The position numbers and the translations under genes were made by a program. 57,586 nt of DNA from Clostridia bacterium. GTDB taxonomy: Bacteria; Bacillota; Clostridia; TANB77; CAG-508. Position 1 is the stretch's first letter. The number at the start of each line of letters is the position of its first letter. Positions 1-57,586 of the stretch are shown here, piece after piece. The notes beneath the pieces were generated by a model. The model was not told where the DNA came from, ran no database searches, and worked only from the letters and a program-made list of their open reading frames with translations. The stretch spans positions 1-57,586 of the forward strand of contig JAFTFU010000142.1 in assembly GCA_017458285.1 (NCBI GenBank). The letters are read 5' to 3'.

Positions 1-77
1 ATTTTTTATTTTTTATTTCTTTTAAGAAAAGATTATTTTAAAATATATAAATATTTTTAACGAAAACCATCAGCATT

Positions 78-1248
<1,171 letters not shown>

Positions 1249-1266
1249 CTAATCTCCATCCTTTAT

Positions 1267-1341
1267 TTATTTTTTGATTATACAATATAGATATTCATAT
1301 AATAACCCTTGGATTATTTTATTTGAGAACCATTGGGTCAT
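1267..1341 (-). CDS. 24-residue leader ORF between T-box terminator and tyrS
   Basis: This short reading frame starts with ATG, has a near-perfect ribosome site (GGAGGTGAT, 3-4 bases before the ATG) and begins just downstream of the T-box terminator. It ends 24 bases before the tyrS start. The peptide starts MTQWFSNKI and contains three Tyr codons near its end. Position and ribosome site are seen directly; that it is translated, or has a function, is inference. It would be transcribed only when the terminator is read through. Confidence 0.45.
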   Translation of the reverse strand: MTQWFSNKIIQGLLYEYLYCIIKK

Positions 1342-1632
1342 AATATCACCTCCAAAATTCAAAAAAGTCAATTCATCCATTAAAAAAGGACGAATTGACT
1401 CCGTTGTATCACCTTTATTCACAATATTAAAAATATAATATTGCCTCATTTATAGCTTATTCGTAGCAACACGTTAGTTACTATAAGAATTGTAATTCAG
1501 ATTTTATATACTGATAAATTCCAGCTACCATTATCTCTCTATAAGTTACTACAAAATCCTACTAAGTTTCTTTTTATAACATAACTAAATTTAAATACAT
1601 TTATATTTTACCATATTCTTTAAAAAAATCAA
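1342..1632 (-). promoter_or_regulatory. T-box leader (Tyr specifier) with promoter and terminator
   Basis: A promoter (TTGATT at 1632-1627, 16-base spacer, TAAAAT at 1610-1605) precedes a leader of about 250 bases. Recognisable T-box parts are a stem I region with AGAGAG and GGTAGCTGG, a candidate specifier UAC (Tyr) followed by A in CTGAATTACAATT, an antiterminator (1416-1385: AAAGG, bulge TGATACA, ACG...CGT, CCTTT), and an intrinsic terminator (1399-1361: GTCAATTCGTCC pairing with GGATGAATTGAC, then six T). The usual bulge core TGGTACC reads TGATACA, so the bases that should pair with the tRNA ACCA end are altered. The leader controls tyrS by uncharged tRNA-Tyr in related bacteria. Confidence 0.8.
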
Positions 1633-1667
1633 CATCTATTTTTGATAAAAAATTTGTATTTTATTAT

Positions 1668-1964
1668 TTATTCTGCTTTTTTGACTGTTTTATTAAGTGA
1701 ATAATTTCCTTTTCTTGTTAAATTTCTTTGATAAAATCTTTTTTCGTCTTCTGTCAGCATACTATATTCTTTTTCACTAATTTCTTGTTTACGTGTTTGA
1801 ACTGCAAAATATGTTTGGGCAGTAGCGATTACTTTTTTTCTACTATCGCCATTTTGTGCTATTAAATAACAAGCGTAACGATTTAGTTTATAATCCTCTA
1901 TAAATTCTTCTTTTCCTTTTCCAGAAATTATTGGCTTCCTGACGTCAGGAAAGCAATCAATAAT
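1668..1964 (-). pseudogene. dinD fragment (middle part only)
   Basis: Translation of the minus strand gives about 98 residues closely similar to the dinD copy at 6.3-7.15 kb. Shared stretches include FPDVRK, RYACYLIAQNGDSRKKV, AQTYFAVQTRKQEI and RFYQRNLTRKGNYSLN. Both ends are missing: the upstream side stops at about 1964, where a REP-like half palindrome begins, and the downstream side ends in KKAE and a stop. No start codon or ribosome site is present. It is a dead remnant of a second DinD-family (BRO-N-like, DNA-damage-inducible) gene. Confidence 0.85.
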
Positions 1965-1997
1965 GCAACCTGTTTTTGGAAGGTGTCCCTAAAATGT
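1960..1997. repeat. REP-like half palindrome, copy 1
   Basis: The sequence ATGCAACCTG followed by TTTTTGGAAGGTGTCCC and TAAAATG is identical to the right arm of the complete palindrome at 8143-8211. Only this arm is present here, fused to the truncated dinD remnant. Such GGTGTCCCTA palindromes resemble REP or IS200/RAYT-type elements, but no transposase gene is in the window. Confidence 0.7.
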
Positions 1998-1999
1998 TG

Positions 2000-2160
2000 G
2001 GGAAAGCAGAGGGCACAAAAAAATTGACCTTTTACAGTCAATTAATCGTTTTCGTCATGGTGCGACGATTTTATCTACTGGAGCGATTTCGAAACAGGTA
2101 TGCGAAAAATTGGCATAACTTGTTTCAAGCTCTCCTATATAATTCGATTTATTAATTATT
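2000..2160. other. non-coding stretch with three successive hairpins
   Basis: No coding region is supported between the repeat at 1997 and the stop of the DUF2442 gene at 2199. The stretch folds as three hairpins: AATTGAC/GTCAATT (2022-2043), ATCGT/ACGAT (2045-2069) and a long imperfect one at 2080-2135 (GGAGC, GAAACA, GTATGC pairing with GCATAAC, TGTTTC, GCTCTCC). It could be the remains of a mobile element end or a small RNA. No promoter was recognised. Confidence 0.45.
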
Positions 2161-2198
2161 ATTAACATATTATTAATTTTTTATCAATAGATAATTGG

Positions 2199-2633
2199 TT
2201 ATTTTTTTAATGGTATTCCATATTCTCTTTTCATTGCATTAATAGAAACAACCCATTGTTTTCCAAATTTACATACATCTATTCCATTAATTAATTTACC
2301 ATATATAATTGCTTTTCGTAATGTGCTTTCGTTTAAGCCCCATATATCTGTTGCATCACTAAAAGCCATTAAACCATCAAAAGGAGTATCTATTTTTTTA
2401 CTATTTTCAAATAATTCATGACATGAAATATCAATATCATCATTCCAAATTACTCCATACCCACCAATATCTACTTCAACTGAATTAAATAAATTTATAT
2501 CCTTTAAATCTGCAAATGTTTTATTATTTTCAATAAGTTTTTTCATATCATATATTTTTGTTATACCTTCTGCAAATTGAATACTTAATTTGTAGTCTTT
2601 AAATGGTGTTACATTTTTTATTTTATGAAACAT
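2199..2633 (-). CDS. DUF2442-domain protein with C-terminal helix-turn-helix-like part
   Basis: 144 residues. The N-terminal half (about 1-75) has the DUF2442 pattern: FKDYKLSIQFAEG, YDMKKLI, and VEVDIGGYGVIWNDDIDI. The C-terminal half (about 85-140) resembles a short DNA-binding module (MAFSDATDIWGLNESTLRKAI), where the WGL-ESTLRKAI part looks like a recognition helix. The start ATG at 2633 has GGAGGGGAT upstream. It lies 13 bases after the DUF4160 gene, so the two form one unit. This pair is commonly found together and is often listed as a candidate toxin-antitoxin module; here the DNA-binding half would suit the antitoxin or repressor. The function is not proven. Confidence 0.8.
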   Translation of the reverse strand: MFHKIKNVTPFKDYKLSIQFAEGITKIYDMKKLIENNKTFADLKDINLFNSVEVDIGGYGVIWNDDIDISCHELFENSKKIDTPFDGLMAFSDATDIWGLNESTLRKAIIYGKLINGIDVCKFGKQWVVSINAMKREYGIPLKK

Positions 2634-2646
2634 AAAAATCCCCTCC

Positions 2647-2901
2647 TTATTCCAGTGGCTTTATATTTTTAAAATCTTGCGTATCCCATATTTCTTTTAA
2701 TTCTTTCTCATGAATAGTAATCCATTCCATTACCAATTCTAAAGCTTTTTTAGGTAATTCACCTTCAATTATTTTCTTTTCTTGAAAATCTATTGCAGCA
2801 ACATGTTCACCATAAATTGCATGTATATGTGGTGGATTGTGTTCACTTTGTTGAAAATACATCCTAATTATAATTCCATAAAATCTTGATAAAACTGGCA
2901 T
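2647..2901 (-). CDS. DUF4160-domain protein (candidate toxin partner)
   Basis: 84 residues, typical length for DUF4160. The family signature is clear: MPVLSRFYGIIIRMYF, then HNPPHIHAIYGEH and the conserved acidic stretch after AIDF, ending in a helix with MEWITIHEKELKEIWD. It is the first gene of a two-gene minus-strand unit with the DUF2442 gene. Its promoter carries a palindrome in the spacer and gives a 5' leader of only about 15 bases with no good ribosome site, which would limit translation. A toxin-like role is an inference from the pairing only. Confidence 0.82.
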   Translation of the reverse strand: MPVLSRFYGIIIRMYFQQSEHNPPHIHAIYGEHVAAIDFQEKKIIEGELPKKALELVMEWITIHEKELKEIWDTQDFKNIKPLE

Positions 2902-2923
2902 AAGATATCACTAATTTGTAAAC

Positions 2924-2952
2924 ACTTTATCACTATATCGTGATTTTGTCAA
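2924..2952 (-). promoter_or_regulatory. sigma-A promoter with operator-like palindrome
   Basis: On the minus strand TTGACA (2952-2947) is followed by a 17-base spacer and TAAAGT (2929-2924). The spacer is filled by a 16-base imperfect palindrome, ATCACGATATAGTGAT (2944-2929). A half site, AGTGAT, repeats just before the DUF4160 start. A palindrome placed between -35 and -10 fits a repressor operator, as expected for an autoregulated two-gene module. Confidence 0.75.
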
Positions 2953-3021
2953 TATATGTATTTAAAAATTTCACAAATATATTATAAATAGTATATAAAA
3001 AATGTTTGATTATTATTCGAT

Positions 3022-3061
3022 TTAAATAAAAAACTATTAGATATTTGTTTATCTAATAGTT
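3022..3061 (-). terminator. intrinsic terminator of the ECF/ATP-grasp operon
   Basis: Reading the minus strand, AACTATTAGATA pairs perfectly with TATCTAATAGTT and is followed by TTTTTTATTTAAA. It stands about 160 bases after the ATP-grasp stop. The stretch 3062-3223 between them holds no recognised gene; it contains the isolated string CACCCGCTCCA resembling a tRNA-Gly 3' end, without the rest of a tRNA. Confidence 0.75.
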
Positions 3062-3223
3062 CGAATCTGCATAAAATTGGAGCGGGTGTCGTAGTTATTT
3101 ACAACTCTCTTTCTCATTAACGATTGATATAAAAATGAATCAAGCTATATATAGATTAACAGATTCTTGAAAAATTTTCAAGTTATTTATCGTAAAATTT
3201 TATAATTCTTAGACAAATAGATA

Positions 3224-4153
3224 TTAATTATTAAATAATTTTTCTATTGCACTTGCATAAATTTCTTTTGCAGTTATATATTCATCTGGATTTAAACTTA
3301 CATATTTATCAATCGTTACACCACTATTAGCCTCTAATACCAATAAATCACCATTGGTTGTTTCTATTATATCAACACTTGCAAATTTTAGGCTAGTTTC
3401 TTTACATACTTGTTTTACTAGATTTACCAATTTTTCAGATAATTCTTCATCTCCTATTCTTTTAGCTATTGCTCCTTGTGATAGATTAAATTTCCAATCA
3501 TATTGAAATTTCTCATTTTTTGAAAGGATGATATCATATTTTGAATCTTGAAGTTTATCTTGAAAATAATCATTATTAAATTCAAATAATAACTCTCTTA
3601 TAGTTTTCTTTCCATCTCCAGTAACAATTGGTAAATATTTTCTATACACTAATTTGCTTTCTCCATCTAGCATTATGACTCTGTATTCATGTTTTATGTT
3701 ATAAAATGGGCAAATGCTTATTGAAAAATTTTTAATAAATAATTTATCTAGAACTTTATCTATTTCATTTATGTCAGTTATATTAAATACATCAAATCCA
3801 CACATTCCGTTATTTGGTTTAATTACAATATTTTGATTTTGTTTAAGAAAATAATCTTTTACATATTCATATGTATTACAAGTTATAGCATAATCACAGT
3901 GATTATCTTTATTATAAACAATTTTATGTTCTATTACTGGAATTCCTTTTGCTTTTAAAACTTCATATAAAGCAAACTTATCATCTGTTATAAGTCCTAT
4001 GCCATGTCCATTCAAGTCAAACTTATATCCACAAATATATCTTGTTTTTTCATCTTTTTCTAGCATTATAACCCAATCTTTTGATAATAATTTATATTTT
4101 ATACCATTTTCATTGCATATTTGTTGTATTATTTCTTTAAAACTATTCTTCAT
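3224..4153 (-). CDS. ATP-grasp ligase, cyanophycin-synthetase/RimK-like
   Basis: 309 residues forming a stand-alone ATP-grasp domain. Signatures in order are VIKPNNGMCGFDVF (lysine and glycine-rich loop, about 130-145), EYRVIMLDGESKLVYRKYLP (about 175-195), IVTGDGKKTIRELL, and ASVDIIETTNGDLLVLEANSGV (metal-binding E and N, about 265-285). The VTGDGKKTIREL element is shared with cyanophycin synthetase, but the Mur-ligase half is absent. Such enzymes join an amine or amino acid to a carboxylate using ATP; the substrate is unknown. The start ATG at 4153 has AGGAG ten bases upstream. It is the last gene of the THF-riboswitch operon, 13 bases after ecfT, which suggests a link to folate or another ECF substrate (inference). 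Confidence 0.8.
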   Translation of the reverse strand: MKNSFKEIIQQICNENGIKYKLLSKDWVIMLEKDEKTRYICGYKFDLNGHGIGLITDDKFALYEVLKAKGIPVIEHKIVYNKDNHCDYAITCNTYEYVKDYFLKQNQNIVIKPNNGMCGFDVFNITDINEIDKVLDKLFIKNFSISICPFYNIKHEYRVIMLDGESKLVYRKYLPIVTGDGKKTIRELLFEFNNDYFQDKLQDSKYDIILSKNEKFQYDWKFNLSQGAIAKRIGDEELSEKLVNLVKQVCKETSLKFASVDIIETTNGDLLVLEANSGVTIDKYVSLNPDEYITAKEIYASAIEKLFNN

Positions 4154-4166
4154 AGACTATCAACTC

Positions 4167-4734
4167 CTATTCATTACTATATCCTTTTGCGATCAAGGAT
4201 TCTTCTATTTCATTAACTCTTGATATAAGTGATAAGAAAAATTTTGCTAAAACTATTTTCATATTTTTTACGTTAAAAGTAATATTTTTACTTTTGCAAG
4301 CTTCTTTAAGTTCGTATAAATCCTTTTTTAATATAGGTATTACAGATAAAGAAATACAAACCATTACTTTAATATCATCTGTATTAACTTTAAAAATCTT
4401 AAGTGGAGAGCAGATGGCTTTTATTGTATCTGCTATGCCGTGCAATATTTGTAGTTTCAGAATATACAATTGTTATATTACATACTATAAAGAGCTTAAT
4501 TCCTATCCATAATGCATTATAAAAATTATCTAAAATATAGTTAATTATAAAAGTAAAAGCAATAAATGGTAATACTTGCATAACTTTGGTAATGACCTTT
4601 TTAAGTTGCACTTCACTAATAAACATTATAAATAGATTAAATATAACAAAAAGCATTATGAATTTATTATTAGGCAAAAAGAATATGCATGTTGCATATG
4701 TTATAAACAACAAAAGCTTAATTACATTTTTCAT
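4167..4734 (-). pseudogene. ecfT: ECF transporter transmembrane subunit, frameshifted
   Basis: EcfT is the membrane scaffold that couples the substrate-binding S component to the ATPases. The first 96 or so residues (4734 to about 4450) carry hydrophobic segments and lead into TIVYSETTN. The frame is then lost at 4440-4452, and the continuation, HGIADTIKAICSPLKIF with the coupling-helix region and ERVNEIEESL-like end, lies in another frame down to 4167. Restored length is about 190 residues, short for EcfT (usually 250-270), so part may also be missing. Either a net one-base insertion or a two-base deletion explains it. The start overlaps the end of ecfA by 17 bases. A real frameshift would inactivate the transporter. 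Confidence 0.8.
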
Positions 4735-5536
4735 CTTTTAATTTTCCTTTCAACTTATAGATTAGTTCATCTACAGTAAAATTTTTTATATCTAAAATTA
4801 TTTCATTTTCTTTTAATTTGTCTAAAATTTCAAGTAATATAGGCTCTTTTATTCCACTTTCTTTTAATAAATAAGATTTATTTATTAAATCTTCATTTTC
4901 AATTTCATGTGCTATTTTCCCATTTTTCAATATTAATGTTCTATCAGCAATTAGAATTTCATCTGCTAAGTTAGTTATACATATTATTGTATAGCCTTCA
5001 TTTTTTAAATTTTCTATTATTTTGTAAATTATTTCTTTACCTTGACTGTCAATCATTGTTGTTGGCTCATCCAAAATAATATATTTAGGTTTTTTAGCTA
5101 AAACTTCTGCAATCATTATTCGTTGTTTTTGACCTAATGAAAGTGAATATAAATCATTATTTTTATATTCAAGCATTCCAACTTGTTTTAAACTGTTTTC
5201 TATTCTACTTTCAATTTCTGCTTTTTCAAGTCCTTTTAATGAAAAAGAAAGTTCATCATATATATTATTAAATATAATTTGATTTTCAGGATTTTGAAAA
5301 ACAATTCCAATTTTATCTTGTACTTTCTTATCTTTTATCTTTAAACCATCAATAGTAATATTTCCATGCTTTAGTTTTATAATTCCAGAAATCAATTTTC
5401 CTATAGTAGATTTACCAGAGCCATTTTGTCCAACAATAGCAATTATTTCTCCATCTTTAACTTCAAAATTTAAATTATCTAATATCGTTTTATTACTATT
5501 TTTATATTTAAACGAAACATTCTCAACTTTAATCAT
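4718..5536 (-). CDS. ECF transporter ATPase subunit
   Basis: 272 residues of an ABC ATPase of the energy-coupling-factor type, which powers vitamin uptake at the membrane. Walker A GQNGSGKST is at about 37-45, Q-loop VFQNPENQIIF at about 80-90, Walker B YIILDEPT at about 158-165. Two catalytic motifs are unusual: the signature reads LSLGQKQR instead of LSGGQ, and the H-loop histidine is replaced by Asn (CITNLADEI). Only one ATPase gene is present, whereas many ECF systems use two. Its start overlaps the end of the S-component gene by 8 bases, indicating translational coupling. Degenerate motifs could mean one working site in a heterodimer or early decay. Confidence 0.85.
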   Translation of the reverse strand: MIKVENVSFKYKNSNKTILDNLNFEVKDGEIIAIVGQNGSGKSTIGKLISGIIKLKHGNITIDGLKIKDKKVQDKIGIVFQNPENQIIFNNIYDELSFSLKGLEKAEIESRIENSLKQVGMLEYKNNDLYSLSLGQKQRIMIAEVLAKKPKYIILDEPTTMIDSQGKEIIYKIIENLKNEGYTIICITNLADEILIADRTLILKNGKIAHEIENEDLINKSYLLKESGIKEPILLEILDKLKENEIILDIKNFTVDELIYKLKGKLKDEKCN

Positions 5537-6065
5537 TACTACTCCTTATATATGTATTAAAAGGTTTTCTTAAGGTTTTTTTAATAAATACGATTACTAC
5601 TATTTGAATTGGAATCATAATAAGTTCTTTTACAATTCTTGCGCCAAGTAATACTATAAATGCTTTTCCTGTAGTAATACTTATCCATAATGTATTTAAT
5701 CCAACATTTGAAATACAAGTAACTAAAATTACCGAAATAATTAGTCTTATTATAAATTGTTTATCAGTATATGAATTATCTTCTTTTTTATATAGTAATA
5801 AGCCATATATTAACCCTGATATAGCAGTACTTATAGTGTATCCTATAAAAAATGCTCCTATAGGAAATAATGTTGCTCCTATAATATCTCCTAGAACATT
5901 TAATAATACTGTCCATTTAGCACCTAACCATATAGCACAAAACATGCTTGGAATAAATGCAAAGCTGATTTTTAATATAGGTGTTTTTATTGATAAAAAA
6001 CGTGATAATACTATTTGCATCGCTAAAAGTACAGCTGTTAATATAATTTTTTTATTTTTTGACAT
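5529..6065 (-). CDS. folT: ECF transporter S component, folate type (FolT-like)
   Basis: 178 residues of a hydrophobic substrate-capture protein with about six membrane segments. The pattern LTAVLLAMQIVLSRFLSI near the N-terminus, PSMFCAIWLGAKW, and the GDIIGATLFPIGAFFIGYT segment fit the FolT family. The ATG at 6065 is chosen because AAAAGGAGGA lies six bases upstream; a longer frame to 6128 would run through the riboswitch expression platform. A THF riboswitch directly upstream gives independent support for folate as the substrate. It is the first gene of the operon folT-ecfA-ecfT-ATP-grasp. Confidence 0.85.
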   Translation of the reverse strand: MSKNKKIILTAVLLAMQIVLSRFLSIKTPILKISFAFIPSMFCAIWLGAKWTVLLNVLGDIIGATLFPIGAFFIGYTISTAISGLIYGLLLYKKEDNSYTDKQFIIRLIISVILVTCISNVGLNTLWISITTGKAFIVLLGARIVKELIMIPIQIVVIVFIKKTLRKPFNTYIRSSND

Positions 6066-6069
6066 AAAA

Positions 6070-6228
6070 AATCCTCCTTTTCTTTTAATTTCCGCATCAA
6101 AAGAAAAGGAGAGAGTTATTCTTTCCATTATCCTTATTAGCGGAATGCGAAAGTAAATAAGCGAATTTTTTCTTGCCCTAGTATCAACTTCCCGTATACT
6201 AAGTCTTAACTATTTACTTTCTACTCTA
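6070..6228 (-). promoter_or_regulatory. THF riboswitch with ribosome-site-sequestering hairpin
   Basis: The minus strand from about 6228 to 6137 matches the tetrahydrofolate riboswitch: GAGTAG, a perfect helix AAAGTAAATA/TATTTACTTT, GTTAAG, TACGGGAAGTTGATACTAG, and the 3' GCATTCCGCT. Downstream (6116-6070), CTCCTTTTCTTTT is complementary to AAAAGAAAAGGAG, which contains the folT ribosome site. Folate binding would therefore be expected to favour closing of the ribosome site (translation control). Motif and pairing are seen; the switching direction is inference from known THF riboswitches. Confidence 0.85.
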
Positions 6229-6313
6229 ATAAAATTATTGACTTTATTTTATCACAATATTGATTTTTTGTATATACTTTTTAAAATAGTTTTAATAGAA
6301 CCCCTCAAAGAAT

Positions 6314-7150
6314 TTATTTTTTCAAGCTTTTACTATTTTCTTTTTCTAATTGTTTTATGCTTTTTTGTGGAGTGGGTAAATCTTCTGGCATAGTTCCACC
6401 TAGTTCTTTTATTGTTTTTCTAACTTTTGCACCTATATTATAATGGGTTTTATTAGCATCTTTTTCAGTTTGTATATTGTCTTTTTTTAATTTTGATTCA
6501 GTTTGTGTAATACGAAACAAATTAGCTGCAAGTTATTCACTTCCCATATTATCTAAAATATCTTCTCTATATCTTAATCCTTTTCTTTTTGCAATATCAT
6601 CAGCTGTTTCGCCATTGTATAAACCTTTGTAACCAGCATTGTGGAATTTATCAAAATTTTTGACACCTGCTTTTTTGGCAGTTTGATTTAAGGAATAATT
6701 TCCTTTCCTTGTTAAATTTCTTTGATAAAATCTTTTTTCATCTTCTGTAAGCATACTGTATTCTTTTTCTGTAATTTCTTGTTTACGTGTTTGAACTGCA
6801 AAATATGTTTGGGCAGTAGCGATTACTTTTTTTCTGCTATCTCCATTTTGTGCTATCAAATAACAAGCATAACGAGTAAGTTTATAATCTAAAATTGTTT
6901 TTTCAGCACCTTTAGGCATTTTTATCGTTTTCCTGACGTCAGGAAAATGATCAATCACAGTAATACCACTGTTTTCACAAGCATCTTTAGCTTTATTGAT
7001 TACTTTTTCAAAATTCTCCCATTTGTTGTACTCTAAAATGGTCATAAGTTCTCTAGCATACCAAAATTCAACACCATTTTCATCAATGTGTTTAATTTCT
7101 TCAAATGATTTATTATTGTTATCTATTTCTTTCAATAATATCAGCTCCAT
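6314..7150 (-). pseudogene. dinD: DinD-family DNA-damage-inducible protein, in-frame stop
   Basis: Residues match DinD along the whole length: FEEIKHIDENGVEFWYAREL, a BRO-N-like segment with MTILEYNKWENFEKVI, the central RYACYLIAQNGDSRKKV and AQTYFAVQTRKQE, NAGYKGLYNGET, and the C-terminal THYNIGAKVRKTIKELGGT. A TAA at about 6533-6535 interrupts MGSE-LAANLFRITQTE in the same frame, so a GAA to TAA change is the simplest explanation. The true start may be the TTG at 7135, which has GGAG nine bases upstream. Without the stop the protein would be about 275 residues, normal for DinD. DinD in E. coli is SOS-induced and inhibits RecA. A LexA box is retained upstream. Confidence 0.88.
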
Positions 7151-7174
7151 TTCATAATTTTATATTTTACTATT

Positions 7175-7203
7175 ATTATAAAACGTTTGTTCTTGTTTGT
7201 CAA
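7175..7203 (-). promoter_or_regulatory. SOS promoter: LexA box between -35 and -10
   Basis: On the minus strand TTGACA (7203-7198), a 17-base spacer and TATAAT (7180-7175) form a consensus promoter. The spacer contains GAACAAACGTTT (7192-7181), which satisfies all defined positions of the Gram-positive LexA/DinR core GAACRNRYGTTY. LexA bound here would block RNA polymerase, so dinD should be induced by DNA damage. Confidence 0.85.
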
Positions 7204-7257
7204 TTAGTTTTCCAATATTTATTAAATTTATATATTATTATATAAATACATTGCTAC

Positions 7258-7440
7258 TTAATTTTGCTGATTATTATTTATTTCCATTATTTTAATCATA
7301 GCAAATAGAATAGTAGGGTATTTTCTCATATTTACATAGCTTGTAAAATATTCGTTATCAATTTCTTTTAGTCCTTTATCAAATATGCTGTGTATGTGTG
7401 CTTTATTATATTTTAAGTTTGTATAAGCGCTTGAATTCAT
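7258..7440 (-). CDS. 60-residue ORF of unknown origin, possible remnant
   Basis: The frame encodes 60 residues including YNKAHIHSIFDKGLKEID and a C-terminal Gln/Asn run. No ribosome site precedes the ATG at 7440. That ATG lies exactly where homology to the oppositely oriented KilA-N remnant begins, so the frame may be the surviving part of a gene cut by the same rearrangement. I do not recognise a family. Confidence 0.25.
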   Translation of the reverse strand: MNSSAYTNLKYNKAHIHSIFDKGLKEIDNEYFTSYVNMRKYPTILFAMIKIMEINNNQQN

Positions 7441-8101
7441 ACATATGAGTTTTTAGGTATGGGGGAAGAAATTCATAATCCTACTTTTAATTATGGCGAA
7501 TTCGCCATAATTAAAAGTCAAGCAGGTTTAAATAGTTATAAAAATAGTGTTAAGGAATGGACTGAAAAAACAAATGCAATAGAAATAATATCAAAAGCTG
7601 GAAGATATGGTGTAACTTATGCTTACAAAGATATTACTTTTGAATTTGGAATGTGGATTAGCCTAAAATTCAAACTATTAATGATAAAAGAATTTGAAAG
7701 ATTAAAAGCACAAGAACAGAAGCAAATAGATTGGAATGCTAAAAGAGAACTTTCAAAATTAATTATAGATACATACTGATGCTATTAAAAATAATTTGGT
7801 ACCTAAATTACTAACAAAAAATCAAATTAATTTTGTTTACGCATAAGAAGCTGATGTTTTAAATATGGCTCTATTTGGAATAAATGCAAAAGAATTGCGT
7901 ATTAAAAATCCTAATTTAGATGGAAATATAAGAGATTATGCAACAATGAATGAATTAATTTGTTTATCAAACTTAGAAAATATAAATTCTGTTTTTATAA
8001 ATGAGGGATTAAAACAAAATGAGAGGATTGAAAAGTTAAATAAAATAACTATTTCACAAATACAAATTTTGAATGATACTGATATTAAACATCTAAAATA
8101 G
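7441..8101 (+). pseudogene. KilA-N domain protein, truncated and frameshifted
   Basis: Phage- and plasmid-type KilA-N proteins are DNA-binding proteins of about 275 residues. Here the N-terminus is missing; homology begins with YEFLG and EEIHNPTFNYGEFA, continues through EWTEKTNAI, SKAGRYGVTYAYKDITFEFGMWIS and KEFERLK. The frame breaks near 7758-7770, where loss of two single A bases explains the shift. TDAIKNNL then resumes in another frame, a TAA at 7844-7846 follows INFVYA, and the last segment (7865-8101: MALFGINAKELRIKNPNL through the IEKLNKI end) is intact. It is the only plus-strand gene in the first 9 kb. It is clearly dead and of mobile-element origin. Confidence 0.85.
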
Positions 8102-8142
8102 CTTTAAAATTAAAATACATCAGTTTTCTTGATAGGTCTTGA

Positions 8143-8211
8143 TAGGGACACCTTCCCAAAACAGATTACTTTAAATAATGCAACCTGTTTTTGGAAGGTG
8201 TCCCTAAAATG
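8143..8211. repeat. REP-like perfect palindrome, copy 2
   Basis: The left arm TAGGGACACCTTCC-c-AAAACAG (8143-8164) pairs with the right arm CTGTTTT-t-GGAAGGTGTCCCTA (8185-8206), 21 of 22 positions, around an A/T-rich loop. The right arm plus flank is shared exactly with 1960-1997. It lies between the KilA-N remnant and tRNA-Gly. It may act as a terminator on either strand, but its form and repetition suggest a REP or IS-end element. Confidence 0.75.
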
Positions 8212-8234
8212 CACATATTAAAATCGTTTAATCT

Positions 8235-8308
<74 letters not shown>

Positions 8309-8324
8309 GTACCAACATTATACA

Positions 8325-9188
8325 TCAAAACTCTGTAAAATTCAAGAAGCATTTACCATTTAAATAATCAAAGCAAGAGCCATCAGAAGAAAAATTAAAC
8401 TTAAGCATATAGCTATGAAGTTTCTGAGAAGAAGCCTTAAACATTTTATTAACATCATAATTACCATATTTACCGTCACCAACAATAGGCAAACCAATAT
8501 GAGCAAGATGAGCTCTAATCTGATGAGTTTTACCAGTTTCAATCTGAACATCCAAAAGAGAAGTATTATTCTCAAAAGAATTCAAAACAGTAAAAAAAGT
8601 AATAATCTTCTGATATCCAGGTTTAGGAGAATCAGAAATAAAAACCAAAGATTTCTTAGCATCTTTAAAAAGAAAAGCCTCCATTCTGCAATAAGAAACC
8701 TTAGGAATACCATAAACTAAAGCAAGATAATGTTTTTCAACCTCATGATTTTTAAATTTATCAAGCAAAAATTCAAGAGAAGCTTCATTTTTAGCAAACA
8801 AAACCAATCCAGAAGTATTTCTATCAAGCCTATGACAAGGCATAGGTTTAAAAACAGCATCACGATAAATTTCGTGAACTTTGCAAGTCAAACTATCCTT
8901 TCCAGTTACTTCAATACCAGAAGGTTTATTAATAACTAAAATATTATCATCTTCAGAAATAATTTCAAGATTAAATTTAGGAAATAAAACATCATCCACA
9001 ATATAAACTTGAACAATATCTCCTGTATGAACGACCGTATCAGTACTAATACGAACATTGTTTATTCTAATATCCTTTTTTCTCAAATACTTATGAACAG
9101 TATTTAAAGAAAGACTTGGAAAAGTAGAAGTTAATAGAAAAGTGATTTTTTTATTATCAAATTTTTTTTCAACATTTATAGTTCTCAT
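8325..9188 (-). CDS. RluA-family pseudouridine synthase
   Basis: 287 residues. The enzyme converts specific uridines in rRNA (or tRNA) to pseudouridine. An N-terminal S4-like RNA-binding part (about 10-65: LNTVHKYLRKKDIRINNVRI) precedes the catalytic domain, with IINKPSG-type motif VINKPSGIEV, the catalytic Asp in HRLDRNTSG at about 135, and the HQIRAHLAHIGLPIVGD motif near 245. The ATG at 9188 is chosen because GGAGG lies seven bases before it; an ATG at 9203 overlaps that ribosome site. The exact target among RluB/C/D-like activities cannot be read from the sequence. Confidence 0.92.
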   Translation of the reverse strand: MRTINVEKKFDNKKITFLLTSTFPSLSLNTVHKYLRKKDIRINNVRISTDTVVHTGDIVQVYIVDDVLFPKFNLEIISEDDNILVINKPSGIEVTGKDSLTCKVHEIYRDAVFKPMPCHRLDRNTSGLVLFAKNEASLEFLLDKFKNHEVEKHYLALVYGIPKVSYCRMEAFLFKDAKKSLVFISDSPKPGYQKIITFFTVLNSFENNTSLLDVQIETGKTHQIRAHLAHIGLPIVGDGKYGNYDVNKMFKASSQKLHSYMLKFNFSSDGSCFDYLNGKCFLNFTEF

Positions 9189-9229
9189 AAATTTAGCCTC
9201 CATTTAATATAATTATAATAACATGAAAA

Positions 9230-9370
9230 CATAAAAAACAAAAGCAGTAAAAAAGAGTAAAAAAAAGAAAAAAAGAGAATAAAAGAGAAAAAAACGGACA
9301 TAATACTAAAAAAAGGAAATAAAAAGTCGAAAAAAAGACAAACAAAAAATAAAAAGGTTTCCATAATTTG
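9230..9370. other. A-rich homopurine tract at the strand switch
   Basis: About 140 bases are nearly free of C and T, with repeated runs of five to nine A separated by G or GAG. They lie between the divergent RluA-type gene and the M23 peptidase gene, where the gene direction changes for tens of kilobases. No reading frame is supported. The repeated A-tracts suggest bent DNA. Confidence 0.6.
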
Positions 9371-9396
9371 AAAAAAAAGAAAAAATATGGTATAAT
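9368..9396 (+). promoter_or_regulatory. sigma-A promoter of the M23 peptidase gene
   Basis: TTGAAA (9368-9373), a 17-base spacer ending in TGG, and TATAAT (9391-9396) stand about 30 bases before the coding region. Confidence 0.75.
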
Positions 9397-9426
9397 AAAA
9401 AGCGTTCGCGCAAAAAAAAAAGGAGA

Positions 9427-10410
9427 GTGTATATTATTTTAATAAACGAGTTAAAACACACTACAAAAGAGATATTTAAGATTTTAGGTATAATGGCAAT
9501 TGCATTTTGGGTAATAATCGCGATAATAGTAATAAAATATAAACCAATGTATGAAGTAACATTATCAGGCGAAAAAATAGGGCTAATAGAAAATCAAAAA
9601 GAATTTGAAAACAGTTTAGAAGAAAATTTAATAAATATAAATGGAAAAAATGTAGATAATATTACTTTAACAGAAAAGCCAGAATATGAATTAAAATTAG
9701 TAAGTAGAGACGAACAAACAAACGAAGAAGAAATTTTAACTGCAATAAATGAAACAGTAACAACAACATATAAATGTTATGCAGTAACATTAGATGATAA
9801 TGTAAAAGCATATGTAGACACATTTGAAGAAGCAACAAAAATAGTAGAAGATATAAAAAGCGAATATGAAAACGATTTAGATTTAAATCTACAAATCGTA
9901 GAAAAATATACTCAAAACATGGATGAACTTACAACAGAAACAGTTGAAGTTGCAGAAAACAACATATCAAATGAAGTTGAAGTAATTATAGAAGAAAATA
10001 AATATGTAAAAATAAACGGAGTAAAATTAGCATCAATGCCGATAGACGTATCTTATAGATTAACATCCAGATTTGGGGAAGTAAGCAGTATAAGAAACAT
10101 GAGCTCACATAAAGGGTTAGACATAGCATGTGCTGCAGGAAGTAACATAAAAGCAGTTGCGGATGGAACAGTAATAGCTTCAAGTTATAATGGAAGCTAT
10201 GGTAACTTAGTAAAAATTGACCACGGAAATGGAGTTCAAACTTGGTATGCACACTGTAGTAAATTATATGCAAAAGTTGGTCAAAAGGTAAAAGCCGGAG
10301 ATGTAATTGCAGCAGTTGGTTCAACAGGAAATTCTACAGGACCACACTTACACTTAGAAATAAGAATTAACGGGGCAGCAGTTAACCCACAAAAATATAT
10401 TTATAATTAA
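9427..10410 (+). CDS. membrane-anchored M23 peptidase
   Basis: About 327 residues. A membrane segment (about 17-35: KILGIMAIAFWVIIAIIVI) is followed by an extracytoplasmic region of about 180 residues, rich in Glu and Thr, then a C-terminal M23 metallopeptidase domain (about 215-327). Zinc ligands are in SHKGLDIA (His and Asp) and HLHLE. The domain also has YGNLVKIDHGNG and the WYAH element. Such enzymes cut peptide crosslinks of peptidoglycan. The start is uncertain: GTG at 9427 lies only one base after AAAGGAG, and the better-spaced codons are ATT and ATA. A hairpin terminator follows. Confidence 0.88.
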   Translation: MYIILINELKHTTKEIFKILGIMAIAFWVIIAIIVIKYKPMYEVTLSGEKIGLIENQKEFENSLEENLININGKNVDNITLTEKPEYELKLVSRDEQTNEEEILTAINETVTTTYKCYAVTLDDNVKAYVDTFEEATKIVEDIKSEYENDLDLNLQIVEKYTQNMDELTTETVEVAENNISNEVEVIIEENKYVKINGVKLASMPIDVSYRLTSRFGEVSSIRNMSSHKGLDIACAAGSNIKAVADGTVIASSYNGSYGNLVKIDHGNGVQTWYAHCSKLYAKVGQKVKAGDVIAAVGSTGNSTGPHLHLEIRINGAAVNPQKYIYN

Positions 10411-10412
10411 GG

Positions 10413-10439
10413 GGGCATATTAAAAATGCCTTCTTTTTA
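10413..10439 (+). terminator. intrinsic terminator
   Basis: GGCAT/ATGCC around a TATTAAAA-type loop, then TTCTTTTT, lies three bases after the M23 peptidase stop. Confidence 0.7.
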
Positions 10440-10583
10440 TGTTAGAAAGGACAAATTCATTAAAAATTATCTTATACTTGATTAAAAGTGTATATAAAAT
10501 AATTATCTATATAATTTTATAAAATACAGACAAAATCAATTAAAGAAAAATTAATGAATTTAGTTTTAAACTTAAAAAACAAG

Positions 10584-10612
10584 TTGCGAATTTGTAAAGA
10601 ATATAGTAAAAT
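10584..10612 (+). promoter_or_regulatory. probable sigma-A promoter of recD2
   Basis: TTGCGA (10584-10589), a 17-base spacer and TAAAAT (10607-10612) lie 33 bases before the recD2 TTG start. Confidence 0.55.
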
Positions 10613-10645
10613 ACAAAATAAAATTAAAAGAAAAGAGAGAAAAAA

Positions 10646-12871
10646 TTGGAAATTCAAGGAGTAATAACAGAAATAATATATCAAAATGAAGTAAATAGTT
10701 ACACAATTGCTGAAATAGAGATGGAAGAGGAAGAAACAACAATAGTTGGATATCTACCATTTATAAATATAGGAGACACCTTAAAATTAACTGGAAAATA
10801 TGTAGAACATAGAGATTATGGAATGCAATTTAAGATAGAAACATTTGAAAAAGTAATGCCACAAACACTAGATGCATTAGAAAGATATTTGTCAAATGGA
10901 GCAATTAAAGGTGTAGGACCTGCAACAGCAAGAAAAATTATAAAAAAATTTGGAGAAGAAACAATAGATGTACTTAGATATTATCCTGAAAAACTAGCAA
11001 CTGTATCAGGAATATCAATGGCAAAGGCAACTGAAATTTCACATCAATTTGTAGAAAATTGGGAAGTTTGGCAAATTGTAGGTTTCTTAGAAAAATTTGG
11101 AATAGGAACAGAAAATGCTAAAAAGGTATATGATTTATTTGGAATAAGAGCAATTGAAGAAATTCAAGCAAATCCATATATTTTAATAGATATTGTAAGA
11201 GGTATTGAGTTTAGAAAAATTGATAAAATGGCATTAGACTTAGGAATTGGACTAAATAATGATAAAAGGGTTGAAAGTGCCATAAAATATGCATTAATAA
11301 ATATTACTTACAATGGGCATTGCTGTGCACAAAAAGAGCAATTAATTGAATTTGTACAAACTCTAATTGGAGTGGAAAAACAAGATGTAGAAAATTCACT
11401 GATAAATTTAAAAATGAAAAATAACATTGTAATTGAACAAAGAGATGAATTTGAATGGGTTTACTTACAATCTTTTTACGTTGCAGAAAAAAATGTTGCT
11501 GAAAATATAATGAGATTGCAAAAAGCCAAAAATACTAAAAAGATTATGAGCATAAAAACAGAAATAAGAATTGTAGAACAAGATTTAGATATAGAACTTT
11601 CTGAAAAACAAAAAGAAGCGGTTGAGATGATAAGTAATCAAAATGTTTCTATTATAACAGGAGGCCCAGGAACAGGAAAAACAACAATTATAAAGACAAT
11701 TCTAGAAATATATAAAAAGAAAAAATACAAAGTAGTATTAGCAGCTCCAACAGGTAGAGCAGCAAAAAGAATGACTGAAACAACAGGAGAAGAAGCTAGT
11801 ACCTTACATAGATTATTGGAAATAGGGAAGATAGATGACAACGCAATTTATAAGGATGAAAAGGAAATACAAATAGCACCAATTGATGCAGATGTAGTAA
11901 TAGTTGATGAAATGTCAATGGTAGATATATTTTTAATGAATTATTTAAGCAAAAGTATTTATATGGGAACAAAACTAATACTTGTAGGAGATTTTGACCA
12001 ATTATCTTCAGTAGGGCCAGGTAGTGTTCTTAAAGATTTGATTGAATCAAATAGAATTGAAACTATACATCTTGACAAAGTCTTTAGACAAGCAGCAAAA
12101 AGCAAAATAATAGTAAATGCCCATAGAGTAAATAAAGGAGAAGGTTTTATATCAAAAGAAGAAGAGGAAATGAACTCAAAACAAGACTTCTTTTTTATAA
12201 AACAGATTAGCCAAGAAAGAATGTTAGAAGAAGTAATTTCACTTTGTAATGGAAGATTACAAAAATTTGGAGATTACGATTTCTTTCAAAATATTCAAGT
12301 ACTTACTCCAACAAAAAAAGGAAGTTTAGGTACGAAAGAATTAAATAAATCATTACAAGCAATTTTAAATGCGGCAATGGACGGAAAAAGAGAAAGAGTA
12401 AATGGCGGAGCAATTTTCAGAGAAGGCGACAGAGTAATGCAAATTAAAAATAATTATGATATGTTTTGGGAAAGAAAATACGAAAATTCTGATGAATACG
12501 AAAATGGAAACGGAATTTTTAATGGTGAAATTGGAAGAATTGTTAGAATTAATGATATTGAAAAGATTGTAAAAGTTAAGTTTGACGATGATAAAATTTG
12601 CTGGTATGAATTTTCTGAACTTGACCAACTTGAACATAGTTATTGTATTACTATCCATAAAGCTCAAGGAAGTGAGTTTGATGTTGTTATTATGGTTATT
12701 CCTCCAAGTGCTCCTATGCTTCTTACTCGTAATTTGCTTTATACTGGTATTACTCGTGCTAAAAAGCTACTTATTGTTATTAGTAATCCTAATATTATTG
12801 ATTATATGACTAATAATGTTGATAGTAAAAAGAGAAATACTGGCTTATGTTTTAAGCTTAGGTGTTTATAA
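10646..12871 (+). CDS. recD2: SF1 DNA helicase RecD2
   Basis: 741 residues, the usual size for RecD2, a 5'-3' helicase acting in DNA repair without RecBC. The N-terminal domain (about 1-90) and helix-hairpin-helix repeats (about 90-180: GAIKGVGPATARKIIKKFG, VSGISMAKATEI) precede the RecA-like domains with Walker A GGPGTGKTT at about 339-347, APTGRAAKRM, DEMSMVD (motif II), GDFDQLSSVGPG (motif III), and the C-terminal ITIHKAQGSEFD and ALLYTGITRAKK-like motif. The TTG at 10646 follows GAGAGAAAAA. Codons in the last 250 bases switch from A-ending to T-ending, unlike the rest of the gene. Confidence 0.93.
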   Translation: MEIQGVITEIIYQNEVNSYTIAEIEMEEEETTIVGYLPFINIGDTLKLTGKYVEHRDYGMQFKIETFEKVMPQTLDALERYLSNGAIKGVGPATARKIIKKFGEETIDVLRYYPEKLATVSGISMAKATEISHQFVENWEVWQIVGFLEKFGIGTENAKKVYDLFGIRAIEEIQANPYILIDIVRGIEFRKIDKMALDLGIGLNNDKRVESAIKYALINITYNGHCCAQKEQLIEFVQTLIGVEKQDVENSLINLKMKNNIVIEQRDEFEWVYLQSFYVAEKNVAENIMRLQKAKNTKKIMSIKTEIRIVEQDLDIELSEKQKEAVEMISNQNVSIITGGPGTGKTTIIKTILEIYKKKKYKVVLAAPTGRAAKRMTETTGEEASTLHRLLEIGKIDDNAIYKDEKEIQIAPIDADVVIVDEMSMVDIFLMNYLSKSIYMGTKLILVGDFDQLSSVGPGSVLKDLIESNRIETIHLDKVFRQAAKSKIIVNAHRVNKGEGFISKEEEEMNSKQDFFFIKQISQERMLEEVISLCNGRLQKFGDYDFFQNIQVLTPTKKGSLGTKELNKSLQAILNAAMDGKRERVNGGAIFREGDRVMQIKNNYDMFWERKYENSDEYENGNGIFNGEIGRIVRINDIEKIVKVKFDDDKICWYEFSELDQLEHSYCITIHKAQGSEFDVVIMVIPPSAPMLLTRNLLYTGITRAKKLLIVISNPNIIDYMTNNVDSKKRNTGLCFKLRCL

Positions 12872-12923
12872 TTTATCATAAATTTTTAAAATCTAAAAAA
12901 TAATAAAAAGGTAGGGAAGAAAA

Positions 12924-13568
12924 ATAATACAAAAAATACTAGACTTAATATATCCACCAGTGTGTGGAAAATGTGGAAAACTAGATAAAAATTGGCTATG
13001 CAATAAATGCAAAAAAGAGCTAAAAAAATATTACAATTTGCAAATAGACAAATATGGAGAGCCAAAAAACTTTGATGAACACATATATCTATTCAAATAT
13101 GAAGCGGCAATAAGAGAAGAAATAATAAAATACAAATTCCAAGAAAAATCATACAAATACAAAATGCTAACAAAAATAATATTAAGTAAAAAAAACACTT
13201 GTGATAAAATAGAAGAATATGATATAATACTGCCAGTTCCGATAAGCAAGGAAAGAAAAAAACAAAGAGGATACAACCAAAGTGAGCTTATAGCAAGAGA
13301 AATAAGCAAAAATCTAAAAATAGAATATGTAAAAAACGTACTAAAAAAGCAAAAAAACACAGTAGCACAAAGCCTACTAAACAAAGAACAAAGAGAAGAA
13401 AATGCAAGAGGAGCATATACGTTAAAAAATTCAAAAAAGATACAAAACAAAAAAATACTATTATTAGATGACATATTCACAACAGGAAGCACAGTAGGTG
13501 AATGTTGCAGAATATTAAGAAGTGCTAGTCCTCAAAAAATCGGAGTATTAACAATTGCAAAAGATTAA
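12924..13568 (+). CDS. comF: ComF-family phosphoribosyltransferase
   Basis: About 214 residues if started at ATA 12924, or 202 from GTG 12960. ComF takes part in DNA uptake; related proteins have a PRTase fold. The N-terminal zinc finger has CGKCG and CNKCKKE, and the PRPP loop is ILLLDDIFTTGST at about 175-187. RGYNQSELIA is the family core motif. The family normally begins ILDLIYPPxCxxC; that stretch is encoded upstream of the GTG, and TAG at 12912 limits the frame. The only codons fitting a start next to AGGGAAG are ATA codons, so a non-standard start or a sequence error is likely. It lies about 50 bases after recD2. Confidence 0.85.
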   Translation: MIQKILDLIYPPVCGKCGKLDKNWLCNKCKKELKKYYNLQIDKYGEPKNFDEHIYLFKYEAAIREEIIKYKFQEKSYKYKMLTKIILSKKNTCDKIEEYDIILPVPISKERKKQRGYNQSELIAREISKNLKIEYVKNVLKKQKNTVAQSLLNKEQREENARGAYTLKNSKKIQNKKILLLDDIFTTGSTVGECCRILRSASPQKIGVLTIAKD

Positions 13569-13598
13569 AAGGTATGTAACCTTAGAAAGGACAAAAGT

Positions 13599-15545
13599 AT
13601 GGAAGAATTGGTAGAAAGTATATTAGATTATATTAGAGCAGATTATACAGATTACGCAATAATGATAAATGGAGAATGGGGATCTGGAAAAACATATTTC
13701 TGGAACAATAAAATAAGAAAAAAGATTGATTCCACAAAAATAAACGGAAAACAATATACAACCATATATATGTCTTTATATGGAATATCAAACTTAGAAG
13801 AAATAAGTAAAAAAATATTTATTGAAACCACACAATTAATGGATAAAAATTTAAGAAAATACATGAATTCACATGGACAAGCATCAATTCCAGAATACGC
13901 AAAAACAGGACTCGACATGGCAAACTTATTTGGAGTTTCACAAAATTCAAATAAAGTAGATTATGGAGATTTCTTCACAACAGACGATAAAGTATTATGC
14001 TTTGACGACTTAGAAAGAGCAAATGTAGATGTAATAGATATTTTAGGATATATCAATAATTTTGTTGAACATGACCACATAAAAACAATAATAATATGCA
14101 ATGAAAAAGAACTATCAACAAAATTAAAAAGTTCAAATCTTGAAATGAAAACATTTATAGCAACATATCTTTTAGACAAACAAGGAAACTTAAATGTAGA
14201 AGACAAACCATTAGTTGAAAAAATAAAAAATCAAATAGAAGATGTATTTGATAAAGCAAACGAATATGAAAGAATAAAAGAAAAATTAATAGGCGAAACT
14301 TTTGAATATGCACCACAATTTGATTACATTATAAATGGAATATTAATGAGATATGAAAAAGATCCAGAATTAATAAGATTTTTAAGACAAAACACAAGGC
14401 TCATTACAACAACATTTGAGAAAAGTGGAACACGAAATTTACGTATTTTAAAACATGCGATAAACGATTTCAAAAAAATATTTGAAATGGTAAACAAACA
14501 TTATCCAAACACAAACAATAGAATAATGCAAACAATGCTAATGTTTACAATTGCAATTTCATTTGAAATTAAAGCAGGAAAAATAACAAAGCAAAAATTT
14601 GAAAACATACAAAATAATGAAGAATATAGAGCTCTTCTTGTATCATCAAGAGTTTTTGCAGATAACAAGCAATTTTATATAAAAGAATTTGATAATAACT
14701 ATTATTATAACTTTAAAGCAGAATATAAATTCTTTAAATTCATAGAATATTATGTACGTACAAGAATATTTGATATGAAGATTTTTAAAGACGATATGGA
14801 AATAATAATAAACACAGTAGATACAGAAAATCTGCCAGCATACAAAAAACTACTTACAGAAGAGTATTGGAAAATATCAGATGATAAATTTTTATCTGTA
14901 ACAGATGAAATTTTAGATGATGTAAAACAAGGAAAAATTGAATTAATAGATATAGTAAAATTGTATGCATATTTCATATATTTCTCTAAAAAGAAGCTAA
15001 TTCCAACAGATATAGAAACTCTAAAATCAATTTTCTTAGTTGGAATGAATTTATCATCAGTTAATTCAACATATTGTATGAATGTAGAAGAAGAGTTAGA
15101 CACAATATCAATAGACAATGACGCCCAAGAAATGGAAGAAATATTAAATAAATTTAATGAATTAAATGAACAATTAAAAGAAAAACAATTATTTGAAAAA
15201 GCAAATGAAATATTAAAAAATATTCCAATGAAAATGGAAATATTTTATGAGAGATTTGAAAATGAGTGTATGAATATACCAATTTTTAGATACTATGATG
15301 CATATCAAATGTTCCAAAGAATTTCTTGCGCAAGTAATGAAGATATAATGATTATTAAAGATAGATTATTAAAACGTTCAAAAGAACATGCAAAAGAGCT
15401 AAAATCCGAGATCGATAATTTTAAACAATTGAAAAAGATTATTGAAGATTATACTAATGGAAAGACTACTACAATTAAAAATGTTATACTTAAAGAACTT
15501 TCTAAAAATATTGATACTATTATTTCAAATTATGAAAGTGCTTAA
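13599..15545 (+). CDS. KAP-type P-loop NTPase
   Basis: 648 residues. Walker A GEWGSGKTYFW is at about 24-34 and Walker B with VLCFDDLERA at about 131-140, followed by IICNEKEL at sensor-1 position; this matches KAP-family NTPases. There is no clear membrane segment, although many KAP proteins have one. The C-terminal half is helical and rich in Lys, Glu and Ile, with a coiled-coil-like stretch at about 510-545 and 610-640. The ATG has AGAAAGGACA upstream, 30 bases after comF. KAP NTPases are found in plasmids, phages and some defence loci; no partner gene is seen here, so the role is open. Confidence 0.8.
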   Translation: MEELVESILDYIRADYTDYAIMINGEWGSGKTYFWNNKIRKKIDSTKINGKQYTTIYMSLYGISNLEEISKKIFIETTQLMDKNLRKYMNSHGQASIPEYAKTGLDMANLFGVSQNSNKVDYGDFFTTDDKVLCFDDLERANVDVIDILGYINNFVEHDHIKTIIICNEKELSTKLKSSNLEMKTFIATYLLDKQGNLNVEDKPLVEKIKNQIEDVFDKANEYERIKEKLIGETFEYAPQFDYIINGILMRYEKDPELIRFLRQNTRLITTTFEKSGTRNLRILKHAINDFKKIFEMVNKHYPNTNNRIMQTMLMFTIAISFEIKAGKITKQKFENIQNNEEYRALLVSSRVFADNKQFYIKEFDNNYYYNFKAEYKFFKFIEYYVRTRIFDMKIFKDDMEIIINTVDTENLPAYKKLLTEEYWKISDDKFLSVTDEILDDVKQGKIELIDIVKLYAYFIYFSKKKLIPTDIETLKSIFLVGMNLSSVNSTYCMNVEEELDTISIDNDAQEMEEILNKFNELNEQLKEKQLFEKANEILKNIPMKMEIFYERFENECMNIPIFRYYDAYQMFQRISCASNEDIMIIKDRLLKRSKEHAKELKSEIDNFKQLKKIIEDYTNGKTTTIKNVILKELSKNIDTIISNYESA

Positions 15546-15582
15546 AATTGTATAAGTAAAAATAATAAATATAAAATAAATA

Positions 15583-15613
15583 AAAGCGGACTTAAGTACT
15601 TTAAGTTCGCTTT
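15583..15613. terminator. hairpin after the KAP gene
   Basis: AAAGCG-g-ACTTAA pairs with TTAAGT-t-CGCTTT. The T-run on the plus strand is only three bases, while on the minus strand the hairpin is followed by TTTATTTATTTT, so termination on the plus strand is uncertain. Confidence 0.45.
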
Positions 15614-15673
15614 AAAAAGACATAACTGCAAGTTATAAATGCGGCTAAAAAATGAAAACGAAAGGAAAAAATA

Positions 15674-15967
15674 ATGGAACAAATTTTAACAATAAAAAAC
15701 ATACTAATATATTTTATTATAATAAACTGCATAGGATTTTTATCAATGTTGATAGATAAACAAAAAGCTAAAAAAGGAGCATGGAGAATTCCAGAAAAAA
15801 CATTATTTATAATTGCAATTTTAGGAGGAAGTATTGGTTCAATTTTTGGAATGTATTCTTTTAGACATAAGACAAAAAAGCTTAAGTTTTCTGTAGGAAT
15901 ACCAGTTATAATAGTGCTACAAATTATGCTGATTTTATATCTAGTTAAAGGCAATTTAACAGTATAA
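15674..15967 (+). CDS. DUF1294 family small membrane protein
   Basis: 97 residues with three hydrophobic segments (about 8-27, 44-62, 74-92). The family pattern is visible: a first helix ending in MLIDKQKAKKGAWRIPE, then LGGSIGSIFGMYSFRHKTKK. These short proteins are common in Bacillota; the function is unknown. The ATG follows AAAGGAAAAA. The DnaA-box region lies just downstream. Confidence 0.88.
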   Translation: MEQILTIKNILIYFIIINCIGFLSMLIDKQKAKKGAWRIPEKTLFIIAILGGSIGSIFGMYSFRHKTKKLKFSVGIPVIIVLQIMLILYLVKGNLTV

Positions 15968-16053
15968 ATCAACATAAAATATCGCCGTTAAGTGCACATA
16001 ATAATTACAAATAAAATGTCCCAATAAAGTAAAAAAAGTTTTCAACAATCCAC

Positions 16054-16240
16054 TGTGAATAAATCAAAAAATAAAGTGGGTATTTATAAGTTATTCACAA
16101 CTTTTTCCACAGTTTCCACAATAGCTGTGGAAAACTTTTAACAAACATAAGCTTGGTTTTAAGGCAACATAAAATGTCAAAAAAATAAAAAAATTGTAGC
16201 AAAATGAAAAAAATAAAAATATAATATATAAAAAAGACGC
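16054..16240. other. DnaA-box cluster next to an AT-rich stretch
   Basis: Within 81 bases there are two perfect DnaA 9-mers, TTATTCACA at 16091-16099 (plus) and its complement TGTGAATAA at 16054-16062, and near matches TTTTCCACA at 16103-16111, GTTTCCACA at 16112-16120 and TGTGGAAAA at 16126-16134. TTTTCCACAG and CTGTGGAAAA also form an inverted repeat. To the right (about 16170-16240) is a run almost free of G and C, as in an unwinding element. The 360-base gap has no gene. It could be an origin, or a DnaA-titration or regulatory site. Confidence 0.65.
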
Positions 16241-16327
16241 TTCAAGCAGAATAATGTTTGAAAATGTCTGAAAATAATAAAAAAAGAAAGAATTTGAAAA
16301 ACTTTGTTGATATTGGGAGGAAAAGAA

Positions 16328-16660
16328 ATGTTTAGAATACAAAGGATGTGCTGTAGACAAATAGAGCAAAACTCAATTGAATATAGTGAACTTATAGAAA
16401 AAATAAAAAATGGAGCTATACTAGTCGATGTAAGAAGCCCACAAGAATATAGAGAAGGTCACTTAGATCACGCAATTTCAATACCGGAATATGAAATTAA
16501 AAGAAATATATTAAATATAATTCCAAATAAACAAACAGAGGTTGTTTTATATTGTTCATATGGAGGTAGAAGTAAAAGAGCAGGTGACATTATGAAAAGA
16601 TATGGATATGCCAATGTTTATGAACTAGATGGAGGACTAGAAAAACTTCAAAATTATTGA
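16328..16660 (+). CDS. rhodanese-like sulfurtransferase domain protein
   Basis: 110 residues forming one rhodanese domain. LVDVRSPQEYREGHLDHAI is at about 38-56 and the active-site loop CSYGGRSKRA at about 80-89, with the catalytic Cys present. Such single-domain proteins carry persulfide sulfur. The ATG at 16328 is chosen for GGGAGGAAAAGAA directly upstream. The N-terminus has two adjacent Cys (MCC). No operon partner is evident; lepA follows with its own promoter. Confidence 0.85.
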   Translation: MFRIQRMCCRQIEQNSIEYSELIEKIKNGAILVDVRSPQEYREGHLDHAISIPEYEIKRNILNIIPNKQTEVVLYCSYGGRSKRAGDIMKRYGYANVYELDGGLEKLQNY

Positions 16661-16714
16661 TTTTCATAACAAAACAAGCTTCAATTAAAAACCATAATTA
16701 AATAAAAAATACTA

Positions 16715-16743
16715 TTGAGATTTGGCTAAAAATATGTTACAAT
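16715..16743 (+). promoter_or_regulatory. sigma-A promoter of lepA
   Basis: TTGAGA (16715-16720), a 17-base spacer and TACAAT (16738-16743) lie about 45 bases before the lepA start. Confidence 0.7.
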
Positions 16744-16788
16744 ACAATGGACAGAATTTACGAGAAAATAAAAATAAATGGAGGCAAA

Positions 16789-18600
16789 ATGGAAATCAAA
16801 CAAGAAAATATTAGAAATTTTAGTATAATAGCCCACATCGACCATGGAAAATCTACATTGGCAGATAGATTAATAGAAATGACAGGAGTACTTTCAAAAA
16901 GAGAAATGGAAAGTCAAGTCTTAGATAATATGGAAATTGAAAAAGAAAGAGGAATAACAATAAAATCCCAATCAGTTAGAATGAATTACAAAGCAAAAGA
17001 CGGTCAAGAGTACATATTAAATTTAATAGACACTCCTGGTCATGTTGATTTTAATTACGAAGTATCAAGAAGTTTAGCAGCATGTGATGGAGCAATTTTA
17101 ATTGTAGATAGCAGTCAAGGTGTTGAAGCACAAACACTAGCAAACGTATATCTTGCAATAGATAACGACTTAGAAATTTTGCCAGTAATAAATAAAATAG
17201 ATTTACCAAATGCAAGACCAGAAGAAGTAAAACAAGAAATTGAAGAAATAATAGGACTTCCAGCAGAAGATGCACCATGCATTTCAGCTAAATCTGGATT
17301 AAATGTTGAACAAGTATTAGAAAAAATAGTAACAGATTTGCCAGCACCAAAAGGGGACAAGAATGCAAAAACAAAATGTTTAATATTCGACTCTTTTTAT
17401 GATAATTACAAAGGTGCAATTGCATATGTTAGAGTATTTGACGGAAAAGTAAAGGTAGGAGACGAAATAAAATTAATGGCAACAAACAAAACTTTTACTG
17501 TAACAGAAGTAGGATATTTTGAACCAGGAACATATGTGCCAACAAAAGAATTGGTTGCAGGAGAAGTAGGGTATATCTCAGCAAGTATAAAAGTAATTTC
17601 AGACATACATGTTGGAGATACAATAACATTATTGGCAGACCCAACAGAAGAACCACTAAAAGGATATAAAAAAGTAACACCAATGGTATATTGTGGATTA
17701 TATCCAATAGACGGAAGTGAATATGAAGATTTAAAAGAAGCACTAGAAAAACTAAAATTAAATGATGCTGCCTTAGACTATGAATTAGAAACATCAGCAG
17801 CATTAGGTTTTGGGTTTAGATGTGGCTTTTTAGGACTGTTACATCTTGAAATAATAGAAGAAAGATTAGAAAGAGAATTTGACTTAGGATTAATTACAAC
17901 ATCACCATCTGTAATATACAAAGTACACAAAACGTCAGGGGAAGTATTAGAAATATATAATCCAACAGATTTACCAACAGACCAAGAAATAGCATTTATA
18001 GAAGAACCAATAGTAACTGCACAAATATTAACTCCAAAAGACTATGTAGGAAATATAATGGAGATGTGTCAAAACAGAAGAGGCACATATATTGACATGA
18101 AATACTTAGATGAAAACAGAGTAACTTTAATATATGACATGCCATTAAACGAAATAATATATGACTTTTTTGACAATTTAAAATCAAAAACAAAAGGATA
18201 TGCCTCATTTGATTATGAATTCAAAGAATATAGACAATCTAAATTAGTAAGATTAGACATACATGTAAATGGAGAAAAAGTTGATGCTTTAAGCTTTATT
18301 GTACATAGAGATACGGCGTATGAACGCGGAAGAAAAATGGTAGAAAAATTAAAAGAAGTAATACCAAGACACTTATTTACAATACCATTGCAAGCTGTAA
18401 TTGGAGGAACTGTTATCGCAAGAGAAACAATCTCAGCAATGAGAAAAGATGTACTTGCAAAATGCTATGGTGGAGACATAACCAGAAAGAAAAAACTATT
18501 GGAAAAACAAAAACGTGGTAAGAAAAAGATGAGACAGATTGGAAATGTGGAGATGCCACAAGAGGCGTTTTTAGCAGTATTAAAACTTGACGATGAATAA
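16789..18600 (+). CDS. lepA: elongation factor 4 (LepA)
   Basis: 603 residues, the normal length. LepA is a translational GTPase that binds ribosomes during stress and assembly. G-domain motifs are AHIDHGKST (about 14-22), the ERGITIKSQ switch I, DTPGHVDF, and NKIDLPNA. Domains II, III and V follow, and the LepA-specific C-terminal domain contains [18 protein letters not shown] and the [15 protein letters not shown] motif. The ATG at 16789 has GGAGG six to seven bases upstream; an in-frame ATG at 16747 lies only a few bases from the promoter. Confidence 0.96.
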
Positions 18601-18717
18601 AAAACAAAATTTTTTCAACCTGAAGGAGTAGTAAGAAAGGAAAAATAGTTTGAAAGAAATAATTCTTTTATAGCTATGTGTGACTCTGAGCTAAGCGAGA
18701 AAGGAATGTAATTTAAA

Positions 18718-19596
18718 ATGAAAGATAAAAGAAAATCAAACAATCTAAAAAAACAAGATTTTAGAAAAAACAAAGGAGCATCTAAAAAAATAGTTGCATC
18801 TAATTCTAAAAAAGTAAATAATGCATCTGAAGGAAAAAATATAGAAAGAAATGTTGAATTTGAGGACCAAGTAGAAGGAAGAAATTCTGTTTTAGAATTA
18901 TTAGAAAGTGGAAAAGACATCAACAAAATATTTGTAGCAAGAGGAGAAAAACATGGTTCAATAAATAAAATAATTGCAAAGGCAAAAGAAAAAAGAATTA
19001 TAATAGTAGAAAAAGACAGAAAACAATTAGAAGAAATGGCACAAACAGACAATTTTCAAGGAGTAATAGCAATTGTACCACCATTTGAATATTGCGAAAT
19101 TTCTGATATAATAGAAGAAGCTGTAAAAAAAGAGCAAGATCCATTTGTGATTATACTTGATGGTATAGAAGATCCACATAATTTAGGCTCAATAATAAGA
19201 ACAGCAGAAACAGCAGGAGTTCATGGGATTGTAATTCCTAAAAGAAGAGCAGTTGCAGTAAACAGCACAGTAAACAAAGCTTCAGCAGGAGCGGTTGAAC
19301 ATATGAAAATTGCGAGGGTTACAAATATAAGTGATGCAATTGAAGAATTAAAAGCACAAGGACTATGGATTTGCGGAACTGATATTGCAACAGACAAGTA
19401 TTATTACAATCAAGACTTAACAGGACCAATTGGTATAGTAATTGGAAATGAAGGAAAAGGAATAAGTGATAAAGTTAAGAAAAATTGTGACTTTTTAGTT
19501 AAAATACCAATGCAAGGAAAAATAGGTTCATTAAATGCTGCAGTATCTACAGGAATTGTTGTATATGAAGCTGTTAAACAAAGAATAAAAAAATAA
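18718..19596 (+). CDS. rlmB: 23S rRNA (guanosine-2'-O-)-methyltransferase RlmB
   Basis: 292 residues of the SpoU/TrmH family with knotted SAM-binding fold. A Lys-rich, low-complexity N-terminal extension (about 1-50) precedes the substrate-binding domain (VEGRNSVLELL at about 58-68) and the catalytic domain with DGIEDPHNLGSIIRTAE (motif 1, about 150-166), IGNEGKGIS (motif 2) and IPMQGKIGSLNAAVS (motif 3). RlmB methylates a guanosine in 23S rRNA in E. coli; a TrmH-like tRNA target cannot be excluded. The ATG follows GAAAGGAATG. Confidence 0.9.
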   Translation: MKDKRKSNNLKKQDFRKNKGASKKIVASNSKKVNNASEGKNIERNVEFEDQVEGRNSVLELLESGKDINKIFVARGEKHGSINKIIAKAKEKRIIIVEKDRKQLEEMAQTDNFQGVIAIVPPFEYCEISDIIEEAVKKEQDPFVIILDGIEDPHNLGSIIRTAETAGVHGIVIPKRRAVAVNSTVNKASAGAVEHMKIARVTNISDAIEELKAQGLWICGTDIATDKYYYNQDLTGPIGIVIGNEGKGISDKVKKNCDFLVKIPMQGKIGSLNAAVSTGIVVYEAVKQRIKK

Positions 19597-19660
19597 GATA
19601 AAAAGTACTTAATATATAATTGGCTTTTGACGGTTAATAAAGAGAGGAATGATATAAAAA

Positions 19661-21223
19661 ATGAAAAGTAATAAAAAAAATATGTTAGTTATAATATTAA
19701 TATTAGTAATATTAATTCTTTTAGCAATAGCAGGATTGGTATTTGCATATGCAACAACAGACTTTTTAAAAACTGATGAGCAATTGTTCAAAAAATATTT
19801 TTCACAAAATATCGAAAGTTTAGAAGAATTATTTGATACAACACAAATTAAACAAATAGATAATGAAATAAAAAATAATAATCATGAATCGTCAACATTG
19901 ATAAAAATATCAGATAAAATAGAAGACAGTAGCGATTATAGTGAACTTGCAAGAATTTCAATTGAAACTGTAAAAGACAATGCGAGTGGAAAAAATCAAA
20001 AATATAGCGATATTAAAATAAATAGTGAAGATCTTAAAGCAGAAGTTGAGTATATGTATCAAAAAGATCAATTATCAATAAGATTAACAGATTTGGTAAA
20101 ACAATATTTAACTGTTGAAAATAGAGATTTAAGAAAATTTGCAAGTAATTTATTAGGGATAAGTGAAAATGACTTATCATCAATTCCTAACAAAATAGAT
20201 TTTGAAGATTATACAATTGATGAATTTACATTTTCTGAAGAAGAAATAAAACAATTAAAACAAAAATATTTCGAAATGATAGGAAATGACATCTCAAAAG
20301 ACCATTATAGTAAACAAAAAAATAAAATGGTTACAGTTAACAACAATCCAATATACACAACAGAATATTCTTTAAAATTAACTGATGTTGAAATTTATGA
20401 AGAAATTCAAAAGGTATTAGAAAATTTAAAATCAGAAGAAATTGTTTTAAATAAACTAAGCAAGATTCAAAATAAAATTGGCAATGAAGTTGATTTGAAA
20501 GAGGAATATGCAGAGGCATTAGAAAAAGAAATAAGTGCTTTGAAAAAAAATGTAGAAAAATTAAAAGAAAGTTCTGAAACAAACGAAATTAAAATACTAG
20601 TTAATGTGGAAAATGGAAAGACAGTTAGAGTTAGAGCAGAAGATAAAAATGGATATTTGACAATGGAAACAGTTAAAACTAATGAATTAATTGGAACAGA
20701 TATTAAATTTGTAAGCTCAAGAGAGGATAACCAAGATTCTGCAACTGTAAGTATTTCTAGAAAACTTAATAATAATTTTAACTTATCTATTGAATTTAAA
20801 TTAGCTCAAAATGATGAAGAGTCAACACAAACTGCTAGTATAGAAATTGGTAAAGATGAAAATAATAACATAATTAGGAATTTTATGTCTTCTACAGAAA
20901 ACTTGCAAATTAGTTTTAAAAATGATATCATTATTACAGACCATATTGAATTTGATGATATTAATACAGTTGGAAATATTGTCCTTAATGATTTGGATGC
21001 GGAAACATTACAAAATATTATGGATTTGATTGGGGAACAAGCACAAGAAACTTATGATTTTGAAAACAATGAATTTATACAAGATATTGCAAATGCTATG
21101 ATGGCTGGTGCTGTATACAATGTATATTTAAACACAAATGATTACCCAACATTAGTAGATGTAGAGGGATCTGGTATTCAAGATGCAGAAAATATGGATA
21201 CAAGTAATAATTTATTTGAATAG
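19661..21223 (+). CDS. membrane-anchored extracellular protein of unknown function
   Basis: 520 residues. One N-terminal membrane segment (about 8-30: MLVIILILVILILLAIAGLV) is followed by a long extracytoplasmic part, starting KTDEQLFKKYF, rich in Glu, Asn and Lys, with a predicted coiled coil at about 270-305. There is no LPXTG, lipobox or recognised enzyme motif. It lies 47 bases before the sortase gene on the same strand, so a cell-surface role is likely. I do not recognise a family. Confidence 0.75.
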   Translation: MKSNKKNMLVIILILVILILLAIAGLVFAYATTDFLKTDEQLFKKYFSQNIESLEELFDTTQIKQIDNEIKNNNHESSTLIKISDKIEDSSDYSELARISIETVKDNASGKNQKYSDIKINSEDLKAEVEYMYQKDQLSIRLTDLVKQYLTVENRDLRKFASNLLGISENDLSSIPNKIDFEDYTIDEFTFSEEEIKQLKQKYFEMIGNDISKDHYSKQKNKMVTVNNNPIYTTEYSLKLTDVEIYEEIQKVLENLKSEEIVLNKLSKIQNKIGNEVDLKEEYAEALEKEISALKKNVEKLKESSETNEIKILVNVENGKTVRVRAEDKNGYLTMETVKTNELIGTDIKFVSSREDNQDSATVSISRKLNNNFNLSIEFKLAQNDEESTQTASIEIGKDENNNIIRNFMSSTENLQISFKNDIIITDHIEFDDINTVGNIVLNDLDAETLQNIMDLIGEQAQETYDFENNEFIQDIANAMMAGAVYNVYLNTNDYPTLVDVEGSGIQDAENMDTSNNLFE

Positions 21224-21269
21224 GAAGAAAGGAGTCATATTAGCGTAAGGCTAATATAGAGTGTGAAGA

Positions 21270-22040
21270 ATGAATCAAATATTAGTTACACAAAAGTTAT
21301 ATATTACACCTGAATTAAAAAAGAAAAAGAGGGCATATAAAATGAGTTTTATTGCCTGCATAATAGTTATGATTTTATTAATAGGAATGTATACTTATGC
21401 TAATTATGACAGAATGAAAAATGAAGAGTTATCAGGAACAATATTGGCTGATATAGACTTTCAGGAACCTGATGAAACAGAGGCAAATTCAGAAGATGAA
21501 ACAACAATAGACGAAAACGAAAATGCATTAATTGTTGCTATAACTAAAGAACAAGTTATAGAAGAAACAGTAAATTCAAATGTAGAAATTAAAGAAGAAG
21601 AAAAGAAAAATATAATTTCTGGACAATATAAAGCTTCAAATGGAAAAACATATTCAATTATAGGAATTATAAATATCCCAAAAATAAATGTAAGATATCC
21701 AATAATTTCAGAAACATCCGATGCTTTGCTAAAGGTTTCTGCATGCAAATTTTGGGGGCCAAATGCAAATGAAGTTGGAAATTTATGCGTAGTTGGACAT
21801 AATTATAAAAACTCAAAATTCTTCAGTAAAGTTCCAACATTAACAATTGGAGATATTGTTACAATAACAGACTTAAATGGAGTCACAGTAGAATATGAAG
21901 TATACGATATGTACACTGTTGACCCAGCAGATACAAAGTGTACTAGCCAATTAACTCAAGGAAAAAGAGAAGTTACTGTTATTACTTGTACAGATGACAC
22001 TAAACAAAGAGTGGTTGTTAAGTGTACAGAGAAAGTATAG
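21270..22040 (+). CDS. sortase
   Basis: 256 residues. Sortases are membrane-bound transpeptidases that attach LPXTG proteins to peptidoglycan. A cytoplasmic basic N-terminus and one membrane segment (about 26-46) lead to an acidic linker and the catalytic barrel: IPKINVRYPI, the His in VVGHNY (about 176), the Cys in ITCTDD (about 239) and the Arg in KQRVVVKC (about 248). The likely substrate in this window is the LPNTG protein at 53.4 kb. Between AAGGAG (21229-21234) and the ATG, an 8-bp hairpin (ATATTAGC/GCTAATAT) is inserted. A terminator follows. Confidence 0.92.
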   Translation: MNQILVTQKLYITPELKKKKRAYKMSFIACIIVMILLIGMYTYANYDRMKNEELSGTILADIDFQEPDETEANSEDETTIDENENALIVAITKEQVIEETVNSNVEIKEEEKKNIISGQYKASNGKTYSIIGIINIPKINVRYPIISETSDALLKVSACKFWGPNANEVGNLCVVGHNYKNSKFFSKVPTLTIGDIVTITDLNGVTVEYEVYDMYTVDPADTKCTSQLTQGKREVTVITCTDDTKQRVVVKCTEKV

Positions 22041-22044
22041 TTTT

Positions 22045-22106
22045 AAAAACAACATTTTTCTTAGTTCATACAAAAAGTGAACAAGAAGTAATGTTGTTTT
22101 TTTATT
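22045..22106 (+). terminator. intrinsic terminator after the sortase gene
   Basis: AAAACAACATT pairs with AATGTTGTTTT, with a second helix TTCA/TGAA inside, and the run TTTTTTTATTTT follows. Confidence 0.8.
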
Positions 22107-22108
22107 TT

Positions 22109-22158
22109 AACATTTTGCCTCAGTAGCACACTTTTTCTGCTCACTGATACAAAATGTT
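22109..22158 (+). repeat. dispersed 51-bp palindrome, copy A
   Basis: AACATTTT opens and AAAATGTT closes the element; inside are CAGT...ACTG and GCA...TGC arms around the conserved TTTTTCTGC core. It lies 97 bases before the ribosomal operon promoter. Four further copies are at 39.7, 45.1 (reversed), 55.0 and 56.7 kb. Confidence 0.75.
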
Positions 22159-22254
22159 ATTTTTGAAATTATAACATACTATATTAGTTTAAAATAAAAA
22201 ATGTCTACGATAAAGAAAATTATAAAAATGGGTGAAAAATATAGTTGAAAGGTA

Positions 22255-22283
22255 TTGACATAAGTTGGAAAAAATAGTATAAT
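22255..22283 (+). promoter_or_regulatory. consensus sigma-A promoter of the ribosomal protein operon
   Basis: TTGACA (22255-22260), a 17-base spacer and TATAAT (22278-22283): a perfect consensus promoter driving the S10-spc-alpha cluster. Confidence 0.92.
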
Positions 22284-22289
22284 ATTCAC

Positions 22290-22600
22290 GTATGAAATTT
22301 TAGCGTTGAAGCTGAATGTGGCTACGTCCTTACGGAAGTAAGAACGGAGGGAACTTCAGTGGAGTATGTCTTGGCAAAGACCAGGCGGTAAGTTAACTTA
22401 GAATATTCGCAAAAAACTGCGGATAAATTGCGCAAAATAAAAAAAGAGTTTTATAATTCAAAAATTAATTTTGCGACAACAAACAAAAAGCACTTATCCC
22501 ACATCATACAATTGGGATTTTTATATTGGGAAAACACAAAACACCAGGGTGCGTTCTAACTTGCCAGCTAAAGTAATTTATAAAAAGAAAGAGGAGGGAA
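22290..22600 (+). ncRNA. structured leader of the S10 operon
   Basis: The transcript has about 310 untranslated bases before rpsJ. TGAAG (near 22305) pairs with CTTCA (near 22355) and encloses CTTAC-GGAA-GTAAG; further paired stretches follow. S10 operons of Gram-negative and Gram-positive bacteria often have leaders bound by L4 that control transcription or translation; a similar autogenous role here is inference. The last part carries AGAGGAGGG, the rpsJ ribosome site. Confidence 0.6.
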
Positions 22601-22607
22601 AATTACA

Positions 22608-22931
22608 ATGGCAAAAGCAGTTGCAACAAGTGAAAAAATAAGAATAAGACTAAAGGCTTATGACAATGTTATTTTAGACCAGTCTGCTGTACAAATAGTA
22701 GAAACAGCTAAAAAGACAGGAGCAAAGGTATCAGGTCCTATTCCATTACCAACACAAAAAGAGATAGTAACAATTTTACGTTCTCCACACAAACACAAAG
22801 ATTCAAGAGAACAATTCGAAATGAGAACACATAAAAGAGTTATAGACATCTTATATCCAACACAAAAAACAGTAGACAACTTAATGAAGCTTGAACTACC
22901 AGCAGGTGTAGATATAGAAATTAAGTTATAA
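22608..22931 (+). CDS. rpsJ: 30S ribosomal protein S10
   Basis: 107 residues, a few more than usual because of the N-terminal [10 protein letters not shown]10 lies in the 30S head and, as NusE, in antitermination complexes. Conserved segments are [25 protein letters not shown], and the [15 protein letters not shown] loop. The ribosome site GAGGAGGG precedes the ATG. First gene of the cluster, separated from rplC by an unusually long spacer. Confidence 0.97.
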
Positions 22932-23100
22932 GTTAATGAAAAACAAGCAACGCGAAGTTTTGAATGTTACTTATAACTTATGCAATCGAACAAAGTGAGA
23001 TTGTAAACCTTAAAAATAAGTTAATAAAAAACAAGCAACGCGAAGTTTTGAGTGTTACTTATAACTTATGCAATCAAACAAAGAAAGATTGCAATCAACA
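22929..23100 (+). repeat. tandem duplicated structured spacer between rpsJ and rplC
   Basis: A unit starting AAGTTAATRAAAAACAAGC at 22930 recurs at 23018 (period 88 bases, about 72-75 bases nearly identical, through GCAATC..GATTG). Each unit can form two hairpins: ATAAGTT...AACTTAT and CAATC...GATTG. Downstream, GTTAGCGAAAACTAAC forms a third. The short frame inside the repeat has no ribosome site and is not considered coding. Confidence 0.8.
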
Positions 23101-23177
23101 CAAACATAAAAAGTTAGCGAAAACTAACCAAGCTGATACAAAGTGTCAGCCAATAGTATAGTAGGAGGAAAAAGAAC

Positions 23178-23813
23178 ATGAAAAAAGGAATCATTGGAAG
23201 AAAATTAGGAATGACACAAATTTTTGATGAAAACGGAACAGTTATTCCTGTAACAGTAGTAGAAGCTGGTCCATGTTTAGTTGCACAAGTAAAAACAAGT
23301 GAAACAGATGGATATCAAGCAATACAATTAGGGTTTGGAGAAGTAAAAGACAAACACATAAACAAACCAGAAAAAGGACATTTTGCAAAAAACAACTTAA
23401 CAGCAAAAAAACATTTAAGAGAATTTAGATTAGACTCAATCGACGGAATAAACGTTGGAGACGAAATAAAAGCAGATGTATTTGAAACTGGAGAAAAAGT
23501 AGATGTACAAGGAACATCAAAAGGAAAAGGATTCCAAGGTGTAATTAAAAGACATGGACAATCAAGAGGACCAATGGGACATGGATCAATGTATCATAGA
23601 AGACCAGGTTCAATGGGACCATGTGCAACACCAGGAAGAGTATTCAAAGGTAAAAAATTACCAGGACATATGGGAAGAGTTACAGTTACTGTACAAAACT
23701 TAGATATAGTAAAAGTAGACATGGACAAAAATGTGTTATTAATAAAAGGTAGCGTACCAGGAGTTAAAGGTGCAATACTAAAAATAAAATCAGCTGTAAG
23801 AGCTAGCAAATAA
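23178..23813 (+). CDS. rplC: 50S ribosomal protein L3
   Basis: 211 residues. L3 starts assembly of the 50S subunit and reaches the peptidyl transferase centre. Family segments are [20 protein letters not shown], the central [16 protein letters not shown] and the [17 protein letters not shown] loop with [30 protein letters not shown] precedes the ATG. It is 19 bases from rplD. Confidence 0.97.
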
Positions 23814-23831
23814 TAGAAAGGAGAAAAGAAA

Positions 23832-24455
23832 ATGCCAAAAGTAGACGTATATGATATGCAAGGTAAAAAAGTTAGCGATGTAGAATTAAATGAAAACGTA
23901 TTTGGAATCGAACCAAACGAAGCAATTGTACATAGCGTTTTAGTAAATTACTTAGCAAATCAAAGACAAGGTACACAAAGTACAAAAACAAGAGCAGAAG
24001 TTCGTGGTGGTGGAAGAAAACCATGGAGACAAAAAGGAACAGGTAGAGCAAGACAAGGTAGTATACGTGCTCCACAATGGATAAAAGGTGGTATCGCATT
24101 AGGACCAAAACCACGTTCATATAGTTACAAAGTTAACAAAAAAGAAAAACAATTAGCAATAAGATCATTATTAAGCTCAAAATTATTAGAAAACGAATTA
24201 ACAGTAGTTGATAAATTAGAATTAGCTGAAGTTAAAACAAAATCAATGGTAAAAGCTTTAGCAGATTTAAAAGTTGAAGGAAAAGCATTAATAATATTTG
24301 CAGAACAAAACGAAAACGTATATTTATCAAGCAGAAATATTGAGGGAGTAAAATCAATAACATTAAATATGATAAATGTTTATGATTTATTAAAATACAA
24401 CAAATTAATATTACCTTTAGAAACTGTTAAAAAATTAGAGGAGGTGTACGCATAA
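23832..24455 (+). CDS. rplD: 50S ribosomal protein L4
   Basis: 207 residues. L4 lines the exit tunnel and, in several bacteria, represses its own operon. The extended loop GGGRKPWRQKGTGRARQGS (about 58-76) and APQWIKGGIALGPKPRSYSY are characteristic. The gene is three bases from rplW, and AGGAGGTGTACGC near its end supplies the rplW ribosome site. Confidence 0.97.
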   Translation: MPKVDVYDMQGKKVSDVELNENVFGIEPNEAIVHSVLVNYLANQRQGTQSTKTRAEVRGGGRKPWRQKGTGRARQGSIRAPQWIKGGIALGPKPRSYSYKVNKKEKQLAIRSLLSSKLLENELTVVDKLELAEVKTKSMVKALADLKVEGKALIIFAEQNENVYLSSRNIEGVKSITLNMINVYDLLKYNKLILPLETVKKLEEVYA

Positions 24456-24458
24456 GCT

Positions 24459-24806
24459 ATGAAACCAGAAGATATAATTAAAGCACCAGTTATTACTGAA
24501 AAAAGTAATGACGAATTACAAAACGGAAAATACACTTTCGAAGTTAACAAAAAAGCAACAAAGATTGATATAGCAAATGCTGTAGAAAAACTTTTCAATG
24601 TTAAAGTATTAAAAGTAAATACAATGACAGTTAAAGGAAAGAAAAAAAGAGTTAGATATGTAGAAGGAAAAACTTCTGATTGGAAAAAAGCTATTGTTAC
24701 AATAGACACAAATCCAAGTGAAAAAACATATTTAGCAAAAGGTGGAAAAGTAGTTAAAGTTAAAAATAAATTCAAAGATTCAATTGATGAATTTATGGGA
24801 GCTTAA
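24459..24806 (+). CDS. rplW: 50S ribosomal protein L23
   Basis: 115 residues. L23 borders the tunnel exit and docks SRP and trigger factor. [20 protein letters not shown] and [20 protein letters not shown] identify it; the extended loop has [14 protein letters not shown]. The 101-base spacer to rplB holds two small hairpins (CTGG/CCAG and TGCGGA/TCCGCA). Confidence 0.96.
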
Positions 24807-24907
24807 GACTTAGCCGATTATCTGGAAAATACCAGGAAAATAAAGAATATCTGCATGCGGAGCAGGAAAAAATCCGCAAATATTAATTCGAGAAAGGAAA
24901 GAAAACA

Positions 24908-25735
24908 ATGGGAATGAAACACTTCAAAGCCTATACACCTTCAAGAAGAAACATGACAGTTTCTACATATGAAGAAGTAACAAAAAAGACTCCTGAAAAA
25001 TCTTTATTAACAGTAAAGAAAAAACATGCAGGAAGAAACTCATATGGTAGAATAACAGTACGTCATCAAGGTGGAGGAAATAGACAAAAATATAGAATAA
25101 TAGATTTTAAACGTAGAAAAGACGATATGGAAGCAACTGTACTTGGAATCGAATACGATCCAAACAGAAGTGCAAATATAGCTTTAATCCAATATGAAGA
25201 TGGAGAAAAAGCATATATATTAGCTCCACAAGGAATAACAGATGGAGACAAAGTTATGTCAGGAGAAAGAGCTGATATAAAACCAGGAAACTGCTTACCA
25301 ATAGCAAACATACCAGTTGGTACATTAATTCACAATATAGAATTAAATCCAAAACAAGGTGGAAAACTAGTTAAAGCAGCTGGACAAAGCGCACAACTTA
25401 TGGCGAAAGAAGGAAAATATGCACACGTAAGATTACCTTCTGGAGAAATGAGATTAATATTATCAGTTTGTAGAGCTACAATTGGAACAATTGGAAATAG
25501 CGACCATGAAAATGTTAAATTAGGTAAAGCCGGAAGAACAAGACATCTTGGTATCAGACCAACAGTAAGAGGTTCTGTAATGAACCCTAATGACCACCCT
25601 CATGGTGGAGGTGAAGGTAGAGCTCCAGTTGGACATTCAGGACCAATGACACCTTGGGGTAAACCAGCACTAGGATACAAGACAAGAAATAAGAAAAATA
25701 GAACAAACAAGTTCATTGTTAAGAGGAGGAAATAA
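24908..25735 (+). CDS. rplB: 50S ribosomal protein L2
   Basis: 275 residues. L2 is close to the peptidyl transferase centre and needed for subunit joining. Conserved are [19 protein letters not shown], the [13 protein letters not shown] segment, and the C-terminal [19 protein letters not shown] with the essential His. GAGAAAGGAAAGAAAAC precedes the ATG. rpsS follows after five bases. Confidence 0.97.
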
Positions 25736-25740
25736 AAATC

Positions 25741-26016
25741 ATGGCTAATAGAAAAGATAAAAAACCTTTCGTAAGTGAAAAATTACTAAAAAAAGTAGAA
25801 GCTATGAACGAAACAGGTAAAAAAGAAGTTTTAAAAACTTGGTCAAGAGCTTCAACAATTTATCCACAAATGATTGGTCACACAATAGCAGTACATGACG
25901 GAAGAAAACATGTGCCTGTATACATCACAGAAGAAATGATAGGTCATAAATTAGGTGAATTTGCTCCTACAAGAACATTCAAAGGTCATGCAGGAGAAAA
26001 GACAACTAAAAAATAA
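25741..26016 (+). CDS. rpsS: 30S ribosomal protein S19
   Basis: 91 residues. S19 forms a complex with S13 in the 30S head and contacts the A-site tRNA region. [24 protein letters not shown] and [12 protein letters not shown] are family signatures. The ribosome site AGGAGG lies in the last codons of rplB. Confidence 0.97.
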
Positions 26017-26063
26017 TAGAGAAAATCTAAAAATAGATAATCTAAAATAAGGAGGAAAATAAA

Positions 26064-26414
26064 GTGGAAGAAACAGCAATAGTTGAAGCTAGAGCTACTC
26101 TAAGATATGCAAGAATTTCTAGCCGTAAAGTTAAAATAGTTGCAGACTTAATTAGAGGAAAAAACGTAGATGAAGCTTTAGCAATAGTAAAATTTACACC
26201 AAAAGCTTCTTCAGAAATAATTGAAAAATTATTAAAATCAGCAATTGCAAATGCTGAAAATAACCATAACATGGATCATTCAAAACTATATGTTGCTGAA
26301 ATATATGCAAACCAAGGTCCAACTTTAAAAAGAATTAGACCAGCTGCAAAAGGTTCAGCAGTTAGAATTAGAAAAAGAACAAGTCATATAACAATTGTTC
26401 TAAGAGAAGAATAG
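26064..26414 (+). CDS. rplV: 50S ribosomal protein L22
   Basis: 116 residues with a GTG start behind AAGGAGG. L22 lines the exit tunnel; its beta hairpin with [21 protein letters not shown] is conserved. [20 protein letters not shown] marks the N-terminal part. Confidence 0.96.
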
Positions 26415-26429
26415 GAGGTTAGCTAGAAG

Positions 26430-27086
26430 ATGGGACAAAAAGTACATCCAACTGGTGTCAGAGTAGGAATAATAAAAGATTGGAATGCTAAATGGTATGC
26501 AAACGACAAAAACTTTGCAGATTACTTAGTAGAAGATCAAAAAATCCGTAAATTTTTAAAGAAAAAATTATTCGCTGCTGGAATTTCTAAAATAGAAATT
26601 GAAAGAACAGCAAAATTTGTTAGAGCTAATGTTTACACAGCTAAACCTGGAATCGTAATCGGAAAAGGTGGAGCTGGAGCAGAAAGCATCAGACAAGAAC
26701 TTTCAAAAGAAATTGGAAAAGATATTAATATAAATATTATTGAAGTTAAAGATGTTGATACAAATGCACAATTAGTTGCAGAAAACATCGCAGGACAACT
26801 AGAAAGAAGAATTTCATTCAGAAGAGCTATGAAACAATGCATGCAAAAAGCTATGAAATCAGGAGCTCTAGGAATAAAAACAGCTGTATCTGGAAGATTA
26901 GGTGGAGCTGATATGGCAAGAACAGAATTCTACAAAGAGGGAACAATTCCTCTACAAACTTTAAGAGCTGATATAGATTATGGATTTGCAGAAGCAGATA
27001 CTACATATGGAAAAATCGGTGTAAAAGTTTGGATATATAAAGGTGAAGTTCTTCCTACTAAAAAAGTGGAAGGAGGAGAACAATAA
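26430..27086 (+). CDS. rpsC: 30S ribosomal protein S3
   Basis: 218 residues. S3 is part of the mRNA entry site. [18 protein letters not shown], the KH-domain GKGGAG with preceding PGIVI, and the C-terminal [22 protein letters not shown] identify it. GGAGG is just upstream. Its stop codon overlaps the rplP start by one base. Confidence 0.97.
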
Positions 27087-27532
27087 TGCCATTAATGCCA
27101 AAAAAATCTAAGTTTAGAAAAATGCAAAAAGGTAGAAATAGAGGTAAAGCTACAAGAGGAAACAAAGTAACAGAAGGAGAATATGGATTACAAGCTTTAG
27201 AAGCTGGTTTAATAAGAGGAAACCAAATTGAAGCAGCCAGAGTTGCTATGACACGTTATATAAAAAGAGGTGGAAAAGTTTGGATAAAACTATTCCCAGA
27301 TAAGCCAATTTCACAAAAACCTATCGGAACTCGTATGGGTAAAGGAAAAGGTAATGTTGAATATTGGGTTGCAGTTGTAAAACCAGGAAGAGTTATGTTT
27401 GAAATATCAGGTGTTCCTGAAGAAACTGCAAGAGAAGCTCTACGTTTAGCAATGAATAAACTACCTGTAAAATCAAAATTTGTAAAAAGAGAAACTGAAA
27501 ATGAGGTAGGTGATAATGATGAAGATAAATAA
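27086..27532 (+). CDS. rplP: 50S ribosomal protein L16
   Basis: 148 residues. L16 organises the A-site region of the 50[39 protein letters not shown] and the [11 protein letters not shown] loop are typical. GGAGGAGAAC upstream lies in the end of rpsC, and the stop-start overlap indicates coupling. The C-terminal tail is acidic and overlaps rpmC. Confidence 0.96.
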
Positions 27533-27722
27533 AATTAGAGAAATGTCTTCACCAGAATTAGAAAAAGAGTTAGGTGAACTAAAAACTGAATTATTTAAGT
27601 TAAAATTTAGCTTAGCTACAAATGGATTAGACAATCCAATGAAAATAAAAGAAGTTAAGAGAGATATAGCTAAAATAAACACAGTTTTAACAGAAAGAAA
27701 ATTAGTAGATACAAAAAAATAA
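27516..27722 (+). CDS. rpmC: 50S ribosomal protein L29
   Basis: About 68 residues. L29 sits beside L23 at the tunnel exit. [25 protein letters not shown] is split over two helices, with [19 protein letters not shown]. Two consecutive ATG codons (27516 and 27519) could start; GAGGTAGGTG is upstream. The gene overlaps the end of rplP by 17 bases. Confidence 0.95.
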
Positions 27723-27764
27723 AATATGGGAAAATCCCATGCTCAAGAAGGAGGGTAAAAACCT

Positions 27765-28028
27765 ATGGAAGAAAGAAATCTTCGTAAAGTTATGGTAGGT
27801 ACTGTAACATCAGATAAAATGGACAAAACAGTAGTTGTATCTGTTGAAAACAGTGTTAGACATAAAGTGTATGGAAAAACAGTTAAAAGAACATATAAAT
27901 TAAAAGCACATGACGAAGAAAATAAATGCAAAATTGGAGATAGAGTTAAAGTCATGGAAACAAGACCACTTTCTAAAGACAAGAGATGGAGAGTAGTTGA
28001 AATCCTAGAAGAAAAAGGAGGAGAATAA
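27765..28028 (+). CDS. rpsQ: 30S ribosomal protein S17
   Basis: 87 residues. S17 is a primary 16S-binding protein of OB fold. [19 protein letters not shown], the [19 protein letters not shown] loop and [21 protein letters not shown] are conserved. GAAGGAGGG precedes the ATG. Confidence 0.97.
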
Positions 28029-28031
28029 TCA

Positions 28032-28400
28032 ATGGTACAACAACAATCTATATTAAAAGTAGCTGACAACACTGGAGCAAAAGAAATCATGGTTATCAGA
28101 TGTTTAGGTGGATCTTTCAGAAAAACAGCCAACATTGGTGACATAATAGTTGCTTCTGTTAAATCAGCAACACCAGGTGGAGTTGTAAAAAAAGGTGATG
28201 TTGTAAAAGCAGTTATAGTTAGAACTAAAAAAGGTCTAAGAAGACAAGATGGTTCTTACATAAGATTTGACGAAAATGCTGCAGTTATAATAAAGGATGA
28301 TAAAACACCAAAAGGAACACGTATATTTGGACCTGTTGCAAGAGAATTAAGAGAAGGGGAATATATGAAAATTCTTTCATTAGCCCCAGAAGTTCTATAA
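28032..28400 (+). CDS. rplN: 50S ribosomal protein L14
   Basis: 122 residues. L14 forms part of the bridge to the 30S and the site where silencing factor RsfS binds. [37 protein letters not shown], and [16 protein letters not shown] are diagnostic. It is three bases after rpsQ. A 179-base structured spacer separates it from rplX. Confidence 0.97.
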
Positions 28401-28560
28401 GCCGTTAGCGAAAATATCTAGTAGATATTTGAGCTGTACGGATTATAGATGCAAAAACACAGAATTTGTTAGCGAGAGAAGCCCAAAGGCTTAAACGAGC
28501 GTTACAAATTGTAAGTTTTTGTAAATAAATTTGACATAGTCGACAATGAAAAAGAAGAAA
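28401..28560 (+). other. structured spacer between rplN and rplX
   Basis: The spacer has a perfect hairpin AAATATCTAGTAGATATTT framed by CGTTAGC and a GC-richer arm, then AAGCC-caaa-GGCTT nested in AATTTGT.../ACAAATT and GCAAAAAC...GTTTTTGT. The result is a long branched structure. GTTAGCGA occurs twice, as in the rpsJ-rplC spacer. No frame is supported. Confidence 0.65.
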
Positions 28561-28579
28561 AAAGGAGGAGAACCTTACA

Positions 28580-28888
28580 ATGAAAATAAAAAAAGGAGAT
28601 ACAGTTCAAGTTTTATCAGGAAACGATAAAGGAAAAACTGGAGAAGTACTTGAAGTAATACCAAAAACACAAAAAGTTGTTGTAAAAGGTGTTAACGTTA
28701 GAAAGAAACACATTAAAGCAAGAAAACAAGGCGAAGAAAGTGGAATAATCCCAGTAGAATGTGCTGTATTAGCAAGCAAAGTAAATGTTGTTTGCCCAAA
28801 ATGTGGTAAAGCTACAAGAATTGGTTACAGCGAAGAAAAAGGTGAAAAAATTCGTATTTGTAAAAAATGTGGAGCTAAAATAAAATAA
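28580..28888 (+). CDS. rplX: 50S ribosomal protein L24
   Basis: 102 residues. L24 starts 50S assembly. The KOW motif KKGDTVQVLSGNDKGKTGEV is at the N-terminus, followed by VVKGVNVRKKHIK. The C-terminus carries a zinc-ribbon-like pair, CPKCGKATR and CKKCGAK, as in the C+ form of the protein. AAAGGAGGAG precedes the ATG. Confidence 0.96.
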   Translation: MKIKKGDTVQVLSGNDKGKTGEVLEVIPKTQKVVVKGVNVRKKHIKARKQGEESGIIPVECAVLASKVNVVCPKCGKATRIGYSEEKGEKIRICKKCGAKIK

Positions 28889-28912
28889 TGATGAAAGGAG
28901 GAAAAACATAAA

Positions 28913-29452
28913 ATGAAAACTTTAAAAGAAACATATAAAGAAGAAGTTATTCCAGAGTTAATGAAAAAATTTAATTATAAATCAATAATGCAAGTTCCAA
29001 AGCTTGAAAAAATAGTTATAAACATTGGTTTAGGAGATATAAAAGAAGATCCTAAATCTTTAGAAAATGCAATGAACGATTTAAGCATTATAACAGGACA
29101 AAAACCAGTTATAACAAAAGCTAAAAAATCAATTGCTGCATTCAAATTAAGAGAAGGAGCAAATATAGGTTGCAAAGTTACTTTAAGAGCTGATAAAATG
29201 TACGATTTTGCATATAAACTATTCAACGTAGCTCTTCCTAGAGTTAGAGATTTCAGAGGAGTATCTAAGAAATCTTTCGATGGTAGAGGAAACTATTCAA
29301 TGGGTATTAAAGAACAATTAATATTCCCAGAAATCGAATATGATAAAATAGATAAAATTAGAGGTATGGATATCATATTTGTAACTACAGCAGAATCTGA
29401 CGAAGAAGCTAAAGAGTTACTTACATTATTAGGTATGCCATTCCAAAATTAA
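28913..29452 (+). CDS. rplE: 50S ribosomal protein L5
   Basis: 179 residues. L5 binds 5S rRNA and contacts P-site tRNA. Signature segments are [20 protein letters not shown], the [16 protein letters not shown] region, [21 protein letters not shown], and [29 protein letters not shown] precedes the ATG. Confidence 0.97.
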
Positions 29453-29472
29453 AAAGGGAGGAAATTTAAAAA

Positions 29473-29658
29473 ATGGCTAAAAAATCATTAAAAGTAAAAC
29501 AACAAAGACCACAAAAATATGCAACTAGAGAATATAATAGATGTAAATTATGTGGAAGACCACATGCATATATAAGAAAATATGGAATTTGCCGTGTGTG
29601 CTTTAGAGAATTAGCTCATAAAGGTGAAATACCAGGAGTTAAAAAAGCAAGCTGGTAA
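29473..29658 (+). CDS. rpsN: 30S ribosomal protein S14, zinc-binding (type Z)
   Basis: 61 residues, the short zinc form. [20 protein letters not shown] carries the four Cys ligands (24, 27, 40, 43), and the C-terminus ends in KKASW. Many Bacillota also have a Cys-less copy under zinc control; none is seen here. GGGAGG is upstream. Confidence 0.97.
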
Positions 29659-29687
29659 AATGAATTAAAGAATAGGAGGAAAGTAAA

Positions 29688-30086
29688 TTGAATACTACAG
29701 ACCCAATAGCAGATATGTTAACAAGAATTAGAAATGCAAATAGTTCAAAACATAAAACAGTTGATGTACCTTCATCAAAAATGAAATTAGCTATAGCTGA
29801 AATTTTATATAAAGAAGGATATATCAAATCTTTTGAAGAAATTAGCAACGAAACTCAAGGAATAATAAGAATTACTCTAAAATACGATGAAAAAGGAAAA
29901 AGAGTAATCGACGGGTTAAAAAGAATTAGTAAACCAGGGTTAAGAATATATGCTAATAAAGAAGAATTACCAAAAGTATTAAATGGATTAGGAATAGCAA
30001 TAATTTCTACATCTAAAGGATTAAAAACAGACAAAGAAGCACGTGAATTAGGAATCGGTGGAGAAGTTTTAGCTTACGTTTGGTAA
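29688..30086 (+). CDS. rpsH: 30S ribosomal protein S8
   Basis: 132 residues with a TTG start behind AGGAGGAAAGTAAA. S8 nucleates the 30S platform and in E. coli represses the spc operon. [32 protein letters not shown] and the [20 protein letters not shown] end are typical. A 168-base spacer follows. Confidence 0.96.
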
Positions 30087-30254
30087 TAAACTTGTGCGAA
30101 TGTAAAGCATTTGCATAATAAAAAAGGGAAAAATTAACCTATATGTGAAAATATCTCTTTGATATATTTAACGTTAGGCGAACGCCCTAAGTCTAAGATA
30201 ATTGCAAATTGAAATGCAATTCCTAGAACAACAAAAAAGGAAGGTGAAAATAAA
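30087..30254 (+). other. structured spacer between rpsH and rplF
   Basis: Three small hairpins can be drawn: GCGAATG/CATTTGC, TTAGG-CGAACGC-CCTAA and ATTGCA/TGCAAT. ACGTTAGGCGAACG resembles the GTTAGCGA motif of the other spacers. No reading frame or ribosome site other than that of rplF (GGAAGGTG) was found. Confidence 0.55.
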
Positions 30255-30794
30255 ATGTCAAGAATAGGAAATAAAGCTATTCAAATACCACAAGGTGTAA
30301 CAGTTTCAATGGACGGAAACAAATTAACAGTAAAAGGTCCAAAAGGAACTTTAGAAAGAGAAATACATAAAAACATAACAGTTGAAATATCTGAAGCAGA
30401 AATCAAAGTAATAAGAAAAGACAATCAACCATTCAATAGAGGTTTACATGGATTAACAAGAACATTAATCGCAAACATGATAAACGGTGTAGTTAACGAA
30501 TTCACAAGAGAACTACAAATAAATGGTGTTGGATACAGAGTTCAAAAACAAGGAAACAACTTAAATCTAACACTTGGATATTCTCATCCAGTAATATTTG
30601 AAGCACCAGCAGGAATCACTTTTGATACTCCTAATGCTAACACAATAATAGTAAGAGGAATTGACAAAGAATTAGTTGGTCAAACAGCAGCAAATATCAG
30701 ATCTAAGAGACCACCAGAAGTATATAGAGGAAAAGGTATTAAATATGCTGAAGAAGTTATTAGACGTAAAGAAGGAAAAACAGGTAAAAAATAA
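30255..30794 (+). CDS. rplF: 50S ribosomal protein L6
   Basis: 179 residues. L6 lies at the base of the L7/L12 stalk near the GTPase centre. MSRIGNKAIQIPQGVTV, LTVKGPKGTLERE, NGVGYRVQKQGNNL and the C-terminal RSKRPPEVYRGKGIKYAEE are characteristic. GGAAGGTG precedes the ATG. Confidence 0.97.
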   Translation: MSRIGNKAIQIPQGVTVSMDGNKLTVKGPKGTLEREIHKNITVEISEAEIKVIRKDNQPFNRGLHGLTRTLIANMINGVVNEFTRELQINGVGYRVQKQGNNLNLTLGYSHPVIFEAPAGITFDTPNANTIIVRGIDKELVGQTAANIRSKRPPEVYRGKGIKYAEEVIRRKEGKTGKK

Positions 30795-30857
30795 TAGTAA
30801 ATAGCTATTAAAGCCTAAAATTCCAGAACATAAATAATCACGGAAAGGAGAATAGAA

Positions 30858-31217
30858 ATGATTAAGAAAACAGATAGAAAATTAAAAAGAGTAAGAAGAC
30901 ATGCTAGAGTAAGAAACAAAATATCTGGTACAGCTGAAAGACCAAGACTATGTGTATACAGAAGTAATACAAACATATATGCACAAGTAATTGATGATGT
31001 AGCAGGAGTAACTTTAGTAAGTTGTTCAACTTTAGATAAAGAAATAAAAACAAAATATGCAAATAAAGAAGCAGCTAAAGAAGTTGGAGCTTTAATTGCA
31101 AAAAGATGTGAAGCAAAAAACATCAAAGAAGTAGTTTTTGACCGTGGTGGATATATATATCATGGTGTAGTAAAAGAATTAGCTGAAGCTGCAAGAAGTG
31201 GCGGACTAAGCTTCTAG
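30858..31217 (+). CDS. rplR: 50S ribosomal protein L18
   Basis: 119 residues. L18 carries 5S rRNA into the central protuberance with L5. [37 protein letters not shown] and [20 protein letters not shown] are conserved. AAAGGAG precedes the ATG. A tandem-duplicated spacer follows. Confidence 0.97.
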
Positions 31218-31355
31218 TAGCTGTGCGAAGCAAAGCGAGCTACAGATACTAGATGCAAAAATCATTCATGATTTTTGTATACATATAAAAAGCTGTGCGA
31301 AGCAAAGCGAGCTACAGATACTAGACGCAAAAATCGCTCAAGATTTTTGTAAACT
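31218..31355 (+). repeat. tandem duplicated hairpin spacer between rplR and rpsE
   Basis: A 72-base unit is repeated at 31219 and 31291. Each copy has AGCTGTGCGAAGCAAAGCG then AGCT, the string ACAGATACTAGA, and a strong hairpin CAAAAATC...GATTTTTG with a different loop (ATTCAT or GCTCAA). The loop differs while the stem is kept. GATACTAGATGCAAAAA resembles GATTATAGATGCAAAAA in the rplN-rplX spacer. Confidence 0.85.
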
Positions 31356-31397
31356 AATATTTGAGATAACATTGAACAAGGAGGGAAAACAAAACCA

Positions 31398-31889
31398 ATG
31401 GAAGAAGTTAAAATGGATGAGTTAAAAGAAAAAGTAGTAGCTCTAAATAGAGTAGCCAAAGTAGTTAAAGGTGGTAGAACTTTTAGATTCAGCGCTGTAG
31501 TAGTTGTTGGAGATGAAAATGGACACATAGGAGTTGGAAACGGAAAAGCTGCCGAAGTTCCAGACGCAATCAAAAAAGCTATACAAGCTGCTAAAAAGAA
31601 CTTAGTAGAAGTTCCAATCGTAGGAACAAGTATTCCACACGAATTTGTTGGAAAATTCGGAAGTGCAAAAGTTTTATTAAAACCAGCTGCTGAAGGTACA
31701 GGACTTATTGCTGGAGGTAGTGTAAGACCAGTATTAGAGCTTGCAGGATATAGAGATATACGTACAAAAGTTATTGGAACAAACAATCCAAGAAACGTTG
31801 TATATGCTACAATCGAAGGACTTAAAGCTATGCAAACAGCAGAGCAAGTAGCTAAAAAAAGAGGTAAAAAAGTAGAAGACATTTTATAA
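31398..31889 (+). CDS. rpsE: 30S ribosomal protein S5
   Basis: 163 residues. S5 lines the mRNA entry channel and affects fidelity. Seen are [20 protein letters not shown], the [20 protein letters not shown] loop, and [23 protein letters not shown] is upstream. It is followed by rplO after 40 bases; the rpmD gene expected between them is absent. Confidence 0.97.
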
Positions 31890-31929
31890 TAAAATATAAA
31901 AAACAAAAAATAGGAGGTGCAAGCGAAAA

Positions 31930-32364
31930 ATGAAACTAGGAGAATTAAAACCAGCAGTAGAAAAAGATAAAAGAACAAGAAGAGGACGTGGAATGGGTTC
32001 TGGTCTTGGAAAAACATCAGGTAGAGGACAAAAAGGTCAAAAAGCAAGAAGTGGTGGAGGAGTTAGAAGAGGTTTCGAAGGTGGTCAAACACCATTATAT
32101 AGAAGATTACCAAAAAGAGGATTCACTAATATTCATGCTAAAAACTACACAGAAGTAACATTAACAATGCTAAACAAGAGTAAAGCAACAGATGTTACAG
32201 CTGAAACTCTATTAGAAGAAGGAATTATCGGAAAAATTAATGACGGTATAGTAGTATTAGCAACAGGTAACTTAGAAAAGAAATTAAACGTAAAAGCTAA
32301 AAGATTTACTGCTTCTGCAAAAGAAAAAATCGAATCTCTAGGCGGAAAGACTGAGGTGGTATAA
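31930..32364 (+). CDS. rplO: 50S ribosomal protein L15
   Basis: 144 residues. L15 joins late in 50S assembly. The Gly/Arg-rich N-terminal tail ([20 protein letters not shown]) and [15 protein letters not shown] are typical. TAGGAGGTGC precedes the ATG, at somewhat long spacing. secY begins two bases after its stop. Confidence 0.96.
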
Positions 32365-32366
32365 GA

Positions 32367-33707
32367 GTGTTTAAAACATTAAAAAACGCTTGGAAAACAC
32401 CAGACGTAAGAAAAAAAATATTATATACATTATTATTAATTGTAATATTTAGATTAGGATGTTATATCACTGTACCAGGAGTAAATGCTGTAGCGTTAAG
32501 CGAAGCAATGTCAAACACATCTGGTATAAGTGGATATATAAATTTAATATCAGGTGGGGCATTTTCAAGATTTTCAATTTTTGCAATGTCTATAACACCT
32601 TATATTACAGCCTCAATAGTTGTACAATTACTTTCAATGATAATACCATCACTTGAAAGAATTGTAAAAGAGGGTGGAGAAGAATCAAGAAGAGTTGTAA
32701 ATAAATATACAAAAATTGTTACTATTATATTAGCAGTTATAGAAGCATTAGGATTATTCCTATCATATAAGTCTTCAGGAATATTTACTGACACATCATT
32801 CTTAACAGGATTAATAGTAGTACTATCATTTGTAGCCGGAACAGCATTTTTAATGTGGATTGGTGAACAAATAAACTCAAAAGGAATTGGAAATGGAATA
32901 TCAATGATAATATTAGTTGGTATAATTTCTGGATTACCAAGAGGAATAGTTACATTAGGCGAAAAAATTATGCCTGTGATTTCAAGTAATCCTGTAACAA
33001 GACAATTCTCAACAACAGGATTGTTAATATCATTAGGAGTTGTAGTTGGAGCAATAATCTTAATTGTAGGAGTTGTATTAGTACAACAAGCTGAAAGAAG
33101 AGTTCCAGTTCAATATTCTAAAAAAGTTGTTGGAAGAAAAATGGTTGGTGCACAAAATACACATATACCACTTAAGTTGGTTATGGCAGGTGTAATGCCG
33201 GTAATATTTGCATCATCATTTATGACATTCCCAGCAATGATTATACAATTCTTTGTAAAAGATATTTCAACATTGCATGGATTTTGGTTAGGAGTATATA
33301 AATTCTCTTTAGCAACTTCTTATTCAACAGTTGGAATTGGATATTCAATAGCAAATGCAATAGTATACTTACTATTAATATTAGGATTCACATTCTTCTA
33401 TACTTATGCTACATTCAACCCAGCAGAAGTATCAAGCAATATCAAGAAAAATGGTGGATTCATTCCTGGAATTAGAGCAGGAAAGCCAACAACAGAATAT
33501 TTATCTGCAATAATCAGAAAATTAACATTATTTGGTGGATTATTCTTAGCAATTATTGCTATTCTACCAATGTTATTAAGATTTACAAATTTAAATATTT
33601 CTTTTGGTGGAACTTCAATATTAATAGTTGTAGGTGTAGCATTAGAAACTGTTCAACAATTAGAATCTTTATTAGCAATGAGACATTATAAAGGATTCTT
33701 AGAATAG
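32367..33707 (+). CDS. secY: protein translocase subunit SecY
   Basis: 446 residues with ten membrane helices. SecY is the channel of the Sec translocon. MFKTLKNAWKTPDVRKKILY at the N-terminus, SRFSIFAMSITPYITASIVV, the AERRVPVQYSKK loop, and the C-terminal VGVALETVQQLESLLAMRHY are diagnostic. The GTG start follows GAGGTGGT at the end of rplO, showing tight coupling. Confidence 0.96.
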   Translation: MFKTLKNAWKTPDVRKKILYTLLLIVIFRLGCYITVPGVNAVALSEAMSNTSGISGYINLISGGAFSRFSIFAMSITPYITASIVVQLLSMIIPSLERIVKEGGEESRRVVNKYTKIVTIILAVIEALGLFLSYKSSGIFTDTSFLTGLIVVLSFVAGTAFLMWIGEQINSKGIGNGISMIILVGIISGLPRGIVTLGEKIMPVISSNPVTRQFSTTGLLISLGVVVGAIILIVGVVLVQQAERRVPVQYSKKVVGRKMVGAQNTHIPLKLVMAGVMPVIFASSFMTFPAMIIQFFVKDISTLHGFWLGVYKFSLATSYSTVGIGYSIANAIVYLLLILGFTFFYTYATFNPAEVSSNIKKNGGFIPGIRAGKPTTEYLSAIIRKLTLFGGLFLAIIAILPMLLRFTNLNISFGGTSILIVVGVALETVQQLESLLAMRHYKGFLE

Positions 33708-33869
33708 AGTTAGAAAAAGACAAAAAATATTTCTCTAACAAATAATGGGCAAGGTTAAAGACTAAGTTCTTTAACTTTGCAACATTTAATATAACTTTTT
33801 AAATATCTAGAAAAAAATAGGTATTTAAAAAATTATATTAAAATTTTTTAAGACAGGAGAGATTTTTAA
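33708..33869 (+). other. spacer between secY and adk with two hairpins
   Basis: GCAAgGTTAAAG pairs with CTTTAACtTTGC, and ATAACTTTTTAAATA with TATTTAAAAAaTTAT. The second is followed by ATATTAAAATTTTTT. It could work as a weak terminator or processing site. AGGAGAG is the adk ribosome site. Confidence 0.45.
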
Positions 33870-34532
33870 ATGATTATTATAATGCTTGGAGCGCAAGGTA
33901 CTGGAAAAGGTACAGTTGCAGGGATAATAAGTAAACAAACTGGATTCCCTCAAATATCAACAGGAGACATTTTTAGAGAAAACATAAGCAAAAAAACAGA
34001 ATTAGGAATTGAAGCAGATAAATATATGTCAAAAGGAAATTTAGTTCCAGATGAAATAACAGTTCCAATGGTAGAAAATAGGCTAAAAGAAGATGATGCA
34101 CAAGTGGGTGCTATTTTAGATGGATTCCCAAGAACAATAGAGCAAGCTCAAAAATTAGATGAAATGTTAGCTAAAAGTGGAAAAAAAGTAGACTTAGTAG
34201 TAAACTTAATAACACCAAAAGATGAAATCATAGACAGAATGTTAACAAGAAGAGTTTGCACAAATCAAGATTGCAAAACAACATATAACACAAAATTAAA
34301 TCCACCAAAAGTAGAAGGAATATGTGATAAATGTGGAGCACCATTAAAACAAAGAGAAGATGATTCTGATCCAGATGCAATAAGAAGAAGATTAGAAATT
34401 TATGAAGAAAAAACAAGTCCACTAGTAGATTACTACAAAGAAAAAGGTGTTTTAAGAACAGAACAAGTAAGCATTTCAATAAACAGATTAGGAAATGATG
34501 TTGCTATGGATATTGTAAAGGATATAAAATAA
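33870..34532 (+). CDS. adk: adenylate kinase
   Basis: 220 residues. Adk interconverts ATP, ADP and AMP. The P-loop is GAQGTGKGT (about 7-15), the NMP-binding part contains ISTGDIFR, and DGFPRT lies at about 87-92. The long-form LID has four Cys with spacing C-x4-C...C-x2-C (VCTNQDCK and CDKCGAP); most long-type enzymes have C-x2-C first, so the extra two residues are a small oddity. AGGAGAG is upstream. Position between secY and map is standard. Confidence 0.96.
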   Translation: MIIIMLGAQGTGKGTVAGIISKQTGFPQISTGDIFRENISKKTELGIEADKYMSKGNLVPDEITVPMVENRLKEDDAQVGAILDGFPRTIEQAQKLDEMLAKSGKKVDLVVNLITPKDEIIDRMLTRRVCTNQDCKTTYNTKLNPPKVEGICDKCGAPLKQREDDSDPDAIRRRLEIYEEKTSPLVDYYKEKGVLRTEQVSISINRLGNDVAMDIVKDIK

Positions 34533-34588
34533 AAAATTGAAAAAATTCTTTTCAATTTGATTAACGGATTAAAAGGAATGTGAAAAAA

Positions 34589-35359
34589 ATGGTAACAATA
34601 AAATCAAAAAAAGAAATAGAATTAATGAGAGAAGCATGCAGAGTTGCAGCTTTAACTCAAAAAGCAATTGAAGAAAACATAAAACCTGGAATGACAACAT
34701 GGGAATTAGACCAAATTGCTGAACAAACAATGATAAAATTAGGTGCTATTCCAGCGGAAAAAAATTATCCATCAGGATATGATGATGTACCAAATTTTCC
34801 CGCATCAACATGCATTTCTATAAATGATGAAGTAATACATGGAATTCCATCTAAAAAAAGAATAATAAAAGAAGGAGATATTGTAAGTGTTGATTTGGTA
34901 GCACTTAAGAATGGATTTAACGGAGACTGTGCAAGAACTTTTAAAGTTGGAAAAGTATCAAAAGAAGCAGAAAGATTAGTTGAAGTTACAAGAAAAGCTT
35001 TCTTTGAAGGTATTAAATATGCTGTAAAAGGCAATAGAATTGGAGATGTATCTCATGCAATAGGTGAATATGTAAAATCACAAGGATATTCTGTTGTAAA
35101 AGAATTTCAAGGACATGGAATTGGAAGACAAATGCATGAGGATCCAGGTATTCCAAATTACGGAAAAGCAGGAAGAGGAATAAGATTAGAACCTGGTATG
35201 ACTCTAGCAATAGAACCAATGGTAATACAAGGAAAAGAAAATATTTTAGAACTAGATGACGGTTGGACAATAATAACAGAAGACGGAAGTTTAGCAGCAC
35301 ATTATGAAAATACAATTTTAATTACAGAAAAAAATCCAGAAATATTGACAATGCTATAA
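34589..35359 (+). CDS. map: methionine aminopeptidase, type I
   Basis: 256 residues. The enzyme removes the initiator Met. Metal ligands are in DLVALKNGFNGDCART (two Asp), GHGIGRQMHEDP (His), EPMV (Glu) and AHYENT (Glu). The ATG at 34589 matches the family start KSKKEIELMREA; a GTG nine bases upstream is an alternative. Its last bases contain the -35 box of the infA promoter. Confidence 0.95.
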   Translation: MVTIKSKKEIELMREACRVAALTQKAIEENIKPGMTTWELDQIAEQTMIKLGAIPAEKNYPSGYDDVPNFPASTCISINDEVIHGIPSKKRIIKEGDIVSVDLVALKNGFNGDCARTFKVGKVSKEAERLVEVTRKAFFEGIKYAVKGNRIGDVSHAIGEYVKSQGYSVVKEFQGHGIGRQMHEDPGIPNYGKAGRGIRLEPGMTLAIEPMVIQGKENILELDDGWTIITEDGSLAAHYENTILITEKNPEILTML

Positions 35360-35373
35360 AAATATAGTATAAT
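35345..35373 (+). promoter_or_regulatory. internal sigma-A promoter before infA
   Basis: TTGACA (35345-35350, inside the last codons of map), a 17-base spacer and TATAAT (35368-35373): a consensus promoter able to drive infA to rplQ separately from the upstream operon. Confidence 0.85.
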
Positions 35374-35418
35374 AAACGAGTTAATTACTATAATTGGCAA
35401 AATAAGGAGGGAAAAGCC

Positions 35419-35637
35419 TTGGCTAAAGAAGATGTTATAGAAGTTGAAGGTACAGTTGTTGAAACATTACCTAACACAAATTTCAAAGTAGAGCTTGAAA
35501 ATGGTCATCAAATATTGGCTCATATTTCAGGAAAACTAAGAATGAACTATATTAAAATTTTACCAGGAGATAAAGTAAAAGTAGAACTTTCTCCATATGA
35601 TTTGTCAAAAGGTAGAATTACATGGAGAGCAAAATAA
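35419..35637 (+). CDS. infA: translation initiation factor IF-1
   Basis: 72 residues with a TTG start behind AAGGAGGG. IF-1 blocks the A site during initiation. [40 protein letters not shown] and [14 protein letters not shown] are the OB-fold hallmarks. Confidence 0.97.
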
Positions 35638-35699
35638 CTCAGAAAAACACATAAGAAATAGAGTAATATGAAATAAAAATAAATGCAGGAGGTGCAAAA

Positions 35700-35813
35700 A
35701 TGAAAGTAAGACCATCAGTAAAACCAATTTGCGAAAAATGTAAAGTTATTAAAAGAAGAGGCGTAATTAGAGTAATTTGTGAAAATCCTAAACACAAACA
35801 AAGACAAGGATAA
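35700..35813 (+). CDS. rpmJ: 50S ribosomal protein L36
   Basis: 37 residues. [20 protein letters not shown] and [11 protein letters not shown] carry the C-C-C-H zinc ligands (11, 14, 27, 32), so this is the zinc form. GCAGGAGGTGC precedes the ATG. The gene lies in its normal place between infA and rpsM. A 180-base spacer follows, with CACAAA-tATG...CAT-gTTTGTG pairing. Confidence 0.96.
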
Positions 35814-35993
35814 TTTAAAACAAGTTTATAGCACAAATATGTAGCGGCTGTGGAGCAAAAAGCTTCATATCATGTTTGTGTTTATATATATGTCTGGAGT
35901 ATTTAAAGAGGCCAAAGTAAACGTTGGTGCATTTCACCTTTAAATATAAAAAGACAAAAACAATTAAATAAAATTTTGGAGGTGCAAAGAAAC

Positions 35994-36365
35994 ATGGCTC
36001 GTATAGCAGGAATTGATTTACCAAAAGAAAAAAGAGTTGAAATTGGACTAACATATATATATGGTATAGGTGTTGCAAGTTCAAAGAAAATACTTGAAAA
36101 AGCTGGGGTAAATCCAGATACTAGAGTTAAAGATTTAACAGATGACGAAGTAAACAGCATTAGAAAAATAATTGATGAATCATACAAAGTAGAAGGTGAC
36201 TTAAGAAGAGAAGTAGCATTAAACATAAAAAGATTAACTGAAATTGGATGCTACAGAGGATTAAGACACAGAAGAGGTCTACCAGTTAGAGGACAAAGAA
36301 CAAAAACTAATGCTCGTACAAGAAAAGGTCCAAGAAAATTAGTAAGCAAATCAAAGAAAAAATAA
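35994..36365 (+). CDS. rpsM: 30S ribosomal protein S13
   Basis: 123 residues from the ATG at 35994, which follows GGAGGTG at good distance. S13 bridges to the 50S and contacts P-site t[37 protein letters not shown] and [19 protein letters not shown] are conserved. Confidence 0.97.
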
Positions 36366-36431
36366 TTTAGAATAAATATAAAGCCACGGAAGTGGGAAAA
36401 CAATCCAATTTAAGGAGGGAAAATTAGAAAA

Positions 36432-36830
36432 ATGGCAAACAAAACACTAACAAAGAAAACAGTAGCTAGAAGAAATAGAAAAAACATTGAAAAAGGTGAA
36501 GCTCATATACATTCAAGCTTTAACAATACAATAGTTACTATCACAGATACAAAAGGAAATACAATTTCATGGGGAAGTGCTGGAGGATTAGGATTCAAAG
36601 GTTCAAGAAAGAGCACACCATTTGCAGCTGGAGAAGTAGCTGAAACAGCAGCAAAGGCAGCAATGGAACATGGATTAAAATCTGTTGAAGTATTTGTTAA
36701 AGGTCCTGGTTCAGGACGTGAAGCTGCTATAAGATCATTACAAGCAGCTGGTTTAGAGATTAGTGCTATAAAAGATGTAACACCAATCCCACACAATGGA
36801 TGTAGACCACCAAAAAGAAGAAGAGTATAG
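36432..36830 (+). CDS. rpsK: 30S ribosomal protein S11
   Basis: 132 residues. S11 forms the platform cleft around the mRNA exit. [35 protein letters not shown] and the C-terminal [16 protein letters not shown] are typical. AAGGAGGG precedes the ATG. Confidence 0.97.
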
Positions 36831-36895
36831 AAAATAAATCAAAAAGAAATTTTTGAAAACCTTGAAATAAGATATTAAGAAGGGAGAATATTAAA

Positions 36896-37522
36896 ATGGC
36901 AAGATATACAGGCGAACAATGTCGTATTTGCCGTAGAAATGGAGAGAAATTGTTTTTAAAAGGTTCAAGATGTTACACAGATAAATGTAGCATATCAAGA
37001 AGAAACTATGCACCAGGACAACATGGACAAAAGAAAACAAAACTTTCTGAATACGGTACACAATTAAGAGAAAAACAAAAAACTAAATCATATTATGGAG
37101 TTGGAGAAAAACAATTCAGAAAATACTTTGAAATGGCTTCAAACAAAAAAGGTATAACAGGTGAAAACTTACTACAAATCTTAGAAAGTAGACTAGATAA
37201 CGTAGTTTACAGATTAGGATTTGGTTCATCAAGAACACAAGCAAGACAACTTGTAAACCATGCACTATTTGAAGTAAATGGAAGAAGAGTAGATATTCCA
37301 TCATTCTTAGTAAAACCAGGAGATGTTATATCTGTAAGAGAAAGCAAGAAAAATGCAGGAGTTATTAAAGCTAATGTTGAAGAAAACGCTGCAAAACCAG
37401 TTCCAGAATGGTTAGAAAAAAATGCAGAATCTTTAAGTGGTAAAGTACTAAGATTAGCAGCAAGAGAAGATATAGATATTCCAGTTGAAGAACATTTAAT
37501 AGTAGAGCTTTACTCTAAATAA
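36896..37522 (+). CDS. rpsD: 30S ribosomal protein S4, zinc form
   Basis: 208 residues. S4 nucleates 30S assembly and can repress its operon. The N-terminal C-x2-C...C...C set ([17 protein letters not shown]) indicates the zinc form. The S4 domain (about 95-160) has [20 protein letters not shown] and [19 protein letters not shown] is upstream. Confidence 0.97.
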
Positions 37523-37548
37523 TAGTTTTTAAATTTTAGGAGGGAAAA

Positions 37549-38496
37549 ATGATAGAATTCGAAAAGCCAAATATTGAATGCCTAGAAGTTGATAATACAA
37601 ACAATTACGCAAAATTTGTTTGTGAACCATTAGAAAGAGGATATGGTGTAACAATAGGAAACTCTTTGAGAAGAATATTATTATCATCATTAACAGGTTG
37701 CGCAATTACAAGCGTAAAAATTGACGGAGTATTACATGAGTTTTCTAGTATACCAAACGTTGTAGAGGATGTACCAGAAATTATAGTAAACTTGAAAAAT
37801 GTAAGGCTAAAATTTGACGAAAACAAAGAAAAAGTATTAAGAATAAACTTCAAAGGAGAAGGAGAAGTGTTAGCAGGAGACATTATAACTGATGGTACAG
37901 TAGAAGTGCTAAATCCAGACTTACATATTGCCACTGTAGCTGAAGGTGGAAAATTAAATATGGAAATGACAGCTAACATGGGTAGAGGGTATACTCCAGC
38001 TGAAAAAAATAAAAAACCAGAGCAAGACATATCTGTGCTTCCAATAGATTCAATTTACACTCCTGTTAAAAAGGTAAATTATCAAGTAAAGAACACTAGA
38101 GTTGGACAAATGGTAGACTATGACAAACTAATAATAGAAGTTTGGACAGATGGAAGCTTAAAAGCTTATGAAGCTTTAAGCTTAGCTGCAAAAGTAATGA
38201 CAAGTCACTTAAATGTATTTATAGACTTATCAGAAGCTACAAAAAATACTCAAGTTATGATAGAAAAAGAGGAAACTCAAAAAGTAAAAGTTTTAGAAAC
38301 ATCAATAGAAGAATTAGAATTATCTGTAAGATCATTCAACTGCTTAAAGAGAGCAGGAATTGCTACAGTTGAAGATTTAATAAGTAAATCTGAATCAGAT
38401 ATGATGAAAGTTAGAAACTTAGGAAAGAAATCTTTAGATGAAGTAATAGCAAAATTACATTCTTTAGGATTAGATTTCGCCCAAGAAGAAGAATAG
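37549..38496 (+). CDS. rpoA: RNA polymerase alpha subunit
   Basis: 315 residues. The N-terminal domain (about 1-230) dimerises and starts core assembly: [20 protein letters not shown] and EGVLHEF-type [10 protein letters not shown]. After an acidic linker, the C-terminal domain (about 250-310) with [17 protein letters not shown] and [14 protein letters not shown] binds UP elements and activators. AGGAGGG precedes the ATG. Confidence 0.97.
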
Positions 38497-38518
38497 TTAA
38501 GTTAGGAGGAAAAATAAA

Positions 38519-39043
38519 TTGGCTACAAATAGAAAATTAGGTGTAACTACAGATATTAGATTAGCAATGCTTAAAAACTTAACAACAGATGTAATAAATC
38601 ATGGTAAAGTTGAAACAACAGAAGCTAGAGCTAAAGAAGTTAAATCTATAGTTGATAGTTTAATATCTCTTGCAATCAAGGAAAAAGATAATTTTGAAAT
38701 GGTAGATGTTAAAGTAACAAAAGCCAAACTTGATTCTAAGGGAAATAAAGTTACAGAACTAGTAAAAAGTAAAAATGGTAAAGAATATTTAAGAGTAGTA
38801 AAAGAAACAACAACTGAAAGCAGAAAGAAAGACATGCCTACAAGATTAAATGCAAGAAGAAAAATGATAAGAAAATTAAACAAAGTAAAAGACAGCAACG
38901 GAAATAATATTGATTTACCAACAAAATTATTTGAAGAATTAGCTACAAAATATGAAGGTAGAGTTGGAGGATACACACGTATCGTTAAAGCTGGACCTCG
39001 TAGAGGAGACGGAGCTGAAAAAGTTATCTTAATGTTAATATAA
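38519..39043 (+). CDS. rplQ: 50S ribosomal protein L17 with insertion
   Basis: 174 residues against the usual 115-125. L17 sits near the tunnel exit. The normal parts (KLGVTTDIRLAMLKNLTTDV, GKVETTEARAKEVKSIVDSL, and the GGYTRIVKAGPRRGDGAE end) are separated by about 50 extra residues at about 60-115, rich in Lys and Glu. Longer L17 forms are known in some Clostridia. TTG start behind TTAGGAGGA. A hairpin terminator follows. Confidence 0.94.
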   Translation: MATNRKLGVTTDIRLAMLKNLTTDVINHGKVETTEARAKEVKSIVDSLISLAIKEKDNFEMVDVKVTKAKLDSKGNKVTELVKSKNGKEYLRVVKETTTESRKKDMPTRLNARRKMIRKLNKVKDSNGNNIDLPTKLFEELATKYEGRVGGYTRIVKAGPRRGDGAEKVILMLI

Positions 39044-39072
39044 TTAACAAAAATAATTTTTGAACATATAAT

Positions 39073-39107
39073 AAAACATAAGGAGTTATCTTATGTTTTA
39101 TTTTTTT
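39073..39107 (+). terminator. terminator-like hairpin overlapping the next gene's start
   Basis: AAAACATAAG pairs perfectly with CTTATGTTTT and is followed by ATTTTTTT. AAGGAG in the left arm and loop is the ribosome site and the ATG in the right arm the start of the following gene, so one structure can stop transcription and also hide the start. Confidence 0.7.
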
Positions 39108-39491
39108 GTTAATGTAATTTTTTGGACCCTTGCGTTATATGGTCTTTTAGAAATAATAAAAACTATAATTTATGCTTTTACATACACTTGCAATAAGCCA
39201 GACGGAATATATCTAATAATTGCAACAAAAAATCAAGAAAAAAACATTGAAGGATTTTTACGTTCATATCTCTTTAAGATTTTATATGAAAAAGAAGATG
39301 ATATAAAAGACATTATCATTGCAGATTTAGGGTCAAATGACAAAACAAAAGAAATTGCAACCAAAGTTACAAAAGAATTAGATAGTATTCAAGTTACTGA
39401 TTGGAAAGAATGCAAAGACATTATTGATAATTTTGACAATTTAGCTAATATTAATAATACTGGAAGTATTGTTGAACCAAAAAAGATATAG
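39093..39491 (+). CDS. small GT2-like membrane protein
   Basis: 132 residues. A membrane segment (about 3-30) is followed by a part resembling the nucleotide-binding half of family 2 glycosyltransferases: LIIATKNQEKNIEGFLRSYL and IIIADLGSNDKTKEIA, the DxG-S-D-KT pattern. The rest of a transferase is missing, so catalysis is doubtful. The start lies within the terminator hairpin of rplQ. Its 3' end overlaps a small antisense gene. Confidence 0.7.
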   Translation: MFYFFVNVIFWTLALYGLLEIIKTIIYAFTYTCNKPDGIYLIIATKNQEKNIEGFLRSYLFKILYEKEDDIKDIIIADLGSNDKTKEIATKVTKELDSIQVTDWKECKDIIDNFDNLANINNTGSIVEPKKI

Positions 39492-39582
39492 GAATGCTTT
39501 GGGGCGTTTCTATATCTTTTTCGAAAAGCTCAATTGTATTGCTATAAGTTCCATTTAATATATTATATTTAAAATTATTCAT
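39451..39582 (-). CDS. 43-residue small protein with its own promoter
   Basis: The frame starts at ATG 39582, nine bases after AAGAGGT, and reads MNNFKYNILNGTYSNTIELF, then EKDIETPQSIPISF and an end rich in Gln and Tyr. A near-consensus promoter lies directly upstream. The 3' end is antisense to the GT2-like gene. It may be complete or the 5' part of a longer gene cut near 39490. No family is recognised. Confidence 0.5.
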   Translation of the reverse strand: MNNFKYNILNGTYSNTIELFEKDIETPQSIPISFLVQQYFQYY

Positions 39583-39617
39583 ATATAAAACCTCTTTTCA
39601 TTGTTTATACAAGTAAT

Positions 39618-39647
39618 ATTATACAACCTATTTACATAAATTGTCAA
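39618..39647 (-). promoter_or_regulatory. sigma-A promoter of the 43-residue gene
   Basis: On the minus strand TTGACA (39647-39642), an 18-base spacer and TATAAT (39623-39618) lie 36 bases before the ATG. Confidence 0.8.
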
Positions 39648-39735
39648 ACTTATATTAAATCAAAAATTTTTTTCTCATAAAAGGTAAATTAAGAATTATA
39701 AGTAAATGCCCAAAAATGTTTAATTTAAAAAATTA

Positions 39736-39786
39736 AACATTTTTTACCAGTGACGCATTTTTTCTGCTCTACTTAGACAAAATGTT
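39736..39786 (+). repeat. dispersed 51-bp palindrome, copy B
   Basis: AACATTTT...AAAATGTT outer arms, CAGT and GCA inner arms and the TTTTTTCTGCTCTACTTAGAC core. It lies 60 bases before the promoter of the acetyltransferase cassette, and its downstream flank resembles that of copy E. Confidence 0.8.
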
Positions 39787-39845
39787 AAAATTTGAAAAAA
39801 TAACAATATTTCCCACCTTCAAAAATATAAAAAAATTACATAATT

Positions 39846-39874
39846 TTGACAAATAAACATAAATGTGGTATATT
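39846..39874 (+). promoter_or_regulatory. sigma-A promoter of the acetyltransferase cassette
   Basis: TTGACA (39846-39851), a 17-base spacer ending in TGTGG and TATATT (39869-39874). Confidence 0.8.
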
Positions 39875-39926
39875 AAAGTAGAAATAATAATATTTAAGGA
39901 AATTAAATAAAGAAGGTGTGTATAGT

Positions 39927-41066
39927 ATGAATAATGATTATGCTGTAAAAGAAGTAACAGGTAAAGATACGTCAATAATTAAACAAATTGCTTGTTTAGA
40001 AGATAAAGTTTTAAAACATATGGAGAATAATGGTAAAAAAGGTCAATTGTTTACGACAGGGTATGATGATATATTGGAATATGCTGAATCTGATGAAAAC
40101 ACTGTAATGGTAGCAGTACAAAATGAAGAAGGTAATGGATACAGCAATGAAAAAGTCATCGCAGCAGCATATATTACTCAAGGACAAACACCATTTACAT
40201 ATAATGATATAACAAAATATTTTAAGGCTGGAGAAGACTATAAAGAGTATGTAAGAGAACAATATAAGGATGATAATGAATATAAAAAGGATTTAATGGA
40301 AACATATAAAATGAAAATAGAAGCGTTTAATCATGCGAAGCGAATAATATTAGGAGAAGTAAATTTCGAAAATATTGAAGATTATTTAAATAAAGAAATA
40401 TCTGAGAATGGTTTTCACGAAAAAAGTGAGCTAAGAGACAAATTAAACCAATATATGTCAATGTATATTATGGAAAACTATGGTGATGAAGGTATAAAAA
40501 AATATGAGCAATTTTATTGGACATCAGCCGAAGAAATTTTTACGGAATTTAATAAAGAAAGTACAAACTTAAAGGAACCACTAAAAGACTATGAAAACTT
40601 TTTAGGAATTCAAAAAAATCAAGAATATGAAATGATATTAAAGAAAGGTCAGCTTCAGATTCATGAAGAACCTGAATTTGATGAAAAAAAATATTATTCA
40701 GCTAATACAGGAAATTCTATAGAATTAGATACTTATATAACAGACCCTGAAAACAGAAGTGCAGGACTTGCAAGAATTATAGTATATGAAGGCATAAAAA
40801 AACACATGGACAAATTCTTCTCAGATCCTTCAAATGAAGCCATATTTTTATGTTCAACATTACATAGAGACAATTTATCTTCAAAATATGTTTCAGAATT
40901 TTTTGGATTAACAGACAGTTTATTTGTCAACAGAAGACAAGGTAGAGATAGAGAAGTTCATATTTGTAATATACCAAGAGAAAATTTTGAAGACTATTTG
41001 TCAAACATGGAGAAAAAATTAGCAGTATTGTATGGATATAATCCAAATCGGAAAGGAAATCCCTGA
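39927..41066 (+). CDS. GNAT-like acetyltransferase, first cassette gene
   Basis: 379 residues. The N-terminal part has VMVAVQNEEGN...VIAAAYITQGQ, the strand pair usual in GNAT proteins. A helical, charged insertion (about 90-240) follows, then LDTYITDPENRSAGLARIIV, resembling the acetyl-CoA-binding motif A, and STLHRDNLSSKYVSEFFGL as motif B. The substrate is unknown. The ATG at 39927 follows AAGGTGTG by eight bases. The end overlaps the next gene by 35 bases. Confidence 0.6.
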   Translation: MNNDYAVKEVTGKDTSIIKQIACLEDKVLKHMENNGKKGQLFTTGYDDILEYAESDENTVMVAVQNEEGNGYSNEKVIAAAYITQGQTPFTYNDITKYFKAGEDYKEYVREQYKDDNEYKKDLMETYKMKIEAFNHAKRIILGEVNFENIEDYLNKEISENGFHEKSELRDKLNQYMSMYIMENYGDEGIKKYEQFYWTSAEEIFTEFNKESTNLKEPLKDYENFLGIQKNQEYEMILKKGQLQIHEEPEFDEKKYYSANTGNSIELDTYITDPENRSAGLARIIVYEGIKKHMDKFFSDPSNEAIFLCSTLHRDNLSSKYVSEFFGLTDSLFVNRRQGRDREVHICNIPRENFEDYLSNMEKKLAVLYGYNPNRKGNP

Positions 41067-41277
41067 TAGTGACCAAATAACAATTTTGAAAGAACAATTG
41101 AAATATGAACGAAATGAATTAAAAAGATTAAAAAAGGCAAGAACAACTAATAATACTTTGAGGGGACCTTATGGAAGGTCAGAAAGATCACCTAAGATAC
41201 ATAAGATAGTAAATTTAAATACAAAAATAAAAGAACTAGAAAAGAAAATAAATAAAGATTCAATGGAGCGATATTAA
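41032..41277 (+). CDS. small charged coiled-coil protein between two acetyltransferases
   Basis: 81 residues. Two helical coiled-coil stretches (about 20-42: KEQLKYERNELKRLKKA, and 60-78: NTKIKELEKKI) flank a basic Gly/Ser/Arg-rich loop (LRGPYGRSERSPK). It overlaps the gene before by 35 bases and the gene after by one, so translation is probably coupled. No ribosome site is evident. The overlap at both ends supports a real gene; no family is recognised. Confidence 0.5.
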   Translation: MDIIQIGKEIPDSDQITILKEQLKYERNELKRLKKARTTNNTLRGPYGRSERSPKIHKIVNLNTKIKELEKKINKDSMERY

Positions 41278-42260
41278 TGAATGGAAGTTTAACAAATGAA
41301 TTACATGTAGATGTAGATAAAAATAACTATATTAATATAAGGAGATTATATGAAACTGATATTGAACAGGTTGCAAATGCAAGAATTTTACAAGAAACCG
41401 AAAATGGAAATGGAGCAACTAATGAATATATTGTGGAATATAAAAAAGTTTTAAAAAAATTGTTTGATCAAAATAGAATAATAGGGGTAGGGGCATTTGA
41501 TGATAATATGTTAGTTTCATTGGCTTGTTTTAATTTAATTAATTTTGGCGATTCAAAATTAATTCCATATTTATGTGGTGTTTGGACTAATCCAGAGTAT
41601 CGTGGAAGAAAAATAGCTAATAATGTTAACCAACAATTAATGAAATGTATACAACAAAGAAAAAAAGAATTACAACCAAGAGCATTATTAACATTAGAAG
41701 GAACAGAAGCAGCATTTAAATTATATAAAAAGTTAGGATATCAAAATGTTGCAGGAGAAATGTCATTTTTAGGGGATGTAGAGAGTATAAATGATATAAA
41801 TTTTGAAGAGTCACAACAAGAAAAAAGACATAGTATTATATATTATGAAAATAAAAAACCAGCAATGCAAATAATTTATTCGTATGAGCAATTTTTTGCT
41901 CATCCGTCAAATATTGACGGAAAAATGAGTAGAATTCTTCAAATAAATAATTTGCAAGGAGATTTAAAACTTAATAATTTTAGAACATATTTACAACATT
42001 TTTTTAGTAAACATAGATTTTGCAAGTATAATGTTAGAGAATTAATTAGTGCAAATAAGGAAATAATGAAAGTTTTGGGTGTTGCAACAGAAGATGAGAT
42101 GATTCAGGCTTTAGAAAATTTATCATTTAATGGGATAAATGGAAAAACACTCAATATAAAGAGAAGCAATAGCGTCATGGAAAAAAATCTACAAAAAGAA
42201 TTACAAGAACGGACAACGTGGAATAAACGAGTAATATTCGAATACAAATATGGCTATTAA
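41277..42260 (+). CDS. GNAT-family acetyltransferase with C-terminal extension
   Basis: 327 residues. The GNAT fold covers about 15-165: LVSLACFNLINFGDSK, PYLCGVWTNPEYRGRKIANN (acetyl-CoA motif with RGRKIA), and EAAFKLYKKLGYQ. The remaining 160 residues are unlike known domains and include YSYEQFFAHPSNIDGK. GGAGCGATATTA precedes the ATG, overlapping the previous stop. Together the three genes form a compact unit between rplQ and aspS. Confidence 0.75.
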   Translation: MNGSLTNELHVDVDKNNYINIRRLYETDIEQVANARILQETENGNGATNEYIVEYKKVLKKLFDQNRIIGVGAFDDNMLVSLACFNLINFGDSKLIPYLCGVWTNPEYRGRKIANNVNQQLMKCIQQRKKELQPRALLTLEGTEAAFKLYKKLGYQNVAGEMSFLGDVESINDINFEESQQEKRHSIIYYENKKPAMQIIYSYEQFFAHPSNIDGKMSRILQINNLQGDLKLNNFRTYLQHFFSKHRFCKYNVRELISANKEIMKVLGVATEDEMIQALENLSFNGINGKTLNIKRSNSVMEKNLQKELQERTTWNKRVIFEYKYGY

Positions 42261-42273
42261 GGAAATTAGCATA

Positions 42274-42302
42274 TTGTAAAATAGGAAAAAAAGTGATATT
42301 AT
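42274..42302 (+). promoter_or_regulatory. sigma-A promoter of aspS
   Basis: TTGTAA (42274-42279), a 17-base spacer and TATTAT (42297-42302). The leader of about 30 bases is too short for a T-box. Confidence 0.65.
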
Positions 42303-42336
42303 AGTAACATGTATAAAAAATAGGAGGAAAAACCAA

Positions 42337-44100
42337 ATGTATAGAACAAACAATTTAGGGGAATTAAACATAGAAAATATAGGACAAAAAGTAGAATTAT
42401 CAGGTTGGGTACAAAAAATAAGAAACTTAGGAGCTATGATATTTATAGATTTAAGAGATGAAAAAGGAATAACACAAATTGTAATAAATACAGAAGAACT
42501 ACAAAATAAAGCAAAAGAAATCACAACAGAAAGTTGTGTTCACATATGTGGAGAAGTTGTTGAAAGAGCAAGCAAAAATCCAAATTTAAAGACAGGAGAA
42601 ATAGAAGTTGTAGCAGAACAAATAGATGTTTTAGGAAAATGCAAATCAACACTTCCGTTTGAAATAAACACAGATCAAGAAGTAAGAGAAGACTTGAGAT
42701 TAGAATATAGATTCTTAGACTTAAGAAACGAAAAACTACATAATAACATATTATTGCGTTCAAAAATACTAAAAACATTAAGAGATAGAATGGACGAATT
42801 AGGATTTCCTGAAATTCAAACACCAATACTTGCAAATTCATCACCAGAGGGAGCAAGAGACTATTTAGTACCAAGTAGATTACATCCAGGAGAATTTTAT
42901 GCACTTCCACAAGCACCACAACAATTTAAACAATTGCTAATGGTATCTGGATTTAACAAATACTTTCAAATAGCACCGTGCTTTAGAGATGAAGATCCAC
43001 GTGCAGATAGAGCACCAGGAGAATTTTATCAATTAGATTACGAGATGAGTTTTGCAACACAAGAAGATGTATTTAAAATAATGGAAGATGTAGTACCATA
43101 TACTTTTGAAAAATTCAGTAGTTGGACAGTAGAAAAAGGACCATTTATAAGAATTCCATATAAAGAAGCAATGGAAAAATACGGAATAGACAAACCAGAT
43201 TTAAGAAATCCATTAATAATACAAGATGTTACATCAAGCTTTGAAAATACAGAGTTTAATGCATTCAAAGGAAAAATAATAAAAGCCATAGTTGTACCAG
43301 ATGGAGCAAAACAAGGAAGAAAGTTTTTCGATGGCATGGTAGATTTTGCAGTTCAAGAATGTGGTGCAAAAGGGCTAGCATGGACAAAATTTGAAGAAAC
43401 AGGAGAAATAGTGGGAGGAATTGCAAAATTTGTAACAGAAGAAGTTCAAGAAAGCTTAAAAAATACAGTTGGTGTAAATAACGGAGATTCAATATTCTTT
43501 ATAGCAGATGATGAATTAGAAAAAGCACAAAAACTAGCAGGATTAGTAAGAATTGAATTAGGAAAAAGATTAGATTTAATAGAAAAAAATATATACAAAT
43601 TCTGTTTTATAGTTAATTTTCCAATGTATGAAATGGCAGAAGACGAAAATGGAAATCCAAAAATAGACTTTTCTCATAACCCATTTTCAATGCCACAAGG
43701 AGGATTAGAAGCATTAGAAAATAAAGACCCATTGGATATTTTAGCATACCAATATGATTTAGTATGTAATGGATATGAAATGGCATCAGGAGCTGTAAGA
43801 AATCATAATCCAGAAATAATGGTAAAAGCATTCGAAATTGCAGGATATAGTGAAGAAGATGTAAAATCAAGATTTGGAGCGCTATACAATGCATTCCAAT
43901 ATGGAACACCACCACATGCTGGGGCTGCTCCTGGAGTTGATAGAATGGTAATGTTAATTGCTGATTCTCAAAATATCAGAGAAGTTATAGCATTCCCTAA
44001 AAATAAAAAAGCAAGAGATTTATTAATGAATGCTCCTTCAAAAGTTACAGAGCAACAATTAAAAGATGTACATATAAAAATTGAAAAAGAAGAAAAATAA
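42337..44100 (+). CDS. aspS: aspartyl-tRNA synthetase
   Basis: 587 residues, bacterial type. An OB-fold anticodon-binding domain (about 1-105), class II motif 1 ([19 protein letters not shown]), motif 2 ([20 protein letters not shown]), a GAD insertion (about 290-400), and motif 3 ([15 protein letters not shown]) are all present. It charges tRNA-Asp, or tRNA-Asn too if non-discriminating. AGGAGGAAAAACC precedes the ATG. dapF follows after 40 bases. Confidence 0.96.
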
Positions 44101-44140
44101 AATATATTATCGTGAATATATTTTATACGAGGAGGTTAGA

Positions 44141-44983
44141 ATGATTAAGTTTACAAAAATGCAAGGAATAGGAAATGATTATGTATATATTAATGCCATT
44201 GAACAAAAAATTGAAGATCCATCAAAATTAGCTAATAAAATAAGTGATAGACATTTTGGGATTGGTTCAGACGGATTAATTCTTATTCGTGAGAGCGATG
44301 TAGCAGATTTTAGAATGCAAATGTTTAATAGTGATGGTTCAGAAGCAGAAATGTGCGGAAATGGTATTAGATGTGTAGGAAAGTTTGTATACGATAAGGG
44401 ATTAACCAATAAAGAAACTCTAAAAATTGAAACTTTAGCAGGAATAAAAATATTAAAGTTAAATATTAAAGACGGTAAAGTTGATACAGTAAGAGTAGAT
44501 ATGGGAGAACCAATTTTAATTCCAAATGAAATTCCTGTTATATCAAATGAAGATATAGTTAAAGATTTACCAATAGACATATATGATAAAAGTTTTAAAT
44601 TTACATGTGTTTCTATGGGAAATCCACATGCAGTCACATTTATAAAAGAAAATGTACAAGAGTATGATGTTAGTAAATATGGAAAGGAAATAGAGGTTAA
44701 TAAAGCATTTCCTAAAAAAACTAATGTTGAATTTATAAATGTGATAGATAAAAAGAATATAAAAATGAGAGTATGGGAAAGAGGTGCAGGAGAAACATTA
44801 GCTTGTGGAACAGGAGCTTGCGCATCAACTGTTGCAGCAATTTTAAACGGATACACTGATAATACTGTTAATGTTGAATTACGTGGAGGGATTCTTCAAA
44901 TAGAATGGAATAAAGAAGATAATCACGTTTATATGACAGGTTCTGCAACTAATGTGTTTGAAGGATATATTGAAGAAATATAG
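44141..44983 (+). CDS. dapF: diaminopimelate epimerase
   Basis: 280 residues. DapF converts LL- to meso-diaminopimelate for lysine and peptidoglycan. The two catalytic Cys are in EMCGNGIRC (about 73) and [10 protein letters not shown] (about 221). [13 protein letters not shown] starts the family. ATG at 44141 with GAGGAGGT at seven bases is preferred to a longer frame overlapping aspS. Confidence 0.95.
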
Positions 44984-45102
44984 GTTAGATATTTTAAATT
45001 TCTGTAAATAGTAGCCTACTTGTAGCTAAATTGAGACAAAATGTTGTTTTGAAAAAATATATAGAAAAATATACGGTACAATATAATGTTATTTTTAAAT
45101 TT

Positions 45103-45154
45103 AACATTTTGTCTAAGTAGAGCAGAAAAAGTGCGTCTCTGACAAAAAAATGTT
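45103..45154 (-). repeat. dispersed 51-bp palindrome, copy C (reversed)
   Basis: The complement strand gives AACATTTTTTTGTC, the CAGAGACGCAC arm, the TTTTTCTGCTCTACTTAGAC core and AAAATGTT. It lies in the 378-base gap between the converging dapF and ytaF genes. A partial copy (TTGAGACAAAATGTTG) is at about 45031-45046. The remaining gap sequence is low in complexity with repeated TCAAAA-like words. Confidence 0.75.
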
Positions 45155-45189
45155 AAAATAAAAAATACAACATATATAATATAAGTCAA

Positions 45190-45221
45190 AAAGCTCTCCG
45201 CGCAAAGCAGAGAGTTTTTTT
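45190..45221. terminator. bidirectional terminator between dapF and ytaF
   Basis: CTCTC-cgcgcaaagca-GAGAG followed by TTTTTTT on the plus strand and by CTTTTTGACTT on the minus strand. It can serve both converging genes. Confidence 0.75.
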
Positions 45222-45361
45222 GAAAGGTTAATAAATTCCAGGCATGATGCTCACGGTAAAAAATCGAAAATCAAAAATTTCAAATTTTGTAGTTTCAAAG
45301 CTCAAAAGATTCAAAAGTCCAAAATCCAAAGGACCATAGATTCTAAAACTCTAAAAAAATT

Positions 45362-45913
45362 TTACAAAATTCTAAAAATCCCCATAGAAAAAAGCACAAA
45401 TCCAGCGATAATATTCCAAACAGAATCTGGAATATTACAAACTTTTCTAAAACGCGACCCAAGAAATATGCCAAAAGTTAAAAACAAAAGTTGAAAAAAA
45501 GCAACTAAAAAAGGAAAAACAAAAATATTAAGACCAATAATGCTACTTCCTATACTAATCCCAATCGAATCAAAAGACAAAGCTAAGGCAAGGAAAAAAG
45601 CCTCTTTCGAATCAATATTATTTGAATTATCCAAATCGCAAAATTCAGTATTTTTTTTCAAAGCTCCAAAAATAATTACTAACCCCATAAAACATAAAAT
45701 AAAACAGCCAATAAAATTTCTAATAAAGTCAGGTAAAAAAACAGATAAAAAATTTCCTATAAACATAGACAAAAAAGTAACAATAGAGGAAAATGCAAAT
45801 AAAATTAATTTCGCCCAAAAGGAAATTTTGGTACTATTTAAACCATATGTAACACCAATTCCAAAAGAATCAATACTTACACAAAAAGGTAATAAAAAAT
45901 AAGTATAAAACAT
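45362..45913 (-). CDS. ytaF: YtaF-like sporulation membrane protein (MntP superfamily)
   Basis: 183 residues with six membrane segments in two repeats. The paired motifs VSIDSFGIGVTYGL (about 11-24) and LALSFDSIGISIGSS (about 110-124) match YtaF/MntP proteins. YtaF is associated with spore formers; MntP exports manganese. No Mn riboswitch was recognised upstream. GAGGTGG precedes the ATG. It is one of the few minus-strand genes right of 9.4 kb. Confidence 0.85.
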   Translation of the reverse strand: MFYTYFLLPFCVSIDSFGIGVTYGLNSTKISFWAKLILFAFSSIVTFLSMFIGNFLSVFLPDFIRNFIGCFILCFMGLVIIFGALKKNTEFCDLDNSNNIDSKEAFFLALALSFDSIGISIGSSIIGLNIFVFPFLVAFFQLLFLTFGIFLGSRFRKVCNIPDSVWNIIAGFVLFSMGIFRIL

Positions 45914-46034
45914 AAAACCACCTCTTATATAAATATGTAAACCAAATAAAAAAGTTCATAAAAATTGGACATGCGCATAAAATTAAATATAAGCAAAAGG
46001 GAGAAAATCCCGAAAAACAAAGGAGAGGATATAT

Positions 46035-48686
46035 ATGTGGTATGCAAAAGACATTAGAGAAGTCGAAAGAAATTTAAAAACAAACATAAGACAAGGTCTT
46101 AATGAAAAAGAAGCGGAAAAAAGAAAGGAGCAATTTGGAGAAAATAAATTAGCTGACAAGAAAAAAGAAAGTATAATAATAAAATTCTTAAAACAATTTA
46201 ATGACTTCATGATAATTATTTTAATAATAGCTTCAATAATATCAGCAATTGTAGCAAAGTTAGACGGCTCAGGAGATTATATAGACTCGATAATAATAAT
46301 TGCAATAGTTATATTTAATAGTATTATGGGACTAGTTCAAGAAGCAAAAGCAGAAAAATCATTAGAAGCATTAAAAAGCATGACAGCTCCAGTTTCAAAA
46401 GTAAAAAGAAATGGAAGAATTGTAGCAATAAAAGGAACAAATGTAGTCCCAGGAGATATAATCTGTTTAGAAGCAGGAAACTATGTGCCAGCAGATGCAA
46501 GGTTAATTTCATGTTCAAACTTAAAAGTAGAAGAATCAAGTTTAACAGGGGAAACAGTGCCAATATTAAAAGATGCCAATGCAATATTAAAAAAAGAAGT
46601 AGCAATTGGAGATACAATAAACATGGTATTTTCATCAACAATTGTTGTAAATGGTCATGGAGAAGCAATAGTTACTGAAACTGGAATGAATACAAAAGTT
46701 GGAAAAATAGCAAAAATGATGATAAACGACGAAGCCCCACAAACGCCAATACAAAAGAAGTTAGCAGAAGTTGGAAAAACTTTAGGAATTGGATGTTTAA
46801 TAATATGTGTGCTAATATTCATAATAGGACTATTTAAGAAAATATCACCAATTGAAATGTTTATGACATCAGTTGGACTTGCAGTAGCAGCAATTCCAGA
46901 AGGATTACCTGCAATAGTTACAATAATGTTATCAATAGGTGTTACAAAAATGGCCAAAAAGAACAGTATAATAAGAAAATTGCCAGCAGTTGAAACTTTA
47001 GGAAGTAGTAGTGTAATTTGTTCAGATAAAACTGGCACTTTAACTCAAAATAAAATGAAAGTAGTAGAGCTTGTAACAAATAGAGAAAATGCTACTGAAA
47101 AAGAACAAGAATTTTTACTAGAATTAGGTTCGATGTGCACAGATGCAAATATAGAAATTGAAAACGGAATAAAAGCAGCAACAGGAGAGCCAACAGAAAT
47201 TGCAATTGTAAATAAAGCATTAGAAAAAAATATTGATAAAGAAGGTTTATATCAAAAAATGGAAAGAATAAAAGACATTCCATTTGATTCAACTAGAAAA
47301 ATGATGTCAACAATACATAAAAATATGGGAATGTACAGAATTATCACTAAGGGAGCACCGGATGTAATAATTAGCAAATGCTCAAAAGTAAAAGACGGAA
47401 ACAACATAATAGAAATGAATGATGTGACAAAAAGAAAAATAGAATTATTAAACAACAAAATGGCAGATAAAGCTTTAAGAGTAATTGCAGTTGCATATAA
47501 AGAAGAAAAAAATATTCCAAACAAAATAGACACAAATACAATTGAAAATAACCTAATTTTCGTTGGATTAATTGGAATGGTTGATCCACCAAGAGAGGGA
47601 GTAAAAGAAGCAGTTGAAACATGTAGAAAAGCAGGAATTAAAACTGTAATGATAACAGGAGACCATATAGTTACAGCAAAAGCAATTGCAAAAGAATTAG
47701 GAATATTAAAAATGAATGATTTAGCAATTACAGGAAAAGAATTAGACAGTATAAGTGAAGAACAACTTTCCAAAAACATAATGAAATATTCAGTATTTGC
47801 AAGAGTTTCACCAGAACATAAAGTAAGAATCGTAAAAGCATTTAGAAAAACAGGAGCAGTAGTTGCAATGACAGGTGACGGTGTAAACGACGCACCAGCA
47901 CTAAAAAACGCAGACATTGGAATTGCAATGGGATTAAATGGTACAGATGTTGCCAAAAATGCAGCAGATATGGTACTAGCAGATGATAATTTTATAACAA
48001 TTGTAGAAGCCGTAAAAGAAGGAAGAACTATTTTTGATAACATAAAAAAAGCTATTCACTTTTTAATTGCAACAAATATAGGCGAAATTGTAACAATATT
48101 TATGGGGTTAGTTTTAGGCTTAAAATCACCATTACTTGCAATACAATTATTATGGATAAACCTAGTTACAGACTCGCTTCCAGCAATTGCGTTAGGCTTA
48201 GAAAAGCCAGATAAAGACATAATGAATAAAAAGCCACGAGATTCTAAAAAAGGAATATTTGCAGATGGACTATGGAACCAGATATTTGTAGAAGGAATTA
48301 TGTTAGGAATGCTAACACTAGTTGCATTTAGTTTAGGAAACAGTATGTTCGGATTAGAAGTTGGAAGAACAATGGCTTTTGTAAGTTTAGGAATGTTAGA
48401 ACTTATCCACAGCTTTAACATAAAAAGTGAAAAATCAATTTTTGAAAGCGGTTTTTTTGACAATAAATATTTAATTGGAGCTTTGATTTTAGGAACTATT
48501 ATGCAAGTTGCTGTTGTAGTAATTCCACAAGTAGCAGAAGTATTTAAATTAGTGCCATTAAATAAAATTCAATGGCTATATACTTTCTTGATTTCAATTT
48601 CTCCTTTAATAATTATGGAGGCACAAAAGAAATTAAATGAAATAAAATTTGGAAAAGTTGTATATAAAAAATTTGAAAAAATTTAA
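46035..48686 (+). CDS. P-type Ca2+-transporting ATPase
   Basis: 883 residues of the type II P-ATPase family. The N-terminal cation ATPase domain, the TGE loop in SSLTGETVPI (about 170), PEGLPA in helix M4 (Ca2+ site, about 286), the phosphorylated Asp in DKTGTLTQ (about 331), MITGDHI and TGDGVNDAPALKNADIG are all visible. The C-terminal helices carry LLWINLVTDSLPAIALG. It likely pumps calcium out of the cell. AAAGGAGAGGATATAT precedes the ATG. Confidence 0.93.
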   Translation: MWYAKDIREVERNLKTNIRQGLNEKEAEKRKEQFGENKLADKKKESIIIKFLKQFNDFMIIILIIASIISAIVAKLDGSGDYIDSIIIIAIVIFNSIMGLVQEAKAEKSLEALKSMTAPVSKVKRNGRIVAIKGTNVVPGDIICLEAGNYVPADARLISCSNLKVEESSLTGETVPILKDANAILKKEVAIGDTINMVFSSTIVVNGHGEAIVTETGMNTKVGKIAKMMINDEAPQTPIQKKLAEVGKTLGIGCLIICVLIFIIGLFKKISPIEMFMTSVGLAVAAIPEGLPAIVTIMLSIGVTKMAKKNSIIRKLPAVETLGSSSVICSDKTGTLTQNKMKVVELVTNRENATEKEQEFLLELGSMCTDANIEIENGIKAATGEPTEIAIVNKALEKNIDKEGLYQKMERIKDIPFDSTRKMMSTIHKNMGMYRIITKGAPDVIISKCSKVKDGNNIIEMNDVTKRKIELLNNKMADKALRVIAVAYKEEKNIPNKIDTNTIENNLIFVGLIGMVDPPREGVKEAVETCRKAGIKTVMITGDHIVTAKAIAKELGILKMNDLAITGKELDSISEEQLSKNIMKYSVFARVSPEHKVRIVKAFRKTGAVVAMTGDGVNDAPALKNADIGIAMGLNGTDVAKNAADMVLADDNFITIVEAVKEGRTIFDNIKKAIHFLIATNIGEIVTIFMGLVLGLKSPLLAIQLLWINLVTDSLPAIALGLEKPDKDIMNKKPRDSKKGIFADGLWNQIFVEGIMLGMLTLVAFSLGNSMFGLEVGRTMAFVSLGMLELIHSFNIKSEKSIFESGFFDNKYLIGALILGTIMQVAVVVIPQVAEVFKLVPLNKIQWLYTFLISISPLIIMEAQKKLNEIKFGKVVYKKFEKI

Positions 48687-48759
48687 ATAACTTTTAACTA
48701 AAAAGGTTAATTTAAAAAAGCAATTTCAAATGTATGTAAAAAAATTTCTTAAAATAGTA

Positions 48760-48788
48760 TTGTAAAATTATTCAAAAGAGTGTATTAT
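48760..48788 (+). promoter_or_regulatory. sigma-A promoter of the Yip1-like gene
   Basis: TTGTAA (48760-48765), a 17-base spacer and TATTAT (48783-48788). Confidence 0.65.
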
Positions 48789-48863
48789 ATAGATGTAAAT
48801 TTAGTGAGGAAAACTTTAAATATTTTTAACTACATTTGTGCCTCAAGAAAGGAAAGAGAAAAA

Positions 48864-49550
48864 ATGGAAGAAAATGAAAACAAAATTGAAGAAACTCAAG
48901 AAAATAAACAAGAAAGTGAATTTAAAAAGCAAACTGCAAATGTAATTAATGAAGCTAAAGAACAAATGAAAAATATAAACATTAAAGAAGAAGCAGAAAA
49001 AGGCAAGAATTTATTTTTAAAACTGTTTAAAGAACCGATAAAAACAATAAAAGAAATAGCACAAGATGAACAAAATAAAACGCAAAAAACAGCAATTATA
49101 CTAATAATTATATGGGTAGTAAGTGTACTTTTTAGACAAATAATTTTCTATGCAACATCAAAATACTACGATTTTGACTTTTTAGATACATTAAAAGTAA
49201 TTTTAAGTCCAGTGTTAGTAATTGCAGGAATGACAGTATCAATATATTTCTTAAATAAAAATTCCAAAAAATCTATTTCAAGAATTATAACTTCGGTTAC
49301 AATTGCAAAAATACCTACTATAGTATCATCTTTAGTTGTGTATTTAAATTATATTCACAGCAAAGTGTACAATTTAACAGACCCTATAAGAACATTTTTG
49401 TCAATTATCTCTATGGTAATTATGTACTTTACTGTTAAGTTCTTGTTTGAAGAAAATGATGATGAAACTGCTGTTAAACAATTTGTTAAAGTCGAAGCTA
49501 TTTATTATGTAATTGCTTTTATAATTAGTTTTTTTGGAATAACAATGTAA
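48864..49550 (+). CDS. Yip1-like multi-pass membrane protein
   Basis: 228 residues. A charged cytoplasmic N-terminus (about 1-80, Glu/Lys-rich) is followed by five membrane segments (about 84-228), a layout of Yip1-domain proteins. FKEPIKTIKEIAQDE before the first helix is reminiscent of that family. The function is unknown. AAAGGAAAGAGAAAA precedes the ATG; an upstream in-frame start at 48780 overlaps the promoter. A terminator follows. Confidence 0.65.
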   Translation: MEENENKIEETQENKQESEFKKQTANVINEAKEQMKNINIKEEAEKGKNLFLKLFKEPIKTIKEIAQDEQNKTQKTAIILIIIWVVSVLFRQIIFYATSKYYDFDFLDTLKVILSPVLVIAGMTVSIYFLNKNSKKSISRIITSVTIAKIPTIVSSLVVYLNYIHSKVYNLTDPIRTFLSIISMVIMYFTVKFLFEENDDETAVKQFVKVEAIYYVIAFIISFFGITM

Positions 49551-49569
49551 AATTTTATTTTGTAAAATT

Positions 49570-49619
49570 AAACTGAGATAAAATGTGTGAGTAAAAAAAA
49601 TATTTTGTCTCAGTTTTTT
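49570..49619 (+). terminator. intrinsic terminator
   Basis: AACTGAGA-t-AAAAT pairs with ATTTT-g-TCTCAGTT, then TTTTTT. Confidence 0.8.
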
Positions 49620-49738
49620 GACTTTTTGTTTTTACAGCGAATAAGTACAAAAAATATTAAAATTTGCTATTTTAGATAAAACGTGCTATAATAAGCCTTG
49701 TGAAAATTAAAGCACATAGAAAGAAGGAAAAAGAAAAA

Positions 49739-51580
49739 ATGAGTATACTAAACTTTAAAATACCAAAATTTAAAATGCCAAAATTTAAAATGAACGGACT
49801 ATCAGAAATAGAAGAACTAAAATTTAGCACAGAAAATAGTGAAAAAACAAAGTCAAATAAAAGGGATAAAAACTATGAAAATCCAAATTACAAAACAATA
49901 AAAGAAGTATTTATAAAATCAACAGAAAAATACAAAGACAAGAGCTTCATATTAGAAAAGCCTGACCATAAAACACCATATAAAGAAATAACATATGGAG
50001 AATTCAAAGAAGATGTAATAGGTTTAGGAACAGGAATGCTAAAACTATTAGGGTTAAAAGACGAAAGAGTTGTAATAATAGGAGAAACAACTTATAATTG
50101 GTATGTATCTTACATGGCAATGCTTTGTGGAGTTGGAATTGCAGTTCCAGTAGACAAAGAGCTACCAGCAAACGAAATTGAAAATGTAGTAAAAAGATCA
50201 AGAGCAAAAGCAGTTATTTATTCTCCAAAGAAAAAAGAAGTAATAGAAAAGGTAAAAGAAAATTTATCTGAAGTAGAATATTTTATAGAAATGAAAAGCG
50301 AAGAACCTATTAATGGAAAAGATGTAGGAATAAATTATTTAATTGAAGCAGGAAAAAGACTAGCAAAAAATGGAGATACAACATTAATGGATATTGAAAT
50401 AGACCCAGAAGAATTTAAGGTTTTAATTTTTACATCAGGAACAACAGCAAGATCAAAAGGTGTTATGATATGTAACAGAAATTTAGCTGAAAATATAAAT
50501 GCATGTCATTCTTATGTAAAAATAACAGAAGAAGATAGACTATTTTCAGTTTTACCATTACATCATACTTATGAATCAACAATAGGATTTTTATATCCTA
50601 TGTCAGCAGGTTCTTCAGTAGCTATATGTGAGGGGCTTAAATATATTGCATCAAACTTAAAAGAATCACAACCAACAGCGATACTTACAGTACCATTATT
50701 AGTAGAAAGTTTGTATAAGAAAATTACTGACAACATAAAGAAAAGTAAAAAAGAAACACTTGTAAATTCAATGATACGTATAACAAATGCACTAAAAGCA
50801 GTTAATGTTGATATCAAAAAAGAAGTATTTAAAGAAATATATGAAAATCTTGGAGGAAAGTTAAGAATAGTAGTTTCAGCAGCAGCACCAATTGATCCGA
50901 AAGTTGGAAAATGGTTAGAAGATATAGGAATTATTTTCTTACAAGGATATGGATTAACAGAAACAGCACCAATAGCTGCATTAACACCAGATTTTGATAC
51001 AAGAGTAGGTTCAGCCGGAAAAGCAGTAGTTTGCGCAGAAATAAAAATTAAAAATCCAAACGAAAAAGGTGAGGGAGAAGTTCTAATAAAAAGTAGAACA
51101 ACAATGCTTGGATATTATGAAGATGAAGAAGCAACAAATGAAGTTATGGAAGATGGATGGTTCAATTCAGGAGATGTAGGTTACTTAGACAATGACGGAT
51201 TCTTGTTTATAACAGGAAGGTCAAAAAATGTAATAGTAACACAAAATGGAAAGAACATATATCCAGAAGAAATTGAAATAATGTTAGGCAAAATTCCTGA
51301 AATAAGAGAATGTATAGTTTATGGAAAAGAAGAAGAAGGAAAGAAAGAACTAACTGTATCTGCAAGAGTAATTCCAAATTATGATGAAATCGAGAAAAAA
51401 TATGGAAAAATTCCAGATAAAGAAGAAATTCATAAAATAATTTGGGAAGAAATCAAAAAAGTAAATAAAAAATTAACATCATATAAATGCATCAAATTCT
51501 TAGAAATAAAAGAAGGAGAATTTGAAAAAACAACAACAATGAAAGTAAAAAGAGCAGTTGAATTGAAAAAGAAAGTATAA
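49739..51580 (+). CDS. long-chain acyl-CoA synthetase (AMP-forming)
   Basis: 613 residues. The enzyme activates a fatty acid with ATP and CoA. P-loop-like motif TSGTTARSKG (about 230-239; Ala replaces the usual Gly), LPLHHTYES, the YGLTETAP motif (about 405), GWFNSGDVGYLD and the K in TTTMKVKR near the end are present. The N-terminus has an unusual repeated basic-hydrophobic string, KIPKFKMPKFKM, perhaps a membrane-binding helix. ATG at 49739 follows AGAAGGAAAAAG. Confidence 0.9.
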   Translation: MSILNFKIPKFKMPKFKMNGLSEIEELKFSTENSEKTKSNKRDKNYENPNYKTIKEVFIKSTEKYKDKSFILEKPDHKTPYKEITYGEFKEDVIGLGTGMLKLLGLKDERVVIIGETTYNWYVSYMAMLCGVGIAVPVDKELPANEIENVVKRSRAKAVIYSPKKKEVIEKVKENLSEVEYFIEMKSEEPINGKDVGINYLIEAGKRLAKNGDTTLMDIEIDPEEFKVLIFTSGTTARSKGVMICNRNLAENINACHSYVKITEEDRLFSVLPLHHTYESTIGFLYPMSAGSSVAICEGLKYIASNLKESQPTAILTVPLLVESLYKKITDNIKKSKKETLVNSMIRITNALKAVNVDIKKEVFKEIYENLGGKLRIVVSAAAPIDPKVGKWLEDIGIIFLQGYGLTETAPIAALTPDFDTRVGSAGKAVVCAEIKIKNPNEKGEGEVLIKSRTTMLGYYEDEEATNEVMEDGWFNSGDVGYLDNDGFLFITGRSKNVIVTQNGKNIYPEEIEIMLGKIPEIRECIVYGKEEEGKKELTVSARVIPNYDEIEKKYGKIPDKEEIHKIIWEEIKKVNKKLTSYKCIKFLEIKEGEFEKTTTMKVKRAVELKKKV

Positions 51581-51755
51581 ATATTAATACAAAGTATAAA
51601 AAGCATAAGTACTGAAACAGAGTATTAAAAAAATAGTTGAATGTAAAAAATAAATATTTATAATAAAACTAAAAATCTATTGAAAAAAGTATAAAATTGA
51701 TATAAAATAATCACAATAAAATATCTAATATTTTTATATTTGAAAGGGTAAAGAA

Positions 51756-52040
51756 ATGGATGACATGTTTGTACCTGCAAATCAAGTATTAACAATTGAT
51801 TTGCATGAAATGACTGTAGCAGAAGCAAAATATACACTTGAAAAAGAATTAAATACTGCACCATGTGATATAAAAATTGTTGAAGTAATACATGGATTTC
51901 ATAAAGGTCAAGAAATAATGAAAATGGTAAGAACAGAGTTTAGACATCCAAGAATTAAAAGAAAATATCTAACAATGAACAAAGGTATTACAAGATTCGA
52001 ACTTACAGATATAAAAGAGTTAGATATAAGTAAAAAGTGA
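51756..52040 (+). CDS. Smr-domain protein
   Basis: 94 residues. LTIDLHEMTVAEAKYTLEKE and VIHGFHKGQEIMKMVR give the LDLH and HG-x-G-like motifs of the Smr domain, found at the C-terminus of MutS2, where it is a nuclease. Stand-alone Smr proteins bind or cut nucleic acid. The middle motif here has HKGQ instead of the usual GxGxG. GAAAGGGTAAAGAA precedes the ATG. rubrerythrin follows after 15 bases. Confidence 0.82.
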   Translation: MDDMFVPANQVLTIDLHEMTVAEAKYTLEKELNTAPCDIKIVEVIHGFHKGQEIMKMVRTEFRHPRIKRKYLTMNKGITRFELTDIKELDISKK

Positions 52041-52055
52041 AAGGAGTATTTACTT

Positions 52056-52595
52056 ATGGAATTAAAAGGAAGTAAAACAGAAAGAAATTTAATGGAGGCA
52101 TTTGCAGGAGAGTCTCAAGCAAGAAATAAATATACTTACTTTGCAAGCAAAGCAAAAAAGGATGGATTTGAACAAATTGCAGCTATATTTCAAGAAACAG
52201 CAGATAATGAAAAAGAACATGCTAAAATTTGGTACAAACTATTAAATGGTGGAGAAATAAGTTCAACAGCTGAAAACTTAAGAGCTGCAGCTGAGGGAGA
52301 AAACTACGAATGGACAGATATGTATGACAGATTTGCAAAAGAAGCAAGAGAAGAAGGATTTACTCAAATTGCATACTTATTTGAAGCAGTTGGAAAAATA
52401 GAAAAAGAACATGAAGAAAGATATAAAAAACTATTAGAAAATGTTGAAGGTGGTTTAGTATTTTCAAAAGACGGTGATAAAATTTGGAAATGCAGAAACT
52501 GTGGACATATTGTAATCGGAAAAGAAGCTCCAGAAATGTGCCCAGTTTGCCAACATCCAAAAGCTTTCTTCGAAGTTAAAGCCGAAAACTATTAA
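52056..52595 (+). CDS. rbr: rubrerythrin
   Basis: 179 residues. A ferritin-like diiron domain (about 1-135) with [25 protein letters not shown], and [12 protein letters not shown] provides the Glu and His ligands. The C-terminal rubredoxin domain has CRNCG and CPVCQHP. Rubrerythrin reduces peroxide and protects anaerobes from oxygen. AAAGGAG precedes the ATG. Confidence 0.95.
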
Positions 52596-52621
52596 TAAAA
52601 AAGGAATTTATTTCCAAAAAG

Positions 52622-52660
52622 AAAAAACGTGAAGAACATAAAAAACTTCACGTTTTTTTG
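52622..52660. terminator. bidirectional terminator
   Basis: AAAAAACGTGAAG pairs with CTTCACGTTTTTTT. T-runs on both strands serve rubrerythrin and the converging XRE gene. Confidence 0.85.
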
Positions 52661-52675
52661 TGTATATTTTATTTA

Positions 52676-53071
52676 CTATGAATTTTCCATATATTTAATT
52701 AATTGAATAATAATATCTTTATTTTTATCAGAAAGTTTATCAAAATCATTTGCAATAGTTTCTGTAAATTTATTTACGCTATTATATAACACATCATCTG
52801 TAAGCTGAGCAGGAGTGATATTAAGAGCGTTACAAATATCAATAATGGTTATTATTGAAGGAACACTATTTCCAATTTCTAGCTGATACAAATGGCTAGA
52901 TGTAATATGGCTTTTTTCAGCTAATTGTTCTCTTGTAAGTTTTAAATTTTTTCTATATTTATTAATATTATTACCAATCATTTTGGCAATTTCTTTTTTT
53001 CTATTATTTTCAGAAATCTGAATCTCTTGTTCTTCTTTAGATAGTTGATTCCTTTTCATTTTGCCAGGCAT
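52676..53071 (-). CDS. XRE-family transcriptional regulator
   Basis: 131 residues. A basic N-terminal arm (1-30) is followed by a Cro/C1-type helix-turn-helix (about 32-90): NINKYRKNLKLTREQLAEKS, SHLYQLEIGNSVPSI, and ICNALNITPAQL. The C-terminal 35 residues are helical and may dimerise. GGATGTGAT precedes the ATG. It diverges from the LPXTG gene and may control it or a nearby unit (inference). Confidence 0.85.
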   Translation of the reverse strand: MPGKMKRNQLSKEEQEIQISENNRKKEIAKMIGNNINKYRKNLKLTREQLAEKSHITSSHLYQLEIGNSVPSIITIIDICNALNITPAQLTDDVLYNSVNKFTETIANDFDKLSDKNKDIIIQLIKYMENS

Positions 53072-53188
53072 TTTATCACATCCTTTATAAATAATATCCT
53101 TTTAATTATATAATTTAATATAAATATTTAAAAATATATACGTATATAAACTGTAGTAATAAATTATATATAAAAATATAAAAACCTA

Positions 53189-53217
53189 TTTACTTTTTTT
53201 AACAAAAATGATATAGT
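53189..53217 (+). promoter_or_regulatory. probable sigma-A promoter of the LPXTG gene
   Basis: TTTACT (53189-53194), a 17-base spacer and TATAGT (53212-53217). Confidence 0.55.
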
Positions 53218-53242
53218 ATGAAAAGTAAAGGAGGGAAAAATA

Positions 53243-53345
53243 AGAAATACAAAAAAAGTTATATAAATATAACGAGAGGAAAATAAAAGAAATACAAAAA
53301 AAGTTATATAAATATAACGAGAGGAAAATAAAAGAAATACAAAGG
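53243..53345 (+). repeat. 45-bp tandem repeats in the LPXTG gene leader
   Basis: A 45-base unit beginning AGAAATACAA, containing GTTATATAAATATAAC and CGAGAGGAAAATAAA, is present twice and a third partial time (AGAAATACAAAGGG). Each unit holds a short palindrome and a ribosome-site-like GAGAGG. It lies in the 5' leader between promoter and start. Confidence 0.85.
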
Positions 53346-53358
53346 GAGGAAATTTAAA

Positions 53359-54864
53359 TTGAAAGTAAAAAACTTAATAATAATTTTTAGTATTATAGTA
53401 ATGTTGGTATTATTACCAAATATAGTAAACGCAGCAAACGAAATAACGTCAACTGAAAAGACAGCAACATCCACAGGTGCAAATGTTCAATGGACTTATA
53501 CTCTAAATGAAAGTGATCAAATTGAAAATCTAAAATGCAAAAACTTAAGTGATATTTCAGGAGAATTGACAATTCCAGAAAAAATAGATAATCATACAGT
53601 TATAAAGATAGGTAGTTCTGCATTTAAAGACTGTAAAGGATTAACAGGAATTTCTTTTCCAAACACAATTAAAGAAATAGGAAATTATGCCTTTTCAGGA
53701 TGTGTTGGAATAAAATCATTAGAAATTCCTAGTAGTGTGGTTACGATAGGAATAGAGGCATTTAAAAATTGTTCAGGACTAAAAAATATTAAATTAAACA
53801 GTGGACTTGTTTCAATAAATAGATATAGTTTTTATGGATGTTCAGGTATATCTGAAATAACAATTCCTGATAGCGTAACATTTATAGGAAGTTATGCATT
53901 TTATAGCTGTTCAGGACTAAAAAATGTTAAATTATCTGAAAATTTAACTAAAATAAGCGCTGAAACTTTCTCGCGTTGTTCGGGATTAACCAGTATAGTT
54001 ATTCCTGAGAATGTTACAACTATTGAAGATTGTGCTTTTTATGAATGTACAAATTTAAATAAAATTAAAATAGGAGAGAATATATCTTCAATAGGTGTAA
54101 ATGTTTTTTCTTACGATAAGAAACTTACTATTTATGGAAAAAAAGACTCTGTAGCAGAAAATTATGCAAAAACAAATAATATTCCATTTGACTTAATCGA
54201 AAATTGGAACAAAGCAGAGCAAGGAAATGATATAACAGCACCAACAGTAACTTCTATAAGAGTTGTAGAACCAACTTCTGGAACATACACTACAAACAAA
54301 AGCATTTCAATAAGAGTATATTTTAGTGAAAATGTAACAGGAGAAACAGTGCCTACATTAAAAATAAAATTTGGAACTGGCTCAGAAAAAAGTATTACTA
54401 AGGCAACAATAAAAGATAATTATGTTGAATATACCTATAAAATAGAGTCAAATGATAATGGGCAATTAGCAGTTTCATCATTATCAGGCGGAACTATAAA
54501 AGATGCATCAGGAAATAATGCGGTAATTACTTGTCCTTTAATATCAGGTAACAGTATAATTGCAAATAATGCTGTGGCTTCAAGTGAAGGACAAAAATCT
54601 AATGAAAATAATAGTGCTGCAAATAGTTCTAATGATTCCCAAAAGGATAACTCAGCAAATAATTCAAGTAATGGAAATTCTGCTAATAACGTAAATGATT
54701 CAAGTAATGCTAATAATAACAATGCAAACAATACAGCTGATGAAACAATTTCAAAAATAAAATTACCTAATACAGGAAAAGCTGGAATTGGAATGATTGC
54801 ATTATTAATAATTATTGCTACAAGCGTATCATATTCTAAATATAAAAAACTAAAAGGGATATAA
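53359..54864 (+). CDS. LPXTG-anchored leucine-rich-repeat (BspA-type) surface protein
   Basis: 501 residues. A signal peptide (about 1-25, ending NIVNA) is followed by about seven LRR_5 repeats of 23 residues (about 60-270: AFKDCKGLTGISFPNTIKEI and variants). A beta-sandwich-like domain (about 290-405: SGTYTTNKSISIRVYFSENV) and a Ser/Asn-rich linker follow. The sorting signal is LPNTG, a hydrophobic helix and a KYKKLKG tail. The protein should be attached to the wall by a sortase such as that at 21.3 kb, and may bind host or microbial surfaces. TTG start behind GGGAGG. Confidence 0.92.
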   Translation: MKVKNLIIIFSIIVMLVLLPNIVNAANEITSTEKTATSTGANVQWTYTLNESDQIENLKCKNLSDISGELTIPEKIDNHTVIKIGSSAFKDCKGLTGISFPNTIKEIGNYAFSGCVGIKSLEIPSSVVTIGIEAFKNCSGLKNIKLNSGLVSINRYSFYGCSGISEITIPDSVTFIGSYAFYSCSGLKNVKLSENLTKISAETFSRCSGLTSIVIPENVTTIEDCAFYECTNLNKIKIGENISSIGVNVFSYDKKLTIYGKKDSVAENYAKTNNIPFDLIENWNKAEQGNDITAPTVTSIRVVEPTSGTYTTNKSISIRVYFSENVTGETVPTLKIKFGTGSEKSITKATIKDNYVEYTYKIESNDNGQLAVSSLSGGTIKDASGNNAVITCPLISGNSIIANNAVASSEGQKSNENNSAANSSNDSQKDNSANNSSNGNSANNVNDSSNANNNNANNTADETISKIKLPNTGKAGIGMIALLIIIATSVSYSKYKKLKGI

Positions 54865-54941
54865 ATATACCAGATAAAACATAAAAATGAAAAATAAAAA
54901 AATACGAAAATTAGTGCAAAATAGGGAAAAACTAAAGCGTA

Positions 54942-55003
54942 AAAAAACACATTTTCTATCAGTTAATTTATAGAAAAATAGCTGAGAGGGAAGGTGTTTT
55001 TTT
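54942..55003 (+). terminator. terminator-like element, composite repeat copy D
   Basis: AAAACACATTTTCTAT and a complementary ATAGAAAA, then the conserved AGCTGAGAGGGAAG and GTGTTTTTTT. The string AAAAATAGYTRAGAGGGAAR and the GTGTTTTTT end recur at 56634-56674, so this part and palindrome D form one composite. Confidence 0.65.
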
Positions 55004-55010
55004 AAAATCA

Positions 55011-55061
55011 AACATTTTTTGTAAGTAGCACAATTTTTCTGCTCTACTGAGACAAAATGTT
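55011..55061 (+). repeat. dispersed 51-bp palindrome, copy D
   Basis: AACATTTT...AAAATGTT arms and the core TTTTTCTGCTCTACTGAGAC, identical in the core to copy E. It lies 8 bases after the shared terminator-like element. Confidence 0.82.
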
Positions 55062-55122
55062 TAATTAAAAAAGAATACTATTAACGTTGGTTAATACAAA
55101 ATAGTTAATAATTCAATATTCC

Positions 55123-55232
55123 AGAAAGTCGTTAGCAAAATGTGCAGAAATCACAAGAAAGTCATTGACAAAATGTGTTAGAAACGAAAAAAGTCATAAA
55201 AAAAATGTACATATTTTATAAAAGTCGTTTGA
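55123..55232 (+). repeat. phased direct repeats (iteron-like) before the AAA ATPase gene
   Basis: AGAAAGTCGTT and a following AAAATGTG recur with variation at 55123, 55156, 55188 and about 55219, spaced 33, 32 and 31 bases (three helical turns). The fourth unit overlaps the -35 box. The layout resembles binding sites for a protein at the promoter. Confidence 0.72.
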
Positions 55233-55257
55233 TTTTTGTGAAAACTAGTGGTATACT
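55229..55257 (+). promoter_or_regulatory. sigma-A promoter of the AAA/DUF4143 gene
   Basis: TTGATT (55229-55234), a 17-base spacer ending in AGTGG and TATACT (55252-55257). The -35 box lies in the last phased repeat. Confidence 0.65.
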
Positions 55258-55290
55258 ATATATAAATTCAAATGTTAGGAGTTAAGGTAT

Positions 55291-56610
55291 ATGTATAGAC
55301 AAAAAATGGAAGAATTAAAAAAATGGAAAGAATCAAGCCATAGGAAACCGTTAATAATTAGAGGTGCAAGACAGGTTGGAAAAACATGGCTAATGAAAGA
55401 ATTTGGAAGAAATTTTTATGAAAAAATTGCATACATAAATTTTGATGATAATACAAGAATGAATAAGTTATTTGAAGAAGATTTTGATTTAGAAAGAATT
55501 ATACAAGGTCTAAAAATAGAATCGGGAGTGAACATTGAACCAGAAAATACATTAATAATTTTAGATGAAATTCAAGAAACGCCTAAAGCACTAAAAGCAC
55601 TAAAATACTTTTGCGAAAACGCAAGAGAGTATCACGTGGTATCAGCTGGTTCTTTATTAGGAGTTGCAATGCATAGTGGAACGTCATTTCCTGTTGGAAA
55701 AGTGGATTTTTTAGATTTAACACCGTTGAGTTTTTATGAATTTTTAGAAGCGATAGGTGAAAAAGAGTTATTAAAATTATTAAAAAATAATGATTTTAAC
55801 ATGATTGAGGTGTTTAGCACAAAATTAAAAGAATTTCTAAAACTTTATTACTATATAGGAGGAATGCCAGAAGCTGTTAATTCGTATGTAGAGAACAAAA
55901 ACTTATTAGAAGTTAGAGATATCCAAAAAAAATTATTAGCAGCATATGAACAAGATTTTTCAAAACATGCACCTAATAACATAGTTCCAAGAATAAGGCA
56001 ATTATGGAACAATATTCCTACTCAACTAGCCAAAGAAAATAAAAAATTCATTTATGGATTAGTTAGGCAAGGAGCAAGAGCGAGGGAATATGAACTAGCT
56101 TTATCTTGGCTCATAGATTGTGGACTTATATATCAAGTAAACAGAGTTAATACATCAAAAATTCCTTTATCAGCATATCAAGATTTTAATGCGTTTAAAT
56201 TATATTTATTAGATGTAGGATTATTATCTGCATTGTCTGGAATAGATGATAAAACTCTTTTAGAAGGAAATGATATTTTTGAAGAATTTAAAGGAAGTTT
56301 AACAGAGCAATATGTTTTGTGTCAATTAAAACAGTGTACTAATTTAGAAGTTTTTTATTGGTCATCTGATACTGGAACTTCAGAAGTTGATTTTATAACA
56401 CAGATTGGCAGAAACAACATTCCGATAGAAGTAAAGGCAAGTGAAAATTTGCAAGCTAAAAGTTTAAAAACGTTTGTACAAAAATATCAAACAAAAATAA
56501 ATGTAAGAACTTCTATGAGTTCGTACAGAAAAGAAGATTGGGTTATTAATATACCATTATATAATATTGGAAATATAGAAAAAATAAATAATACACTAAT
56601 AAATATTTAA
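55291..56610 (+). CDS. AAA-14 / DUF4143 ATPase
   Basis: 439 residues. AAA-14 domain: Walker A RGARQVGKTWL (about 24-34), Walker B TLIILDEIQETPKAL (about 88-102), and VSAGSLLGVA with LDLTPLSFYEFL. The C-terminal DUF4143 domain (about 195-400) ends with the nuclease-like WSSDTGTSEVDF and IPIEVKAS motifs (E-x-D and E-x-K). Such proteins are abundant in anaerobes; the function is unresolved, though DNA-related or toxin-like roles have been suggested. TTAGGAGTT precedes the ATG. Composite repeats flank it on both sides. Confidence 0.88.
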   Translation: MYRQKMEELKKWKESSHRKPLIIRGARQVGKTWLMKEFGRNFYEKIAYINFDDNTRMNKLFEEDFDLERIIQGLKIESGVNIEPENTLIILDEIQETPKALKALKYFCENAREYHVVSAGSLLGVAMHSGTSFPVGKVDFLDLTPLSFYEFLEAIGEKELLKLLKNNDFNMIEVFSTKLKEFLKLYYYIGGMPEAVNSYVENKNLLEVRDIQKKLLAAYEQDFSKHAPNNIVPRIRQLWNNIPTQLAKENKKFIYGLVRQGARAREYELALSWLIDCGLIYQVNRVNTSKIPLSAYQDFNAFKLYLLDVGLLSALSGIDDKTLLEGNDIFEEFKGSLTEQYVLCQLKQCTNLEVFYWSSDTGTSEVDFITQIGRNNIPIEVKASENLQAKSLKTFVQKYQTKINVRTSMSSYRKEDWVINIPLYNIGNIEKINNTLINI

Positions 56611-56633
56611 AACACTAAATAATAAAAATAAAA

Positions 56634-56674
56634 AAACACAGTTTGAAAAATAGTTAAGAGGGAAAGTGTTTTTT
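56634..56674 (+). terminator. terminator-like element, composite repeat copy E
   Basis: AAACAC...GTGTTTTTT with the inner GAAAAATAGTTAAGAGGGAA, near identical to the element at 54942-55003, directly before palindrome E. Confidence 0.6.
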
Positions 56675-56682
56675 GAAAATTA

Positions 56683-56733
56683 AACATTTTTTACCAGTGG
56701 CGCAATTTTTCTGCTCTACTGAGACAAAATGTT
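56683..56733 (+). repeat. dispersed 51-bp palindrome, copy E
   Basis: AACATTTT, CAGTGGCGCA, TTTTTCTGC, CTACTG and AAAATGTT; the inner arms pair CAGT/ACTG and GCA/TGC. It lies 50 bases before the next promoter and shares its downstream flank with copy B. Confidence 0.82.
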
Positions 56734-56782
56734 AAAATTTAAAATATAACAATACCTTTCAAAAATGTAAAAACAATTATAA

Positions 56783-56811
56783 TTGACTGAAATGGGGTAA
56801 TATGTTATAAT
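56783..56811 (+). promoter_or_regulatory. sigma-A promoter of the last gene
   Basis: TTGACT (56783-56788), a 17-base spacer and TATAAT (56806-56811). Confidence 0.8.
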
Positions 56812-56903
56812 GCAGACAAAATAAATACCAATAAAATACTATTTAAATTTAAAAATAATTATAAATAAAGGTAATTTACAATTAAATGAAAGGAATTTAA
56901 AAA

Positions 56904-57560
56904 ATGAAATTCTTAAAAATCTTAATGCTTATTATGGCCTTTATAATATGTGATATAGTAGTAATAATTTTTCTATATGCAATAACAATATATCCTATAA
57001 AGAATAAATATAATGGAGATGGAAGAGTAAAAAAAGATATGACACATTTTTGCTCGTATGAAAATAAATCCGAAATTTCTAACGAGCAAAAAGAAGTGTT
57101 ACTTTATATGTTGGATAATATTGATTTATATTCTAAAGAGCAAATAAATTTAGAAAAAGAAGCAAGAGTAAAAATTTCTATTAATTCAAGACATAAGAGA
57201 GTAATAGGAGACATAACGATATATGGAACATATAATTCTTTGGATGACTTAAAAGAGGCCTTTAAATCATTTAATATTAATGAAGAGAAGTTTGATGATA
57301 ATAAAATTTATATAATAAATAAAAATAATTGTGATGTTTTAATAAATAAAACTAAAGATAATGAATTTATGATTAATTTTATTTCAGAATTACCATATGA
57401 ATACAACATACATCAAATAGACAACACAAGTAAAGATATAGTATACTATAAAAAAATAAATGAAGAAAACAGAATTTATGTAAATAAAAAAATGAATAAA
57501 GCAAAAATTATCTTTTGGTTATGCTTTTTTGTAATAAACGTTATATTTTTTATTTTCTAA
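56904..57560 (+). CDS. two-helix membrane protein of unknown function
   Basis: 218 residues. A membrane segment at each end (about 5-30 and 198-218) frames a domain of about 165 residues, probably outside the cell, with IGDITIYGTYNSLDDLKEAF, INEEKFDDN and a Lys/Asn-rich composition. There is no enzyme motif. AAAGGAATTTAAAA precedes the ATG. After its stop, GAGGAAGGTGATA is a strong ribosome site at the window edge, so another gene probably follows on the same transcript. Confidence 0.7.
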   Translation: MKFLKILMLIMAFIICDIVVIIFLYAITIYPIKNKYNGDGRVKKDMTHFCSYENKSEISNEQKEVLLYMLDNIDLYSKEQINLEKEARVKISINSRHKRVIGDITIYGTYNSLDDLKEAFKSFNINEEKFDDNKIYIINKNNCDVLINKTKDNEFMINFISELPYEYNIHQIDNTSKDIVYYKKINEENRIYVNKKMNKAKIIFWLCFFVINVIFFIF

Positions 57561-57586
57561 GATATACGAGGAAGGTGATAATGTGA

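Follow-up and report, generated by a model that had tools for sequence, protein, structure and literature searches.

Intergenic palindromes in the window

What are the palindromes that recur between the genes of the window (the whole stretch of DNA analysed, 57,586 nucleotides), and do they belong to a mobile family? Five copies, starting at 22109, 39736, 45103, 55011 and 56683, had been reported in the initial annotation. All are found at these positions, and all lie between ORFs (5/5). The side described as conserved, TTTTTCTGCTCTACTGAGACAAAATGTT, is matched at four sites with at most one mismatch, and at none in 100 dinucleotide shuffles; the copy at 22109, which looks like the second member of a decayed two-unit array, reads CTGCTCACTGATAC. 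The window hosts further degenerate or remnant units at 22051, 44995, 49573 and 54949 (Table 1). The degenerate unit at 22051 sits 58 bp before the 22109 copy. Its spacer, GTTTTTTTATTTT, is the most frequent array spacer in the spacer table.

Table 1 Palindromic units and their remnants in the window
Feature	Coordinates	Strand	Remarks
Degenerate unit	22051..22095	+	followed by spacer GTTTTTTTATTTT at 22096-22108
A-core unit	22109..22158	+	upstream of rpsJ (22608)
A-core unit	39736..39786	+	CT arm on right
B-core unit, degenerate	44995..45045	-	second arm decayed
A-core unit	45103..45154	-	convergent genes on either side
Remnant of two decayed units	49573..49613	-	right arm, AT spacer, left arm
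AT-core unit, degenerate	54949..54999	+	one array pitch (63 bp) ahead of 55011
A-core unit	55011..55061	+	CT arm on right
A-core unit	56683..56733	+	CT arm on right

A genome-wide family organized in tandem arrays

The palindromes are confirmed as real, and the family is larger than first described. The whole-genome search initially proposed as a check returned many copies: a model search and nhmmer identified at least 137 units, spread over 61 places in a genome of 2.36 Mb. Counts in this genome are lower bounds, as 150 of 3235 candidates were scored in the model search; four of the 137 units were found by nhmmer only, and are outside the statistics given below for 133 rows. The assembly consists of 217 contigs and breaks at arrays.

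Units are imperfect palindromes about 50 bp long with constant ends. Three kinds of core (A, B and AT-core) are distinguishable, and the arms AACATTTTGT and AT-rich spacers are common to all. Single units are found in 26 places, and two to five units in the other 35 (10 doublets, 11 triplets, 12 quadruplets and 2 quintuplets). All neighbours within arrays have the same orientation (76/76 pairs), and are repeated with a pitch of about 64 bp, measuring 62-66 bp in 70 and 63-65 bp in 62 of the 76 pairs. Spacers are similar to each other, AT-rich, and 12-16 bases long in 71/76 cases; they recur, the commonest being found nine times in 76. Units are more alike within arrays (identity 0.905) than between arrays (0.785). 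Arrays are direct tandem and mosaic structures, in which cores are exchangeable. Clusters overlap an ORF of at least 80 aa, called by length only, in 6/61 places; units are nearly all intergenic.

A conserved flaw in the stem

What stands out in A, the main core type, is a stem flaw that is conserved. Arm position 11 is paired in about 4% of 133 A units, and the arm dinucleotides at positions 11-12 are identical in 4/133 copies, compared to about 36 in shuffled sets. One arm carries a pyrimidine and the other a purine in 122/133 units, against 67 in shuffled sets (largest value, 90). The order is free, since 34 of 60 clusters are YR only, 16 are RY only, and 10 are mixed or other. Position 11 is mismatched also in all 25 rows of alignment A5, but these were picked and oriented by hand, and are not independent evidence. 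B cores are less regular, as a pyrimidine and a purine arm are found in 9/16, and identical dinucleotides in 2/16.

It had been suggested that pairing is kept while the other side of the palindrome varies. The varying side is mostly made of unpaired inner-loop bases, and the case for kept pairing is weak. No pair is changed on both sides within A (sets of 5 and 15 rows), and neither 15 A sequences nor B sequences from 15 of 19 listed places exhibit covariation in excess of shuffles; for this reason the claim was dropped for variation within subfamilies. Some covariation is seen between A and B. As the core changes from A to B, pair 15-38 switches between G-C (19 rows) and A-T (6 rows) in a set of 25 picked by hand, and a mixed A/B set contains 8 double-change cells versus 2.7 in shuffled sets, a value attained by 1/500 shuffles. 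In the same set, pairs with a two-sided change are 3 versus 2.0, a number reached by 143/500 shuffles.

Folding of units as single-stranded DNA was predicted to yield -7.6 to -11.5 kcal/mol for A units, -11.7 for an AT-core unit, and -17.1 and -18.8 for B units (8 folds, 6 units). None of 200 shuffles was as good in seven folds, and one was in the eighth. Predicted RNA folds of the units are stable as well; the base of the stem is A-T rich.

Position relative to genes, promoters and T-runs

Of the 61 places, 37 lie between co-directional genes (13 T-sense, 24 T-antisense), 6 between convergent and 5 between divergent genes, and 13 edge places are unclassed. Co-directional arrays are 4 T-sense and 15 T-antisense, single units 9 and 9; the ORF caller behind these counts is crude. 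Runs of at least 5 T are found on the T-rich strand within nine bases after the unit in 64/76 array spacers, and take the form of a G plus T6-8 in 27/76. The initial statement that units lack a U-run holds for four window copies, but the 22109 copy is followed by ATTTTT, and arrays are rich in T-runs. Sigma-A promoters noted close to four copies are not telling, as 139 promoter-like sites were counted in the 38000-57586 interval, which leaves the 22109 copy outside, versus a shuffle mean of 121.

The T-runs, the stable RNA folds, and the location of 18/37 co-directional places at most 50 bp past a stop codon are what transcribed RNA hairpins, stabilising or ending mRNAs at gene ends or inside operons, would look like. 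We regard such a role as quite improbable, since both orientations occur, divergent gaps are also occupied, and the stem base is A-T rich. Mixed orientation and the same A-T rich base set the units apart from intrinsic terminators, though T-runs are common. Rfam returned nothing above threshold at window units, and a best score of 12.9 bits versus a threshold of 53.5 for one array. A small RNA-like or boundary element, one of the options of the initial annotation, is accordingly not favoured, given the mixed gene orientation and the lack of an Rfam score above threshold.

Units may alternatively be sites for a chromosome-structuring or regulatory protein, which would bind as duplex two half-sites, the GTCTCAG arm and the RYCAG arm; an array pitch close to six helical turns would allow phased binding. 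The narrow 63-65 bp pitch, the A-unit arms that differ regularly but in free order, and the occurrence in co-directional, convergent and divergent gaps in roughly the proportions of the background (37:6:5 versus 162:28:31) agree with this. We consider the hypothesis unlikely all the same. The site is kept by no relative searched, which is odd for a housekeeping function, and decayed units and tandem identity resemble repeat turnover. Moreover, cores differ wholesale and stay self-complementary in folded units, a property that binding of duplex arms does not need.

Transposases and other repeats

One gene encoding a Y1 transposase was found in the genome (L167). It was discarded as the mover of the family: its flanks carry a different repeat with TTTTGGTAGGTGTCCCCAAAA, and relatives lacking the family carry Y1 genes too. 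No unit is present in the 5,976 bases around L167. As 27/29 genus genomes were found to have Y1 genes, the gene and the repeat do not go together. A cognate gene absent from the assembly is possible, as the assembly breaks at arrays.

None of the 137 copies features the REP tags GTAG, GGAG or CGTC within 10 bp outside either arm. Target site duplications, looked for since they would mark a MITE, are not in excess over shuffles at 53 places (2-10 bp). A parent element with matching ends was not found at the orphan CT arms inspected in the 217 contigs. Arms 2.4 kb apart on contig C66 were considered as candidate ends and rejected; they enclose two ORFs, of which one is PGA_cap and the other has no Pfam match. 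A classical MITE, with matching terminal repeats and a DDE transposase as its mover, would account for constant ends, variable interiors and intergenic dispersal. It is very unlikely, because neither duplications at the 53 places nor, at the orphan arms inspected, a larger element with the same ends were found, and such an element would not be expected to form regular tandem arrays or to conserve an internal mismatch.

The genus hosts a RAYT-associated REP, TTGGACATTTTGTCCA, identified in 24/204 genomes and found 0 times in the one under study. It flanks Y1 genes in opposite orientation in three genomes (G005, G015 and G039), and has ACATTTTGTC in common with the unit arm; in G015, an inverted doublet has an arm, ACATTTTGTCCAAT, one base short of the B arm ACATTTTGTCTCAAT. 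Units might be seen as decoupled descendants of these REPs. This too is very unlikely: some 10 common bases may occur by chance in AT-rich DNA, GGGGAC blocks are absent from units, and no intermediate was seen.

Distribution among relatives

The family was found in 1/210 genus genomes, its own, at E 1e-4. In this search 28 candidates were scored per genome under stricter filters, so that relatives with weak or few copies may have gone unnoticed. At the class level it was again found in 1/391 genomes, with 109 strand matches and 0 in the reversed control of the same genome; 5 other genomes had one match each in the reversed control. Three relatives have 1-2 borderline matches (E 0.01-0.09), judged different on inspection. 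The der-plsY gap spans 321 bp in the genome analysed, and contains half a B unit and four A units. The gap measures at most 31 bp in 13/21 relatives, and some others hold other sequences in it.

One exact pattern had 0 matches in named genomes, a set from which the own or near records were perhaps left out. A phage or plasmid origin was rejected: two exact patterns had 0 matches in viral contigs, phages gave no match, and one 26-base match to a Melissococcus plasmid was taken as chance. Analogous families were sought in parts of three relative genomes (150, 65 and 54 kb), which yielded G-rich repeats, a kind found near Y1 genes, and also repeats that look coding. No description of the 50-bp unit sequence was recognised in the literature among the matches listed.

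A proposed REP/BIME-like repeat private to one species

We lean towards a species-private, non-autonomous, interspersed hairpin repeat of the REP/BIME kind, which may have spread through a folded strand and an enzyme acting in trans. The 1/210 range, the arrays and the higher identity within them, the mismatch, the change from A to B cores, the folding and the state of the der-plsY gap count for it; the lack of a linked transposase, of a tag, of target duplications and of covariation within A and B, and the less regular mismatch in B, count against it. The initial annotation had a REP/MITE-like family among its options, and is borne out to this extent; the classical MITE and covariation within subfamilies are not.

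One strand would fold into a hairpin, and the putative enzyme would recognise the folded, mismatched stem, so that the unit spreads. By analogy, the nearest precedent for such an enzyme would be a HUH-type single-strand transposase. Slippage or unequal recombination would then lengthen and shorten arrays, with older units decaying. Growth of old arrays plus rearrangement could mimic movement. A bolder version, to which we give a low probability, is that units represent a tagless class, made of a constant mismatched arm pair and an AT spacer, with the core as an exchangeable cassette. Recognition of the folded strand would fall to an enzyme other than those of the known RAYT/REP pairs; this enzyme would need the flaw and be indifferent to its direction.

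The family displays a REP-like life style, without tag or linked transposase, in a gut Clostridia species. The expansion is private and combines fresh layers with decayed ones, and the pairing avoided at one stem position hints at the needs of the recogniser. Most relatives measured have next to nothing in the der-plsY gap and some have other sequences, so that this locus provides a natural series for how such repeats come and go. The host is one uncultured gut bacterium, and about two hundred relatives searched are without the family.

Comparison with known repeats

Regular spacing and a palindromic part recall CRISPR arrays; spacers here are similar, AT-rich and recurrent rather than unique, and arrays lie in many dispersed places. 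Terminal repeats of the TIRYT/GGGGWSAS type, as outlined in PMC3733652, are present in this same genome, where the Y1 gene is flanked by GGGGACACC repeats. The 50-bp unit consensus is without the motif, and is a separate repeat. According to the same paper, known tagged REPs, featuring GTAG or CGTC, are mostly found in Proteobacteria; movement of the GTAG type is ascribed to RAYTs, and CGTC REPs are without a dedicated transposase. Neither tag, as said, nor a cognate RAYT flanked by the repeat was found here.

REPINs of Pseudomonas fluorescens SBW25 are comparable, being hairpin units of which some form ordered tandem clusters with flanking sequence included (PMC3116915). In contrast, arms here are not REP palindromes, 35/61 places are multi-unit, and no RAYT is adjacent. 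In E. coli REPs, a conserved AA-GC mismatch is required for TnpA_REP, and BIMEs are often tandem, as described in PMC8266576. Units here have no GTAG tag, an A-T rich stem, one hairpin of about 50 bp per unit, and no linked Y1 gene was found. They share with E. coli REP/BIME elements the dispersal of high-copy, extragenic imperfect palindromes, consecutive tandem copies and, in A units and less regularly in B, a conserved stem mismatch.

Size and organization of the repeat family

The five dispersed intergenic palindromes of about 51 bp reported in the window by the initial annotation are all present where it had placed them, and their conserved half, TTTTTCTGCTCTACTGAGACAAAATGTT, is found there four times when a single mismatch is allowed, and is absent from all of 100 shuffles. 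The whole-genome search proposed in the same annotation revealed many copies. A covariance model built from 15 copies listed 148 strand matches in the genome to which the window belongs (2,359,945 bases in 217 contigs). With strands merged, and with the addition of nhmmer matches from the window plus 44 retrieved stretches, at least 137 distinct units are found in 61 places, a lower bound as the model scored 150 of 3235 first-look candidates.

Units are imperfect palindromes in which common arms enclose one of three kinds of core, denoted A, B and AT-rich. The typical unit of the main kind, A, is 50 bp long and is organized as AACATTTTGT-NN-CAGTRACGCAC-TTTTT-CTGCTCTCTG-NN-ACAAAATGTT. B cores (CAATGTAGCC-N6-GGCTACATTG) are found at 19 places, some being partial, and AT-rich cores, such as CAGTTTA...TAAACTG, at some places. 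Arms and spacers are common to all three kinds, and different cores can occupy one array, as in stretches L052, L057, L073 and L049; arrays are therefore mosaic.

Single units are found in 26 places, and two, three, four and five units in 10, 11, 12 and 2 places, respectively. Orientation is alike in all 76 neighbouring pairs, and the distance from unit to unit is 62-66 bp in 70 pairs, 81-82 bp in four, 58 and 61 bp in the remaining two. Array spacers are AT-rich, and measure 12-16 bases in 71 of 76. Many array edges carry what, judged by eye, look like decayed AT-type halves. Identity among units is 0.905 within arrays versus 0.785 between arrays, which suggests that arrays grew locally. Arrays also break the assembly, since 12 contig ends, counted by hand, are found at most 60 bp away from a unit.

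Repeat units and other features in the window
Feature	Position	Remarks
Unit	22109	
Decayed unit		58 bp upstream of the 22109 copy
Unit	39736	
B unit	44995-45045	
Unit	45103	reversed
Decayed unit	54949-54999	63 bp upstream of the 55011 copy; similar to 56634-56671, with GAGGGAARGTGTTT in common
Unit	55011	closely preceded by 54949-54999
Segment	56634-56671	contains GAGGGAARGTGTTT
Unit	56683	closely preceded by 56634-56671
TTTTGGAAGGTGTCCCTAAAA	1974-1994, 8189-8209	variants of the TTTTGGTAGGTGTCCCCAAAA repeat
CCTGACGTCAGG	1938-1949, 6932-6943	self-complementary 12-mer
THF riboswitch aptamer	6136-6230 (-)	Rfam RF01831, 61 bits
AAA_14/DUF4143 protein	55291-56610 (+)	matches PADLOC candidate-defence model PDC-S01, 617 bits

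Hairpins and the stem flaw

Outer stem, internal loop and inner stem are formed in all eight single-stranded DNA folds obtained from six units. Fold energies are -7.6 to -11.5 kcal/mol for A, -11.7 for the AT-rich core, and -17.1 and -18.8 for B; seven of the folds were equalled by none of 200 shuffles, the remaining one by a single shuffle of 200. The earlier view that pairing is kept while the other side varies is not borne out within A or within B, where covariation is not above shuffles. Compensatory change is seen between A and B, at pair 15-38. This pair is G-C in 19 and A-T in 6 of 25 hand-picked A and B rows, broken in none, and the replacement of G-C by A-T probably represents a single event visible in many copies. 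In the mixed A-B set, double-change cells were 8 versus 2.7 in shuffles; pairs with double changes, 3 versus 2.0, are not unusual.

The arms of 133 aligned A copies, counting T-G as unpaired, match at positions 2-8 in 82-98% and at positions 14-15 in 95-96% of the copies. Positions 1, 9, 10, 12 and 13 match in 60, 47, 71, 35 and 60%, respectively, and position 11 in 4%. The 11-12 dinucleotide is identical in both arms in four copies versus a shuffled-arm mean of about 36 (minimum 22), and position 11 is a pyrimidine in one arm and a purine in the other in 122 copies (shuffled mean 67, maximum 90); because copies share descent, the shuffle figures are not probabilities. The pyrimidine arm is only the left one in 34 of 60 clusters, only the right one in 16, mixed or otherwise in 10. 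Matches at position 11 being rare, and either arm order being found, pairing is avoided there in A units, and direction is free; the occurrence of both orders argues that the mismatch was kept through change. The flaw is less regular in B, where 9 of 16 units carry a pyrimidine in one arm and a purine in the other, and two show identical dinucleotides.

Mixed orientation of the units disfavours an RNA role. On the other side, where gaps are co-directional, one orientation of the arrays outnumbers the other by 15 to 4 (two-sided binomial 0.019, from one among several comparisons made), and T-runs after the unit are common, 64 of 76 array spacers featuring at least five consecutive T within nine bases on the T-rich strand.

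Genomic distribution

The host is an uncultured Clostridia; the closest named AspS proteins, at 84% identity or less, come from MAGs labelled Clostridia or Clostridium, and some of the labels mention goat, sheep, chicken or 'Lapin' (presumably rabbit). Only one of 210 genomes of the genus, that hosting the window, matched the covariance model at E 1e-4. A general arm pattern gave 109 strand matches in this genome and none in the reversed control, one or two seemingly unrelated matches in two of 28 other genus genomes, and none in 390 other genomes of the class. The stated contamination of the assembly is 6.39%, and the G+C content of unit-bearing stretches is 26-31%. Unit places are chromosomal, because neighbouring genes include rpsJ, der, plsY, RNase HII, yvcK and miaB.

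The der-plsY gap of this genome, 321 bp long, hosts half a B unit and four A units. The gap was obtained from 21 of 23 relatives searched. It is 31 bp or shorter in 13, of which four rest on der matches with internal stops marked and three are negative, and spans 62-189 bp in 8. In most of the relatives measured, this operon gap is thus nearly empty and too short to take an array of this type; in some it is filled with different sequence. Six of the 8 longer gaps show G-rich, ggggac-like motifs, and in one relative, G019, a gap motif was confirmed to be a genome-wide repeat.

Tyrosine transposases and other repeats

One Y1 transposase gene was found in the genome (contig C51, stretch L167). 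Its product resembles REP-associated tyrosine transposases (RAYTs; NCBIfam 68.9 bits, under the cut-off of 80), and the gene is flanked by TTTTGGTAGGTGTCCCCAAAA repeats (L167, near 508, 1077 and 2012). Within two mismatches, TTTTGGTAGGTGTCCCCAAAA is found nine times in this genome, and never in 12 relatives. It fits the terminal repeats GGGGWSAS of TIRYT genes, as these are described in PMC3733652, and is a REP-like repeat separate from the 50-bp family. CCTGACGTCAGG is found twice in the window and in none of 100 shuffles; its first copy lies near the repeat at 1974.

No unit of the 50-bp family was found in 5,976 bases around the Y1 gene, and the number of Y1 matches in a genome of the genus, 0-5, does not depend on whether the family is present. 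The mover may therefore have been lost, or may be hidden where arrays interrupt the assembly. Y1 genes of three relatives (G005, G015, G039) are flanked by inverted TTGGACATTTTGTCCA, a sequence found in 24 of 204 genus genomes and missing in the genome under study. Part of it, ACATTTTGTC, matches the arm of the unit, and the flanking repeats are a possible lead to the mover. The inverted repeats at Y1 genes of some relatives are GGGGACGTTTCTTTTTGGACATTTTGTCC-like (stretches L194, L198 and L041), and G015 has an inverted doublet.

Relation to known repeats

The main rival reading is that the units are protein-binding sites. The MITE alternative had been tied to target-site duplications, and no excess of these over shuffles was detected at 53 places. 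The tag of known REP super-families is absent in all 137 copies, and no RAYT is linked to the units in their own genome. On these grounds the units are here termed REP-like in working, not REPs by membership. Species-private, extragenic, hairpin-forming, tandem and mosaic, they behave like REP/BIME or REPIN elements, and their stem flaw is like that which E. coli TnpA_REP requires, according to PMC8266576.
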